Of a DNA stretch of 64,000 nt, positions 1-64,000 are shown one piece after another. This DNA comes from Phanerochaete sordida. Lineage: Eukaryota > Basidiomycota > Agaricomycetes > Polyporales > Phanerochaetaceae. The DNA is taken from the NCBI GenBank assembly GCA_019973155.2, contig BPQB01000097.1, positions 1 to 64,000 on the forward strand, read 5' to 3'. Position numbers and translations under genes: made by a program. Positions within the stretch are counted from its first letter, which is position 1, and each line of letters begins with the position of its first letter. Under the pieces are notes generated by a model that saw nothing but the letters and a program-made list of their open reading frames with translations, searched no databases and had not been told where the DNA came from.

Positions 1-108
1 AAACCCTAAACCCTAAACCCTAAAACCCTAAAACCCTAAAACCCTAAACCCTAAAACCCTAAAACCCTAAAACCCTAAAACCCTAAAACCCTAAAACCCT
101 AAAACCCA
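1..108. repeat. Left telomere, mixed 7- and 8-nt repeats
   Basis: The window opens with about 14 tandem copies reading CCCTAAA or CCCTAAAA, so the G-rich strand toward the end is TTTAGGG/TTTTAGGG. The C-rich strand runs 5'->3' into the chromosome, as expected for a left chromosome end. The three outermost units and one internal unit are 7-mers and the rest 8-mers. Most fungi use TTAGGG, so the extra T or two is unusual. The array ends abruptly in unique sequence after position 108. Confidence 0.96.
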
Positions 109-109
109 A

Positions 110-1880
110 CTGTCTTACAACTCTGTTTTACCTCCTCTCACCTCCGTTTTGCCTCCGTTTTGCCTCTTTCTCCTTTTTCTAACTCTTTTGCGCCTCTTTT
201 CTGCCTGCTACCACTTCTCCTCACGTTTCACTGCGTCTTTCCACTTCTTTTCTACTCCTTTCTACCTTTTTTCACTTCTTTCCACCTCTCTACACCCCTT
301 TCCAACTCTTGTTCACTTCTCCCCACCCTTTGTTGCCTCCTTCTACTACCCCTCACCTCTTGCAACTCTTTTTTCCGCTTCTTTCCACCTCTTCCCACTA
401 CCCACTCCACTGTCCACCTCCTTCCACCTCCTTTTACACTTCTTTCCATCTCTTTGTTGTCTTCTGCCTGTTTCCACCTCCCTCACCACTGTCTGCCTAT
501 TTCCACATTCTTTTACCTTTTTCAACCTCTTTGTCACTTCTTTCCATCTCTTTTTTGTTGCTTTCACCCACTTTCACCTGCTTTTCCTCCTGTTGCTCAA
601 CAACATCCATTGTGCTCGGTTTTAGCGCTTTTTTTACTATTCCCCACTTTTCTTTTCTTTGTCCTGCTCTTAATTCTACTCTCTTCTGCTATTTGAACTT
701 CTGTTCACTAGCACCTGGACTTTAGCACATTTTTACACTCCTCCTTTCTTCTTGTCTCCCTTTTTTTGCTACTTTTCCTTCTATTGCTTACTAACACCCA
801 TCATGCCGGGGCTTTAGCACTTTTTTACTATCTTCCCCTTTCACTCATCCTCATCCTCTTGTCAAATTCAACTCATTTGCACTACTGCAACTTCTATTCA
901 CCAACATCTGGGCATTAGCACTTAAAAAAAAAACTGTCTCTCGCTTTTTCCTTTGCCTCTGTTCTTTCATTAACCTGATTGCTTGTGTCACCATCTCTAC
1001 TGCTCATATGTGCTCGGGTTTTAAACTGTCAAAGCAGTTCAGCTTGCATTCTGCCAGCTGGAACTTTATGGCCTTCAACTCTTCAACTTATTGTAGCCCT
1101 TCAATGCTGCTTCTGGTTTGTGGTATTGTGCTTTTTACCAGCGGGTTTTTGTACAACAATACTGGGGGTAATTGCTCGGGTTTACTAAATACTTAGCAAA
1201 CTTCACACTGTGTCTGGCCATTATAAACGTCACTACTGCTACTTACTTGGCACACTGAGTTATGTGCTTGTGCTTTCTCTCTGCTCCTTAACTCTAGCTC
1301 TGGCTTTTACCGTCACCCCCTATACTGGTACATATCAATCTGCTGCTAATGCATTTCGGCGATACAGCACCGTCTCATCACTCAGCTGCCTGTGCATCTG
1401 TATATGTTCAATGTCAAGATCTACAGTACACATGCATCAGACACAGTGATAGTAGTCTATGGTACACGCAAATAAGCAGAAGTGACACGGGAGGCAGAAA
1501 GATTATACAACATCCAAAATATATAGCACTGGATAGATCACGGTTAAAGATGCCAGTGATATTAACTCATTTGCTAGTGCAGATTTTGCCTCTGACAGGT
1601 ACTGCTGCTTCAGGTAGACATTTGTGGCATTCAATACAAATATGCTATGTGTATGTTAGGCAAACATGCAGCGGTTCAAGCGAACTTTGGCAGCATCTGC
1701 CATTTTGTCTACTATGTCTCGTTCCCTGACACCTCCACCCCCATCCCCCTACACACACACACACACACACCGACAGGCGCGCACAAGCATATTGAGCACA
1801 GTGAAAGCAGCCAAAGTGTAGCAACATTTATTCGTACATTTTCTCGCGCCAAACCTTTGCAAAGCGCCCCATCACCATGA
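110..1880. repeat. Pyrimidine-rich subtelomere with degenerate tandem repeats
   Basis: This AT-richer stretch contrasts with the GC-rich remainder. From about 120 to 720 the plus strand is almost all C and T, built from loose variants of TTCTTTCCACCTC. A motif like AACACCTGGGCTTTAGCACTT recurs near 593, 712, 797 and 907, giving two diverged copies of a roughly 200-bp unit that contains the motif twice. An (AC)10 microsatellite occupies 1751-1770. Open frames here are low-complexity products of the pyrimidine bias; I see no gene. Confidence 0.8.
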
Positions 1881-1886
1881 GTGACG

Positions 1887-4274
1887 TCACTCGCTTTCGC
1901 CCACTGTCGCCGTGCACTGCGAGATAATGGCTTGCAGGCTGTTGATCTGCATCAGCAGCCCCGCCGCCATGTGCCATGCCAGGTCTGCCGCCGCCAGCAT
2001 ACTATCAGTGTCGAGTCGAGGAAGATGAGTATAGAAGGACGTACAGCAGTGGAACACCCAGAGCCCCGGGTTGTCCGTGATGAAGTGGATGACCATCCAG
2101 TTGTACTCCGGGACGAGGAAGGTGTTGCGCCTGCAGCGCGGGTCAGCGAGCGTGGGCAGCGGGAGGAATGGAGGACGGCGTACCGAAGTGGGTTCGTTGC
2201 GTTCAGAGGCTTGGCCGATGTAGCGGCCGGTGCCGGTGCCCATGCTGCGTTTGGTGTGTCAGTAGTCTGTATGAACACATGCGGAGGCAGCGTACATCCA
2301 TGGCCGGTGTCCGTGCAGATGGAAGGGGTGGTCGCCGTTGTCGAGGTTACTCTGCGGATCTGCGTCAGACGCGAACGGCGCGCGAGCGACAGACGACGCA
2401 CGATGAGCAGGTCAACGACCTGCACGCTGTCCTCCGTGACCATGAACTGCCCGCCCGGCTGGAGGCTCCCGCCCTCCGCGCCGTACACACTCCTGTTCTG
2501 CGCAGCCGCGCGCGTCTGCAGCAGCGTCGTCGTGCCCTGCAGCGGGCTCCAACTCTGCGCGCGCATCGGTCTGGTTAGCGAGAATGCCACGGCAGCGGGG
2601 AGCGGCGGGACGCACCGTGCCGTTCATGAACCCAGGAAGAGCTGCGAGTCCGCAAGCTCGAGCACGATCGTAAGCGGGTACTGGCGCGTCGCGTTGGGCG
2701 CGGACGCAACGACGGCGGGCACGAGCTGCACGGTGTCCATGTCCTGGAGCGCGCTAGCGTTCGCGGCCGGGCCGTAGCGGATGACGCCGCGGATGTCGAG
2801 GTTCTGGCCGGGCTTGTCGTATGTGAACATGTCGCTCTGGACCGCGGCGCGCATCCAGAAAGAGCCGCCGGTGCTGTTGGACGTCGTCACGAGCACGCTG
2901 TAGCGCTACGCGACGGCGAGCGTCACGCCCGCGACGTCGTATGGCTGCACGAGCGTGCTGTCGGCCTCGATCACGGTCAGCGTGTGGTAGTCGACGCTGA
3001 AGCGCACGGACGCAAAGGAGCCGGTGTGCACGAGCCGCAGGCGGTACGTCTTGTTTGCTTCGAGCGTGAACTGCGTGCGGCGTTAGAGGCGGCGGACGGG
3101 TTGCGCACGTTGAAGTAGGTGCCATTGCCGCCCCACTGCCCGAGGCCGTTGAGAGTCTGTCGGAAGTGAGCATATGTGCGGTCGCGTCGCGATAGCAGAA
3201 CTTACGCCGGCATCGGGCACGGGCTCATCACCCGCAGTCCCGTTGATGCCCCACGGCTTCCCGAACATTGAACGTCAGCGAATAGAGCTCTCGCTGTACT
3301 GCAGAAATCGCGCACCGATAGATAGCTCGCGAGTAGTACCGAGCTGAAGGTGTGGTACAGGTCGGCGAGCTGCACGACGAGCTCGCCGTCCCACGACGGG
3401 AAGGCTACGGGCGGCGGCGATGCGGGGTGTACGACGAGCGCGCCGGTGATGCAGTCAGTGTATTGCGTGGAGTCTGCGCAGACCTGAGTGAATGCCGATC
3501 ATAAAGTACAGGGTATACTCACAGTCTATAGGTCACACGAGCACCACGTTCATTAGTTAAGGTTCAGCTTCGCAGGCGATAGGCGTACGTGCGCTGCGAG
3601 GCGAGTCAGACTGCGTACACCATTCGCGCGATAAGCGACGTACTGCCACCAGGTCGTCCCCGAAAACTCGCCGAGCGTAAAGCTGCGCATCGTCAGTCAA
3701 AGCGCGCTGCAAAGCGAGCGGGAACGCACTTGTAGACGAGACTTTGCCCGGGCGGGATACCGCACTCGGTGATGCCAGCAGTGCCGTCGTAGAAGATCGT
3801 CTGGTTCTGGAACTGCATAGTCATGAGCATGAGCATATGTGCGCATGTAGTCAGGGATGTGGACTCACCAGACCGTGCCAGTGAATCGCGGTGCGGTTTC
3901 TCGAGCATGTTTGTCACGTTCACAACGATGTGGTCGCCCTGGTTGACCTCGATCGTCGGTCCAGGATACATGCCGTTGACGACGAGCATGAGCTTGCTCA
4001 CGCCATCGGGCGCGCCTTCGACCTGCGAGACCACGAAATCGTAGGACCGCGTCTGGGGCGGCTGGCCCGCGAGGCCATTGAGGAAAAAGTTGTCTTGCGG
4101 GGTCGGCTGCAGAGATGGCAGGTTTGAGGCAGTCGCGTTCGCATTTCCGGTATCGTTGGAATGGTGGTGCTTCAAGCCGAGGCCGAGCCCAAGCACATAC
4201 TGCGACCTGACGCGGTTCATTCCGACGCGAAGCACTGTCAAGTACATGCCCGGTCCGGCGGAAGCTCGAGTCAT
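1887..4274 (-). pseudogene. Multicopper oxidase (laccase-like) pseudogene
   Basis: The minus strand spells a complete three-cupredoxin multicopper oxidase, an enzyme that oxidises phenols or metals at a four-copper centre and reduces O2 to water. The N-terminal domain has VNGMYPGPTIEVNQGDHIVV, the middle a GALVVHP segment, and the C-terminal domain the HPFHLHGH site (about 2299-2332) and an AWHMAAGLLMQINSL tail. It is broken in several ways. One extra base near 3890 puts the IHWHG copper motif out of frame. The HSH motif expected after GEFSGTTW (about 3640-3665) is absent. A TAG at 2906-2908 replaces the usual Gln before RYSVLV. The segment before HPFHLHGH is frame-shifted, and splicing at the HCHxAWH site gives HCY, losing a T3 ligand. 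Several exon junctions also no longer line up. Family is clear; substrate class (laccase versus ferroxidase-like) is not. Confidence 0.86.
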
Positions 4275-7200
4275 TGAAGATAACTTCCACCACTATTTAA
4301 TGACCTCAACAGCACCTCACTGGCTGGCATAGCTCGCGAATTAGCATTGAGCCCTCCAGTATAGGTTGTAAGCACGACTCACCTGATGGCTCGTATCTAC
4401 GATTGAGTCGGACTCAAACTGCGACGCGGGTCCTACAGTTTTACATTTGAGATGGACACAGACACCGACGCGCTGCGGACCGCCCCGGCTCAGTCGATGG
4501 TACTAGATATTCACCTGTCGCGGATCAACCTACCCCGAGGCCGTCAAGGTCAGACAGAAGTTACCGGTACAAGAGACTCCGGCGTGCAAGATACCGCAGC
4601 ACCATAGTACTATGCAGAGTATGTTCGATTCTTGCCCTGCATTCTTACCCCCGCGCTTCGAGCGTCGAACATTCTCGGCCGTCGGTCTTCGTCCCCGCAT
4701 ACAGTATATCCCACGGCAGCCGCGGTACCGTAGACGATACAAGACCGACGTAATGCGCACAGAAAGGGTGCCAGAGCAGCGTACCCTACAAACGGATGAG
4801 CGACGCTAGATCTCAGATCGTCTATTTGCCACGTACACTGACCAGATCACGCCTCTTTGACGGCATTGCCCCAAGTCTTCAGCCCCTCCATGACCCCTCC
4901 TCGTTGCCCGCCGCATCATCTCCGCCCCGTCTCGTGAGCCAGTCGCGGCGCCTACAGCCAGCGCAGCCGACACGCCCCAAAGCGGGCAGTAACCCCACGA
5001 AGCCCGACAATACCGCGCCGCAGGCGCACGCTTCGAGCTAAACCGTTCGACAGCGCGCGAAGGTTAAGCTCAGAGGGTTTACGGGCCTCATTGCAGTCAC
5101 GAGCGCGGCGGACGCTGCGCTGTGCCCTCGAAGCGTGCACGAGCAACGTCATCGCGAGGGTGACGTGCCGTACACGCCCTGCCGAACACGTCGATCCGCG
5201 CCGCCTCTAATCGCAGGCGGGCGAGGCGAGACGCAGCGGTGGGAAGAAGCGCACGGATATGGGCCCCCGCGGCGCGCGCGTGACCCGATCCCGAACGGTG
5301 CGGTGCCTCGGCGAATCTCAGTGCTGGGGTTGATCGCCTCTCCACCCTTCTTTCTGCGAGGCCCTGGCGAAGGCCGCCAGGGTGGCCGTGGTGGGGTGCT
5401 TCGGGCCCCAAGGGGCAGATCGGCGGGGCCCAGCCGCGCGACGGCCCCAGTGGTGCGACACGCGAGAGCGCGCCGCGCCGTCGGTCGTCTGCGAGTGCGC
5501 ACGGATGCGCAGCTCGCGTCGGCATGGACAAGCGCGGCTGGCCGAGGTGTGCTTCGTGGCGCACCGGCGACGGCCGCCGTCACGCCCTGGCGCGCAGCCC
5601 GTGCACGGCAGCAGTGGGCGCCGGAGGCGCCGCTGCAGACTACCGAGCAGCGCGCCCCGGCAGGCGCGAGACCCTGGATGCACCGGCCAGCGCGACCGGC
5701 GGGTGGAGTGCGTTTGCGGAGGCACCTGCCGTTCGCGGACAATGGCCGCAGCCACGATGTGTGTGTGCCGCTGGGAGATCGGGGCCGCTCGACGAGGCGG
5801 TGCACGCCTGTACGGGGCGCCGGGGCGTCCGCTTCCGGCGCATTTGTTGCGTAGCCGTGACAGGCGAAGGCGAGAAGGGCGTCGGCGAGCTCGGGAGGCT
5901 GATCTCTGCACGAGTCGCGGATGCAGTGCGTCGGTCGTCGGGTTCGTCGATGGGCGAGGGCCAAGGGTACGCCCTGCGGGAGAACGTGAGCCATTAGAGA
6001 CAATACGATGGAGGCGTGATGGATACATACAGTGCCTTATAGTGCGAAAATTTCACGACTACGTCCGGTCGCAGTGGTGACGACAGCACCTATTCGTGAT
6101 CCTGTCAGGTAGCGTTTGATGTCTGCAGCATGCCAGCGGAGGTTCAGCCACAAAGTGCCGTCTAGAACGCCGCGCACGTACCAGGACAGAAGCCTCAAGG
6201 CGGCGGCGCGCGGCACATGATTTCGCGCGATGCCCATCGCAGGGGCCGGGCGAGGCTTGTGCGGACGACCGTGGCTATTTTTGCGGGCGATTTGCAATGG
6301 CGCGACGTCGCTGACCAGGGGAAGGGGTCTTGATGGGCAGCAGAGCTGCATTCGTGCTTGGCACGGTGGGAACCTGTACGGCATGCTCTATCAGACGGTG
6401 GGTCGCCGCGGTGATACAGGCAGGTGGGCGCACCGTTCGCTGACTTTGGCGAGCCTCTACTTACGGCCGTCTGCGAGACGTGGGACCGTTCGCGCGCGGC
6501 GGCGGACAGAGGCGATGTGCGAACGAGGGGCTGATGTGTGCTGCAGAGATCCTGCGGACGGATGGCTCGTCAGCGGCCGTCACGGACATTAGGGCAGATG
6601 GACATGCCTGCAGTGCCAATGTCGCGGTGGCGGCGTCGTCGGGCGCTGCGCACCGGGCAGAAGACGAGCGTCCGGCGGGGCGGCGGCGCGACCTTCTTAT
6701 CTGCGTGCATCGTCTGCGGCGGTCTGCCGCATCAGGCAGGTCTTCAGTGGCACGGCTACGATCGAGAGATGCACTGCGCACCAATGAACGTGCCGCCGAG
6801 CGTTCCCTCAAAGAGGCTGCTGGGCCGCGCCTGGCGAGCAGACAAGCTTCGCCACTGCACCTGCGCGCTGGAGCGTGCCAGGCACGCGACGCGTCGGGGC
6901 TCGCGTGCGCACGGCCAGCGTGACGACCAGCGGGGGTGTGCTTGGCAGTCGCGCGAGCTTCTAGTCGGGAGGGGCAGATCAGGTCTTGATGGGATGAGGT
7001 CCAAGTCGCAGCGAGATCAGAATCTGGCGCGGCGGTCTGGCTCCTGGCCTCAGCGCGGCGTGAGATCTCGATTCTGCGAGCAGGCGTGTTTGCACGACGA
7101 CGCTGAGGCGGCAGTGCCACGGGCTCGCGACGGACAGCGTTGCGAGCTCGGCTCGCGCGCCATCGTTTCATTGTCGAGCTCATCGTTCGGTACGCGAGCA

Positions 7201-8900
7201 CCGATGGTCCGACTGGCGCACCGCCTCCCGCTCGTCGCGAGCTTGGGCGATCCCGCAGGGGCGCTACAGATGAATAGCGACGTAGGCAGATCTTCGCACG
7301 TCTCGTGCGCTGCCCAGGAGACGCGAATCGTGCTATGGGGGATTCACGTGGAGGGTGGCCGCGCGGTGCAGCAGCGCATCAGCGGAGGTCGGGCGAGGGG
7401 AGCGAGTTACCGGTCGGCGGCTGGCACGGGAGCTGTGCACGCTGCGAATCAGGTGCGGCGCAATGCGAGGGCGTCGCGGATCAACGCACTTGGGCGACGC
7501 CGACTTTTCCGGGATGTTCGCTCTGGCGCAGGCGTGCCCCGACGTCGGCCCTGGCCTCGAAGGCAAGCGCGGCCGAGGGCAAGGAGGAAGAAGCACGAAA
7601 AAAGCTGTGCCGGAGGTCGCGACATATTGGGCGCTCTCGCTGCTGCAGTCGGACAGCGGACGTGATGCTAAAGCTGCCTGGGAAACCTCGGGGAGCAGTT
7701 TTCGACCGCTGGCGCCGCCCTCCGGCGCCATGACGGTATGGGCCGGAGTCGAGGTACGGAAAGAAGGTCAGGTGAGGATTGTTCGGATTGGAATCTGGCG
7801 TCGAAGGCGGGCGAATAGTCGGGTGGGCAAAGCCGCAGAGGGAGATGAGATTAGGACGCGAGGGTGATGGCTCACTGAAACAGTTTTGACGGGGCTGATT
7901 GGGAAGATGACTGCTATATGAGTGTTGTTGTACGGCAGCTAGGGCTGTACACCAAGGACACCGGCGACGCCTTCGAATGCATCGGTATCATTACCGGGAA
8001 ACGTCGCGGGGCGACAGCGGGACAGAGCAAAGCGCGAGCAGAGGCGAGCAGGGGTCTGGGCACAGCGAGGGCAGGGTGCTGCGAGGCCCTCGAAGTTGGA
8101 CATCTGCGTTCGCAGTCGAGCTGCATCAGAAGTGAGCTCTGTCGTTATCGCTCCCTGAGCTGACGGCAGCCCGCTGACGATGCAGATCCAGGGCGGAGAT
8201 CCCCTGCCAGCTCGAAAGTCACGTTCCTGCTTAGTTTCGACAACGGCGAGCTGAGCAACCACGCAGGATACACTTTGTGCGGTGGCCGTGCTGGCTGCGA
8301 CAGGCCAAGGCGGGCTGGCCAGCAAGGGGCGAGCGAGGCTGGCCCGCTGACGGCGGCGGCGGGTGACAGTGACGGATGTGATCGTGCGGTGACTGTTACG
8401 TGACCGTGACCTGCCCGTTTTGGGCGGTGAGGCGGGGTGTGCCGAGGGGATATATGAGATTAGGAGATTGGATTGGAGTGGTCCGGAGTCGAGTCCTTTC
8501 CCCCACCCCCGTCTATGGTCCTGAGTCTCTGACGGAGCGTCCTTCCCGTTCCCCTCCCCTTCTTGCATTTCCCTCCCACTCAGCCCCGCTGTAACAAGGA
8601 CACCGCTTGGTGTACGTTCGCCTCCCTTTTTTCCGCTTGAACATAGCTCACGCGCACGTCGTTATGCAGATCTCGCGACCCTTGTCAGCATTCACCCTCC
8701 CCTCCTCCCCCAGTGCAAGCAAGCAACGAAGACCTCCTCCTCCTCCTCAGAGTTCCTGCAGCTGTCATACGCTTGAGTCTCGACTCGCGATTGGCAAAGC
8801 AACGCAAACCTCAGTGACCCATAGCGCCCGAACCAGCCTCCTCCTCCATCTCTTGCCCATACGACCTTCTGGATCTCGCTGAACACCTCGGTGATCGCGA
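4275..8900. other. Gene-poor GC-rich stretch, no supported gene
   Basis: All six frames stay open for long distances between about 5.1 and 7.9 kb because GC is high, but the translations are Arg/Ala/Pro-rich, overlap on both strands and show no recognisable motif or consistent splice pattern. I see no transposase, reverse transcriptase or RNA gene. From about 8440 the sequence becomes CT-rich and has a TATATG element near 8450, which is probably the promoter and leader of the bHLH gene at 9043. Confidence 0.55.
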
Positions 8901-9042
8901 TCTAGTAGTCTCAGAGCCTCCGCACCGTACTTCGACTCAACCGCCTAGGACCAAAAGCACCTCTGCCTGCGCCTTGGTTCCGCTCCCAACCCGCATACAC
9001 CTATAGACCAACCGTATCTGCTCTCTGTACCCCGCTATATCC
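8440..9042 (+). promoter_or_regulatory. Putative promoter/leader of the bHLH gene with an upstream ORF
   Basis: A TATATGAG element near 8450 is followed by some 500 bp of C- and T-rich sequence typical of basidiomycete promoters and 5' leaders. An ATG at 8664 opens a frame of about 73 codons ending at 8882, before the main start at 9043. If the transcript begins upstream of it, this would be an upstream ORF that could lower translation. The transcription start cannot be seen from sequence. Confidence 0.4.
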
Positions 9043-10522
9043 ATGGCCATGACGCTCTCCTCTGCTTCCCCCGCCCCTCAGTCTCCTCAGTCCACCGACG
9101 GCTCGAACGGCCCGTCCACGCCTGTCTCTCCCTCCACCGTTCAGACGCTCGCTCTTCCTCCGCCCGTCGATGCTACTCCCAAGGCCGAAGCTGATCCCGC
9201 CGCCGCCCCGGCTGTCGCCCAGCCAAAGCGCAAGCCGAGCCGCCGCGCCAACACCGCCGAGCGCAGGGCTACTCACAACGCCGTTGAGCGTGCCCGCAGG
9301 GAGACTTTAAACTCGAGGTTCCTGGTGCGTCGCGCGCTTTAATTTGATGCTCAATTTGTCTAACGCCGAGCAGGATCTGGCTGCGCTCCTCCCGAATCTG
9401 TCGCAGATCCGCCGCCCGTCCAAGTCCTCCATCGTCAACAGCTCCATCGCCCACATCCACGCTTCGCGCCGCCACCGTCTCCTCGCCGCGCGCGAACTCC
9501 GCATGCTCAAGCTCGAGAGCGATGCGCTTCGCCGCGAGCTCAACGAGTGGCGCGACCGCTCTGGTCTCCCGCGCGTCGAGGAGCCAATCCGCGGCGAGGG
9601 TTTCCAGATGATTCTCTCCGGCGAGGTCGAGATCCTCTCTGTCGGCCCCATCGAGGAGGAAGACGGCGACGAGTACGGCGATGACGGCTACGGTGACCAG
9701 GAGTTCGCCGCACGCACTCCTGGCCCCGTCCCAGGCATGGCTGATGACCGCCATCGGGAGGGCAACCCGTTCGCCCACAGTGCCCCCGCTCACGGACACC
9801 CGGGCCTCCACCTCCAGACGATCCTCCCGCGCCCGGCTCACGGCGCGTCTGCGAGCCCGATGATCGTTCAGTCCCCGACGAACGTGTCCTTTGAGAACCC
9901 GGCCATGGCGAATGTGTACGATGCTCCGTACAACATGCAGCCGTTTCACATGAACGGCAACGTCCTTGGCCGCCACGCCGAGCCCGAGGGCAAGTGGGGT
10001 ATGTTCAACGGCCAGCAGTTCACGCCGCCCGCGTCTTCGCACGGCATGCAGGCGTCTTCGTACATGTTGGGCCAACACCATCACCCTCATCACGTCCAGC
10101 GGCAGGCGATGTACGCCGCCGGACAGCCCGCGAGCGGCCACATGTACGGCAGCCCGATCGACAACGACGACGCGTCCTCGGTCGGCAGCGCGGGGCACTC
10201 GCCCGTGCCAGGCTCGGGCGGCAACGCGATCGTCGCGAAGAGAGAGAGGAGCGGCAGCATGGGCAGCGTCGGCTCTGCCGGGGGCCCCTCCGGCACCCCC
10301 GGAAGCGGCTACGAGATGCCTGCGGCCGCAGGGATGTCGCGCAGGATGGGCTCCGGCGCGTCGGGCCCGTGGGACGAGGGCATGGGCATGAGCGGCGGGA
10401 TGCCAGCGATGGGACCGATCGGCGGCCTGGGCGTGGGCGGGATGGGCATGGGAGGACGTGGCGCGCAGGCGGCGATGACCGTGGGGGGTGGCGGCAACGC
10501 GTTCGCGGCGATGATGCTCTAG
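9043..10522 (+). CDS. Class-B bHLH transcription factor
   Basis: Two exons, 9043-9324 and 9374-10522, joined over a 49-nt GTGCGT...CAG intron, give 476 aa in exact frame. Residues about 72-125 form a basic helix-loop-helix domain: the basic part HNAVERARRETLN has the H-E-R spacing of class-B factors that bind CACGTG-type E-boxes as dimers. The intron splits helix 1, and helix 2 reads KSSIVNSSIAHIHASRRH. A short coiled segment of Leu and Arg residues follows, but no clear leucine zipper. The rest is probably disordered: acidic around residue 170, His/Gln-rich near 300, and Gly/Met-rich at the C-terminus. The start is the first ATG of a MAM pair in a good context. Target genes are unknown; it stands alone with no operon-like partner. 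Confidence 0.93.
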
Positions 10523-13500
10523 GTCGCCCGCGACGCCTCAAACGTTCCCGCTCGCCTTTGTCGACCCCGACCCCCGACTCTTCGCCTCCCCTTATCTATT
10601 GCGCGCTATTTGGACCTCGCCTCGATTTTCTTGCCTCGCCTCGCCCTGTTGTTCTCTTCGCCCTGGTCTCGTTCTGGATTTCCTCGTCTTGGTTCGTGTC
10701 TGTCCTATCTATCCCTACGTTACAGCGCCCTATCGTGTACTACCTCCTGCCCGCCCCTTTGCCAATGACATTCGTTGGCTCCCTGCACTCCTTCGGCGTT
10801 CGCACGTAGCTCTCTGTCTTGCTCTTATCTTTCTTCCTTCCACCACCGCCACCCCGACGCTTTCCTCCCCCGGCCGTCCCCTGTCCGCCTTCGTCTGTAC
10901 TGGTACCGATGACTATACCTCCCCTTCGTCCACCTTCATTACCGACCCCACTCGCACCACCATCACCGCCGCCTCCTCGTCACTCATCCCTCCCTCACGC
11001 TGCTCGTCTTGCTGAGTACGCTGTTGTACTAATCCGCCGCTGGCTGTCACTCGTTTGGCTGTACTGCTTACACCTAAAATTATTATCTCCTCTATAGCGC
11101 TATATACGATCGACGATTCATGACTCTCCATCGTCCGCGCCCCCGCGTCTGCGTGCCTCCTTGTGGTTTTTGGGTTTGGGTCCGGGTGCGCCGTGTCTCC
11201 ATGTCAACCGCAGGGCTTCTGACGAGCGCGGCGACGACGCTAGCGTTGACAGCGAGCAGCGTGCGCCGCGGAGAGAGTTCGGGCTCCGGGCGCACATGCC
11301 GCGCCATCCTTCGCGTGGGCCCCTGTCTCTTGTCACGCCTGCGCCGACACGGAGGCTCCGCGCGCCCAGCCCCGCAGCCTGCGCAACGCTAGCCCGCCGC
11401 GCGCGGGGGCTTTCGCGCAGACACACCTTGCGCCGCGGCACGTCTCGCGGGGCGGGGGCGATCCCGAGGGCGGATCCACGGAGGCACCGCGGGCGGAGGC
11501 CCCTGTGTCGCCCGCCCTGTCACGCCCCGCCCTGCGCACGGCTGCCCGGATGCGGGTGCCCAGCGCGCCGTGCCTGTATCCGCGGTACCTGGCGCAGATT
11601 GGGCTGCGACCAGGCACGACGCTTGCGGTTTCGTCGGGGCTGTTTCGCGGGACGCAGGCGCGCAGAGGGCTGCGCGGGGCGTCGGGAGACGGAGCGGGCG
11701 CATCCACTGCGCGCCCCGGGCGACACCCCCGAGGCATGGAGCGCGACGGGCTGCGAGTCCGAGGCTGCTGCGCGGCCCCCGAGAGACAGAAGCGCGACGA
11801 TAAATTCTCGGGCGCGAGGCGCGAGGCGCAGAATGCCAGCATCGCTAGAAGGCGCGCGGCCACGCGCTGCGCTGCGTGCTCGTGAGTCCTGCTCACTCCA
11901 ATGTCCGAGCTGTGCTCATTGACAGGCTCGCCCGCAGCTTCTGCTAGCACATGGCTGGGCCCTACACGGGCTATTGCTGGGATAGCGATGCGATGAGCGC
12001 CGCGAGGCGCAGCACAACGCTGATCCTGGATTCCTGGGGGCGTGCGCTTCGCCTGCTGCACGAAGTTTTATGCCTCACAGATGCGTACTTCCGTGCGTTC
12101 GTACACGAGCGATCTGTGCACATGCTGTGAAGCCACAGCTCGGCGCGCCTGCCGTTGGCTCTGCGTGCACCTAATTCCCAGCGACACCGCCTCCTCGTCC
12201 AGGCAGACTTTCCATCGGGCCACGCCACCACGAGCGTGGCGCCACCGGCTGGCCGCCGCCATGCGCTCGCGAGCGGCAAGCGTCGCGACGCGCACCGCAG
12301 GCTCTCGCCGCGGGTGCCCCGGATGGACTAGGCTGCCTTGCGCGCGCGGGATCTGCGCATGGGCGCGGCGGGCATGTCGAGTTGTCGCCTTTGTCGCGCT
12401 CGGGCGCGGGCGCAGCCGCGCAGAATCACATGCGGGGGCGGCGCGCGGGTGGACATGACGCCTCGTATGGTTTTATTATGGGATCGCTATCGTGACGACG
12501 GCGTGCGCGCGCGTTCTGCTTCTGCGAGCACGCTTCGAGGCGCGATAAGCCGGTGGGAACGGCCGTGCTCGGGGCGCACCATGTGCTGGCGTCGCGCGTG
12601 GACGACGCGGCCGCCGTAGCCTCGCCTCGGGTGTGTGCCGAGTGTTCATTGCGTGGCCTCTGCGGCCTGCTCGGCCAAGGGCTCCCACAGCCATGATGCG
12701 CGGTACGTGGCCAGCCTACTCGACGCTAGAAGGTGGACTCATGTGCACTGTTTCTCAGCCCGCCGTAAGGCCAATTATCTGTGATGAGCCTTGGCTTGAG
12801 GACGAGCAGAGCAAGTTGAATCTGCCCGCCCTCAGCTCGTATTCGCGAAGTAAATGAGATCGTGCCTCCGCGTTGTGTAGAGTCTTCGAAGGTGACTAAC
12901 TTTATTCCTGAGATACATTCCACGGCTAAGCCTCACCATGATGCGCAGCGTGGAAGTGGTTTTCATCGACGTGTGTCGGTTGGTTCTACCAGATGATGTT
13001 CACTACCGGGCAATTGCCCGCTGCATCTTGGCTGAGGGATATTCTCAGCCTTGAAGGTGGGCGTCCCTGTTTGTCGGCGCCGCAGCGCGATTGACCCTGA
13101 AGTTGGATGCGCACACTCAGGCGCTGCTCGCTGCTTGATGCACTTTCACGACGTAAGTCAGCGGCCATGTCAAAGCATTTCCACATTTCCTGATTGTTTC
13201 CAGGCTCAATCTCATCATCTTGAAATATCACGGTCCTATTTGACCTTCACGCTCGGCACGCGTTGACTCAACTCTCGGCTGACAAGCCTCGACCATGCTT
13301 TTGACACGACACCGACGCCAGGCGGGGCAGCTACCACGTCCGATTTACACCAGGGCGGCCGCCACTTTCCATCTAGCCATCGGTCCATGCACGTGAATGT
13401 CGGCGCGATGGATATGCTCTGCGTTATGCTCTGGACCATGCGATGCCTAGCGATCCGGCTGCGCTGTCAAGCACGTACGGCGTTAATCTGCCGCCAGGTG

Positions 13501-15662
13501 AGCTGGTTTTTCCCGCCTCATGACATATTCGATTAAATTCGATTGCACCCGTTTACACTCCAAGGCTGGGCGAAGTAAGTCTCGAAGATGCCGTGACTGC
13601 TGAATCTGCTTCTTCAAACTTTGCGCTAATAATATTTCAGCTGCGAAGACGGAGGCCATGCTGACGAGACTGCCATACAGGGTCCCATGGGACAATCGCC
13701 CGCCTTTCGCCAGCGGATGGGGAGCCTCCTTCCTTTCACGCAGGCCGCACTCATGATGCCCATGCCTGAGGCATCTCGCCGGCATCTAGTGATATCGCGC
13801 CGACCCTGATCATCTGGCCTGGAACTTGTGCGCAGGTGTGTCACGCTTGCGTCTCCACCCGCGCCCCACTCATACCTACCTTCTAGAATCTAGTGGGCTG
13901 CGCTGTGCACGCGTGGGCCCTTTCCTTCTGGCTGTCATGATCTCTGCGAAGAGCTACGGCGGTAGGCCCGAAGAGCCCTAACGCCTTGTCTGGACTGCGC
14001 CGAACATTTGTTGTAGGTCGCAGTACCGCCCTCGATCGCTTCTCGTAGTCGGTACGCTACCCTTGACCGCTGCTACCGAGCCCTGACTCACGCCGAGCTT
14101 TCTGTGACAGCAGGCCCCGAGCCTACCGATAGTTCTAGCGCAGTCGCGCAGCGTCTGGTCTGGGTGTGTCGCACATTGGTCGCACATGCAGAGGGCGAGC
14201 AGCGGGCGATCACGTCGTGAGGGAACGAGTACGGGAGCATAACGGGCTGAAGGTGCGTATCCTACGCTGTGAGCAACCCTTGTGCTCACTGCCATCTGAG
14301 CAGGCGGGAGTTTCGCCCTCGGATCGTCGCCGTTTCAGCGATGGCATCAAGCACAGCGATGAGCCCTGACCCCGTCCGCTTAATAGCTTTCAGCGTCGTC
14401 GAGACGCTAAATAGCGGCGACCCGGGGGTCACTTAGCGAGTTCAAACGCTCTCAGACACCGCACCGTACCCCAGCCTCCCACCTCTCTTGACGGCCCTTC
14501 TTCACCGTCCACATCCCCGAGCACCGCTCGCTCTTTTGACTGCTCACCGACAGTGCTCGTCTTCTCCAGGTCTCGTCTCGCCCAACAACACCTGAAGCGT
14601 CGATGGCCTTCTCGCCACCAGCCCGGCGCACCCTTCAGGTGCTGAAGACTCGGGTTTCTTCCCGTCGGAGTCGACGTCTCCGAAATTCCGCTCGCCAGCT
14701 CCTCCAGTCACCGTCATCATACTTCACCTGCTCTCCGTGTTGACACCGTGCCAGCGATAGTGTGCTGGTTGTGCGAGCTGACGAGCAGCTTCGACGACAG
14801 GTCGCATCCGGCCGCCCCCTACCTAGTAATAATACCTTTGAAGCCTCCGCCACAGCCTCGCTCGGGTATCAGCGGCTCTCTGACTCTCTTGCTTCTTGCT
14901 CGGACTCCCCGCACTGCCTTGGACTGGACACGTGCGACCGACGGTTCTGCGATGACGCCTGGTAGGCGCCACTTTCCCCGCTTCCAGGACTCCCGGAAGC
15001 TTACCGCTCAAAAATCGTCCGCGCTGCGCATACTGGGAGACGGACCGACAGCCTGGGTCGCACTCTACGTCTTCTCCCCTTCTCGCCGATATTTCGTCGC
15101 AAAACAATTTCGGCCGTACTTTTCTTGCACCGCAGGCAACGTTCGTCAAGCCCTCTCTGCCGCTCGTCGTGTACGTCTCGGCAGCCAGGGACGTTCCTGC
15201 TTCTCAGCGGCAAGACGGCCCTAACACGGCACGCGAGATATAGCTGCGGGCGAGGCACGTTTCACCCTCTGCGCCGCTCTCGTGGCGGCAGGGTCGTCAC
15301 CCGCAGGCTGCTCTTCTTGTTCCCTCTGTTCCTTGCCGTTCAACCTACGCATAGGGCTGATGGGCGTGTTCCTGTATGTGGCGTCCACCGTCATACCTTC
15401 GTTCACACCATAGCTCACAGCGACATCCATTTAATTTCTGCTCGTTCAGTTTATTCCTCAGAACGTTCTATCGCCTGCTGACTCGAGCTGACTGGCGACA
15501 GGAATTTGATGCGTACTCGAATAGAGTTACGGTACGTCTTGCACCGGTACCCTCATCAGCGGAATTTGACACAGCTGAGCAGAGATCTCTGCGATATACC
15601 TGCTACCAGGCTCCCACGAGAACCAGGCACGGGCTCGTTCGGACCAGGATTGCTGCGGTATT
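10523..15662. other. Gene-poor interval after the bHLH gene
   Basis: 10523 to about 11100 is CT-rich and probably 3' UTR and intergenic sequence. 11.1-12.6 kb is extremely GC-rich, with Arg-rich open frames on both strands and no motif. 12.6-14.4 kb has ordinary composition and only short frames. 14.4-15.5 kb is again CT-rich; an open frame at 14748-15224 has no ATG start and no family resemblance I can name. I see no RNA gene or mobile element. Confidence 0.5.
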
Positions 15663-16238
15663 TCACAGGTGCTGACTCCGCGTCGGGGCCTGTAGGCCTC
15701 CGCCTGCACGAGACCGTGGCGCCGGACGCCATTTTCGAATTCTGCGGGGATACTCAACTGGACGAAGTTCGGTGGACGCGGGGCCGCTGAAGGCGTCACC
15801 GCGGACCCAGCTGCTCGGTACGCTGTCGCGCCCACTGAAGTCGGGGCGATGGCTGTTCTGTGATTTTGTTAGATTAGCTTTGGCAGGTGGGGCGGGGTAC
15901 GTCCTGCGAATAAATGGGACAGTCGCAGCGATGTCGCGCACGTCGTGATACTCCGCCGCGCCCTGATGCGCCTGTTCGACACAATATCTGTCAAATATAC
16001 GAATGTAGTCAGCTGGTCGTGCTTGAGGAGCGAAGGAGAATCGGTACGTCTTGACTGCGAGAGTTGAGACCTTCAGGTGAGCCCCTTCCAAAGACACAAC
16101 TGTACGCAGGCCGCCGCCGTCTCTGTAGTAACACAGCGTGGGGTTGGGTGACTCTTGCACAACGTTCGCCAGTCTAGCAACGATGAGCGTAAGCGGGGAG
16201 GCCGCCAGTGGCGACCGAACGTGGTCGGCCTTGGGCAT
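15663..16238 (-). CDS. Unrecognised ORF, 191 aa
   Basis: An uninterrupted frame from an ATG at 16238 to a TGA at 15663. Unlike the Arg-rich shadow frames nearby it has balanced amino-acid composition and uses most codons, with a mixed hydrophobic N-terminal half (for example LTLIVARLANVV) and a polar, basic C-terminal half. I recognise no domain, signal peptide or membrane segment. Splice-like sites could extend or trim it. It may be an intact small gene, one exon of a decayed gene, or chance. Confidence 0.33.
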   Translation of the reverse strand: MPKADHVRSPLAASPLTLIVARLANVVQESPNPTLCYYRDGGGLRTVVSLEGAHLKVSTLAVKTYRFSFAPQARPADYIRIFDRYCVEQAHQGAAEYHDVRDIAATVPFIRRTYPAPPAKANLTKSQNSHRPDFSGRDSVPSSWVRGDAFSGPASTELRPVEYPRRIRKWRPAPRSRAGGGLQAPTRSQHL

Positions 16239-17225
16239 CTGCGGCAGGACTGAGGAGCCTCAGATTTCCTACTGCACTTGCCTAGTCTTCTGCCCAGCGT
16301 CCTCGTAGGGAAGCTCGCCAGCGGCGACCAAGATATAGATGTTCACCGTCTCGTCCATCTTATCGATGTGACTTTGCTGAATCGGACATCTGGGCTGGGG
16401 CTGGCATACGCTCCGGCACACTCGCCGCGCTGGTCGCGTAAGGGGGCTCGGAGGGCAGGGCCCGCCAGTGGCGGCCTAAAGCTTTATCGCTGCGCCGTCG
16501 CTGCCCACTGGTGACTATTTCACGACGTAAGCTCTCGAGACCAAGGCAAGGAGGCAGCAGGGCCCTGGAGTACACTCGCTCACCAAGCAGTACGAACAGC
16601 AGAAGTGGTACCCGCCACTGGCGGGTAGCAGCGCCGCGCGGCCTTGATCGTTCAGAAGCTGGTGTACGGAACCAGCGATCCTCGTCCATGGCGTTCATTC
16701 AAGGACGCACGAACTGCATGCGACTGACGCACTTCTAGCGGCAGCGGACGCCCCTGGCGTGTAGGCGGCGGTGGGTTCTCTAGGGCATCCTTGCATGCTT
16801 TCAACCGGGCTCGCGACGCGGCCATGGCGAGTCGAATCACACCACGCAGACGTGCCGAACCGTCAGTGCCTGAATCATAGTGAGGTGGAGCGTCCTTCAG
16901 GTACGCTGCATCGTAGCTCTGCAGAAGAAGGGCCTCGAGGACGCCCGCCCACCGCGGAGCGCAGGCAGCAGGAGCGCGACCCGCCAATGGCGGGTCGCAG
17001 CACCGGGCGATCGTGGCCGTCCGCTAGCTGGCGCGGAGCTGGTGGTCCCACGAACCCGCTCGTGGCCGGAGTTTAGTAACGCACGGGCTGAGTGCGGCGG
17101 ATGGAGGGTCGTCTGGCAACGGCGGACGGCACTGGCGTGCAGCTGGCGGCGTGTCCTCTAGGGCCGGGCGTGGGTGCGATGCGCTCGACCGAGCTTGCGA
17201 AGCAACGATGACGAGTCATCTTACA
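16185..17225. repeat. Diverged ~380-bp direct repeats carrying CCGCCANTGGCGG palindromes
   Basis: Odd-length palindromes recur: CCGCCAGTGGCG at 16202, CCCGCCAGTGGCGG at 16461, ACCCGCCACTGGCGGGT at 16610-16626, and a 23-nt perfect arm pair around GACCCGCCAATGGCGGGTC at 16976-16998. The last two sit in diverged direct repeats about 370-385 bp apart. Other shared landmarks are the GCGGACG...TGGCGTG...CTCTAGGG blocks at 16745 and 17125 and the CGAG(C/T)...ATG(G/A)CGAGTC blocks near 16805 and 17190. No coding role is visible. Confidence 0.6.
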
Positions 17226-17466
17226 CACGCGGGCTCCTGTTTCGATTTGGTGAGGGTAGAAAAGTCTTTCGGACCCTCTGGATTGCGGCTGCGGTCCATG
17301 AACGGAGAACATGCAGAACTTTCAAGGAAAAGAGCAGACGTCTATTATGCAGTAATGAGAAGGTGTACATGGATGTGTGGAACGGGCGGCAAATAACCAG
17401 CGCAGTGATGATTTTCAGCGGATTTTGTGGGTGGGACAGGGCTATGAAGCAGAGCAGTGGCACGTA

Positions 17467-18658
17467 TCACGCCACGGCCAAGGGTTCCGCTGCACTTGAG
17501 GGAAGCCCGGACGGCGGGGCAGGGTCTGTCTTCTCTTGCTCTCGCTCTTGCCTTGCCACCTTTTTGTCTTCCTCTTCTTCGACGTCCTCGCCCTCCTCCT
17601 CCTCCTCCTCCTCCTCCTCCTCCTCATCCTCATCCTCCTCGTCCTCCCAGTCACTGTCAGAGTCCTCGCTGTCCGGCACGTCCTCCTCATCACTGCCCTC
17701 CTCAAGCTCGGACTCGTCCGAAAGCTGCTGCCCTTCCTCGTCGTCACTCTCGTCAGCGTCGTGCTGAGGAGCAGGAGCACTGGGACGCGGCGGAACGACG
17801 CTAGGAGGGGCACTTTCCCTAGCCTCGCGCATCTTGGCCCAGTCCCGCGCGCCAGGGCGCGGCTGGCCGCTGAGAGCTGCCAAAGACCAGATGTCAATTG
17901 AAGTCCGCGCCGACGCGGGAGTGCGAACGTACCGCTCATCATGTCGCTAATCTGCCATGACACCTCGCTCATGGGCCCAGCGAGCTCGATGCGCTCGACA
18001 TCGACGAAGCGGCCCTGCTTGATGAGCGCGCAGATCTCCTTGTGGCGCATGAGCCAGTCGTTGCGCTGGCACTGTGCACTCGTCAGCACGCGGCCTCACA
18101 CGACCAGGCAGAACGCAGACGCACCTTGGGCGAGCAGTAGTACCGCGCCCTGCACCCGCCGCAGCGCTTGTACGCGGGCTCGCCGGGCGTCTCGAAGCGG
18201 CCGCAGCAGCTGCAGCCGTGCGCGACGTCCGCGTCGTCGAGGAGGAGCTCGACCTCGGGGACGCCCGGCGCGAGCATGCGGCCGGTGGGCTTCGCGACGG
18301 CGCGCGCGGGCGCGTCGGGTGCGGCGGCGGCGCCCTGGGGCGGGACGCGCGCGGCGAGGAGGCCCGCGAGGAGGCCCATGCCGGGGGTCTCGCGGAACGC
18401 GATGCGCGCGCGGCCTGCGGGCGAGGGCTCGAGCACGGGCTCGGCGGGGACGACGATGGCGATGGGCGCGTGCACGCGGCGCGTGTGGCGCGCGTAGAGG
18501 AGGAACCACGCGGGGCCGCGCGCGCCGAGGAGGAGCGGCTCCGTGCAGGGGTTGTCCGGGCCCAGCGTGAAGGGGAGCGCGCGGCAGATCGGGGGTGGCG
18601 AGGGCGAGGGCGGCGCGGAGCTCGAGGGGGAGGTGGCGGTGGAGGGCGGGGCGACCAT
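17467..18658 (-). CDS. MYND-type zinc finger protein with acidic tail
   Basis: Three exons on the minus strand (18658-18125, 18071-17933, 17876-17467) with introns of 53 and 56 nt give 360 aa in exact frame. Residues about 154-192 are a MYND finger, a two-zinc protein-interaction module: CSCCGRF, then KRCGGCRARYYC, CQRNDWLMRHKEIC. The first intron falls just before CQRNDW, a common place in this family. The N-terminal 150 residues are Pro/Ala-rich with no domain I know. The C-terminal 100 residues are Asp/Glu-rich, including a run of some 11 Glu in a row. No SET or other catalytic domain is present, so it is probably an adaptor. The start is the first ATG after a TATA box at 18743-18750. Confidence 0.91.
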
Positions 18659-18742
18659 CGTGGGCTGTGCGGCTGGGGAGGTGGACGACGAGGTGGAGGT
18701 CGAAGGCGAAGACGGGCTGGGGGAAGGGTGATGGAGGGACCG

Positions 18743-18750
18743 TATTTATA
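18743..18750 (-). promoter_or_regulatory. TATA box of the MYND gene
   Basis: TATAAATA on the minus strand lies 85-92 nt upstream of the MYND gene's ATG at 18658, in an otherwise GC-rich region. Confidence 0.65.
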
Positions 18751-21122
18751 TTCGCGGGAGCGGTTGTGTTGGGAGTGGCCTTTGTTCTGCTGGTCAGAGC
18801 GTGATCGCGCGGCGTGACGTTACGAGCACGGTCACAGCCACCCAAGGACAACTCCAAAGCGAGTGGCTGGCGACCGCGGACGTCTGAAATGCCACTCGGA
18901 GGGATCAGGGAGACCGCCAGTGAGGCCACCGTACGCCACGTCGCCCCGCGGGCATCCTCACGCGCAGGGCAGCGGTTTGGTAAAGCCGCGCGCAGACCCC
19001 CGAGTGAGACGCGAGGAGCTGGCCCAAACATGCACATCACGTTCCAAAGCGGCCGTTGTCCAATGAAGCGGCCGCTTTGGAGTGGAAAGTCCTGAAGTCG
19101 CGACTGGTCAAGCCTTGGTACACTCGCCCCGGCTGCCAGCGCGGAGGATGTCATGGTTCAGCCTAGTCACCCTTGTCAAGCTCACTCATCGAGCCAAGCT
19201 GTATTTGCCATGAGCAGTCTGTTGGAGAGAATGTTGTGGACACTCACGACGCTTCCAAGTCTGTGCGCCGACACAATACGAAGATCTAGTCTTTGGTGTC
19301 GACGACTCGCGAGACCCGGACAGGGACGCTCTCTCCTTTCATACGTCCCAGCGGACTGTTCCCCTTGACGAGTGCGTGTCCAATGTCACGAAGCCTTGTC
19401 TGTACCGAATGAGCAAGGCCTGGAGGGGTACACACGTTCAAAAGCCGGCGTACCGCACATCGTCAAGTCTGACCTCGTGAAGGGCGCCGTACACGACACG
19501 TCGCCAGCGGATCGAGTGCAGATCGTCGGCGGGACCAGTAGCCGGGTCCCTCGGCCTTCGGCATACACGGTGTCGCGTGTTGGACGGGTGGCGCGTGGGC
19601 GATGGGGGAGAAGGCATGGCACGGTCTCGAGCGCCGCAAGCGGTGGTGTCCGCCGACGTGTCGCGAAAGGCGGAAGGCGGTTAAGGTGACCTTGTGCGGG
19701 ATCATGCTGGGCGAGTGTATGCGATGTGTAGGGCATCTCAGAGGCGAGAAACGCTGCATATATGCGTCGTTGGGACGACGAAGGCCAGGCGAGAATCCCG
19801 GGGTCCGTCTTTGTTCTGAGCGTCTTGAGCCTGAGCGCGCCGCCCCGCTGTGCCCTACAGTACGGCGACGACACATCAGTGTTAGTCTCCTATGCACAAG
19901 ACTGGCCGTGCGCACCTCCGCTCTCCGGGCTCCCACTCCGAGTACAGCTCTGCTCCGCCTCAAATTCATCTGAACGGCCATCCTGTTTTGCTCGGGGCCT
20001 CTTCGAGAATCCGCGAACGGGCCGAATGTCGAGAGGCTAGGTCGGACTCCAGCATGGGTACAAAGCCAGCAAAGCATGGTCAAAGCGTAGCGGGCAGGCT
20101 TGGCAGCGCAGCGCGTGTCGTGAGGCGAAGGGCAGGCTGCGTAAGTCGTGCAGTACACGAAAGAGCAGATGGAAGCATCTGGCTGAGCGAGGAACAGAGG
20201 TCGTCGTCGCAGACAGGAAAGAGCGTTCGCCGCCGCCCCCGTCTCGCACGCGTGTCACGTGACAGCGCGCCTCGTTAAATTACCCCGCACCGGTGCCTCG
20301 CGAAGTCCTGTCCACCTCGCACGGACCACGATAGCGTCCTGCCTCCTCCTCGTCCCCTGCGCCCATCCCCCCGCGTCGTTCACGTTCCCGCAGCGATCCG
20401 AGTGGCCCGTCGCGCTGGGCCGCAAGGGCCCGTCGAAGGCGCTGCGCGCGCTGGGCCTCGACGGTTCGCGAGCTGTTCGGGCGCACGTTTTGCAGCGGGT
20501 TCTTCGAGGAGGATTCCCTCAGCGGGAGCGAGGACGGCGAGGGCCACGGTGAGACGGGCGACGACGGCGAGTTCTAAGCCTGCTTGTCGCGTAGCTCGAC
20601 TGAAAATTCCGCGAATATACTACTATCGTCGACCTTTGAGGAAGCTCTTCTCTTGCCCGGGTCGCGCCCGTTTTCGGTAATACCGCGCAAGACGCGTTCT
20701 GCCCAACGCGGCGCGTCGCTCACGCGTTGCTGCCATCCTGCAGACACGACTGGGATGAATCGATGGCAGAGTTTCCTGCCCACCTTTTGTCTTCCTCTCA
20801 GAATGTCTCTGCACCCCCAGCCTTTGTCTTCAACTCGCAGCACCCCGGTACCCTGTCTTCGCAATATTTTCCCACGTGCCCGCTCGCACGTGCGTTCCCG
20901 CCATCCCGCCCGCGCGAGCGTCGGGCGGGACGCGTTGCGGCCGAGACATGTCTTTCTGATGGCGCTGCCACCTCGACTCACGGCCCAAGCGACGCTCGTC
21001 GCCGCCCACCGCTTGCGCCTGCACGCCCATGTCCGCCACGCTGTCTCTGCCAGCCGCACATCCCTAAAACCCACTACGCTCCTTTGTGTACAGTGACTCC
21101 GCTCTTTTCCAGCTCCGGGACC
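18751..21122. other. Intergenic, possible gene fragment near 20.4-20.58 kb
   Basis: Most of this stretch holds no supported gene. Near 20395-20577 (+) two overlapping frames look coding-like: one reads ALGRKGPSKALRALGLDG, the other continues as RELFGRTFCSGFFEEDS and an acidic tail ending at a TAA near 20577. They would join if a small frameshift were allowed, so this may be the broken last exon of a lost gene. I do not recognise the family. The CT-rich 20.7-21.1 kb segment is probably the promoter of the gene at 21123. Confidence 0.4.
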
Positions 21123-22222
21123 ATGAAGACTAGTGTGTACGAGGTCTTCGGCGTCGGCGCGCCGTTCGACCCGACCTTCAGCCTCGTCACCTCACCGGTG
21201 CTCCCGCCACTCGCGCTCGCTGCCCTGCGCCTGCTCCTCGCGCTCTACGGCACCGTCTTCGTGCTCTTCCGCCTCATCTACGAGGGCGTCAGGGACCACA
21301 CGGACGCCGCGTGAGTGCCCTCCCGCCGCCGCTTGCGCGCCACTGACGCCGCACAGCTTCTTCTCCTACTTCACCGACCTCTCCTACATCGGCCTGCTCG
21401 CGTACTTCTGGGCCGCCGGCGCGCAGACGCTCTCGTACGCGCGCGCGCAGCGCACGCACCCCCTCGCCCCGTCCTACGCGCTCCAGCGCTGGCCGCGCGC
21501 GCTGCAGGCCGCGCACCTGCTGCTGCAGAGCAGCGCGCTGGCGTTCCCGCTGCTCGTGACGGCCGTGTTCTGGGGCGTGCTCGCCGGGCCGGACACGCTC
21601 GCGACGCGCTACGCCGCGTGGGTCAACGTCAGCGAGCACGCGCTCAACAGCGGCTTCGTCGCGCTCGAGGTCGTGCTGAGCGGGGCCGCGCCCGCGCTGC
21701 CGAGGCGTGCGCGCTCGGGCGTCGCGATGCCGTGGGCGCACCTGCCGCTGCTGCTGGTGCTGCTCGCGGGCTATCTGGGCGTGGCGTCCATTACCAGCGC
21801 GACGCAGGGGTTCTACCGTGCGTGCTCTCTTCCTCTCCTCTCGACCATCCCTGACACCGCCCGCAGCGTACGCGTTCCTCGACCCGCACACGCAGGGCGG
21901 CACGCTCGCGGCGTACATCGTCGGCATCGCGGCGGGCGCGTGCGCCGCGTTCGTGCTCGTGCGCTACGCGATGCTCGGGCGGCACCTCCTCGCGCTCTAC
22001 TTCACACGTAACTCTCAACAGAACGAGTCGTCGTTCTTCGGCGCGAGCACGTCCGTGCTCGATTTCGCGTCTGTCGCAGGCGGGGGCGGAGGTGGGGCAG
22101 GGGGCGGTGGAGGGGGCGGAGGGGAGCGGAAGGGGAGCAAGGGCGACGTCGAGGCGCTCGAGGACTGGGAGGAGGTCGGCCGGCCGAGTATGGGCAGCGG
22201 CGAGCGCGGGGTCGCGCTCTGA
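21123..22222 (+). CDS. FAR-17a/AIG1-like membrane protein
   Basis: Three exons (21123-21310, 21357-21817, 21867-22222) with introns of 46 and 49 nt give 334 aa in frame. The N-terminus YEVFGVGAPFDPTFSLVTSP, the segment SYFTDLSYIGLLAYFWAAG, the AWVNVSEHALNSGF stretch and GVASITSATQGFYPYAFLDP follow the layout of the fungal FAR-17a/AIG1-like family, whose animal members include androgen-inducible lipid (FAHFA) hydrolases. About six hydrophobic segments span the membrane. The Asn in NVSEHALNS and the His next to it correspond to the conserved core, but I cannot confirm the catalytic Thr/His pair by eye. The C-terminal 80 residues are cytosolic, with long Gly runs and an acidic stretch. The enzymatic activity is inferred from the family only. 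Confidence 0.9.
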
Positions 22223-22299
22223 GGTCTCGTTGGTGCGTGCTCTGTGTCCTCTTGAGGGTGTTTGGGCTGATCAGGGAGCAGGTTGTTCTGTTCGTCGGG

Positions 22300-24880
22300 C
22301 CTGGTGCTGCGCTCCTTTGCTTGGATATCTGGATGTATTTATCTCTGCTGTTCTCACATGCCTACGCGGCTTTTCAGGATGTCTGTGCGTGATGAAGTTG
22401 AAGGAAATGGCAGCCTTGAAGGACATAAAAGAATACCCCGAGTCCTTGCGCGGCTCGGGCGTGACCTCGATAACCATGCACTCACACTCCCTGTACACCT
22501 CTTACTAGCTCCCAGAACCGCCCGCACCTCGCATCCAAGCCCCACGTACGTCACACTGATCCCATCATTCCCCAGGACACTCGACCAAGCACAGACGGTA
22601 AGCACCCCGACTCACCCAACATGCCGGCCCTGGACTCACACTCTGCTCGTATCCCAGGGCCGAAACACTGCGTGCTCTCTGCTCCGCGGTCGCGCGCGGG
22701 CCCAGGCAACGCGCTCCGCCTATACCAGCTCCGCGCTGCACGCACCGCGCGCAGACGCACACAGGGCGGGCACGCCGGTGCGGGCGCCGTCTCGATACGT
22801 GGCTCACGGGTCGCTCAGCCCCATGCTGCCCGCGGCCGAGGCCACAACGGACGAGAACGCTCGGGCGGCGCCGAGCGTTGGCGGGCTTCGCGCCCACGAG
22901 TCACGGAGAGGCTGCGGCGCACGCGAGCCGCGCACGATGGCGCGTGGCGGGCAGCCCTGCGAATTATATCGCGGATTTGGCGGGCACAGAGAATGCTCAT
23001 ACCACGATTTTGGGGTTGGTGCGTCTGCTGGGGTATGCTGTGTGGAGGGGGGCTGACGATATACGCATGATGTCGAGATGCCTCTTGCTTGAGGCCTGGG
23101 TATGTTAAGTTCTGCCGTGACGGTAGGCCTACCTGGTCTGGTCGGGAGCTTCGGTCCTTGTCGCTTGCTTGACACAGAACGCCAGGCTATTCGAGGAGCG
23201 TAGTGACTCATTCTGGATTTGCCAAAGGTTTGCCCCTTCTGCTCACTCGGCGTGAATCTGCGTTGATGTTTGGATGTGCAGGGGTATTTGTACATCTCGA
23301 CGAAGGCATCTGGCTGTCGAGCTGCGTAAGCTCACTGGCGGCGGCGTAATATCGCAGGGCGGATCTCTGCTCCGCAGAAGGTATTTCGTGCCCAGATCCA
23401 TTTTTTGCCTTCCCTTCCGCTCCTCGAGGAAGCAGACTTCAAGTAAGCTTCCGCTCGGCACCCCCTACGGCTGACATCATCAACGCGACCGGCTCATCGA
23501 CAGCGTTGACTCGCTTCGGGAACCGGTCAGCACCCCGTGCTCGGGCTACCAGTATTCACCTCGCGCAGATTGATTTGCCGATTGCTCACGGAGGCGTCGA
23601 AACCCCGTAGGCATTCCAATATGACGACCCCCCGGGTCTTGACTCACAAGCTCCTCAGGTACATGCTGCACACTGCCAAACTGATGGACGTAACGAGCAA
23701 GAAAGAGCGTAAGGATGTCGTCGGGCCGCACCTCCAGGTTCTCCTGCCGCGGGTGCCAGCTCGGTTGTCCACGCTTGCACGTCTGCTGGCGCGCCGAGGC
23801 TGCCCTCATGCACCCGCGTCGACGATAGGGCGCGTGTGAACAGGGGATCCGCTGCCTCGAGGCAGCTGCGGTCGCGAGCCGCCCCTAGCGGTCCGCGGGT
23901 GACGGCCCTGCGGACGGGTCCGTGGATATTCCTGATAGACAGGGTGTATCGCGCGCTGCTTGGGCTTTTTCCGGTGCGTGTGCTGGACCTTGATGTGCAG
24001 ACTGAGGCTGACGATATGCGCAGGTCGTTGATTCCTCCGGGTCTGATGCTTCATCTCTTGTCTGGATCCCTGGCTGTGTCTATCTCTGCTGCTCTCACAT
24101 GCCTCTGCGGAAGAATGCAAGGTACTCAGGAAAACACTCAAGGCAACACTGTGCGGCGCGACCTAAGCGCGACTTCGGAAGGTCGTGCACTTCAGAGGTT
24201 CACGGAAATCTCTGACTCGCTTAGAGAGCCGGCCGCACCCCGTGCCCGGGCTGCAACAGCGCTCTATGTCGATCTGGACTCCACGTACGTCGCGCCAATG
24301 TCACAATTACTTAGGGCACTGTTGGCTGAGCGCAGACAGTAGGCACCCCGACCTCCCCACGTGCCGGCCCCGGTCTCACATGCTGCTCTTATTTCAGCAG
24401 TGCACAGAATCCGTGTTCTCGAGTACTCAGTCGCGGGCCACATCCCGCATCTGGGCTCCCTGAGCAGTGCCTCACGCCAATCCTAGATCTGCGTCTCACG
24501 AACCTTCCGCAGTGGCACACAAAGTCAGCACTCTGACATGACGACAGTCGTGGGTCTCGATTCACAAGCTTCCTAGTCACAGGCAGCGTGCCGCAGCATC
24601 CGCGACCACAACGGGCAAATGCGAGCATGCAGGTGTCATCGAGCACTGCCTCCTTATTCTGCGGGCGCGGATCCCATCCCGACTGGCGAGTCACCCACGG
24701 CCTGCAGCGCGCCGACGCCGACCTCGTGCCCTCGCATCGATGGCAGCGCGCGCGCGACGATTGTCATCGCCTCCTCGAGGCGGCCGTGGGCGCGAACAGC
24801 ACCCGGCGGTCCGTGGTCGACGGCCCTCCAAACGGTTCCGCGGTTTTTTCCTGGCATAGAAAGGGCCTTGCGAGCACGGA
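22300..24880. repeat. Mosaic of diverged duplicated segments upstream of the ABC gene
   Basis: Segments recur in direct order with heavy divergence. About 22325-22700 matches about 24055-24440, sharing TATCTCTGCTG(T/C)TCTCACATGCCT, CCACGTACGTC and CAGACRGTARGCACCCCGAC. About 23615-23930 matches about 24540-24860, sharing ATGACGAC...CTTGACTCACAAGC, CCTCGAGGC(A/G)GC and GCGGTCCG. Several shared blocks are flanked by intron-like GTACGT...CAG signals, so they may be relics of a duplicated spliced gene. No open frame runs through, and no family is recognisable. 22223-22300 is the 3' flank of the FAR-17a gene. Confidence 0.5.
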
Positions 24881-24928
24881 AGACCTGCACCATTCCCTCT
24901 CCAGAGGGACTTGTCTTTCGAACCCGCA

Positions 24929-27567
24929 ATGCCATCCCAGAAGGACTGCACGGAGAAGGACGAGCGGCGGCGCGGAGCCGACGCACACCTCGGCGAGGTC
25001 CCAGAAGGCCTGCGGACGATGCAGCTTGGAGTGTGGCGCGTCGTCCTGGAGCCGACACCGACGTTCCAGGGATTCTCTCGTTTGCTCTCGCTGCGCAAGC
25101 TGAACGAGGCCTTCGGCGCGAACTTCGTCGCCCGATTCCTGGGAGACGTCTGTCGCCTGAGCCCGGGCTGGTTCATGCTGTACTGTGGGGCGGTCGCGTA
25201 TCTATGTGTCGACGGCGCGGTGAAGCTGATTCTGATGAATCGGCTGTTTAACTGCGTACGTTCCTACCGATTGCATCGCGCCCGTAGCTGACGCTGCGAG
25301 TAGATCGAGCAGGCGGTCCTTTCGGACAACTTTGATGCCAGAGTGGTCGTCGAGGCGCTCTTGCTGCGCATGCTTTTCGTCGGCATCGGATCTTTCTTCC
25401 GCTGGCTCCAGTATGTTTTTGCGACAAGACTGAAAGCGTGCTCTGATATATTTCGCCGAACAGGGAGCACGCTGAGCTCATTCTCTCCGCCAGTCTCGAG
25501 ACATTCTTCACCGTTGGTATCATGGAGAAACGCCTGGCAGCGGACCTCCAGGTTTCCGAAGGCGAGCCATATCAGGCTTGTCCTCGTATATATTCCTCCT
25601 GATTGCGCCTACTGCTAGAAAGCGACAACGGGTACCTGACGGGCAACAGCCTGCGATGGCGCCTTCGCAGCACGTTGAATGAGCTCTTCGACCTGATCCA
25701 GACCGTCGCGTCACTATTGTCCCAGATCTACGTCGCGGCGCGTCTGGTGCGCTCGCAGGAGGCGGGCCTGGTGCTCGTCGCACTGGCGCTCCTGCACCCG
25801 CTCTGCAAGACGTTTGGTAAGCGCAAGCTGTATGGGCAGCGTACGTCTCGCGGCTGATATGGTGCTTGCGTGTGCTGACATGCCGGATTGTAGTTGCGGT
25901 GTGGTACGCGAGCAGCCATGCATTCCGAAGGCTCGTCGCGCTGTTCAGTATCTCTACGAATCCGAGGTTTACACAGGAGATTATCGGCGGCGGGTTGAAA
26001 GAGTATCTGCTAGCTGGTAGGGAGGGCTACTCTCAAGAGTTTGAGGGTACATCTAATAAATTTCTGCACAGCTTACCGAGAGACGGCTGCGAAACTCGAG
26101 GAACTGCCGTGCAAGGAGCCGGATGATATGTACCAGCACGCCGATAGTCCATGGTGGGAAACTATGGTCTCGGTATCAGAGGACTTTCCACTTGTATGTG
26201 TCTCCTGTCTTCACTTCAGAACGATACTCAACGGGTATTATAGGCATTTTACATCGGAACAGCAGTTCTCGCGGGACAGAAGCCCTCGCTGCCGTTCCTG
26301 GCCACTCTGCAGCAGATGTCCGCCAGCATACGCGAAGCCATCTCGCGCTCGGAGTGGATGAAGTCCACAATCGAGAACACAATCATGCACCTGAAGGCCT
26401 TCTACTCCGAGGTTCCTGGGCTGAGAACTGGTGGATCACTGCCTTACCCGCCCATGGAGAAGCGCAGCGGCGATGGGATGTGCATTGAGTTTAGGTGCGC
26501 TGGTCATTTTAATCGCAAAGCGAGACTATCGGACTCAATTCAACTGCAGAGATGTGAGCTTCGCGTACAAGGGCATGCCAGAGGATGTCCTTGCCTTGCG
26601 GCACTTGTCCTTTACTATCCCAGCGTCCGCACTTGTCGTCATCGTGGGCGCGAATGGCAGCGGCAAGTCGTCTATCGTGAAGCTTTTGACGACCCTGCAC
26701 GTCCCTTCCGATGGATCTATCGTCATCGATGGCAGCGCAGCGGAGGAATATATCGTGGACGACTTGCGCGCCTCAACCGCATTGTTGACGCAAGACCACG
26801 GAATATTCCCGCTGACCATCGCGGAGAACATTGGTCTTGGCGACCCGGGTGCAGTTGTGGACATGCAGAGGGTGAAGGAGGCGGCACGTCTGGGCGGTGC
26901 AGCAGAGTTCATTCAGAAGCTCCCCCAGCAATATGAAGAAATCATTCACCCTGTGGACACTCTCAGACCGTACAGATACCCGCTGCCCGAGGGCACGCTC
27001 AAGACGTTCGCCGACCAGGTTGAGCGAAAGAAGGATGTCTCCGGTGCGCGCTGCCTTATGCAGGCAGAACCTGGTCAGACGATCCCGTGCTGACGATCGT
27101 GCTAGGCGGCGAGAAGCAGCGACTGGCAGCGTGCGTGCTCATCTCCGCTTTGGCAAATGACCTCGATTGACGTCTTCGCCGCAGGGCACGGACGTTTATG
27201 CGGCTCATGGCGCGCCGGACGCGCCTGCTCGTCGTCGACGAGCCCACGAGCGCGATGGACCCCGAGGGCGAATGCGCGCTGTTTGAGGCGCTCCGGGCAA
27301 GGCGTGAGGGTCGCACCCTCGTCTTCGTCACGCACCGCTTCGGGCACCTCACGCGCCACGCGGATCTCATTCTGTGAGTGCGACGTGCGGCCTGGACGGC
27401 GCGCCCGCTCGGGACTGACGTGCCCGTTACGTCTGGCCAGGTGCATGCAGGACGGCAGGCTTGTGGAGTCAGGCACGCACAAGTCGCTCTTCGCGCAGAA
27501 CGGCGTATACAGGAAGTTGTACGATGTTCAAGCTCGTGCGTTCACCGAAGGCGTCGAACACAAATGA
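24929..27567 (+). CDS. ABC transporter, half-size-like (paralogue 1)
   Basis: Eleven exons (24929-25255, 25304-25410, 25464-25585, 25619-25816, 25894-26016, 26072-26193, 26244-26494, 26550-27043, 27106-27130, 27185-27373, 27441-27567) give 694 aa in frame. The N-terminal ~400 residues hold poorly conserved membrane helices. The C-terminal part is a full ATP-binding domain: Walker A GANGSGKSS, Q-loop LLTQDHGIFP, signature VSGGEKQR split by two introns around a 25-nt exon, Walker [13 protein letters not shown] and H-loop VTHRFG. It is a membrane ATPase of unknown substrate. Exons 2, 5, 6, 9 and 10 have the same lengths as the matching exons of the paralogue at 27895, which it faces tail to tail. 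The third intron is only 33 nt, and one intron found in the paralogue is missing here. The start is the first ATG. Confidence 0.88.
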
Positions 27568-27894
27568 TCTTTATAGGTACGCCCAGAACTGAGTGAGGTT
27601 CTCATCGCAAAGAAATGCACGTGAGCTAACCCGACCACACGATAGGTTCAGAAAGCCCGAGGTCTTCGTGGGTAGACTGCTTACGATTCGACCATCACTG
27701 GTGTACACACTTATTTTATATGAGCCATGTACAGATGAGGTGCACAAAAGAGACTTTCTAGTCTTGCGATTGAAGGTTCATGTCCGAGCCACTTGTGTCA
27801 TATAGATAAGATTAAGATATGCGGAAGATAGATACGAATATATGCATGGTGCTGGTGCATTAATACGGCGCGCGGAATATATGGACTCCGAGCT

Positions 27895-30543
27895 TTAAGC
27901 ATGTATAGCTGAGGTGAAACCGTCGGCTTGAACGTTGTAGAGTTTGGCGTAGAGCCCGTCGGATCTGAGCAGCTCGTCGTGGGTACCTGTCTCGACTACA
28001 TTTCCATGATCGACACAGCTTAAAATTAGGACGCGTTAGTCCGTGAGACTTCGCCATGGGATCCAGACGCTTACAGGATCTGGTCGGCGTATTTGGTCAG
28101 GTGCCCGAATCGGTGCGTCACGCATATCATCGTTCGCCCCTGCTGTAGCTCACGCAGCTTTTCGAACAATTGATATTCGCCGAGGGGGTCCATCGCAGAC
28201 GTTGGCTCGTCGATGACCACCAGGCGTGTCTTTGGAGACATCAGGCGCATGAAAGCTCGAGATCTGGGACGCGGATATGTTAGTCATGCCTTCCACATTT
28301 GAAGACGCAGATGAACAGCTACTCACGCTGCAAGACGTTGTTTCTCGCCACCTGCAAGCCGTAAGGTCAGGGCCACCGTTAGCGGAGAAGACGACGATTA
28401 CGTACCCGAGACGTCGGTGAACTTGTCGAGATCATCCATCGCCTTCCTCAGGGGGCCGTCCTCGATGTAGCCGAGCGGGTTGACTGACGGAACGGGGTGT
28501 AGGACGGTGGACCACGCCTTCGGCAGACGCGAGACAAAGTCCGCAGATCCTCCGAGCCTCGCGGCCTCTTGGACACGGTACTCGTCCGCAATGTCGTACG
28601 GGTCGCCGAGCGCGATGTTCTCGGATATCGTAAGCGGCAGGATATTGTAGTCTTGCGTGAGGAGCGCGGTCGCCTCGTGGCGGTCGAGCGGGCGGTACGC
28701 CTGCGCGTCCACGCCGTCGATCAGGATCTCGCCTGCGGTCGGCGGGTAGAAGCCGGAGAGCAGGTTCGCGATGGACGTCTTGCCGCTGCCGTTAGCCCCG
28801 ACGATGACGACAAGTGATGAGGGCTTGATGTGAAAGTCCACGTTCTGCAGGGCGAACTTGTCGCTTTCGCTCTGCGGGTAGCGGAAGGACACGTTCCTAG
28901 GGGTTCTTGAGTCTATGACTCGATAGTGAGGCCTTCGCTACGTACCTGAAATGAATTTCCATGCCGCGCTGGTCCTTCCTGTCTACTGCAGGGTAGCGAA
29001 CCTTGTGTGCATCAGCCTTCAGCTTTTCCGCATGAGCATCGATCTTATTGTAGATCGTGCGGATAGACTCCAGGCTGCGGTAGAGGTTGGACATAACGTA
29101 AGAGAGACGGGATACGGAGTGTCGAAGGCTGAATGACGCCTGTTCTATCATTGTGAGGCACGACAGCGACGTGTGACGCGGATGCAGCAGTGCACTTGCG
29201 CCCACAATAAGCTGCGAGGCATCCCATGAGCAGCGGCGTTTATGTCAACGGCGTAATGCTCACCACGGGGAGGTTGTTGATTGAGTCCGTCAATACTTTG
29301 GATGCGAGGGTGCTGTGCCCGGGAAGCAGATGGTACGGCACCTCATCGGAGATGTCCCCGAGAGCCTGACGAGCCAGCCTGTATTCTGAGACCCGAAGTC
29401 AGGCTTAAGGCCACGGAGGTATAAGCGCGAGGATCAGCGTACCGTCCACGAGGTGACGACCGAAGGCGCCACCGATGAGGTCCTTCCGGTAACTGACATC
29501 CATCGCGACGGTGTACAGTGCGCGCATCCGGAGGTAAAGCTTGTCGGTTATTTGCGCTAGGTACGCTGCGGCTAATGTAAGCGATCGCGGAATTGAATGT
29601 ACTCGAGGACGTGCTCACCTTTCGACTGCAGTGGTTCGGCAAGGACGGCATCGGAGAAGAGCTTGGCTATGCAGACCACCAGTATCATCCAGCCGTCCTC
29701 GCGCGACTGCGTCATCGAAACGACGAGGAGGATCTGGCTGCCTGTAGCACAGAGGGCATCGACTGCCTCGAGGATAGCATACAGGGTTCCCCATGCAGAC
29801 GGCGGAGTGAAATCACAAGACTGATCTAGGAGATGTTAGACGGTACAGTTCTGCATAGCGTCCGCACAAAGGACGTACATGAGGTCACGGCGACGTAGTC
29901 CATGTCGACTTGCGCTGCGGAAATATGAGAACCATGCTGGCGAGATGAATTGGCAAAGCCTACCTTCCATGGCTCGCTCCTCGAAGTAGAGCTTGATACG
30001 TGTCGACAGTATCGGGTCCGCCATGGAGCTGCAAACATATGTCATCAGACCGAGGGACAGTACTACAGGCTAGTCTGCCTACGTCAGGTGGCGCCATACC
30101 GCCAATGCAGCGCTGATAAAGACCCGTGCCACGAGCCAGAATACGATATCCTGAGTATCAGGCGTTCCGGAGGCGAGACCATCCTCGATCTGACAAGATC
30201 TGGTTATCAGCGACACCAGCCGTGACTTCGACTTTGGGCTCAAACGTACCGATCTGATAACTTGATTCGAGAAATAGATGGTGCATGCGTCCTCGAGCCC
30301 GCGTACCAGGCGCGAGAAGATGCAAAAAAGGAACAGGACCGGACCGAGGTGGTAGATGTCGACAAACAGGCGGAGAAGGTGCTGGTCTAGGACGGCCTGC
30401 CTCCACTTCTGCAGGCTCTGGGTCCACGACGCACTCAAATGGCAGGGGTCGGCTTCGTATATGACGCGCCACATTCCAACGTAGGTGCTGGCGAGGGATG
30501 GAGGGAGTTCGTCATGGAAACCGGTGCTCTTCGACGGCTTCAT
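27895..30543 (-). CDS. ABC transporter, half-size-like (paralogue 2)
   Basis: Twelve exons on the minus strand (30543-30250, 30189-30083, 30028-29964, 29914-29879, 29825-29619, 29565-29443, 29385-29264, 29211-28946, 28896-28406, 28351-28327, 28263-28075, 28018-27895) give 682 aa in exact frame; all introns are 48-63 nt with clean GT-AG ends. An N-terminal membrane region is followed by one ATP-binding domain: Walker [11 protein letters not shown]-loop [10 protein letters not shown], signature VSGGEKQR, Walker [13 protein letters not shown] and H-loop VTHRFG. It begins [15 protein letters not shown] with no signal peptide. It is the intact partner of the convergent gene at 24929, whose stop is about 330 bp away. 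Substrate is unknown; a homodimer or a heterodimer with the paralogue are both possible. A TATATAG element sits 70 nt upstream of the ATG. Confidence 0.93.
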
Positions 30544-30613
30544 CTTGAGCTTTGAGAGATGGGAAAGTTGGGACGTGAGGAAGTTGGTGGAACGAAGACG
30601 ATGGTCGCTCACC

Positions 30614-30620
30614 TATATAA
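30614..30620 (-). promoter_or_regulatory. TATA box of ABC paralogue 2
   Basis: TATATAG on the minus strand, about 70 nt upstream of the ATG at 30543. Confidence 0.6.
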
Positions 30621-33150
30621 CGACACGCCTCGGCACTGGGCGTTGGAGGCAACTCCGACGAAGCAAGCGGGAAGGGCATGTTCGGAGGCTGTGGACGTCG
30701 GCGGGCTGGGAGTCCTGAGCGGGTCAGCGGAGACGGAGCACGAATCTGGCTTCACAAGTCAATACCTGGTCGCTAATCGTCGTGCTCGGTGAAGAGTGGC
30801 ACTGCTTCGATGTTGTATGGCGTAGCCTACGCGACAACGGAGGCCGGCGGCGTATGATACACAAGGCCCGTGACTCCTGAGGCCTTCATGACGATGGCGA
30901 CGATCGCTGCCAGACTCGTTTCAATAGCTCCGAACCTCGAATCTGGAAGCATGATTCCTAACTTTAAGACACGATGCGCGGGCCGCCGCGTTATTCTCCT
31001 AGGAGAGAGGGGATGGGTAGAGACTATGAATGCCAGCAGGCTATTCGTAGGGAGCAGAGCGGGAGCGGGACGTGCCCGTAGTACAGAGCTGACCCTTCAG
31101 CCGTTACACGTATTGGGGCACCGCTGAGCTGACAGCGTCGCGCACGAGGCCAAGAGTACCATCACCTAGCCGACAGGAAGCGTCAGTATTTGTTGCTAGT
31201 CCCGGAAGGGAACAATGGAACCGCTTGCCTTGGGGAGGCATAAGTATGTCACCGTCAATAGAGCACAGGTCCGGGACCGTGGCGCACGATAGAAAACTTG
31301 AAGAATCCAAACACGGAACCGCACGACTATAGCTAGATACAGGTCGGGAGAGGGGACCCCGGGGCTACGAACCACGGGAGAACTCGACGGCTGCTGTGGT
31401 CGGACTTCAAAATTTGAGCGGAATGACTTCATGTGAAAGGAAGACGAGACGTTGCACGAGTCCTCGAGGCCTACATGAATGACAAGGCGGGAAGTGTCAG
31501 GTGGTCGGAAGTGCCTAAATGTTTGTGGGGAGGCTGAAGCAAGGTTGCAGCATGCTCCTCCAACGTCGATCTCCTGCGTCGAGGAGGGGTGGGAAATCCG
31601 TGAAAACAGATGAAATCGATTAATGAAATGCACACGAGGATAGGTACGCATCGGGTGGCTGTAGACGACCGGTTGCAGGCCGGCACGGGTCGGATGTTGA
31701 CCTTCCTCGCGATGTTTCTCAACTTCGACAGATTGCCTCGAGATAGACTTTTCGTGACTTCATGGGGTTCAGCTCCTTCTTGTGCCGAAGCCAGGGGCTC
31801 AGTCATGTCGAACGATGCTGAAGGCCTGGCCGTGCTCGATCGAGGCCATTTCCGCCGAGGGTGAGGACTCGTCCGGGTCTTCGCAGCTGTCCAAGAGGTG
31901 TACTACGGAGACTACAAGCAACGAGACGCAGCTTGACACTCGTTTCTGACTACAGGAAGCCGGGTGCAGTGCGAGAGGGAAGACATACGCGAAAGTCAAG
32001 GTGGGCGTCCTCCGGAGACCGGTCGCGGCCAGGTTAGCGAGCGCATCAGCGCGCCGGGACGACCGCCGCCTTTTCCCCGGAGCAGCATTAGTGGCGGGGA
32101 AGCTGAGGTCTCCGAGCGTACAAATCGCAAGTAGACGTGAAAATACCAGCGCATATGGAGTCACCTACCCTACGGGCCAGAGAGGCGATAAAGCTCGCGA
32201 CATAGCAGTCTCAACAATACGTGGCGCTACCCAGCGCTTTGCGATATTGTATTCTGACGCAGGCAGCTGCTTCGGTGATGAAATACGAAGTAAAGGGGCG
32301 GTTGTTGCCTTCGCGCCGGCTGCGCTGATGAACACCGGCGTATGTTGTACCGAACGATGCCCCTCGTCTCTCATTTCGGGATCTCAAAAGTAGCTTCTGC
32401 GCGAACTCACTTCGTACTCACCGCTTGGCATAGAAGAGCGACCCATGGCGATGCTCGGATCCCAACAAGTGCATCTCCGGGCTGGGCTTCTCCGCAGCGA
32501 AAGGACGCACTAACCGGAAGGGTATGTGTGAGAAGACACAGAGGGGGACGGCCACTGCCACAGCTGACGGGCCTAGACCTTATGGCAGTCCTGCGAGGGT
32601 TCTTGTGCCTCAGCGCCTGCAGACCTGCTACTGTAGTAGGGCCGGCGAAAGAAAACTCAAGATGAGCTCCCTCCTCTGAGCGCACAGCCCTCAATTCAAT
32701 ATGTGTATAACCTGCGGGGTGAATACTCGTTTTGTGGGGCAGGGCTAAAGGCGGGTGAGATTCGCATGAGACTCGCCTCCGATTGCAAAAGCCTGGGCGT
32801 GGCGTTCAGCTGAGTTTGGGCGACAACGATGTACCCGGATCTTGAGACCATCGCCCTGACAGCACCCGAATGAGATGCGCATGGCGGCGTTGGATAACGA
32901 GGTGAGAAAAAGCGCACCGCGAAGTGGGCAGTCGCCTCTTCACGGCAGAGTCTAGACGAGTCTCTCGACCGTAAGCAGCATTCCATGGATAAAGTGGAAT
33001 TGACACACCAGATATATCTTCGCAGTGGTACTCCCGCGCGGGACAGTCCGAACATATGCAGAAGGCAGGGCGAAGTGAACTTGAAACAGAGCGTGAACGA
33101 CTGGGGATGACTAAAAGCGTTATAGCAAATACATAGCTACCATAGCTCGT
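30621..33150. other. Intergenic, no supported gene
   Basis: Composition is ordinary (about 52% GC). Minus-strand frames between 31196 and 31806 have moderately protein-like composition but no start, domain or splice pattern I trust; a decayed F-box-like gene was considered and not supported. The remainder holds only short frames. Confidence 0.5.
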
Positions 33151-33254
33151 GCTTCCTTGGCTCAGTCGGTAGAGCGTAGGTCTCATACTTCGGTGTGATC
33201 ACTCAACAAGAGTGAGTAATCCTAAGGTCGTGAGTTCGATCCTCACAGGGAGCA
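33151..33254 (+). tRNA. tRNA-Met(CAT), elongator, with 31-nt intron
   Basis: The acceptor arms GCTTCCT and AGGGAGC pair (one G-T) and are followed by discriminator A. The D-arm is GCTC...GAGC, the anticodon stem TAGG/CCTA, and the T-arm GTGAG-TTCGATC-CTCAC. The anticodon CAT lies in the loop CTCATA and is followed by an intron of 31 nt inserted after position 37, the standard site for nuclear tRNA introns, leaving a 73-nt mature tRNA. The T-T pair at 31-39 and the stem sequences resemble fungal elongator rather than initiator tRNA-Met. Confidence 0.95.
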
Positions 33255-33987
33255 ATGATAAATCGTGATGGTCTTTTTTGTCGAACATAACAATTCATGT
33301 ACCCGCCAAGCAACAACAGCGCGCCGTGGAGTCCTGAGTCCTGACTATGATGATAGGCATAGTATGATATAGTGTATACTGCGGACTACTAGTGAGCAGG
33401 GCCCAGGGGCCGCAGCAATCACCAGTGAACGCGGCGCCACTACGAATCGCAGCCCCGAGTGAACATCAAGTTACTAGGGAGGCCTTACGGTGGCTTCTAT
33501 ATCCGCAACAGCAAGCCACTAAACTATCCGGGGCCACATCCTCCTAGTTCTGGTGTACAGAAGTCTCATTTCCGCGAAGGTATGTACAAGAACGACGACG
33601 ATGAGCGAAACAAGAAGAGCTAGCGACGCATGAACGAGTGTGGACAGACAGGGAAAAGTGCATGTGCGGAGCAGTCAATGCGGGGGTACTATGATACACA
33701 TGTGGTGCTTGAGTTGTGCCAGGCCCAGGAGCGAAGAAAACGTGCGAAAGGCTAACAAGGAGCGGGATGGATACATGGAATTAATATCGTCAGCGGCGGG
33801 GGAGGGGGTCTCTCTGCGGTGCGGGTCTCTGCGTGCGTGCGCGTGTCTCGTGTGTCCTGCGTGCGGTGTATGTCGCGGCGCGCGCCGCGCCTTCCGTTGC
33901 GCGTGCGCCGCCCCGCGGGCGGGGCGCGCACGCTCCGTGGGCCGGGCGGCCGGGTATCCGTGGGGGTATCGCGCCGCGGCGAGCCGT
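33255..33987. other. Intergenic after tRNA-Met; tRNA-like fold at 33452-33534
   Basis: No coding gene. On the minus strand, 33534-33452 starts GCCCCGGATAGTTTAGTGG, which has an A-box-like start, and ends CTCGGGGC, which pairs with the beginning; inside it a 7-bp hairpin GTGGCTT/AAGCCAC forms. There is no T-arm with TTCGA. It may be a decayed tRNA gene or a chance fold. From about 33.78 kb the sequence becomes GC-rich and is probably the 3' flank of the receiver-domain gene. Confidence 0.4.
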
Positions 33988-35851
33988 CTACTCGATGACC
34001 TCGAAGCGGCCCTTCTTGCCGTCGCGGCCGTCCTCGGGGTCGTCGAGGCCGCGCTTGCCGGAGTCCATGGCCATGCCCATCATGCCCATGCTCATGCCCA
34101 TGCCGGGGAGCGGGCCGATGCCCATGAAGCTCTCGCCGTTGACCATGTTCTGGAGGATGAGCGTGTACTGCTCGTCCGTGAGGCCCATGCCCGCGAACGG
34201 GTTGATCTTGCCGTCGTCGTCGCCGAGCGAGAAGCCGTTGGTGGAGGGCCCCGCGGCGGCGACGCCGTTCGACGGGCCTGCGGAGCCCGACGCGATGGCG
34301 TTCGCCTGCGCGGCCAGCGCCTGGTCGAAGGAGCTGTCCGACAGCGGCGGGATGCCGATTGAGCGCGGGATCTTCTGCATCGTCTGGATGACCTTGAGGT
34401 GCATCAAGTGACGCTGGAACAGGGTGTTAGCCAGGGCGAAGCGGAGAATAGAGACGTGAAACGCACCTCGAGCATCTCTAGTAGGCCGTCCTTGGTGAAG
34501 GGCTTTGGGAGGACGTCGTTCATGCCGGACGAGTAGTACTTGGTGATGTCGTCCGGCTTCGAGTTGCTCGTCATCGAGATGATGGGCGTCATGTGGTCGA
34601 ACTGGCGGATGAGCGACGTCGCGGAGACGCCGTCCAGGCGGGGCATCACGATGTCCTGCACACGCGTCAGCACCCCGTCCACACCACCGCACACGCGCGA
34701 CGCACCATGAGCACCAAGTCGTACTTCTCCAGGTTCATCTTGTTCACCGCGACGTCGCCATCGACGGCAACATCGATCGTGCACCCGAACACCTGCAGGA
34801 ACTTGCTGCTGAGCTTGCGGCTGATCGCGTCGTCGTCGACGAGCAGCACGCGCGGCGGGACCGCCCAGCCGGGGACGTACGTGCTGCGGCGCACGCGCAG
34901 CTTCTGGCTCGTCGCGGCCGTCGGCGGGCCCGGCTGCGGCGCGAGCTCGGGGTCGGGGACGACGACGATCGGCTGCTGGCGCTCGGCCTCGCCCTCCTGC
35001 TCGGGGTCGCCGCCCATGCCCTGCGGCGTCGGCATGACGACCGCGCTGTCGAGCGCCGCGACCGCGCTGCTGCTCGCGAGCGCGGGCGGCGGCGGCGGCG
35101 CCATGCCGAGCGCGCTCGGGTCGAAGCTCCAGTTCCCGTTCTCGTCCGCGAGGCTGCTCTTCGGCATGAGGTGCCCGACGGTGAAGACCTGCAGGCCCTC
35201 GTGCCCGAGCGTCGCGCTGCTCAGCGGGACGCCGTAGCGCTCGTCGGGCGCGCCGCCCTGCGCGAGCAGCGCGCCGTACGGGTCCTGCGCGTCCGTGTAG
35301 ATGCCGGGCGAGCCGCCCGGCGGGCCCGGCAGGCCCTCGAGGCCGCCCTGCGGCGCGTGCGCGCCCTGCGCGCTCGTGGGGCGCGCGCGCGAGAGCTCCT
35401 CGATGCGCGCGAGCGCGTCCTGGCGCGAGAGCGGGCGCTCGAGCTCGGGCATGAGCGTCGACGCGGCGGCGAAGATCTTGCTCATGCTGGGGCCGTCGGG
35501 GCGCGCGCCGTCGGGCGGCGGGGCGCCCTGCGCGAAGGAGAGGCCGGCGGCGCCCGCGCGGCGCGAGATCTCGCTCATCTGCGCGAGGCTCGCGCGCGCG
35601 ATGTCCATGTCGTTGTATGCGCCGCCCATCATGCGCTGCGCCTCGGTCACGGGGAGGAAGGGGTTGCCGTCGGGGAGCCCGGGTGCGGGTGCGGGCGCGG
35701 CGCCGTCGCTGCTGCCGGGGCGCGCGCCGTTCGCGCGCGAGGGCGAGGGGGCGGCGGGGGAGTTCGCGGCGGTGCCGGGCGGGGCGGCGAGCGCGTTCGC
35801 AGCGTCCTCGGCCTTGAGCTTGCCTGGCGGGGTGCCGGTGCGACGGGACAC
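33988..35851 (-). CDS. Response-regulator receiver domain segment (C-terminal half of a Skn7/Prr1-type protein)
   Basis: Three minus-strand exons are clear: from about 35851 to 34706, 34655-34467 and 34413-33988, with introns of 50 and 53 nt. The long first exon encodes a Pro/Ala/Gly-rich linker and then the receiver domain. This has acidic residues in VLLVDDDAISRKL, the phospho-acceptor Asp in LVLM|DIVMPRLDG exactly at the splice junction, the Thr of ISMTSN and the Lys of VLPKPFTK. It therefore should accept a phosphate from a histidine phosphotransfer protein. A Met/Gly-rich tail follows and ends at a TAG at 33990-33988. The 5' end is not settled. The frame opens with a GTG near 35851, has no early ATG, and a second frame upstream (reading NLYDLEPPRQRRHNG around 36110) looks coding but cannot be joined cleanly. 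In related fungi this domain belongs to the same protein as the HSF-type gene immediately upstream. Confidence 0.8.
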
Positions 35852-36372
35852 AGGAGGTAGCCGCCGTCGCGGATAGGAGGCGAGGCGCGAGCCCGCGTCG
35901 GCGGAGGGGCAATCGGCGGGTCGAGGCAGGTCCAGAATTTGTCATGTCGGCGCGTACCCACGTGGAACGGTCCAGAGCGTTGCGTGTCGTTGCGGTGTCG
36001 CGCGCGATGCACCGGGGAGGCGGGGGCCAGGAGTAGTCCGGGCAGCGTCGAGACCGCGGTGGCATCATCGCCGTTGTGGCGTCGTTGGCGAGGCGGTTCG
36101 AGGTCGTACAGATTCGCGTTTCGCGCAGGGGAACCCAAGAAAAGAGAGGGAGACCATCAATTAGCATTCGTGTCTTTTCGTTCCGAGATAGGAGGGGCAC
36201 GGGGGGCAGGCAGACGGGGGCAGGGCGACGGGACGAAGGCAGGGCTATTATTACAGAATAAAATATTCCCCGCAGGCGGGTGCTCTTTGCGCTTTCTTGC
36301 GCTTCCGCGAAACCAAAAGAGAGAGATAGAGATGGGGAGAAAGAGATCATAAAATGTCCACGATAGTACAAC

Positions 36373-38455
36373 TCAGAGCAGCGGGGGCGACGGCAGCGCG
36401 AGCCCGATCCCAGAGTCGGGCGTCGCGAGGCCGTTCGCGCCGCGCAGAGCGCCGATCGCCATCTTCTCGTCTGCCGCCCCGCCGCCCACGGCGGAGCCCG
36501 TGCCGGGCGCAGAAGAGGAAGGGGCGAACCCACCGTTCTCGACCTGCAAAAAGTACTGGATGAGGTTCTGCATGAGGCCGTCCTGCTGCGCCATGTTGCG
36601 TTGGAAGAGCACCATCTCGTTGAGCACGTTCTGGTAGTTGTTCTCGAGGTTGCGGATGTGGTTCGCCATCTCCTCCTGCGCGCGCACGAACTCGTCCTGC
36701 ATCCGCGAGAGGCGCTCCTCGTGCATGCGCGAGATCTGCGAGATCTGCGTCGTGAGCGACGACACCGTGCTGCTCAGCGTCGACACCGTCGACTGCAGCG
36801 CGTTCATCGTGCTGTTCGTGCTCTGCAGCTGGTTCGTCGTCGTGCTGAGTGCGCTCGAGGTGTTGCCGATCTGCTGCTGGAGCATCTGCACTTGGTTCTG
36901 CGTGTTGAGCAGCGAGGACGAGATCGCGGTGAGGTCGGCGGTCGCGCCTGGTGATGGCGACGCGCGGGTCGCGGCGCCGCCGCCCACGGACTTGCGGGCT
37001 GCGGGCACCTTGCGCTTGATGTTCTCGAGCGCATCCCGGCGATCGGCGTGGAAGTCCGGATGCCGGAATGTCCATGACTGCGCGAGAGGTGAGCACGGGC
37101 ACGTTTCACGAGAGCGGGGCAGGAACTTACGTGCTCGCCGTAGGTGTTATCGTCCGTGTTCTTGACCTGCGAGAAGCGTGATTAGCTGAGTTCGAAGCGC
37201 AGGGGCGGAACAGGGTGGCCATTTACGACACTCGGGCCGGAGACAGCTGCCGTCCAGGCGTTTGCGTTGCGCGGCCCTCAAGAGCAACTGTCCGAGTGGA
37301 GAGCCTCTTGCGGCTGCCGTCCCGCCAGCGCGGCTCCGCAGGCGAGCCGTGGCAGGGGCGGGACGGCCGTGCTGCACCGGGCCGACGCGAGGCAAAGGGA
37401 AGCATACTCGGCGAACCCCTTCAAAGGCAGTCAGGAGACCCGAGACGCCCGGTACCGTGGCAGCAGAATCGGGGCACGGCCTGTCCGCGCAGAAAGAGGG
37501 GGACGCGGCGGGGTGAAAGAACAGGAAAGATGCGGGGGACGGAAGTAGAGCGTGGAAGGCCGCGCGGGGAAAGGCACCGCAAAGCGCAGGAGGCGGAAAA
37601 GCGAATGCTACACACCTTGTGAAAGTCGTACTTGTTCAGCTGCCGGACGAAGGACGCAAAATTGCTGTGCTTGAACATGCGCGGAAGAATCGACTTCGTG
37701 AACTCGTTCATGTCCTTGACGACGAAGCAGTCGCCATGCGGGCCCCACGAGACGACGGGCTGGAACGCAGGGTCTTCGAGCATCCTGTGCAGGCGAGGAA
37801 ACAGGCATCGTCAGGGATCGGCGGCGCGGGAGACGCAGCGGGGGACGTACTTGTACAGCTTCTTCACAAAGTCGCTCGTGCTCGGCATGCCGTCCTCGCC
37901 GCCCTCGTGCTTGACGTTGTCGCGCGCGGAGCCGCTGGGGTCTGTGCTCTCCTGGCGCTCGCGGTCGCGGTGGTCCCTGCGCTCGCGCTCCTGCTGTGCG
38001 TCCCGGTCGCGCTCGCGCTCGCGTTCCCGCTCGCGCTGCTGCTCGCGGTCGGCGCGGTCGCGGTCGAGGCGCTCGTAGGCGTCGTCCTTGAGGCTCCCGC
38101 GGCTCTCGACGCGGCGCAGAGGGGGCGTGAGCCCCGTGTAGTCGTCGCGGGAGCTGCTCGTGCGGTGGTTCCAGCTGATGCTGCCGCCGAGGCCCATGGG
38201 GCTGCTGAGCGGCGGCGGGAGCTGCGCAGCGGTGCTCAGGCTGGGGTGGCTGTATGTCGGTGGTGGGTAGCCGCGCGGCGAGGGGGACGAGGTCGAAGGG
38301 AGGGAGGGCTGGGCAATCGATGATTGCGAGACATTGAGGGGCGGGAGGGTGTTCGTGCGGAAGTTGGAGGATGAGCCGAGGGAAGACGGCGGCGGGAGAG
38401 GATCGTATTGGTTTTGAGGTTGTTGGCGGATGGAGCGGTAGTTGGATTGGTCCAT
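36373..38455 (-). CDS. HSF-type DNA-binding domain plus coiled coil (N-terminal half of a Skn7/Prr1-type protein)
   Basis: Four minus-strand exons (38455-37851, 37784-37616, 37166-37131, 37077-36373) give 504 aa in exact frame and end in TGA. Residues about 1-200 are disordered, with a run of Arg/Glu/Asp pairs. Residues about 197-295 are an HSF-type winged helix: [49 protein letters not shown], then [20 protein letters not shown]. Residues about 320-440 form a long coiled coil. This is the layout of Skn7/Prr1, the two-component transcription factor for oxidative and osmotic stress, except that the receiver domain is cut off: its coding segment begins about 500 bp downstream. Introns 1 and 3 are 66 and 53 nt, but intron 2, inside the DNA-binding domain, is 449 nt. 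The start codon lies within 6 bp of the beginning of the tandem array. Confidence 0.9.
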
Positions 38456-39017
38456 GGCCAGGTCGTCGAGGGAGCGACGGTCTGGAATCGGAGGGCGTTG
38501 GGGGGTGGAGTGGTGGAGAGCCAGGCCAGAGAATCGATTTTATCGTCCCAAGCCTTTTGATGGACCTCTAATACAAATTCACGCCTACACCTGAACTCAA
38601 TCCGGATCCCCCTTCCGACACGTCGCTCGGCCTCGCGGATTGTCCCTTGCAGTTGCTGCGAGTTGCTTGAGCATAGCAGATTCACACTTAGACCCACACA
38701 AGGCCAGCGCAGTCGTCGCCAGCGGCACGGGCAGACGCAAGGATAATGCGGATTGGGATTGGAACGCCGGCCCTGGCAGCCTACGAAGGATGATCCCGGG
38801 ACGCGAGGACTGTCGCGGTTCCTGTTCTTCCCCTTATAAGGATCCTCACACCGACAGACTCAAACAAACTGGTCTGGCCCCCGCCCTGGCCGCCCCCAGA
38901 CGCCACCACGCTCGCTCTCGCCGGTCCAGAGGCGTCCAGGCTCGCGTCCGACGCCTGTGCGACAGCGGACACCCCGCAGGCGCCGTCCCTTGTCAGCAAA
39001 ACTATTCCGCGCTGTTA

Positions 39018-40000
39018 TTACCGCGTATGGACTTTCCCGGCCGCAATTTGTAGTGCGCGTCCGACAGCTCCCGAACGCAGGTTATCCGGCGCCTGATAGC
39101 GCACGCCCATGCCACCTCGCCGCACGCCGTCGCCTGCTCTGCTACCCCTCCTACCCGTCTCTGGCGTCGCGCACACCGCATATCCGTCCCAGCACACCAT
39201 GCCACCGCCAACGCTGCCCACAGCGCGCGCACGGACCCCGCGCGCCGCCCAGATAAGCCGCGATCGCCGCCGCGCCTCGGCTCCCGCGAATTTGTAGTGC
39301 ACGCTCCGCCCTCCCACGCAGGCCGTGCGTGCGTCGCTCGCACTCCCTGTGGCGCCAGGCCGAGACGGGCCTCCGGATCCGCGGGCCACAGCGGGCAGTC
39401 TGGTGTCGCGGCCTGGTGCGTCGCGCTGCCCGCATGTGAACCTTGCCATTGAACGTTCGGCCGCGCAGAACATCGAGTGCACCGGACAGCTAGGCGCATG
39501 AGCTCGACGTACAGTACCCATCAACCCCGGCGCAGCGCTGAGCACGCTGGGCTAGCGAGGACTGCAGCAGCCAGCCACTACGCAGTGCCCGTCTGGACGG
39601 CTGGGTCCCGCGGCGAGCTTGGGTGGACCAACGCGAGCCTCCAGCTCGGGAGCGAAGGCCACGGCCTGCGCTGGTCGCCGCAAGTCTCCATTCCGGGGCA
39701 GACATGCCGTACTCGCAACGGCCGAACGGCCGTCGACGTGGATGCACTTCGCCCATTCGCGGAGGCTGCCAAGCCCAACAGGCGTCCAGGCGAGTCGAGT
39801 CTTCGCGCTGCCTGCATGGCGGGTGCTGTCGTCCGGTGCGTGGCGCGCTCGCGTCGAGTGTACTCAGCGTGCTTACCCCCAGCAGAGCGCACCGCTCAGG
39901 AGAGCTGTTCGACGGGCGAGAGGAGGAAGAGCGACGCCCGCGCACGCTGCGCGCCGCACGAGTCCTATATACCCCTCCCCAGCGTTCTCGCCGCCGCGCG
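39018..40000 (-). other. GC-rich block with minus-strand open frames, conserved in three units (unit 1)
   Basis: A TATATAG element on the minus strand near 39965 is followed by an ATG at about 39815 starting MQAARRLDSPG. A second frame beginning MARFTCGQRDAP at about 39450 runs to 39018 through HYKFAGAEARRRSRLIWAARG. Both frames reappear in unit 2 (about 51.07-52.07 kb) and the visible part of unit 3 (63.23-63.98 kb), but at least two frames stay open in all copies and small indels shift the first one in unit 2, so I cannot choose a model. No family is recognised. Confidence 0.3.
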
Positions 40001-40449
40001 AGCGTGCCTGGCGCAGGGCGAGCCCGGTGACGAGGCGCGATCGACGCCGCCCCTGGGGAGCTCGACAGCGTTGTGGCGCAGGCGCGCCCGCACGCGGGGC
40101 GGGCTTACGCTGCGCCGCTGATGGGCGAGGGCGGGCCCGAGCCTGGGCCGCCCGGCGATCATCTGCGTCGTCCCTCGCGTGCCTGCGCATGACGATTCGC
40201 GTCCGTGCGAAGCCTGCCCGCGTTGCCCTGTGTCGCTTCTTTGGTGCTCGAGGCTGTCGAAGCGCACCGGCGATCGCTTCGGGGCCGCGAGACTTGATAC
40301 GAGCACCAGGTGCGTTGACCTGTTTGCTCGGTCGTCAGGGCCAGGGGACGAGGAGCGTCGCTGCGTCGTCGGATGCGCGGCGTGGCTGCGAGTGCCCGAG
40401 ATCGGCAAAGTGCAGGCAGACTCTGCCCGGATGTCTATGTCTCCCCCAG

Positions 40450-40798
40450 ACCAGAACATGTAAATGTAGTGTACTGTGCAATTTAATCTTGTTTTGGGGT
40501 TCATCTCATTGCGCTCTGGGGCTCATTTCTCTCTGGAACGCAAAGTGTGTCGCAATAATTGCGACCTTGGTGGGACATCGAGAACACGCTCGCCTTGGTG
40601 GCCGCAGCCACCCCACCTTCTGAATAAACCTGAGCCTATGGTTATATTGCCTTGGTATCAAGCACATATATGTATGGTAAGTGCGTCGTATTACATCGTT
40701 AGATTAGGACAACTATATTATGAGACGTAGGGTAGATGTGCGCGAGGCTTACAAAGCACGTCGTAGCTAGTTCTAGATACTATGTCTACAACGGTACG
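40450..40798. other. AT-rich break inside unit 1
   Basis: A clear drop in GC marks an intergenic or 3'-end region, with its counterpart at 52.56-52.86 kb. The two copies differ here by a large replacement around 40540-40570 versus 52630-52700. No gene seen. Confidence 0.5.
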
Positions 40799-41615
40799 CT
40801 ACTTTCCAGCCTCAAAGCTCTCGAAATGTACAGAATAGCACATAGAGCTGCAAATCTACAGATTTACGTCAGAGCGACGCAATAGGTAATTCTGGGAAGA
40901 CTTACATAGTCGTGGTAGCCCGCCCGAGACGTCGAGCGAGCGCCGTCGAGATCCAGGTCGGTGTCGACAATGGACGCAGTGCCTTCGTCGGAGGGTCTGG
41001 CGGCGCACGCCGGCATCGAGGTGTCTGGCGGACGAGGGCGACGTCGAGCACCGCAGATGCCAAGGCCGGATGGCGAGCTCTGCGTCGTGACTGGTAAGTA
41101 TAGTGGTAGAGTAACACGCTGAGGAGGACTTACCACCCATTCACGGTCCTCGGGACTCGGAGCGCGGCCGCGCAGGCGTGAAGACGCCAAGCGGCGAGCG
41201 TATCTCGACGAGCTTCGCGTCCGAGACCGGAGGGTGCCGCCGCCGAGCCTGACGGCACGCAGGCACAGAGACGACGCGCGGGGCGCGGCAGGGTCGAGAA
41301 CAGCTGGTACCGAGGACGGGAGAAGCAGTCTACGTCAGGAAGACCGAGTTCATCAGTAAATTGACCTGACGCGCCGCGAGAAAAGGGTAAACTTACCAGT
41401 ACCGCTTGCGTACCATCTGGAGGCGTGCAGCCGCGCCGGCGCTGACTTGCTGAAAGCGCTGCGAAGACCCCCGGCGTTCGAGAGCTAGGGCGGCGGCGGC
41501 GGCGGAGGCGTCGGCGTCGGTCGTGTCGCGGTCACTGCGGAAAGAGGCGTCGGCGGCGAGTGGAGGGCTTCGGGAGGGCGAGAAGGGGTGAGGGATGCTG
41601 TGCGGCGGCGGCCAT
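40799..41615 (-). CDS. Putative spliced gene, unit 1 (product unknown)
   Basis: A TATAAAAG box at 41677-41684 is followed by a CT-rich leader and an ATG at 41615 starting MAAAAQHPSPLLAL. Downstream, GT-AG pairs frame exons reading LRGRAPSPEDREWV, then LGICGARRRPRPPD...SDEGTASIVD...ARSTSRAGYHDY, and a last exon ICSSMCYSVHFESFEAGK ending at 40799. The later exons are open in the same frame in unit 2, and the introns there start and end at matching places. The path from exon 1 to exon 3 is ambiguous: the two possible frames each hit a stop under one splice choice. I recognise no family. It may be a decaying gene. Confidence 0.35.
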
Positions 41616-41676
41616 GGGCGGAACGAGAGAAAGCGGGGTGAGAGGGGGATGGAGGGCAAGCGAGAGTCCGGCGCAC

Positions 41677-41684
41677 CTTTTATA
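41677..41684 (-). promoter_or_regulatory. TATA box, unit 1 minus-strand gene
   Basis: TATAAAAG on the minus strand, 62 nt upstream of the ATG at 41615; identical at 53891-53898 in unit 2. Confidence 0.6.
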
Positions 41685-41899
41685 CCTTTCGCGCAGAGAC
41701 TCCGTGGGAGCGTGCGACGCGGGCGGCCGCCTATGGTCACGCGGTTCGACACGGACGATCCCGGCGGACTCGAGCCGCACTGCTCGTGCCACCCCCTCGG
41801 CGTCGACTCGGCAGCGCGTCGCGCGCGCGTGCACGGACGAGAGAGCCTCCCGCACGAAGACGTGGCCGATTATACACGGCCCGCCGAGCTGTATCGCAG

Positions 41900-44420
41900 C
41901 CAGAGTCAGACCGAAGGGTGCACGATCAATAGAAGTAATTTACTCACGTAACGACGAGGGCATCCGCGCCGTCTCGCTTCGTCCGCCTTCGAAGGGCTTG
42001 CGGCCTCCAGAGCGGCCCCGGATCTCGCGGTCGACCGCCCTGCCACGTCACGACGGAGTCTTCTCGCCAAGACGGCATGCTGGCAGTGCACGCGAGAGTA
42101 CAGCCTGACGTACGGCTGAGTTTCGCTTGCGACGTGCGCCGGCGCGATCGCCGGCACGTCGCTGGTCTGCGCCACAGACTTCGCGCGGGTCGTGCGCCGC
42201 TCGCGCTCCGCGTCCTATTTCCGCAGGCGGATTGCCTTCCGCCCCAGTGGAGGCAGCAGAGAACGCCGCGGGCGTGCAATCGCTGGGGCGGGCCGGCAGC
42301 CAGCAGTCCGCAGGGTAAGACGACGCTTTACTTCGTCGTGGATTTCGTCGCCTTCGCCGTGGAAGCAGCGAGATCGCCTTCGCGCTCGCGGCTCGCTTGG
42401 GCTTGCTCGAGCCGAGCATCTGCGGTGGCATCTGCTAGTCGCAAAGAACACCGATCAGGAGGGCTGGAGTAGGGAAATCCCTAGGCGCGACCAAATTCTC
42501 ACCTCGAGATCCAACGGGCTGCGCTTCCCGTCCCCAGCATGTGGCACGCGGCCGCCGATGGTCTTCCGTCGCCCCCGCGGTGCCAGAAACGCTGGGATAC
42601 TAGCCAGAAAGCCGCGGTGAGTCAATCGGCTGGCACGCGGGGCAGATGGCGTACCTCGCGAGGACCATGGCAGATGGCACCCGCACGCTCCGCGCAATGT
42701 GGCGCTGCGTGTCGCGACACTCTAAGCGGCGCGAGATGAGCCGACCAAGCTCGTGCGAGAGACGGATATTTGGACTCACCGGTCCCTTGATGTGCACACA
42801 CGCGGCGCAGCATCTCGCATAGCGTTCCACGTCACGTCGAGCCGGGTCGCCTCCGTCGAGAAGCATGAGTCGTGGCGCAAAGTTGCGCCGCTCGCTTCGC
42901 GTCGTCGAACACACGCCGCGGCGGGAAGCTTCGAGTTTCACCACAAGAGAAGGTCAGCCGACGGACTATGGTGCGTGGTAGCTTGGCACACTTACTGAAT
43001 GGTCATAGGGCGAGCGTAACCCGTTCGCCTTCGTGTCAGCGACGCGCAAGGCGTACCGCAGCGCTCGCGCGACGTCTAGCATACCGCCAGGGTCGCGCGA
43101 GCACCGGGCAGTTCGTGCCCGCGTGGGAATCGACGGAGAGTGCCTGCCAGGCGATGGTTTGCGTCAGTCGGTCAGGAATTGCCCAGAATATCGACTCACG
43201 CACCGGTCAGCTGGGATCCATGGAGCGGAACGCCCAGCAGGGGCGGCAAGACGTCCGCCCGTCCGTTACGCGGATGAGTCAACACGCTGCTGGCGGAACT
43301 GAGAGCGATCATCCCGGGCGAGATCTGCTCGACGCCGCGGCCGTATTGGCACCTCCGCGTGCTGCGAAATCGGGCCTCAGACGTGTCGAATGTTTCCGAG
43401 AACGCTATCTTACCCTGAGCCCGCGTGTTGCACTGCCAGCCGAATCGCCGCCCGTGGTCTGGCTGATGGCGCGGCGAATGCGTCTGTGTGAGAATGTGAT
43501 TGCAAGACGAGTAAATCATGACGTACCCACCTTCAGCGGCGACGGCATTGCTCTGCGGCGCCCTGTAAGCCATGTGAGTCGTCTTTCAGCCCTCGCGTCC
43601 ACCGCGCGCGCCGTGCTATATCGACAACGCATCAGCGCGTGCGTATCTCTCAATCGGAGCCAGTCGTATACTTACCTCGTCCGATTGCTCGCGCGGCGTA
43701 GCAAATCTCCTGCACGTTCCCGCGTTGGCGGAGCCGCTCCACGTCACCGAAGCGGTCGTCGTGGGAAGGCTGTTGGACCTCAGCTCGCCTGTGAGCAGCC
43801 GACAATCAACGCGCGTACCTTCGGGCGCGAGCGTTCTCACGCCGCTCGCGCCGGGCCAGCCTCTCGCTTGTGCGTCGCGCATACGCAGACTCGGAGTGCT
43901 GCGGTCGACCGGTCGCCCCACGAGCTGGGTTTTCATTAAATTCACACTGTAATATTCCTGATCAGCGTTCGCAGACACATAGCAGGAACGAAAGAAAAGC
44001 CTACCTCTCGTAGATCGCAGCATCGACTTCAATGCGCGGCCTCGCTTCGAGTCTTGCCGCCGCGCGGCCTGCGCCGTCGGTGCCGCTCTGCGCCGCACCA
44101 CCGCCCTCAATTTACCTTGTGTGCGTCTCGCCGCAGCTCGCCTAGGTTTGCCGACCTCCGCCCGCCTGAGGGTGACGCGGGACTTGGTGGTTCGAGTCGA
44201 AGTTCAGGGACGGGCGTGCACGCGTGATCTCCGATAGCCTCGCCTACCCGATTTGGAGCCTCGGCTTCGTGGCGCTCGGCGCCCGACGCAGCCCCGACTC
44301 GCGAGCGAAGCGAAGCCGAGCACAGACGCTCGGTTGCGGTCTCCAGGGCGAGCCGGCAATCCAGTCGGTTGCGGTGAATAAAATGGGCCCATCGGAAATT
44401 TACGGTACGCGAGTCTCTGC
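41900..44420 (-). pseudogene. Decayed multi-exon gene, unit 1
   Basis: More than ten GT-AG pairs with typical branch sites lie on the minus strand, for example donors near 44003, 43815, 43670, 43520, 43190, 42770 and 42505. One exon reads SGTDGAGRAAARLEARPR then VDAAIYER, and the next VNLMKTQLVGRPVDRSTPS; both are conserved in unit 2 with mostly conservative changes. Other exons read RSERRNFAPRLMLLDGGD and RDVERYARCCAACVHIKGP. In unit 1 an exon near 43740 carries a TGA where unit 2 is open. Product unknown; no zinc-finger or enzyme signature I can name despite the Cys-rich CCAAC. Confidence 0.35.
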
Positions 44421-45267
44421 CCGAGATCTCGGTGCAGGCGGCCTGCCGCCTCACCAGACTGCTGGGACGCCGTGCCGCCTGCCCGGACTCGCGAGCGCGG
44501 GTCGTCGGCTAAGGTGCGCGCAAGATGCGAGCGGCAAGTGCGTGGCGGCCCACTGCATCCTGGGCGAGGTGTGCAAGTGCTGGGTGGTCATGTATCGCGG
44601 CAGCCGAGTGTTGCATGCCGGCCGCCGCTTTTTTTCCCTGCGTGGCGACACGCCGTTGGATTGCCAGTACCTTGCAGCCAATCAACGTTGGGCGGGACTG
44701 TTACGCGTCTGTTGCCAGCCGAGAGCGCCAGGGGGATGTTATTACGAGTACGAGATCCGTGTGCTTCTCGCCTCACGCCGCGCAAAACACTCCAGCGAGT
44801 GATCGTTGCTGGGAAACTGCGGACACGCTGCTGTGGCGTCGGCTATCGTGGCAGCTCGGCGACGTCGCCCGGATTTACCCTGTCTGCGGGACACTGGGAC
44901 GGACCTGCAACGACCCTCGATGCACGTAATGGCGGCGTAACACTCGGATCTTCGTCAGGGATCTTCCGCTCCGGACGCTTTTTGCCTCGTGCGTTTCGAG
45001 TTCTGCACGCCATGTCTGTGGCAAAATATGTGAGAGTACAGTCTCAAAGATGACCATGAAAGACGCTGTGAATCACACAAGGAATGGAAAATGAGAACGC
45101 TAGAGATAGCAAGCAGACGGAGAGGACAGACGAAGCGGATTCTGCATATGAAATATGAACGTGGAGAAGACGAATAAGCTACATCAAAGAAGCACAGAAG
45201 CACTGACAAAGCGATATCGAAGGGGATGGACAGACGAAGCGGAGGTATGCGAATGGCCGACGTACTC
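44421..45267. other. Between minus-strand genes, unit 1
   Basis: GC-rich 44.4-44.9 kb contains GCCAATCAACG (a CCAAT-like element, about 44676) and CATTTTATTC near 44380, so it may be a promoter for the minus-strand gene below 44.4 kb. 44.95-45.25 kb is AT-richer and could be 3' UTR of the gene at 45268. A plus-strand frame at 44224-44802 begins MISDSLAYPIWSL and its first part is almost unchanged in unit 2, but it has no splice or domain support. Confidence 0.35.
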
Positions 45268-45827
45268 TTAGTCTTGGCGAGCGCGACCTCTCGCTTGTCT
45301 GAAGGTAGGGATGGGGAGTGGTACGGCCTGCGAAATTTAGAAAAATGAGTGCGAGGGCGACTATCCAGCCTACACTCGCCGCCCTTTGGCGGGTATAAAC
45401 GTCGCGAACAGCGACGGCAAGGGCACCAAGCCCCAACGCGACGCCGCAACCCGAGTCACTTCGCGGCGAGCGAAAGTGGATGAGAAGTGCCTGATCAGCC
45501 TCGGACACGTCATGATTCGATACACGCACTGTTTCATATTGCGGGAGATGCGCGGAGACGGCGACTTGCGTGCAGCTAGCACGGAGGTAGCAAGACGCCG
45601 ACGGCGCCACGTACGCTACGAGGCTGAAGAGCGAATCAGCATGTGATGTACGGAGGACGACGAGGAACTTACCAATGTCCCGCACCTGGCAAAAACGCCG
45701 TCGCCGGGGACGGATCGCTCCAAAGGAGGAAGCTCAGGGCTGCGGCGCTCGCTTGGAAGCGCGGCAGGCAGAGTTCTCGTGGACGAGCCGAGGGAATCGT
45801 AGCCCGCTCATCGCGCGGAGTAGACAT
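45268..45827 (-). CDS. Putative 154-aa protein, three exons, unit 1
   Basis: Exons 45827-45673, 45623-45374 and 45327-45268, with introns of 49 and 46 nt, close exactly in frame to 154 aa starting MSTPRDERATIPSARPREL. Exon 2 reads AHLPQYETVRVSN...DQALLIHFRSPRSD then a Gly/Ala-rich hydrophobic stretch. The unit 2 copy has exons and introns of identical length, which supports the model. There is no signal peptide or known domain; the hydrophobic part is too short and broken for a clear membrane span. It could be part of a longer gene, since splice-like signals continue upstream. Confidence 0.5.
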
Positions 45828-46670
45828 GGGCGGCGGCGGACGTAGCCTCGAAAACTTTGGCACTGCGGTGCAGCGTTCTTTACTCCTCGTACGAATGTAT
45901 CGAATCCATAATGAAGATGGAGTTTACGCTGAACCAGAGTGAGTAAGGCAAAGCGTACACGAAAGGTCGCAGCTCACCTTCAAGGTTAATGTGTGGCGCA
46001 ACCGCGCGGCTGGTATCATTCGGGTAGTCCGGGACTCCCCGCGACGCGTTGCCTCACACCATCCAATGGCGTGCCGTATCAGGGATAGCTTTTCGCGAGG
46101 TTACGCGACGTCGGGGGGCGGGGAATCGACAGGTACCGGCCTCTCGTTCGCGCGCGCATCCGCGCCCGTCCGAGCGAGAGTGCCCCGTATATCGCCCAAA
46201 TCAAGTCGTGCGGCGGACACTGTCGGCCCAGTCGTGAGTCAAACAACGGAAGAACCAGGACGGGGAGTGCACGTACCTCCCGGAAATGGCACCGCTGCTC
46301 TCGCTCGCGTCGGGGCAATCTCGATGAGCAGCGCGCCGCGTCGAAACGAGGCTCGTACCGCAATCGTGGGCCAGCAAGAACTTGCTGGGTGCTGTGCGGA
46401 TCGCGTCGCCGTGCGCAACGTTGAACTCGAGCTGCGCCCGTCTGGTCGGCAATGTCGTCCAATGACATGCGGACCGCGTGCCTGCTGGCCAATCGCAGCT
46501 GCGCCTCGAGACGGCACGACGCCAAGGTGCGCGCACCTGTCCGAATGGAGGCGACTTGTCAGCGCGATGGCACTGTAAAGTCGGGGAATTCGCGAGCTGC
46601 GCGCCCCCGCACCTTCCAAACACGGCAGTGTCGGTCGTCGCACACAGTCGCGGCACGCGGGAAAGTCGCC
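45828..46670. other. Possible upstream exons on the minus strand, unit 1
   Basis: Intron-like pairs occur on the minus strand (donors near 45974 and 46276). A frame reading RRAVSRRSCDWPAGTRSACH and AQLEF is kept in unit 2 with both silent and amino-acid changes. No start codon or complete model was found, and no family recognised. Confidence 0.3.
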
Positions 46671-46678
46671 GAAGCGTG

Positions 46679-46685
46679 TATATAG
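46679..46685 (+). promoter_or_regulatory. TATA box of the 195-aa gene, unit 1
   Basis: TATATAG 33 nt upstream of the ATG at 46718; conserved at 58830-58836 in unit 2. An earlier ATG at 46694 is only 9 nt past the box and has become ACG in unit 2, so 46718 is the likely start. Confidence 0.65.
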
Positions 46686-46717
46686 CCCCGGGCATGCGCT
46701 TACTGCGCTCTACAGAC

Positions 46718-47445
46718 ATGCGCACCCAGTTCATCACCTTCGCCCAAGCCCTCGACATCGACCGCGAGTGCGCCGCGGACCGCGCGGCGGCGCTGCAGCA
46801 GCTGCAGAAGCGCACCGTGCTGCCGAGGATCAACAAAGGTGCGTGTCTTCTCGTCGTCGTGCGCGATGGCGCGCAGGTGCGCGGACGCGCTGACGTGCTT
46901 GGTCCGCGCAGGCTCCAACGCGTACGCGAGCATCCTGGAGCGGCGCGGCGTGCTTAAGCGTCGCATCGAGCGTGCACTGCGTGAGTCACTCACCGCTTCC
47001 CGCCCTTCCGCTGCCCTTCGCTGACGCCGCGCCGCGCGCCGCCGCAGGCAGGACGAGCGGCTCGGCGGACGCGCGCATGGTGTACACGCACACGGACCAC
47101 GGCTCGCTCCGGCTCTCGCTGCGGTACCGCGTCAAGCTCGTCGGCTGGCCCGCCGACGTCGTCTTCGACAGCCCGGGGCGCATCGGGCGCGCGGACGTGC
47201 TCGCGCGGCTCATCGCCGGCTGGCGCGCGCGCACGATCCGCTTCGAGCGCCTCTCGTGGGCCGAGCTCGTGCAGCTCGCGCGCCGCGAGTGCCTCCACGT
47301 CCGCGAGCTCACGATGCGGCCGCTCCGCGTCGACACCGGCAAGCGGCCGCGCCGCCGGTGGCTCACGCGCTCGAAGCGCATCGGCGCGCGCAAGCCCGAC
47401 GTCACGAGCTTCCGGCTCATGAAGCACAAGGAGGACTGGATTTAG
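46718..47445 (+). CDS. Unrecognised 195-aa basic protein, unit 1 copy
   Basis: Exons 46718-46838, 46912-46980 and 47048-47445 (introns 73 and 67 nt) give 195 aa in frame. The N-terminal 60 residues look helical (ITFAQALDIDREC, LQQLQKRTVLPRINK, ILERRGVLKRRIERAL). The middle, YRVKLVGWPADVVFDSP then ADVLARLIAGWRARTIRF and LSWAELVQLARREC, resembles a recurrent module of lineage-restricted basidiomycete proteins with a G-W-P core; that is a memory-based resemblance, not a domain call. The C-terminus is very basic (GKRPRRRWLTRSKRIGARKP), suggesting nucleic-acid or ribonucleoprotein association. There is no signal peptide. Most differences from the unit 2 copy are silent or conservative, so selection appears to act on it. 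It converges on the modular-exon gene that ends at 47615. Confidence 0.8.
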
Positions 47446-47614
47446 GGTGGTCAGCGCGGGCGGCGGGGCAGCGGTCGGGGAGTCGGCGACGGGGGACGTA
47501 CGTTTTGGTGCCGTCATAGAGCGCGCGGCGGTAGAGATTCGGCGTGCGAAATAGGAGCTTGTTGACTCGACCTCGTGACTGCGCGTGTTTCGTGGGCCGT
47601 CAAGTAGCGTCGCA

Positions 47615-50508
47615 TCACGACACGGCGCAAGCGGCGCCGGGAGCGCAGACGCTGGCCTGAGCGGGAGATCGAAATTTTGAGGTGTCCCGGTCGCGTAAGT
47701 CGCCGCTAGCTGGTCCGATACTCTGGTTCCGCGGTCGTCTGGACGCGGGCAGTAACGGGCTCGTCGTTTGCCTCCGTCCCACCACCACGCCCTTTGCATC
47801 GTCGTCGCCGCGTTCGGTGTCCATTCCTGACGGCCGTCGTGCCGGTCGTCCTCCTCGCGCACCCGCACGTCGTCGTCTCTTGAGCTCCTCGCACGTCGTC
47901 CTGGGGTCTCCGTTCGTGCCACCTTGGAGCGCACCGCCCTCGCCGACGACAAGCCTGGATCGCGCTGCACACCAAAGCCAGTGAGTGTCCATCTCTCGTG
48001 CACGGCCCGTCTCGTGCTCACCGGTGGCAGCTCGACGCCGTCCACGCTCGGCTGCGCCCGTTCGTCTCCACCTCAACGCCAGCGTCGCCCGCCCTGAACG
48101 TCGGAATCGCGCGCGCGCACGCCGTCGACTGCGGCCCAAGACACCGTCCCGACGGCTCGAAAACGCGCGGGCCGCTCTGTCACCCGCGGCACTCGTCCAG
48201 CACAGCCCGTGCACGACGCTCTTGAAGTGCCGGCCACGGCGTCGCGCCGCACGCTGCACACATCGCCGACGGCCACGGCGCGCCCTCGCACATTCGTGGT
48301 GCCCGCGCCGCTTTCGCATCCCGCGGCGCGTCCTCGTCATCGTGGCGCGCGCCGCTCTCGTCGTCGCGGAGTGCACCGCTCGAGCTGCACGACGGCGCCG
48401 GTCAGTGCCAATCCCTCGGATACCCATGTTCTCATGCTCACCGTCCGCCCCAGGCATCGCCCACGCTCTCCGGCGCCGCGCCCGCCTCGCTCCTCGGAGC
48501 CCTGCACTGCGCCGCCGCCGCCGCGCGACACGCACGGCGCGATCCCCGCCCCGCACGCCCGGGATTCCGACCGCGGATTTCGCCGTCCCGCGACCAGAGA
48601 GCGCCGCGCGCGGTGGAGTCCAGCCGCCAGTGGCCGCGGCGTGTCTGCGGCGGCCTCTCGTCGCCCTGACGCGCGCCGCGCTGCACGACGAAGCCGGTGA
48701 GTGTCCACTTCTCCAACGCCGGCGAGAGCGTGCTCACCGTGTGCGCCCAGACACCGCCGGCGCCCGCGTCGACCACGCAGAACACCTCGGACGCGGCTCC
48801 ACCGCCGCACGACACGCACGGCGCCGCCCGCAGCCGCAATTCCGACGACGGATTTCGACGTCCCGCGAACAGGGCGCGGCGGGCTGCAGACGTCGACGGC
48901 GGCCGCGCGTCGTGGTGTCCTGCAGGGAGCGCTTTGCATGCTGCTGCCTCACTCGCGCACGTCGTCGCACCGACCCGGGCCTCCGCGCACGCCCCGGTCT
49001 TCGCCGCGCGATCCCGTCTTCCGCTCAACGGGCCGCCGCTGCGTGCGCGCGCCGCCCCGTCTGCCGCCGCCATGTATCGCCGTCCGCCGAGGCGGGGCGG
49101 CGCGCCGTCGTCGAGTGGAGCTTGCGCCGCCCCGCGGCCGGCCGGCGCGCGCCCTTCTGCGCCCGCGGCGGCGCAGTGCTGGGACCCGATCCCGCCGTCC
49201 GCCGGCCTGGAGGGAGAGCGCGGCGCGGCCGCCTGGACGCATCGACGCCGCGCGAACCCGCCGTCTTCGGCGTCGCGGCGCACGTCGTCTGCGTGTGTCG
49301 ACGCCCCGCGGGTGCGCCTTCGTCGCGCGGACGTCTGTGGGCCCTGCGCCCCCGCGAACGCCGTCGTCTTGGCAGTTTTGACGCCCCGCGCGCCGACTCG
49401 ATTTTCTGGCGTCCCGCGGCGCGGACGGCGCAAGGCGCGGGCTCGGCGTGTTCGTGAGCGTGCGCGGCGGGGCGATGCGTGCGCCGCAGCGGTGCCCTCG
49501 TCTTGCGCACAAGTGCGCGTGGGCGCTAGCGGCGGTCGTTCGCTCGGCGGCGTGGAGAACGCTGTCAGGGCGGCGCGGCGGTTCTGGTGAGTCTTCTGAG
49601 GGTTTGTGATGTCGCGTGCGTCGTGCTGACGCCTTCTGCGAGTGCGCAGAGCGCAGGAAGCGCGTCGAGCGGCGGGGGCTGGCGCGCTGCTTGGGCTTCG
49701 AGGAGGGCTTTGCGGCGTCGAGGCACAAGTGAGGGGGAGGGCAGAGTTGCAGAGACACTACGCCAGGTGAGATCTTAGGCCCACTGCCGTTGATAGTCGA
49801 GATACTCACCTTTCCCCGGCGACCATCTCCTGCTGCAGCTCGAGACCATCCCGCGCGACCGAAGCGAACCCTCGCGCGCAGACAGGCGCCAAGGGCAGTG
49901 CGTCACCCGCAATAGCGAGAGAATCGGGGGCGACGTGAGGGAGATAGGGCGGCAGGGCGGAGGTATTCGCTGTTCGGCGTGCGCGCGCGCGTACGCGTCA
50001 TGGCCGGGGTGCGAAGACACTCTGCGCGCGAGAATGAAGGTCAGTGCGTAGACAGAAGGCGGCGGAGGCAGCGCACCATCGTGGTGTGCGTGGCAGCACG
50101 CGACCGGGCGCATACAGCGGAAGCGCGGGAGCCGGGCACGCGGTGTTGAACGCACGAAGCGGGGAGAGTCGTCCTGGGCAGAGGGCGACGAGAAGCGCGC
50201 GGTGGCGCGGCTGGAGTGATGGAACGGGCGTGCTGGGGGCGTCGTTGGGTCTGCCAGGGCGAGAGGCGTGCAGAAGCGGACTGCGGGCGTGGGCACGAGC
50301 TGGAGCTGGAAGGCGAGACAGGGCACGCGCGAGGGACGCCACCATCAGCGCGAGGCAGCCGAGGCAGCGGCACCGGCCAGGTCCCTGCCAAATCTTCGTC
50401 CCAGAGTCGTGTTTGTAGGTCGCCAGATACACCGCGTCACCGGCGACCTCTGCCCGGCGCTTCCATGGTCACGTGTGTGGCGTCAAACGCGAACGCGCGC
50501 GCGTCCAT
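47615..50508 (-). CDS. Putative gene of tandem exon modules with 57-nt introns, unit 1
   Basis: Read leftward from the Skn7-derived ATG at 50508. The clear part is three introns of exactly 57 nt (48737-48681, 48441-48385, 48021-47965), each with a GTGAG donor, a CTNAC branch site and a GTG(T)GCAG-type acceptor, separated by exons of 239 and 363 nt. The last exon reads SRLVVGEGGALQGGTNGDP and ends at 47615; of the three frames only this one is open in both units. Exons contain a repeated Arg/Gly-rich module like AGRRNPSSELRLRAAPCVS followed by a Gly run. Upstream exons include LPPYLPHVAPDSLAIAGDA and LELQQEMVAGE (about 49811-49960). A one-base difference in a G run near 48445 shifts frame relative to unit 2. 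Function unknown; Arg-rich and probably nuclear or RNA-associated if real. Confidence 0.42.
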
Positions 50509-50697
50509 GGCCAGGTCGTCGAGGGAGCGACGGTCTGGAATCGGAGGGCGTTGGGAGGTGGAGTGGTGGAGAGCCAGGCCAGAGAATCGATTTTATCGTC
50601 CCAAGCCTTTTGATGGGCCTCTAATACAAATTCACGCCTACACCTGAACTCAATCCGGATCCCCCTTCCGACGCATCGCTCGGCCTCGCGGATTGCC
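50503..50697 (-). promoter_or_regulatory. Duplicate of the Skn7-type gene's start codon and promoter-proximal block (unit 2)
   Basis: This block matches 38450-38642, which is the ATG and leader of the HSF/Skn7-type gene, with only a few differences. Read on the minus strand it presents the same ATG (50508-50506), but after ATGGAC the sequence switches to the end of unit 1. A short frame follows (MDARAFAFDATHVTMEAPG). A plausible 61-nt intron, GTGACG...TTTGGCAG, lies just beyond. Confidence 0.8.
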
Positions 50698-52859
50698 CTC
50701 AGCGACGCCCAGAGACTTCACAAGCCTTGCAGGTTCACGCCAAGACCCTCGCCAGGGCACCGCAGTCGTCGCCAGCGGCACCGGCAGACGCAAGGATAAT
50801 GCGGATTGGGATTGGAACGCCGGCCCTGGCAGCCTACGAAGGATGATCCCGGGACGCGAGGACTGTCGCGGTTCCTGTTCTTCCCCTTATAAGGATCCTC
50901 ACACCGACAGACTCAAACAAACTGGTCTGGCCCCCGCCCTGGCCGCCCCCAGACGCCACCACGCTCGCCCAACCCGGTCGAGAGGGGTCCAGGCTCGCGT
51001 CCGATGCCTGTGCGACAGCGGACACCCCGCAGGCGCCGCCCCTTGTCAGCGAAACTATTCCGCGCTGTTATTACCGCGTATGGACTTTCCCGGCCGCAAT
51101 TTGTAGTGCGCGTCCGACAGCCCCCGAACGCAGGTTATCCGGCGCCTGATAGCGCACGCCCATGCCACCTCGCCGCATGCCCTCGCCTGCTCTGCTACCC
51201 CTCCTACCCGTCTCTGGCGTCGCGCACACCGCATATGCGTCCCAGCACACCATGCCACCGCCAACGCTGCCCGCAGCGCGCGCACGGACCCCGCGCGCCG
51301 CCCAGATAAGCCGCGATCGCCGCCGCGCCTCGGCTCCCGCGAATTTGTAGTGCACGCTCCGCCCTCCCACGCAGGCCTTGCGTGCGCTGCTCGCACTCCC
51401 TGTGGCGCAGGGCCTCGACGGGCCTCCGGATCCGCGGGCCACAGCGGGCAGTCTGGTGTCGCGGCCTGGTGCGTCGCGCTGCCCGCATGTGAACCTTGCC
51501 ATTGAACATTCGGCCGCGCAGAACATCGAGCTCACCGGATAGCTGGACTCACGGGCCTGATATTCCCCCAACCGAGGCTGCGCTGAGCGACCTTGGGCAG
51601 TCGAGCCCCAGCGAACAGTCACTACGCGGTGCCCGAGTCGATGGCCAAGCTGCCCGGCGGCCTTGTGAGTCGATGGGCCAAAGCAGACCTGCGACGCGGG
51701 GGCTCTTTGGCGGGCTGGCATCTACGGCCTTAATGGCGCATAGGCCCGTTCTCGGCTGCGCGGCCTGCGCTGGTCGCCGCAAGTGTCCATTCCGGGGCTG
51801 GGATTCCGTACTTGTGCAACGGCCGAACGGCCGTCGACGTGGATGCGCTTTGCCCTCCCGTGGACGCTGCCAAGCCCGACAGGGACCCAGGCGAGTCGAG
51901 TCGTTGCGCTGCCTGCATGGCGGGTGTTGTCGTACGGTGCGTGGCGCGCGCGCATCGAGTGCACTCAGCGTGCTTACCCCCAGCAGAGCGCACCGTTCGG
52001 GAGGGCCGTTCCCGAGCGGGCTGGCAGAGGAGGACGAGCGACGCCCCCGCACCCGCGCGCGCGCCCTATATACCCCTCCCCGAGCGTTCTCGCCGCCGCG
52101 CGAGCGTGCCTGGCGCAGGGCGAGCCCGGTGACGAGGCGCGATCGGCGCCGCCCCTGGAGAGCTCGACAGCGTTGTGGCGCAGGCGCGCCCGCACGCGGG
52201 GCGGGCTTACGCTGCGCCGCTGATGGGCGAGGGCGGGCCCGAGCCCAGGCCGCCCGGCGATCATCTGCGTCGTCCCTCGCGTGCCTGCGCATGACGATCC
52301 GCGTCCGTGCGAAGCCTGCCCGCGCCCTGTGTCGCTTCGTTGGTGCTCGAGGCTGCCGAAGCGCGCGCGCACCGGCGATCGCTTCGGGGCCGCGAGACTT
52401 GATACGGACACGAGGTGCGTTGGTCTGTTTGCTCGGTCGTCAGGGCCAGGGGACGAGGAGCGTCGCTGCGTCGTCGGATGCGCGGCGTGGCTGCAAGTGC
52501 CCGAGATCGGCAAAGTGCAGGCAGGCCCTGCCCGGATGTTGATGTCTCCCCCAGACCAGAACATGTAAATGTAGTCTACTGTGCAATTGAATTTTGTTTC
52601 GGGCTTCATCTCATTGCTCTCTGGCACGCAAAGTGTGTCTTTGATTCTATATGGAGGAACGACGGTATCGCCTCTTCCGCAATTTAAGAGGCTGGAAGCG
52701 AGCCTATCTTTGATAGGACATCGAGAACACGCCCGCCTTGGTGGCCGCAGCCGCCCCATTTTCAGAGTAAACCCGAGCCTATGATTATATTGCCTTGGTG
52801 TCAACCACATGTATCTTAGTTAGTGCATCCTATTACATCGTTAGATAAGAACAAATATA

Positions 52860-53829
52860 TTATGAGACGTAGGGTAGAGATGCGCGAGGCTTACAAACCA
52901 CGTCGTAGCTAGATCTAGATACTATGTCTACAACGGTATACCAATTTCCAACCTCAAACCTCTCGAAATGTACATAGTAACGCATAGAGCTGCAAATCTA
53001 CAGATGCAGGTCAGGGCGACGCAATATGTAATGTTGGGAAAACTTACATGGTCGTGGTAGCCCGCCCGAGGCGTCGAGCGAGCGCCGTCGAGGTCCGGAA
53101 CGCCGTCGACAAAGGACGCGGTGCCTTCGTCGGAGGGTCTGGGGGTGGACGTCGGCGTCGAGGCGTCTGGCGGACGAGTGCGGCGCTGCGCACCGCAGAT
53201 GCCAAGGCTGGACGGCGCGGTCTGTAATCCTGCGTCGTAGCTGGTAAGTATAGTGGTAGAATAACGCGCTGAGGCAGGACTCACCACCCATACATGATCC
53301 TCGGGGCTCGGAGCGCGGCCGCGCAGGAGTGAAGACGCCAAGCGGCGAGCGTATCTTGACGGGCTTCGCGTCCGAGAGCGGAGGATGCCGCCGCCGAGCC
53401 TGACGGCACGCAGGCACAGAGACGACGCGCGGGGCGCGGCGGGGTCTAGCACAGCCAGTACCGAGGGCGGGAGAGGCAGTCTACGTTAGGTAAACCGAGT
53501 TCATCAGTAAATCGACCTAACGCGCCGAGCCAATGGTAAACTCACCGCTTGTGTACGATCTGGGGCTTCAGCCGCGCCGGCGCTGACTTGGCGAAAGCGC
53601 TGCGAAGTCTTCCGGCGTTCGAGAGCTACGTCGGCGGCGGCGGCGGCTGGTGGAGGTGCGGATCGGCGCCATCGCATCGTGCGAGGCCAGCTGCTTGTTG
53701 GGCGATGCGGGGGCGGCGTCGGCGTCAGCGTAGGTCATGTCGCCGTCACCGCGGAAAGAGGCGTCGGCGGCGAGAGGAGGCATTCGTGAGGGCGAGAAGG
53801 GGCGAGGGATGCTGTGCCGCGGCGGCCAT
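52860..53829 (-). pseudogene. Counterpart of the 40799-41615 gene, unit 2
   Basis: The TATA box (53891-53898), the ATG (53829, MAAAAQHPSPLLALTN) and the exon-intron ends match unit 1. Exon 3 reads LRGRAPSPEDHVWV and exon 4 LGICGAQRRTRPPD...SDEGTASFVD. The last exon is longer than in unit 1 and stops at 52860. Exon 2 is two bases shorter than its unit 1 partner, which shifts the frame, and the alternative frame stops at a TGA, so this copy is probably broken. Confidence 0.35.
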
Positions 53830-53890
53830 CTGCGGAACGAGAGAAAGCGGGGTGAGAGGGGGATGGAGGGCAAGCGAGAGTCCGGCGCAC

Positions 53891-53898
53891 CTTTTATA
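53891..53898 (-). promoter_or_regulatory. TATA box, unit 2 minus-strand gene
   Basis: TATAAAAG on the minus strand, 62 nt upstream of the ATG at 53829, the same spacing as in unit 1. Confidence 0.55.
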
Positions 53899-54129
53899 CC
53901 TTTCGCGCAGGGACTCCGTGGGAGCGTGCGACGCGGACGGCCGCCTAAGGTCACGCGGTTCGCCACGGACGATCCCGGCGGACTCGAGCCGCACCGCTCG
54001 TACCATTCTCTCGGCGTCGACTCGGCAACGCGCCGCGCGCGCGTGTGTTCGAGAGAGCCTCCCGCGCGAAGACGTAGCCGATTATACACGGCCCGCCGAG
54101 CTGGATCGCAGCCAGAGTCAGACCGAAGG

Positions 54130-56620
54130 GTGCACGAGCAATGAAATTAATTTACTCGCGTAACGACGAGGGCGTCCGCGTCGTCTCGCTTCGTCCGCCT
54201 TCGAAGGGCTTGCGGCATCCAGAGCGGCCCCGGATCGCACGGTCGACCGCCACGTCACGACGGAGTCTTCTCGCCAGGCTGGCAGCGCACGCGAGAGTAC
54301 AGCCTGACGTACGGCTGAATTTCTCTTGCGACGCGCGCCGCCGCGATCACCGTGCCACCGGCACGTCGCTGGTCTGCGCCACAGACTTCGCGCGGGTCGT
54401 GCGCCGCTCGCGCCCAGCGTCCTATTTCCGCAGGTGGATTGCCTTTCGCCCCAGTGGCGGCGGCAGGGAGCGCCGCGGATGAGTAGTCGCTGGGGCGGGC
54501 GGGCAGACAGCAGCCCGCAGAGTGAAGCGACGCTGTACTTCGCCGCGGATTTCGTCGCCTTCGCCGTGGGAGCAGCGAGATCGCCTTCGCGCTCGCTTGG
54601 GCCTGCTCGAGCCGAGCATCTGCGGTGGCATCTGCTAGTCGCAAAGAACACCGATCAGGACGGCTGCAGCAGGGTAAATCCTTGAGTGCGACCAAATTCT
54701 CACCTTGAGAGCCAATCGGCTGCGCTTTCCTGGTCCCATGCTGTGGCGCACGGCATTCGACGGCCTTCAAGTTCCGTCGTCCCTGCACTGCTCAAAGCGC
54801 GGAGATACTAGCTAGAAGGCCGCGGTGAGTCAATCGGCTGACACACGAAGCGGATAGCGTACCTCGTGAGGGCCGTGACAGACCGCACCCGCACGTTCCG
54901 CGCAGTGTGGCGCTGCATGTCGCGACAGTCTAAGCGGCGCGAGGTGAGCCGATCAAGCTCGTGCGAGGGACGGATATCGGGAATTTGCACTCACCGGTCC
55001 CTTGATGTGCACACACGCGGCGCAGCACCTCGCGTAGCGTTCCAGGTCACGTCAAGCTGGACCGCCTCCGTCGAGAAGCGTGAATTGTGGCACAAAGATG
55101 CGCCGCTCGCTTCGCGTCGTCAAACGAACACCGCGGCGGGGAGCTTCGAAATCCACCACAAGAGAAGTCAGCCGACGGATTGTGGTGCGTGACAGCTTGA
55201 CGCACTTACGAGATGGTCATAGAGCGAGCGTCGCTCGTTCGTCTTGGTGTCAGCGCCGCGCAAGGCGTACCGCAGCGCTCGCGCGACGTCTAGCACCGGG
55301 CAGCTCGTGCCCGCGTGCGAATCGACGAAGTGCGCCTGTCAGGCGATGAATTGCGTCAGTCGGCCAGGAATTGCCCAGAATATCGACCCACGAACCGATC
55401 GGCTGGAATCCAAGGTACGGAACGCCCAGCAGGAGCGGCAATATGTCCGCCCGTCCGTTACGCGGATATGTCAACGCGCTGCTGGCGGAACTGAGAGCAA
55501 TCGTCCCGGGCGAGGTCTTCCCGACGCCGCGGCTGTATTCGCACCTCTGCGTGCTGTAAAATCGGGCCTCAGACGTGTCGAATGTTTCCGAGAACGCTAT
55601 CTTACCCTGAGCCCGCGTGTCGCACTGCCAGCGGGACCGCCGTTCGTGGTCTGACTGATGGCGTGGCGAATGCATCTGTGTGAGGATGTGATTGCACGAC
55701 GAGTAAATCATGACATACCTGCTTTAAGCGGCGACGGCATTGCTCTGCGGCTGCCCGGAAGGCATGTGAGCCGTCTCCCAGTCCTCGCGCCAGCCGCGCC
55801 CGCCGTGCTACATCGACGACGCATCAACTTGTGCGGATCTCTCGATTGAAGCCAGTCGTAAACTTACCTCGCCCAATTGCTCGCGCGGCGTAGCAAGTTC
55901 CCTGCACGTTCTCGCGTTGGCGGAGCCGCTTCACGTCGAAGCGGTCGTCGTGGGAAGGCTGTCGTACCTCAGCTCGCCTGTGAGCAGCCGACAATCAACG
56001 CGCGTACCTTCGGGCGCGGACGTTTCTCACGCCGCTCGCGCCGGGCTAGCCTCTCGCTTGTGCATTGCGTACGCGCAGACTCGGAGTGCTGCGGTCGAGC
56101 GGTCGCCCCACGAGCTGGTTTTCCAGTGAATTCACGCTGTGCTATTCCTGATCAGCGTTCGCAAACAGATAGCGGGAACAAAAGAAAAGCTCACCTCTCG
56201 TAGATCGCAGCATCGACTTGGACGCGCGGCCTCGCTTCGAGTCCTGCCGCCGCGCGGCCTGCGCCGTGGGTGCCGCTCTGCGCCGCATCACCGCCCTCAA
56301 TCTGCCTTGTGTGCGTCTCGCCGCAGCTCGCCTATGTTTGCCGACGTTCGCTCGCCAGAGAGTGACGCGGGACTTGGTGGTTCGAGTCGAAGTTCAGGGA
56401 CGGGCGTGCACGCGTGATCTCCGATAGCCTCGCCTACCCGATATGGAGCCTCGGCTTCGTGGCGCTCGGCGCCCGACGCAGCCCCGACTCGCGAGCGAAG
56501 CGAAGCCGAGCACAGACGCTCGGTTGCGGTCTCCAGGGCGAGCCGGCAATCCAGTCGGCTGCGGTGAGTAAAATGGGCCCATCGGAGATTTACGGTACGC
56601 GAGTCTCTGCCCGAGATCTC
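54130..56620 (-). pseudogene. Decayed multi-exon gene, unit 2
   Basis: Colinear with 41900-44420 and keeping most donors and acceptors. The VDAAIYER exon is intact, but the following exon (VNSLENQLVGRPLDRSTPS) reaches a TAG where unit 1 has TGG, and the exon matching LMLLDGGDPARRD has TGA where unit 1 has CGA. The lesion that affects unit 1 near 43740 is absent here: that exon is open and reads REAAPPTRERAGNLL. Confidence 0.35.
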
Positions 56621-57449
56621 GGTGCAGGCGGCCTCACCAGACTTCTGGGACGCCAGTCTCGGTGCCGCTTGCCCGGACTCGCGAGCGCGGTCGTCGGCTA
56701 AGGTGCGCGCAAGATGCGGGCGGCAAGTTTGTGGCGGCCCACTCCATGCGGGGCGAGTCGTCCAGGTGCTGGGCGGTCATGTATCGCGGACGCCGAGTGT
56801 TTCCTGCCGGTCGCCGCCTTTTTCCCTGAGTGGCGGCACGCTGTTCGATTTGCAGTACCTTGCAGCCAATCAACGCTGGGCGGGACTGTACCGCGTCTGT
56901 TACTAGCCGAGAGCGCCAGGGGGATGTTATTACGAGTGCGAGATCCGTGTGCTTCTCGCCTCACGTTGTGCAAAATACTCCTGCGAGTGATCGTTGCTGG
57001 GAAACTGCGGACACGCTCCTGTGGCATCGGCTATCCTGGCAGCTCGGCGACGTCGCCTGAATTTACCCTGTTCGCGGGACACTGGGACGGACCCGCAGCG
57101 ACCCTCGATGCACGTAATAGCGGCGTAGCACTCGCATGCTCGCAAAGGTTCTTCCGCTCCGGACGCTTCTTGCGTCGTGCGGTTTGAACCATATCTGTCG
57201 CATAATATGTCAGGGTACGGTATGTATAACGGCCGTGGAAGGAAGTGCAAATCACACGACAAGTGCACTGTGAGAATCATACTAGAAATGATAATCAGAC
57301 GGAGAGGACAGACGAAGCGGATTATACACATGAAATATGAACGCGGAGGAGACAGACAAGCTGCATCAAAGAAGCACAGAAGCACAGACAACGTGATATC
57401 GAAGAGGAAGGACAGACGAAGCGGTGGTATGCGAATGGCCGACGCACTC

Positions 57450-58009
57450 TTAGTCTTGGCGAGCGTGACCTCTCGCTTGTCTGAAGGTAGGGATGGGGAG
57501 TGGTACGGCCTGCGGAGTTTAGACCAACGAGTGCGAGGGCGAGTATGTAGCCTACCCTCGCCGCTTAGTAGCGGGCATGAACGCCGCGAACGGCGGCGGC
57601 AAGGGTACCGAACCCAAACGAGAGCCCGCAACGCGAGTCACTTCGCGGCGAGCGGAAGCGGATGAGAAGTGCCTGATCAGCCCCGGACACGTCATGATTT
57701 GATACACGCACTGTTTCACTTTGCGGGAGATGCGCAGAGACGGCGACTTGCGTGCAGCTTGCACGGAGGTAGCAAGACGCCGATGGCGCCACGCACGCTA
57801 CGAGGCTGGAGAATTAGGCAGCATGTGAAGTACGGAGGACGACGAGGGACTTACGAATTGCCTGCACCTCGGGACAATGCCGTCGCCGCGGACGGATCGC
57901 TCCAAAAGAGAAAGCTCAGCGCTGCGACACTCGCTCGGAAGCGCGGCTGGCAGACTTCTCGTGGACGAGCCGAGGGAATCGTAGCCCGCTCATCGCGCGG
58001 AGCAGACAT
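57450..58009 (-). pseudogene. Counterpart of the 154-aa gene, truncated, unit 2
   Basis: Exons 58009-57855, 57805-57556 and 57509-57450 have exactly the lengths of the unit 1 exons (155, 250, 60 nt) and the same 49- and 46-nt introns. A TAA at 57567-57565 near the end of exon 2 cuts the product to about 131 aa, losing the last 23 residues. Upstream of it the protein is well conserved (AHLPQSETVRVSN, DQALLIRFRSPRSD). It may still make a shortened protein. Confidence 0.5.
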
Positions 58010-58829
58010 GGGCGGCGGCGGACGTGACCTCGAGAGCTGGCACTGCGGTGCAGCGTTCTTTACTCCTCGTACGAATGTATCAAATCTATAGAGAAGATGA
58101 GGAGTTTAGGCTGAAACAGAGAGTGAGTAAGGCAAAGCGTACACGGAGGGTCGCAGCTCACCTTCAAGGTTAATGTGTGGCGCAACCGCGCGGCTGGTGT
58201 CATTCGCGTAATCCAGGCCTGCCCACGACGCGTTGCCTCACACCATCCAACGGCGTGCCGTATCAGGCATAGCTTTTCGTGAGGTTACGCGACGTCGAGG
58301 GGCGTGCGTTCGACCGCCGTTGCAGGTGCCGGCCTCTCGTTCGCGTGCGCAGGCGCGCCCGTTCGAGCGAGAGCTCCCCGTATACCGCCCAAATTGAGTC
58401 GTCCTATGGACAAGGTCGGCGCAGTTGTCAGTCGAAGGACGGAAGGGCCAAAGGACTGGAAGTGCGCGTACCTCCCGGGAATGGCACCTCCGCCCTCTAC
58501 TTCGTCGGAGCAATCTCGATGAGCAACGCGCCGCGTCGAATAGAGGCTCGTACCGCAGTCGTGGGCCGGTGCGAACTCAAGCTGCGCCCGCTCGGTCGGC
58601 AACGTCGTCCAATAACATTCGGACCGCGTGCCCGCTGGCCAATCGCAGCTGCGCCTCGCGACGGCACGACGCCAAGGTGCGCGCACCTGTCTGAATCGGG
58701 GCGACCTGTCAGCGCGATGGCACCTGCAAAATCGAGGAATTCGTGAGCTGCGCGCCCCCGCACCTCCCAAACACGGCAGAGTCGGTCGTCGCACACAGTC
58801 GCGGCACGCTGCAAAGTCGCCGAAGCGTG

Positions 58830-58836
58830 TATATAG
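58830..58836 (+). promoter_or_regulatory. TATA box of the 195-aa gene, unit 2
   Basis: TATATAG 33 nt upstream of the ATG at 58869. Confidence 0.65.
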
Positions 58837-58868
58837 CCCCGGGCACGCGCCTACTGCGCTCTACAGAC

Positions 58869-59566
58869 ATGCGCACCCAGTTCATCACCTTCGCCCAAGC
58901 CCTCGACATCGACCGCGAGTGCGCCGCGGACCGCGCGGCGGCGCTGCAGCAGCTGCAGAAGCGCACCGTGCTGCCGAGGATCAACAAAGGTCGGTGTCTT
59001 CTCGTCGTCGTGCGCGATGGCGCGCTGACGTGCTTGGTCCGCGCAGGCTCGAACGCGTACGCGAGCATCCTAGAGCGGCGCGGGGTGCTTAAGCGTCGCA
59101 TCGAGCGTGCACTGCGTGAGTCACTCACCGTCCTCCGCCCGCCGCCCTTCGCTGACGCCGCGCCACAGGGAAGACGAGCGGCCGGGCGGACGCGCGCATG
59201 GTCTACACGCACACCGACCACGGCTCGCTCCGGCTCTCGCTGCGGTACCGCGTCAAGCTCGTCGGCTGGCCCGCCGACGTCGTCTTCGACAGCCCGGGGC
59301 GCATCGGGCGCGCGGACGTGCTCGCGCGGCTCGTCGCCGGCTGGCGCGCGCGCACGATCCGCTTCGCGCGCCTCTCGTGGGCCGAGCTCGTGCAGCTCGC
59401 GCGCCGCGAGTGCCTCCACGTGCGCGAGCTCGCGATGCGGCCGCTCCGCGTCGACACCGGCAAGCGGCCGCGCCGCCGGTGGCTCACGCGCTCGAAGCGC
59501 ATCGGCGCGCGCAAGCCCGACGTCACGAGCTTCCGGCTCATGAAGCACAAGGAGGACTGGATCTAG
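58869..59566 (+). CDS. Unrecognised 195-aa basic protein, unit 2 copy
   Basis: Exons 58869-58989, 59047-59115 and 59169-59566 have the same lengths as in unit 1 (121, 69, 398 nt) and again give 195 aa. The protein differs at only a few residues, including Ile to Val in ADVLARL(I/V)AGW, Glu to Ala in IRF(E/A)RLSW and changes around the third exon start (RTSGS to KTSGR). Introns are shorter (57 and 53 nt), and intron sequence has diverged more than exon sequence. The first donor is GTCGGT instead of GTGCGT, a weaker site. The ATG upstream of the TATA-proximal position in unit 1 is lost here, confirming the start. Flanks and convergent neighbour are as in unit 1. Confidence 0.78.
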
Positions 59567-59737
59567 GGTGGTCAGCGCGGGCGTCGGGGCAGCGGTCGGA
59601 GCGTCGGCGACGGGGGACGTACGTTTTTGGTTGCCGCGATAGAGCGCGCGGCGGTAGAGATTTGGCGTGCGAAATACGAGCTTGTTGACTCGATCTCGTG
59701 ACTGCGCGTGTTTCGTGAGCCGTCGAGTAGCGTCGCA

Positions 59738-62677
59738 TCACGACCAGGCGCAAGCGGCGCCGGGAGCGCAGACGCTGGGCCGAGCGCGAGATCGAAATTT
59801 TGAGGTGCTCCGGTCGCGTAAGTCGCCGCTAGCTGGTCCGATGCTCTGGTTCCGCGGTCGTCTGGACGCGGGCAGTAACGGGCTCGTCGTTTGCCTCCGT
59901 CCCACCACCACGCCCTTTGCGTCGTCGTCGCCGCGTTCGGTGTCCATTCCTGACGGCCGTCGTGCCGGTCGTCCTCCTCGCGCACCCGCACGTCGTCGTC
60001 TCTTGAGCTCCTCGCACGTCGTCCTGGGGTCTCCGTTCGTGCCACCTTGGAGCGCGGCGCCCTCGCCGACGATTAGCCTAGATTGCGCTACACAACAACG
60101 CCAGTGAGTCCCAATCTCTCGTGCAAAGCCCGTCTCGTGCTCACCGTTGGCAGCCCGACGCCGTCCACGCTCGGCTGAACCCGTCCGTCTCCACCTCGCA
60201 GCCAGCGTCGACCGCCCTGAACGTCGGAATCGCGCGCGCGCACGCCGTCGACTGCGGCCCAAGACACCGTCCCGACGGCTCGAAAACGCGCGGGCCGCTC
60301 TGTCACCCGGGGCATTCGTCCGGCACAGCCCGTGCACGACGCCCTTGAAGTGCCGACCACGGCGTCGCGCCGCGGGCTGCACACATCGCCGACGGCCACG
60401 GCGCGCCTCTGCGCCTTCGTGGTGCTCGCGCGCCGTCCTGGCGCTACGCCGGTCCGCGTCCTCGTCGTCGCGGAGCGCGCCGCTCTCGTCGTTGTGGAGC
60501 GTCGTTCGGGCTGCACGACGAGGCCGGTAAGTCCCAGTCTCTCGCACATCCACACTCTCGTGCTCACCGTCCGCCCCCAGGCCTCGTCCACGCTCCCCGG
60601 CGGCACGCCCGCCGCGGTCCTCGGACGCCTGCACCGCGCCGCCGCCGCCGCGCGACACGCACCGCGCGATCCTCGCCCGGAATTTCGACCGCGGATTTCG
60701 CCGTCCCGCGACCAGGGCACCGCGCGGCAGAGGTTAGCCGTCGCCAGCGGCGCGCGTCGGCCCCTCGTCCCTTGCCTGCGTTCCCGCCGTCGTGGAGCGT
60801 TGCGCCCGACGACGCCGGGCACCGTCCGCGCTGCACGACGAAGCCGGTCAGCGCACACGTCTCCAACGCCGGCGAGAGCGTGCTCACCGTGTGCCCCCAG
60901 ACACCGCCGGCGCCCGCGTCGACCACCCCAAAACGCCTCGAACGCGGCCTCGCGCCGCACGACACGCACGGCGCCGCCCTCGGCCGCAATTCCGACGACG
61001 GATTCCGACGTCCCGCGAACAGGGCGCTGCGGGCCGCAGACGTCGACGGCGGCCGCGCGTCGTGGTGTCTTGCGGGCCGCGCCCCGCGTGCTGCTGCCTC
61101 GCGCCCGCGCACGTCGTCGCAGCGAGCCCCGCGCGCCGTCCTGGTCTTCGCCGCGAGGTCCCGTCTTCCGCTTCCCGGGCCGCCGCTGCGCGCGGGCGGC
61201 GTCCCGTGCTGTCGACGTGCGCGAGGGCCGCCGCCATGTATCGCCGTCCGCCGAGGCGGGGCTGCGCGCCGTCGTCGAGTAGAGCATTCGCCGCCCCGCG
61301 GCCGGGCGGCGCGCGCCCTTCTGCGCCCGCGGCGGCGCAGTGCTGGCGCCGTATGCCGCTGTCCGCCGGCGTAGACGGGGAGCGCAGCGCGGCCGCCTGG
61401 ACGCATCGACGCCGCGCGAGCCGGCCGTCTGCGTCGCCGCGGCGCACGTCGTCCGCGTGCTTCGACGCCCCGCGGGCGTGTCTTCGTCGCGCGGACGTCT
61501 GTCGGCCCTGCGCCGTCGCGAACGCCGTTGTCTTGGCAGTTTCGACGCCCCGCGCGCCGATTCGATTTTCTGGCGTCCCGCGGCGCGGACGGCGCAGGGC
61601 GCGGGTTCGGCGCGTTCGTGAGCGTGCGCGGCGGGGCGCTGCGTGCGCCGCGGCGGTGCCTGCGCCTTGCGCACAAGTGCGCGTGGGCGCTAACGGCGGT
61701 GGTGCGCTCGGCGGCGTGGAGAACGCTGCCAAGGCGGCGCGGCGGTTCTGGTGAGCCTTCTGAGGGTTTGTGGTGTCGCGTGCGGCGTGCTGACGCCTTC
61801 TGCGAGTGCGCAGAGCGCAGGAAGCGCGTCGAGCGGCGGATGCTGCCGCGCTGCTTGTGCTTCGAGGAGGGCGTTGCGGCGTCGAGGAACGCACGGGGGC
61901 GAGAGCGGAAGTGCAGCGACACTACGCCAGGTGAGATTTGAGCGCCCCACTGCTGCTGAAACTCGACATACTCACCTTTTCCACGGGAGACCATCTCCTG
62001 CTGCAGCTCGAGATCATCCCGCGCGACCAAAGCGACCTCCCGCGCGTGGAGAGGCACCACGGGCTGTGCGTCACCCGCAATAGCGAGAGACTCGAGGGCG
62101 ACGTGAGGGAGATAGGGCGGAAGGGCGGAGGTGTTCGATGTTCGGCGTGCGCGCGCGCGGACGCGTCATGCCCGGGGTGCGAGGGACACCCTGCGCGCGA
62201 GAATGAAGGTCAGTGAGTAGACAGAAGGCGGCAGACGCAGCGCACCATCGTGGTGTGCGTGACAGCACGCGACCGGGCGCATACAGCGGAAGCGCGGGAG
62301 CCGGGCACGCGGTGTTGAACGCGCAAAGCGGGGAGAGCCGTCCTGGGCAGAGGGCGACGAGAAGCGCGTGGTGGCGCGGCTGGAGCGATGGAACGGGCGT
62401 GTTGGAGGCGTCGTTGGGTCTGCCAGGGCGGAGGGCGTGCGGGAGCGGACTGTGGGCGTGGGCACGAGCTGGAGCTGGAGAGCGAGACAGCGCACGCGCG
62501 AGGGACGCCACCATCAGCGCGAGGCGACCGAGGCAGCGGCACCGGCCAGGTCCCTGCCAAATCTTCGTCCCAGAGTCGTGTTTGTAGGTCGCCAGATACA
62601 CCGCGTCACCGGCAACCTCTGCCCGGCGCTTCCGGGGTCACGTGAGTGGCGTCAAACGCGAACGCGCGCGCGTCCAT
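59738..62677 (-). CDS. Putative gene of tandem exon modules with 57-nt introns, unit 2
   Basis: Introns 60887-60831, 60567-60511 and 60144-60088 are again each 57 nt with the same ends. Exons between them are 263 and 366 nt, differing from unit 1 (239 and 363) by multiples of three, which argues for coding. The last exon reads SRLIVGEGAALQGGTNGDP and ends at 59738. Upstream exons include LPPYLPHVALESLAIAGDA followed by VVPLHAREVALVARDDLELQ at about 61980-62130, a stretch with varied, protein-like composition. The first 57-nt intron's acceptor is GTGTAG here. The Skn7-derived ATG at 62677 could be its start, but the first exons are not resolved. Confidence 0.42.
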
Positions 62678-62866
62678 GGCCAGGTCGTCGAGGGAGCGAC
62701 GGTCTGGAATCGGAGGGCGTTGGGGGGTGGAGTGGTGGAGAGCCAGGCCAGAGAATCGATTTTATCGTCCCAAGCCTTTTGATGGGCCTCTAATACAAAT
62801 TCACGCCTACACATGAACTCAATCCGGATCCCCCTTCCGACACGTCGCTCGGCCTCGCGGATTGCC
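62672..62866 (-). promoter_or_regulatory. Duplicate of the Skn7-type gene's start codon and promoter-proximal block (unit 3)
   Basis: Same block as at 38450 and 50503, with ATG at 62677-62675 reading leftward into the end of unit 2. The short frame after the ATG is kept, with two substitutions relative to the unit 2 copy (Met to Pro and Arg to Cys). Confidence 0.8.
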
Positions 62867-64000
62867 CTCAGCGACGCCCACAGATTTCACAAGGCTTGCC
62901 AAGGCCCTCGCCAGGGCACCGCAGTCGTCGCCAGCGGCACCGGCAGACGCAAGGATAATGCGGATTGGCATTGGAACGCCGGCCCTGGCAGCCTACGAAG
63001 GATGATCCCGGGACGCGAGGACAGTCGCGGTTCCTGTTCTTCCCCTTATAAGGATCCTCACACCGACAGACTCAAACAAACTGGTCTGGCCCCCGCCCTG
63101 GCCGCCCCCAGACGCCACCACGCTCGCCCATCCCGGTCGAGAGGGGTCCAGGCTCCCGTCCGATGCCTGTGCGACAGCGGACTCCCCGCAGGCGCCGCCC
63201 CTTGTCAGCGAAAGTATCTTTCCAAATTATTACCGCGTATGGACTTTCCCGAGCGCAATTTGTAGTGCGCGTCCGACAGCCCCCGAACGCAGGTTATCCG
63301 GCGCCTGATAGCGCACGCCCATGCCACCTCGCCGCACGCTCTGGCGTCGTCCGCTACCTCTCGTACCCGTCTCTGGCGTCGCGCACACCGCACAGCCGTC
63401 CCAGCACACCATGCCACCGCCAACGCTGCCCGCAGCGCGCGCACGGACCCCGCGCGCCGCCCAGATAAGCCGCGATCGCCGCCGCGCCTCGGCTCCCGCG
63501 AATTTGTAGTGCTCGCTCCGCCCTCCCACGCAGGCCTTGCGTGCGTCGCTCGCACTCCCTGTGGCGCAGGGTCTCGACGGGCCTCCGGATCCGCGGCTCG
63601 CAACGGGCAGCCTCGTCGCGGGGCCTGGTGCGTCGCGCTGCCCGCATGTGAACCTTGCCATCGACCGTCCGGCTGCGCGCGCGCGGCCTGCGCTGGTCGC
63701 CGCACCTGCCCATTCCCGGGCAGACATGCCGTGCTTGCAACGGCCGAACGACCGTCGAGGTGGATGCGCTTTGCCCGTTCGCGGGGGCTGCCAAGCACGA
63801 CAGGCGTCCAGGCGAGTCCAGTCTTCGCGCTGCCTGCATGGCGGGTGCGGTCGTACGGTGCGTGGCGCGCTGGCATCGGACGCCTGACCTTCCACCACAG
63901 TGCACCTCCTGGGAGGGCCGTTCGCGAGCGGGCTGGCAGAGGAGGACGAGCGACGCCCCCGCACTTGCGCGCTGCCCGTGCCCTATATACCCCTCCCCCA
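62672..64000. repeat. Tandem repeat unit 3 (first 1.3 kb; runs off the window)
   Basis: Third copy, starting again at GTCCATGG and continuing colinear with units 1 and 2 to the end of the window, including the CCCCTTATAAGGATCC element at about 63046 and the CCTATATACCCCTCCCC element at about 63981. The junction with unit 2 is the same as the unit 1/unit 2 junction, so the array arose by tandem duplication rather than independent insertions. Confidence 0.95.

Follow-up and report, generated by a model that had tools for sequence, protein, structure and literature searches.

A closed tandem duplication with one edge at the start codon of an SKN7-type gene in Phanerochaete sordida

The locus and the layout of the repeat

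The window, i.e. the whole stretch of 64,000 bases that was analysed, corresponds to bases 1-64,000 of contig C97, which ends at 114,816 and belongs to an assembly of 40.84 Mb in 222 contigs. It begins at a chromosome end, since its first 107 bases are telomeric repeats, in which 7- and 8-base units (CCCTAAA and CCCTAAAA) are mixed.

An SKN7-type gene lies at the left edge of a tandem repeat (Table 1). Its identity, put forward in the original prediction, was borne out by two domains that Pfam placed on neighbouring exons of the same strand: (i) an HSF-type DNA-binding exon (PF00447, E=3e-19, at 37625-37783), whose closest solved relative is 5d5w (E=1.4e-19); and (ii) a response-regulator receiver (PF00072, E=1.9e-14 at 34467-34658; E=1.2e-12 in another scan). 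The exon between both domains gave weak matches to coiled-coil families, below the cut-off. We infer that the HSF-type and receiver exons belong to a single transcript. A search of the own genome with the stretch 33900-38449 gave, besides the stretch itself, two short matches, on contigs C5 and C1.

To the left of the SKN7-type gene, at 33151-33254, Rfam gave a tRNA match of ~104 bases, a length that makes this tRNA probably intron-containing, though ARAGORN found no tRNA. An inverted copy (92%) is located right of the array, at C97:68334-68446, and similar copies are present on contigs C7 (90%) and C117 (88%). Unique DNA and an ABC-transporter gene follow the third repeat piece; in the Pfam scan, PF00005 was absent from the four other exon pieces of this gene. 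Another ABC_tran frame (E=2e-16) lies on the minus strand at 28401-28937, and part of it is related at the DNA level to the ABC-transporter gene just mentioned.

Self-comparison reproduced the predicted starts of shared sequence exactly, at 38450, 50503 and 62672, always at GTCCATGG, with spacings of 12,053 and 12,169 bp. The layout can be written as SKN7-A1-B1-A2-B2-A3-flank, where A is the DNA upstream of SKN7 together with its ATG and one codon, and B is a segment of ~10.2 kb. In other words, two 12-kb blocks placed head to tail (38450-50502 and 50503-62671) are followed by a short third piece. A1, A2 and A3 all have the same orientation, as direct repeats that flank and separate the duplicated segments. 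The proposal that one array edge falls at the SKN7 start codon held as well: the ATG occupies 38455-38453 (minus strand) and the homology begins at 38450, so that the ATG plus one further codon are present in each copy. No homology was found between the end of B and SKN7.

The array had been described as one in which every unit starts in this way and which continues past the window. Instead, it consists of two complete units plus a fragment: in steps of 100 bases, the third-copy homology is far above shuffles through 64,201-64,300 and shuffle-like beyond, and no remnant of B rises above shuffles from ~64,300 on (tested against the stretch 51,601-53,200). Some 300 bp of A3 lie beyond the window, and self-comparison revealed no further copy up to the end of C97 at 114,816. 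An open-ended array was rejected on the basis of the sequence of this contig to its end and of own-genome searches. The duplication is closed, with ~2.1 copies.

Table 1. Coordinates of the features (window positions, unless C97 is given)
Feature	Position	Strand	Remarks
Telomeric repeats (CCCTAAA/CCCTAAAA)	1..107	.	
SKN7-type gene	33991..38455	-	Several exons, left unjoined; ATG 38455-38453; approximate outer limits
A1, SKN7 upstream region, part common to A3	38450..40317	.	1,868 bp
B1	40318..50502	.	10,185 bp
Small three-exon gene, copy 1	46718..47445	+	195 aa; exons 46718-46838, 46912-46980, 47048-47445; coding score, splice model, homologues
Relocated SKN7 start codon fused to B1 end	50440..50508	-	23-codon frame, without stop
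A2	50503..52434	.	1,932 bp; B1-A2 junction at 50502/50503
B2	52435..62671	.	10,237 bp
Small three-exon gene, copy 2	58869..59566	+	Exons 58869-58989, 59047-59115, 59169-59566; splice model
Second relocated start codon	62609..62677	-	23-codon frame, without stop
A3, third partial copy	62672..64000	.	~1,650 bp; runs on to ~C97:64,300-64,324, then unique sequence
ABC-transporter gene right of A3	C97:65,172-68,072	+	Translation; PF00005 (ABC_tran) E=2e-18, one exon

Content, uniqueness and divergence of the units

A codon-usage score, for which 1,176 codons from C97 served as the training set, rose above threshold in one island per unit, each with a weaker antisense shadow. Each unit carries there a small three-exon gene with GT-AG introns and an upstream TATATA box, in frame and intact in both copies. 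Thirteen codons differ between the copies (8 synonymous and 6 nonsynonymous differences; dN 0.014, dS 0.055, dN/dS 0.25). This dS is about half of the overall divergence between units, so that gene conversion, or else constraint on silent sites, may have acted. The last exon has homologues on contigs C18 (49%), C1 (40%) and C20 (37%), while among 928 candidates a single public relative of the protein emerged (72%, covering 63% of the query). It matched no Pfam family, a unit-2 frame gave no convincing match against the PDB (best E=0.63), and a predicted model of the last exon, built with six sequences, reached a mean pLDDT of 57.9.

Outside this gene the unit looks non-coding, within the scope of a Pfam scan that took in 30 of the 75 frames with 150 aa or more between 38450 and 62671; no family reached the cut-off, and the sole row returned was EP400_N (E=0.12). 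Five other large frames showed differences without clear codon-phase bias, a test that is little informative for the small gene itself, whose third exon has 11 differences (5, 3 and 3 by phase). Two sub-threshold Rfam matches fall in unit 1, and the single match at gathering score in the window is the tRNA outside the array.

Four queries jointly covering unit 1 were searched against the own genome (counts are lower bounds for repeats). The first of them, 38450-39450, was found in three places, all on C97; 39450-44000, in places on C97 together with three scraps, 31-34 bp long, on contig C217; and 44000-48000 and 48000-50502, in two places each, all on C97. A local comparison revealed further short scraps common to unit 1 and C217. 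A motif of ~34 bp, present at 40717-40750 and 52859-52892, is found again on C217, where a degenerate repeat at positions 4826-5441 contains it several times at intervals of 80-130 bp.

That the unit is a mobile element or an rDNA-like unit, either of which the original prediction had named as fatal to its reading, is extremely improbable: we found nothing in favour of such an origin, no copies off C97 were found beyond the C217 scraps, and neither transposase nor rRNA content was detected by the Rfam scan or by the Pfam scan of 30 of the 75 array frames.

Aligned from end to end, over 11,858 columns, unit 1 and unit 2 share 89.7% identity, far above chance. Across 237 overlapping windows of 200 columns the median identity was 0.905, and the 36 best of them correspond to the small gene and the DNA just right of it, the promoter stretch 38,450-39,450, ~39,940-40,390, ~44,140-44,540 and one window at 50,291. 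These high-identity windows may reflect gene conversion, the crossover itself discussed below, or constraint. The island at 44136-44536 and its unit-2 counterpart are ~97-98% identical, with no coding signal seen in them and no Rfam match nearby. As to the type of change, the transition/transversion ratio is 1.6, and transitions affect 6.1% of CpG, 8.9% of CpC, 4.5% of CpT and 4.0% of CpA, which we read as no CpG-directed process. RIP-like mutation was rejected on the basis of these values.

The final 162 bp of B1 and B2 are 96.3% identical. The B-A junctions are identical although their flanks have diverged, and so the junction is older than the second (last) duplication, and misassembly is hard to invoke. 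By exact match, the 30-base B-A junction occurs at two places in the assembly, both of them the internal sites, which makes a simple misassembly unlikely. A divergence of ~10% would also be compatible with two nuclear haplotypes, strung head to tail (or with misjoined reads) by the assembler. Nevertheless, such an artefact would have to produce the same exact junction twice with diverged flanks, and no allelic copy was found on other contigs by the own-genome searches covering unit 1. We regard it as highly improbable.

Origin of the duplication

The history that we favour, with moderate confidence, is an old local segmental tandem duplication in which a copy of A was placed beyond B and the two repeats, A1 and A3, then recombined unequally so that B was duplicated. 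It would comprise the following steps: (i) an event without visible homology would have put a copy of the SKN7 upstream region beyond the ~10.2-kb B, with the breakpoint of A 6 nt into the coding sequence, to give SKN7-A1-B-A3-flank; (ii) an unequal crossover involving the two direct copies A1 and A3 may then have duplicated B and created a hybrid A2, with its left part from A3 and its right part from A1, to give SKN7-A1-B1-A2-B2-A3-flank; and (iii) the copies have diverged, as the alignment shows, by ~10%, with the small gene intact in each B. The start codon at the array edge would then most simply be the breakpoint of the first step, copied by the second, and not a designed part.

The A-B-A-B-A layout with an incomplete last A speaks for this crossover history, as do the B-A junction older than the second event, the restriction of unit 1 to C97 apart from the C217 scraps, the gene model that is in frame in both units and the yeast precedent for this class of mechanism (PMC4232551). 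Furthermore, the identities along A switch in the direction that an A1 x A3 crossover predicts. Over 38450-39000, A2 and A3 are 97.4% identical (A1/A2 91.8%, A1/A3 91.5%), and over 39000-39467 it is A1 and A2 that are closest (97.2%, versus 91.2% for A2/A3 and 90.6% for A1/A3). A maximum-chi permutation test on sites placed the break at 38998/39002 (p=0.0005, n=197). After removal of the densest block the test gave p=0.0035 (n=165 sites), with the best break shifted to 39963/39995; when the part right of 39480 was removed too, the break returned to 38998/39002 (p=0.004, n=58; 9:4 left, 8:37 right).

This hybrid signal, however, rests on clustered differences: 28 of the 29 sites at which A2 equals A3 within 38450-38900 fall inside one A1-specific block (38643-38729). 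Once differences were collapsed to events by 12-bp merging, the mosaic signal was gone (Fisher tests, p=0.70, with counts of 7:7 left versus 5:8 right, and p=0.53; with 25-bp merging, 1.0 and 1.0). In addition, a second patch of 12 sites where A2 equals A3 (39898-39963) is located where a single-switch hybrid A2 should resemble A1 and, thus, misfits one clean switch. The shift of the best break to 39963/39995 on removal of the densest block also counts against the hybrid, as does the first 190 bp, in which the three copies are about equally similar (97.9-99.0%). The block 38643-38729 lies upstream of the SKN7 ATG and, with its 28 sites, A1 alone is there densely different from A2 and A3, as if it had been replaced.

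The event-collapsed tests weigh against the crossover history and leave room for a different course of events, in which the whole of A+B was tandem-duplicated by a non-homologous join, expanded to at least three units, and the last unit was deleted down to its first 1.65 kb. Identical junctions are accounted for in this way; the junctions of the CUP1 arrays have the same form and share no more than 3 bp (PMC4232551); and the collapsed test lends no support to a hybrid A2. Against it stand the extra deletion required, ending upstream of the ABC-transporter gene, and the flip of the A identities as predicted by an A1 x A3 crossover. We consider that duplication of the whole A+B is possible but unlikely, and that the A1 x A3 crossover is the likelier history.

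Relocated promoters and known parallels

According to the original prediction, each further copy of A brings in a promoter that points leftward, into genes of the array. This expectation does not agree with the content of the units: the frames fused to the relocated start codons have 23 codons (Table 1), the one recognised gene of the unit is oriented rightward, with its end ~3 kb away, and beyond the relocated ATGs no leftward gene that these promoters might drive was recognised in the sequence.

The detached promoters of A2 and A3 could still have been kept for use, for instance for a leftward noncoding RNA or for titration of SKN7 regulators. In favour of this option, A1 and A2 share an identical run of 186 bp at 38730, against a unit-wide difference of 10%, and all three A copies retain a CCTTATAAGG box. 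But gene conversion, or the crossover itself, yields the same pattern, A3 is ~9% diverged over 39000-39467, and the fused frames have those 23 codons; we regard retention for use as most improbable. It is likewise very doubtful that the detached SKN7 promoters are active, with a stress-responsive leftward noncoding RNA or a sink for SKN7 regulators turning an accident into a feedback device. The locus illustrates the fate of detached promoters, as well as how the upstream region of a gene may turn into a repeat that later duplicates neighbouring DNA.

No described element with this layout was known to the original prediction, which listed a subtelomeric amplicon among its options; a local amplicon is the right class. 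Parallels do exist in flanking-repeat unequal crossing over and in the CUP1 arrays (PMC4232551), and the locus is a segmental tandem duplication of a known kind, not a new class of element. In yeast, single-copy segments are described as duplicated through unequal crossing over between direct repeats that flank them (PMC4232551). The CUP1 arrays of Saccharomyces cerevisiae are ascribed to nonhomologous joining with a break inside a neighbouring gene; at their junctions, which share 3 bp or fewer, a portion of this gene meets intergenic DNA. The Type 1 repeat measures 1,998 bp, repeats differ by ~0.5%, and their number varies among strains (PMC4232551).

As compared with these systems, according to what the same source describes (PMC4232551), the locus studied here resembles CUP1 in being a local head-to-tail array with an internal junction at which a piece of a neighbouring gene abuts an intergenic region, but its units are of 12 kb instead of 1,998 bp, differ by ~10% instead of ~0.5%, and are present in ~2.1 copies. 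It also resembles flanking-repeat crossing over, by which repeat-segment-repeat becomes repeat-segment-repeat-segment-repeat (PMC4232551). While in the yeast cases named in that source (PMC4232551) the flanking repeat is a Ty element, here it is a piece of the upstream region of a gene.
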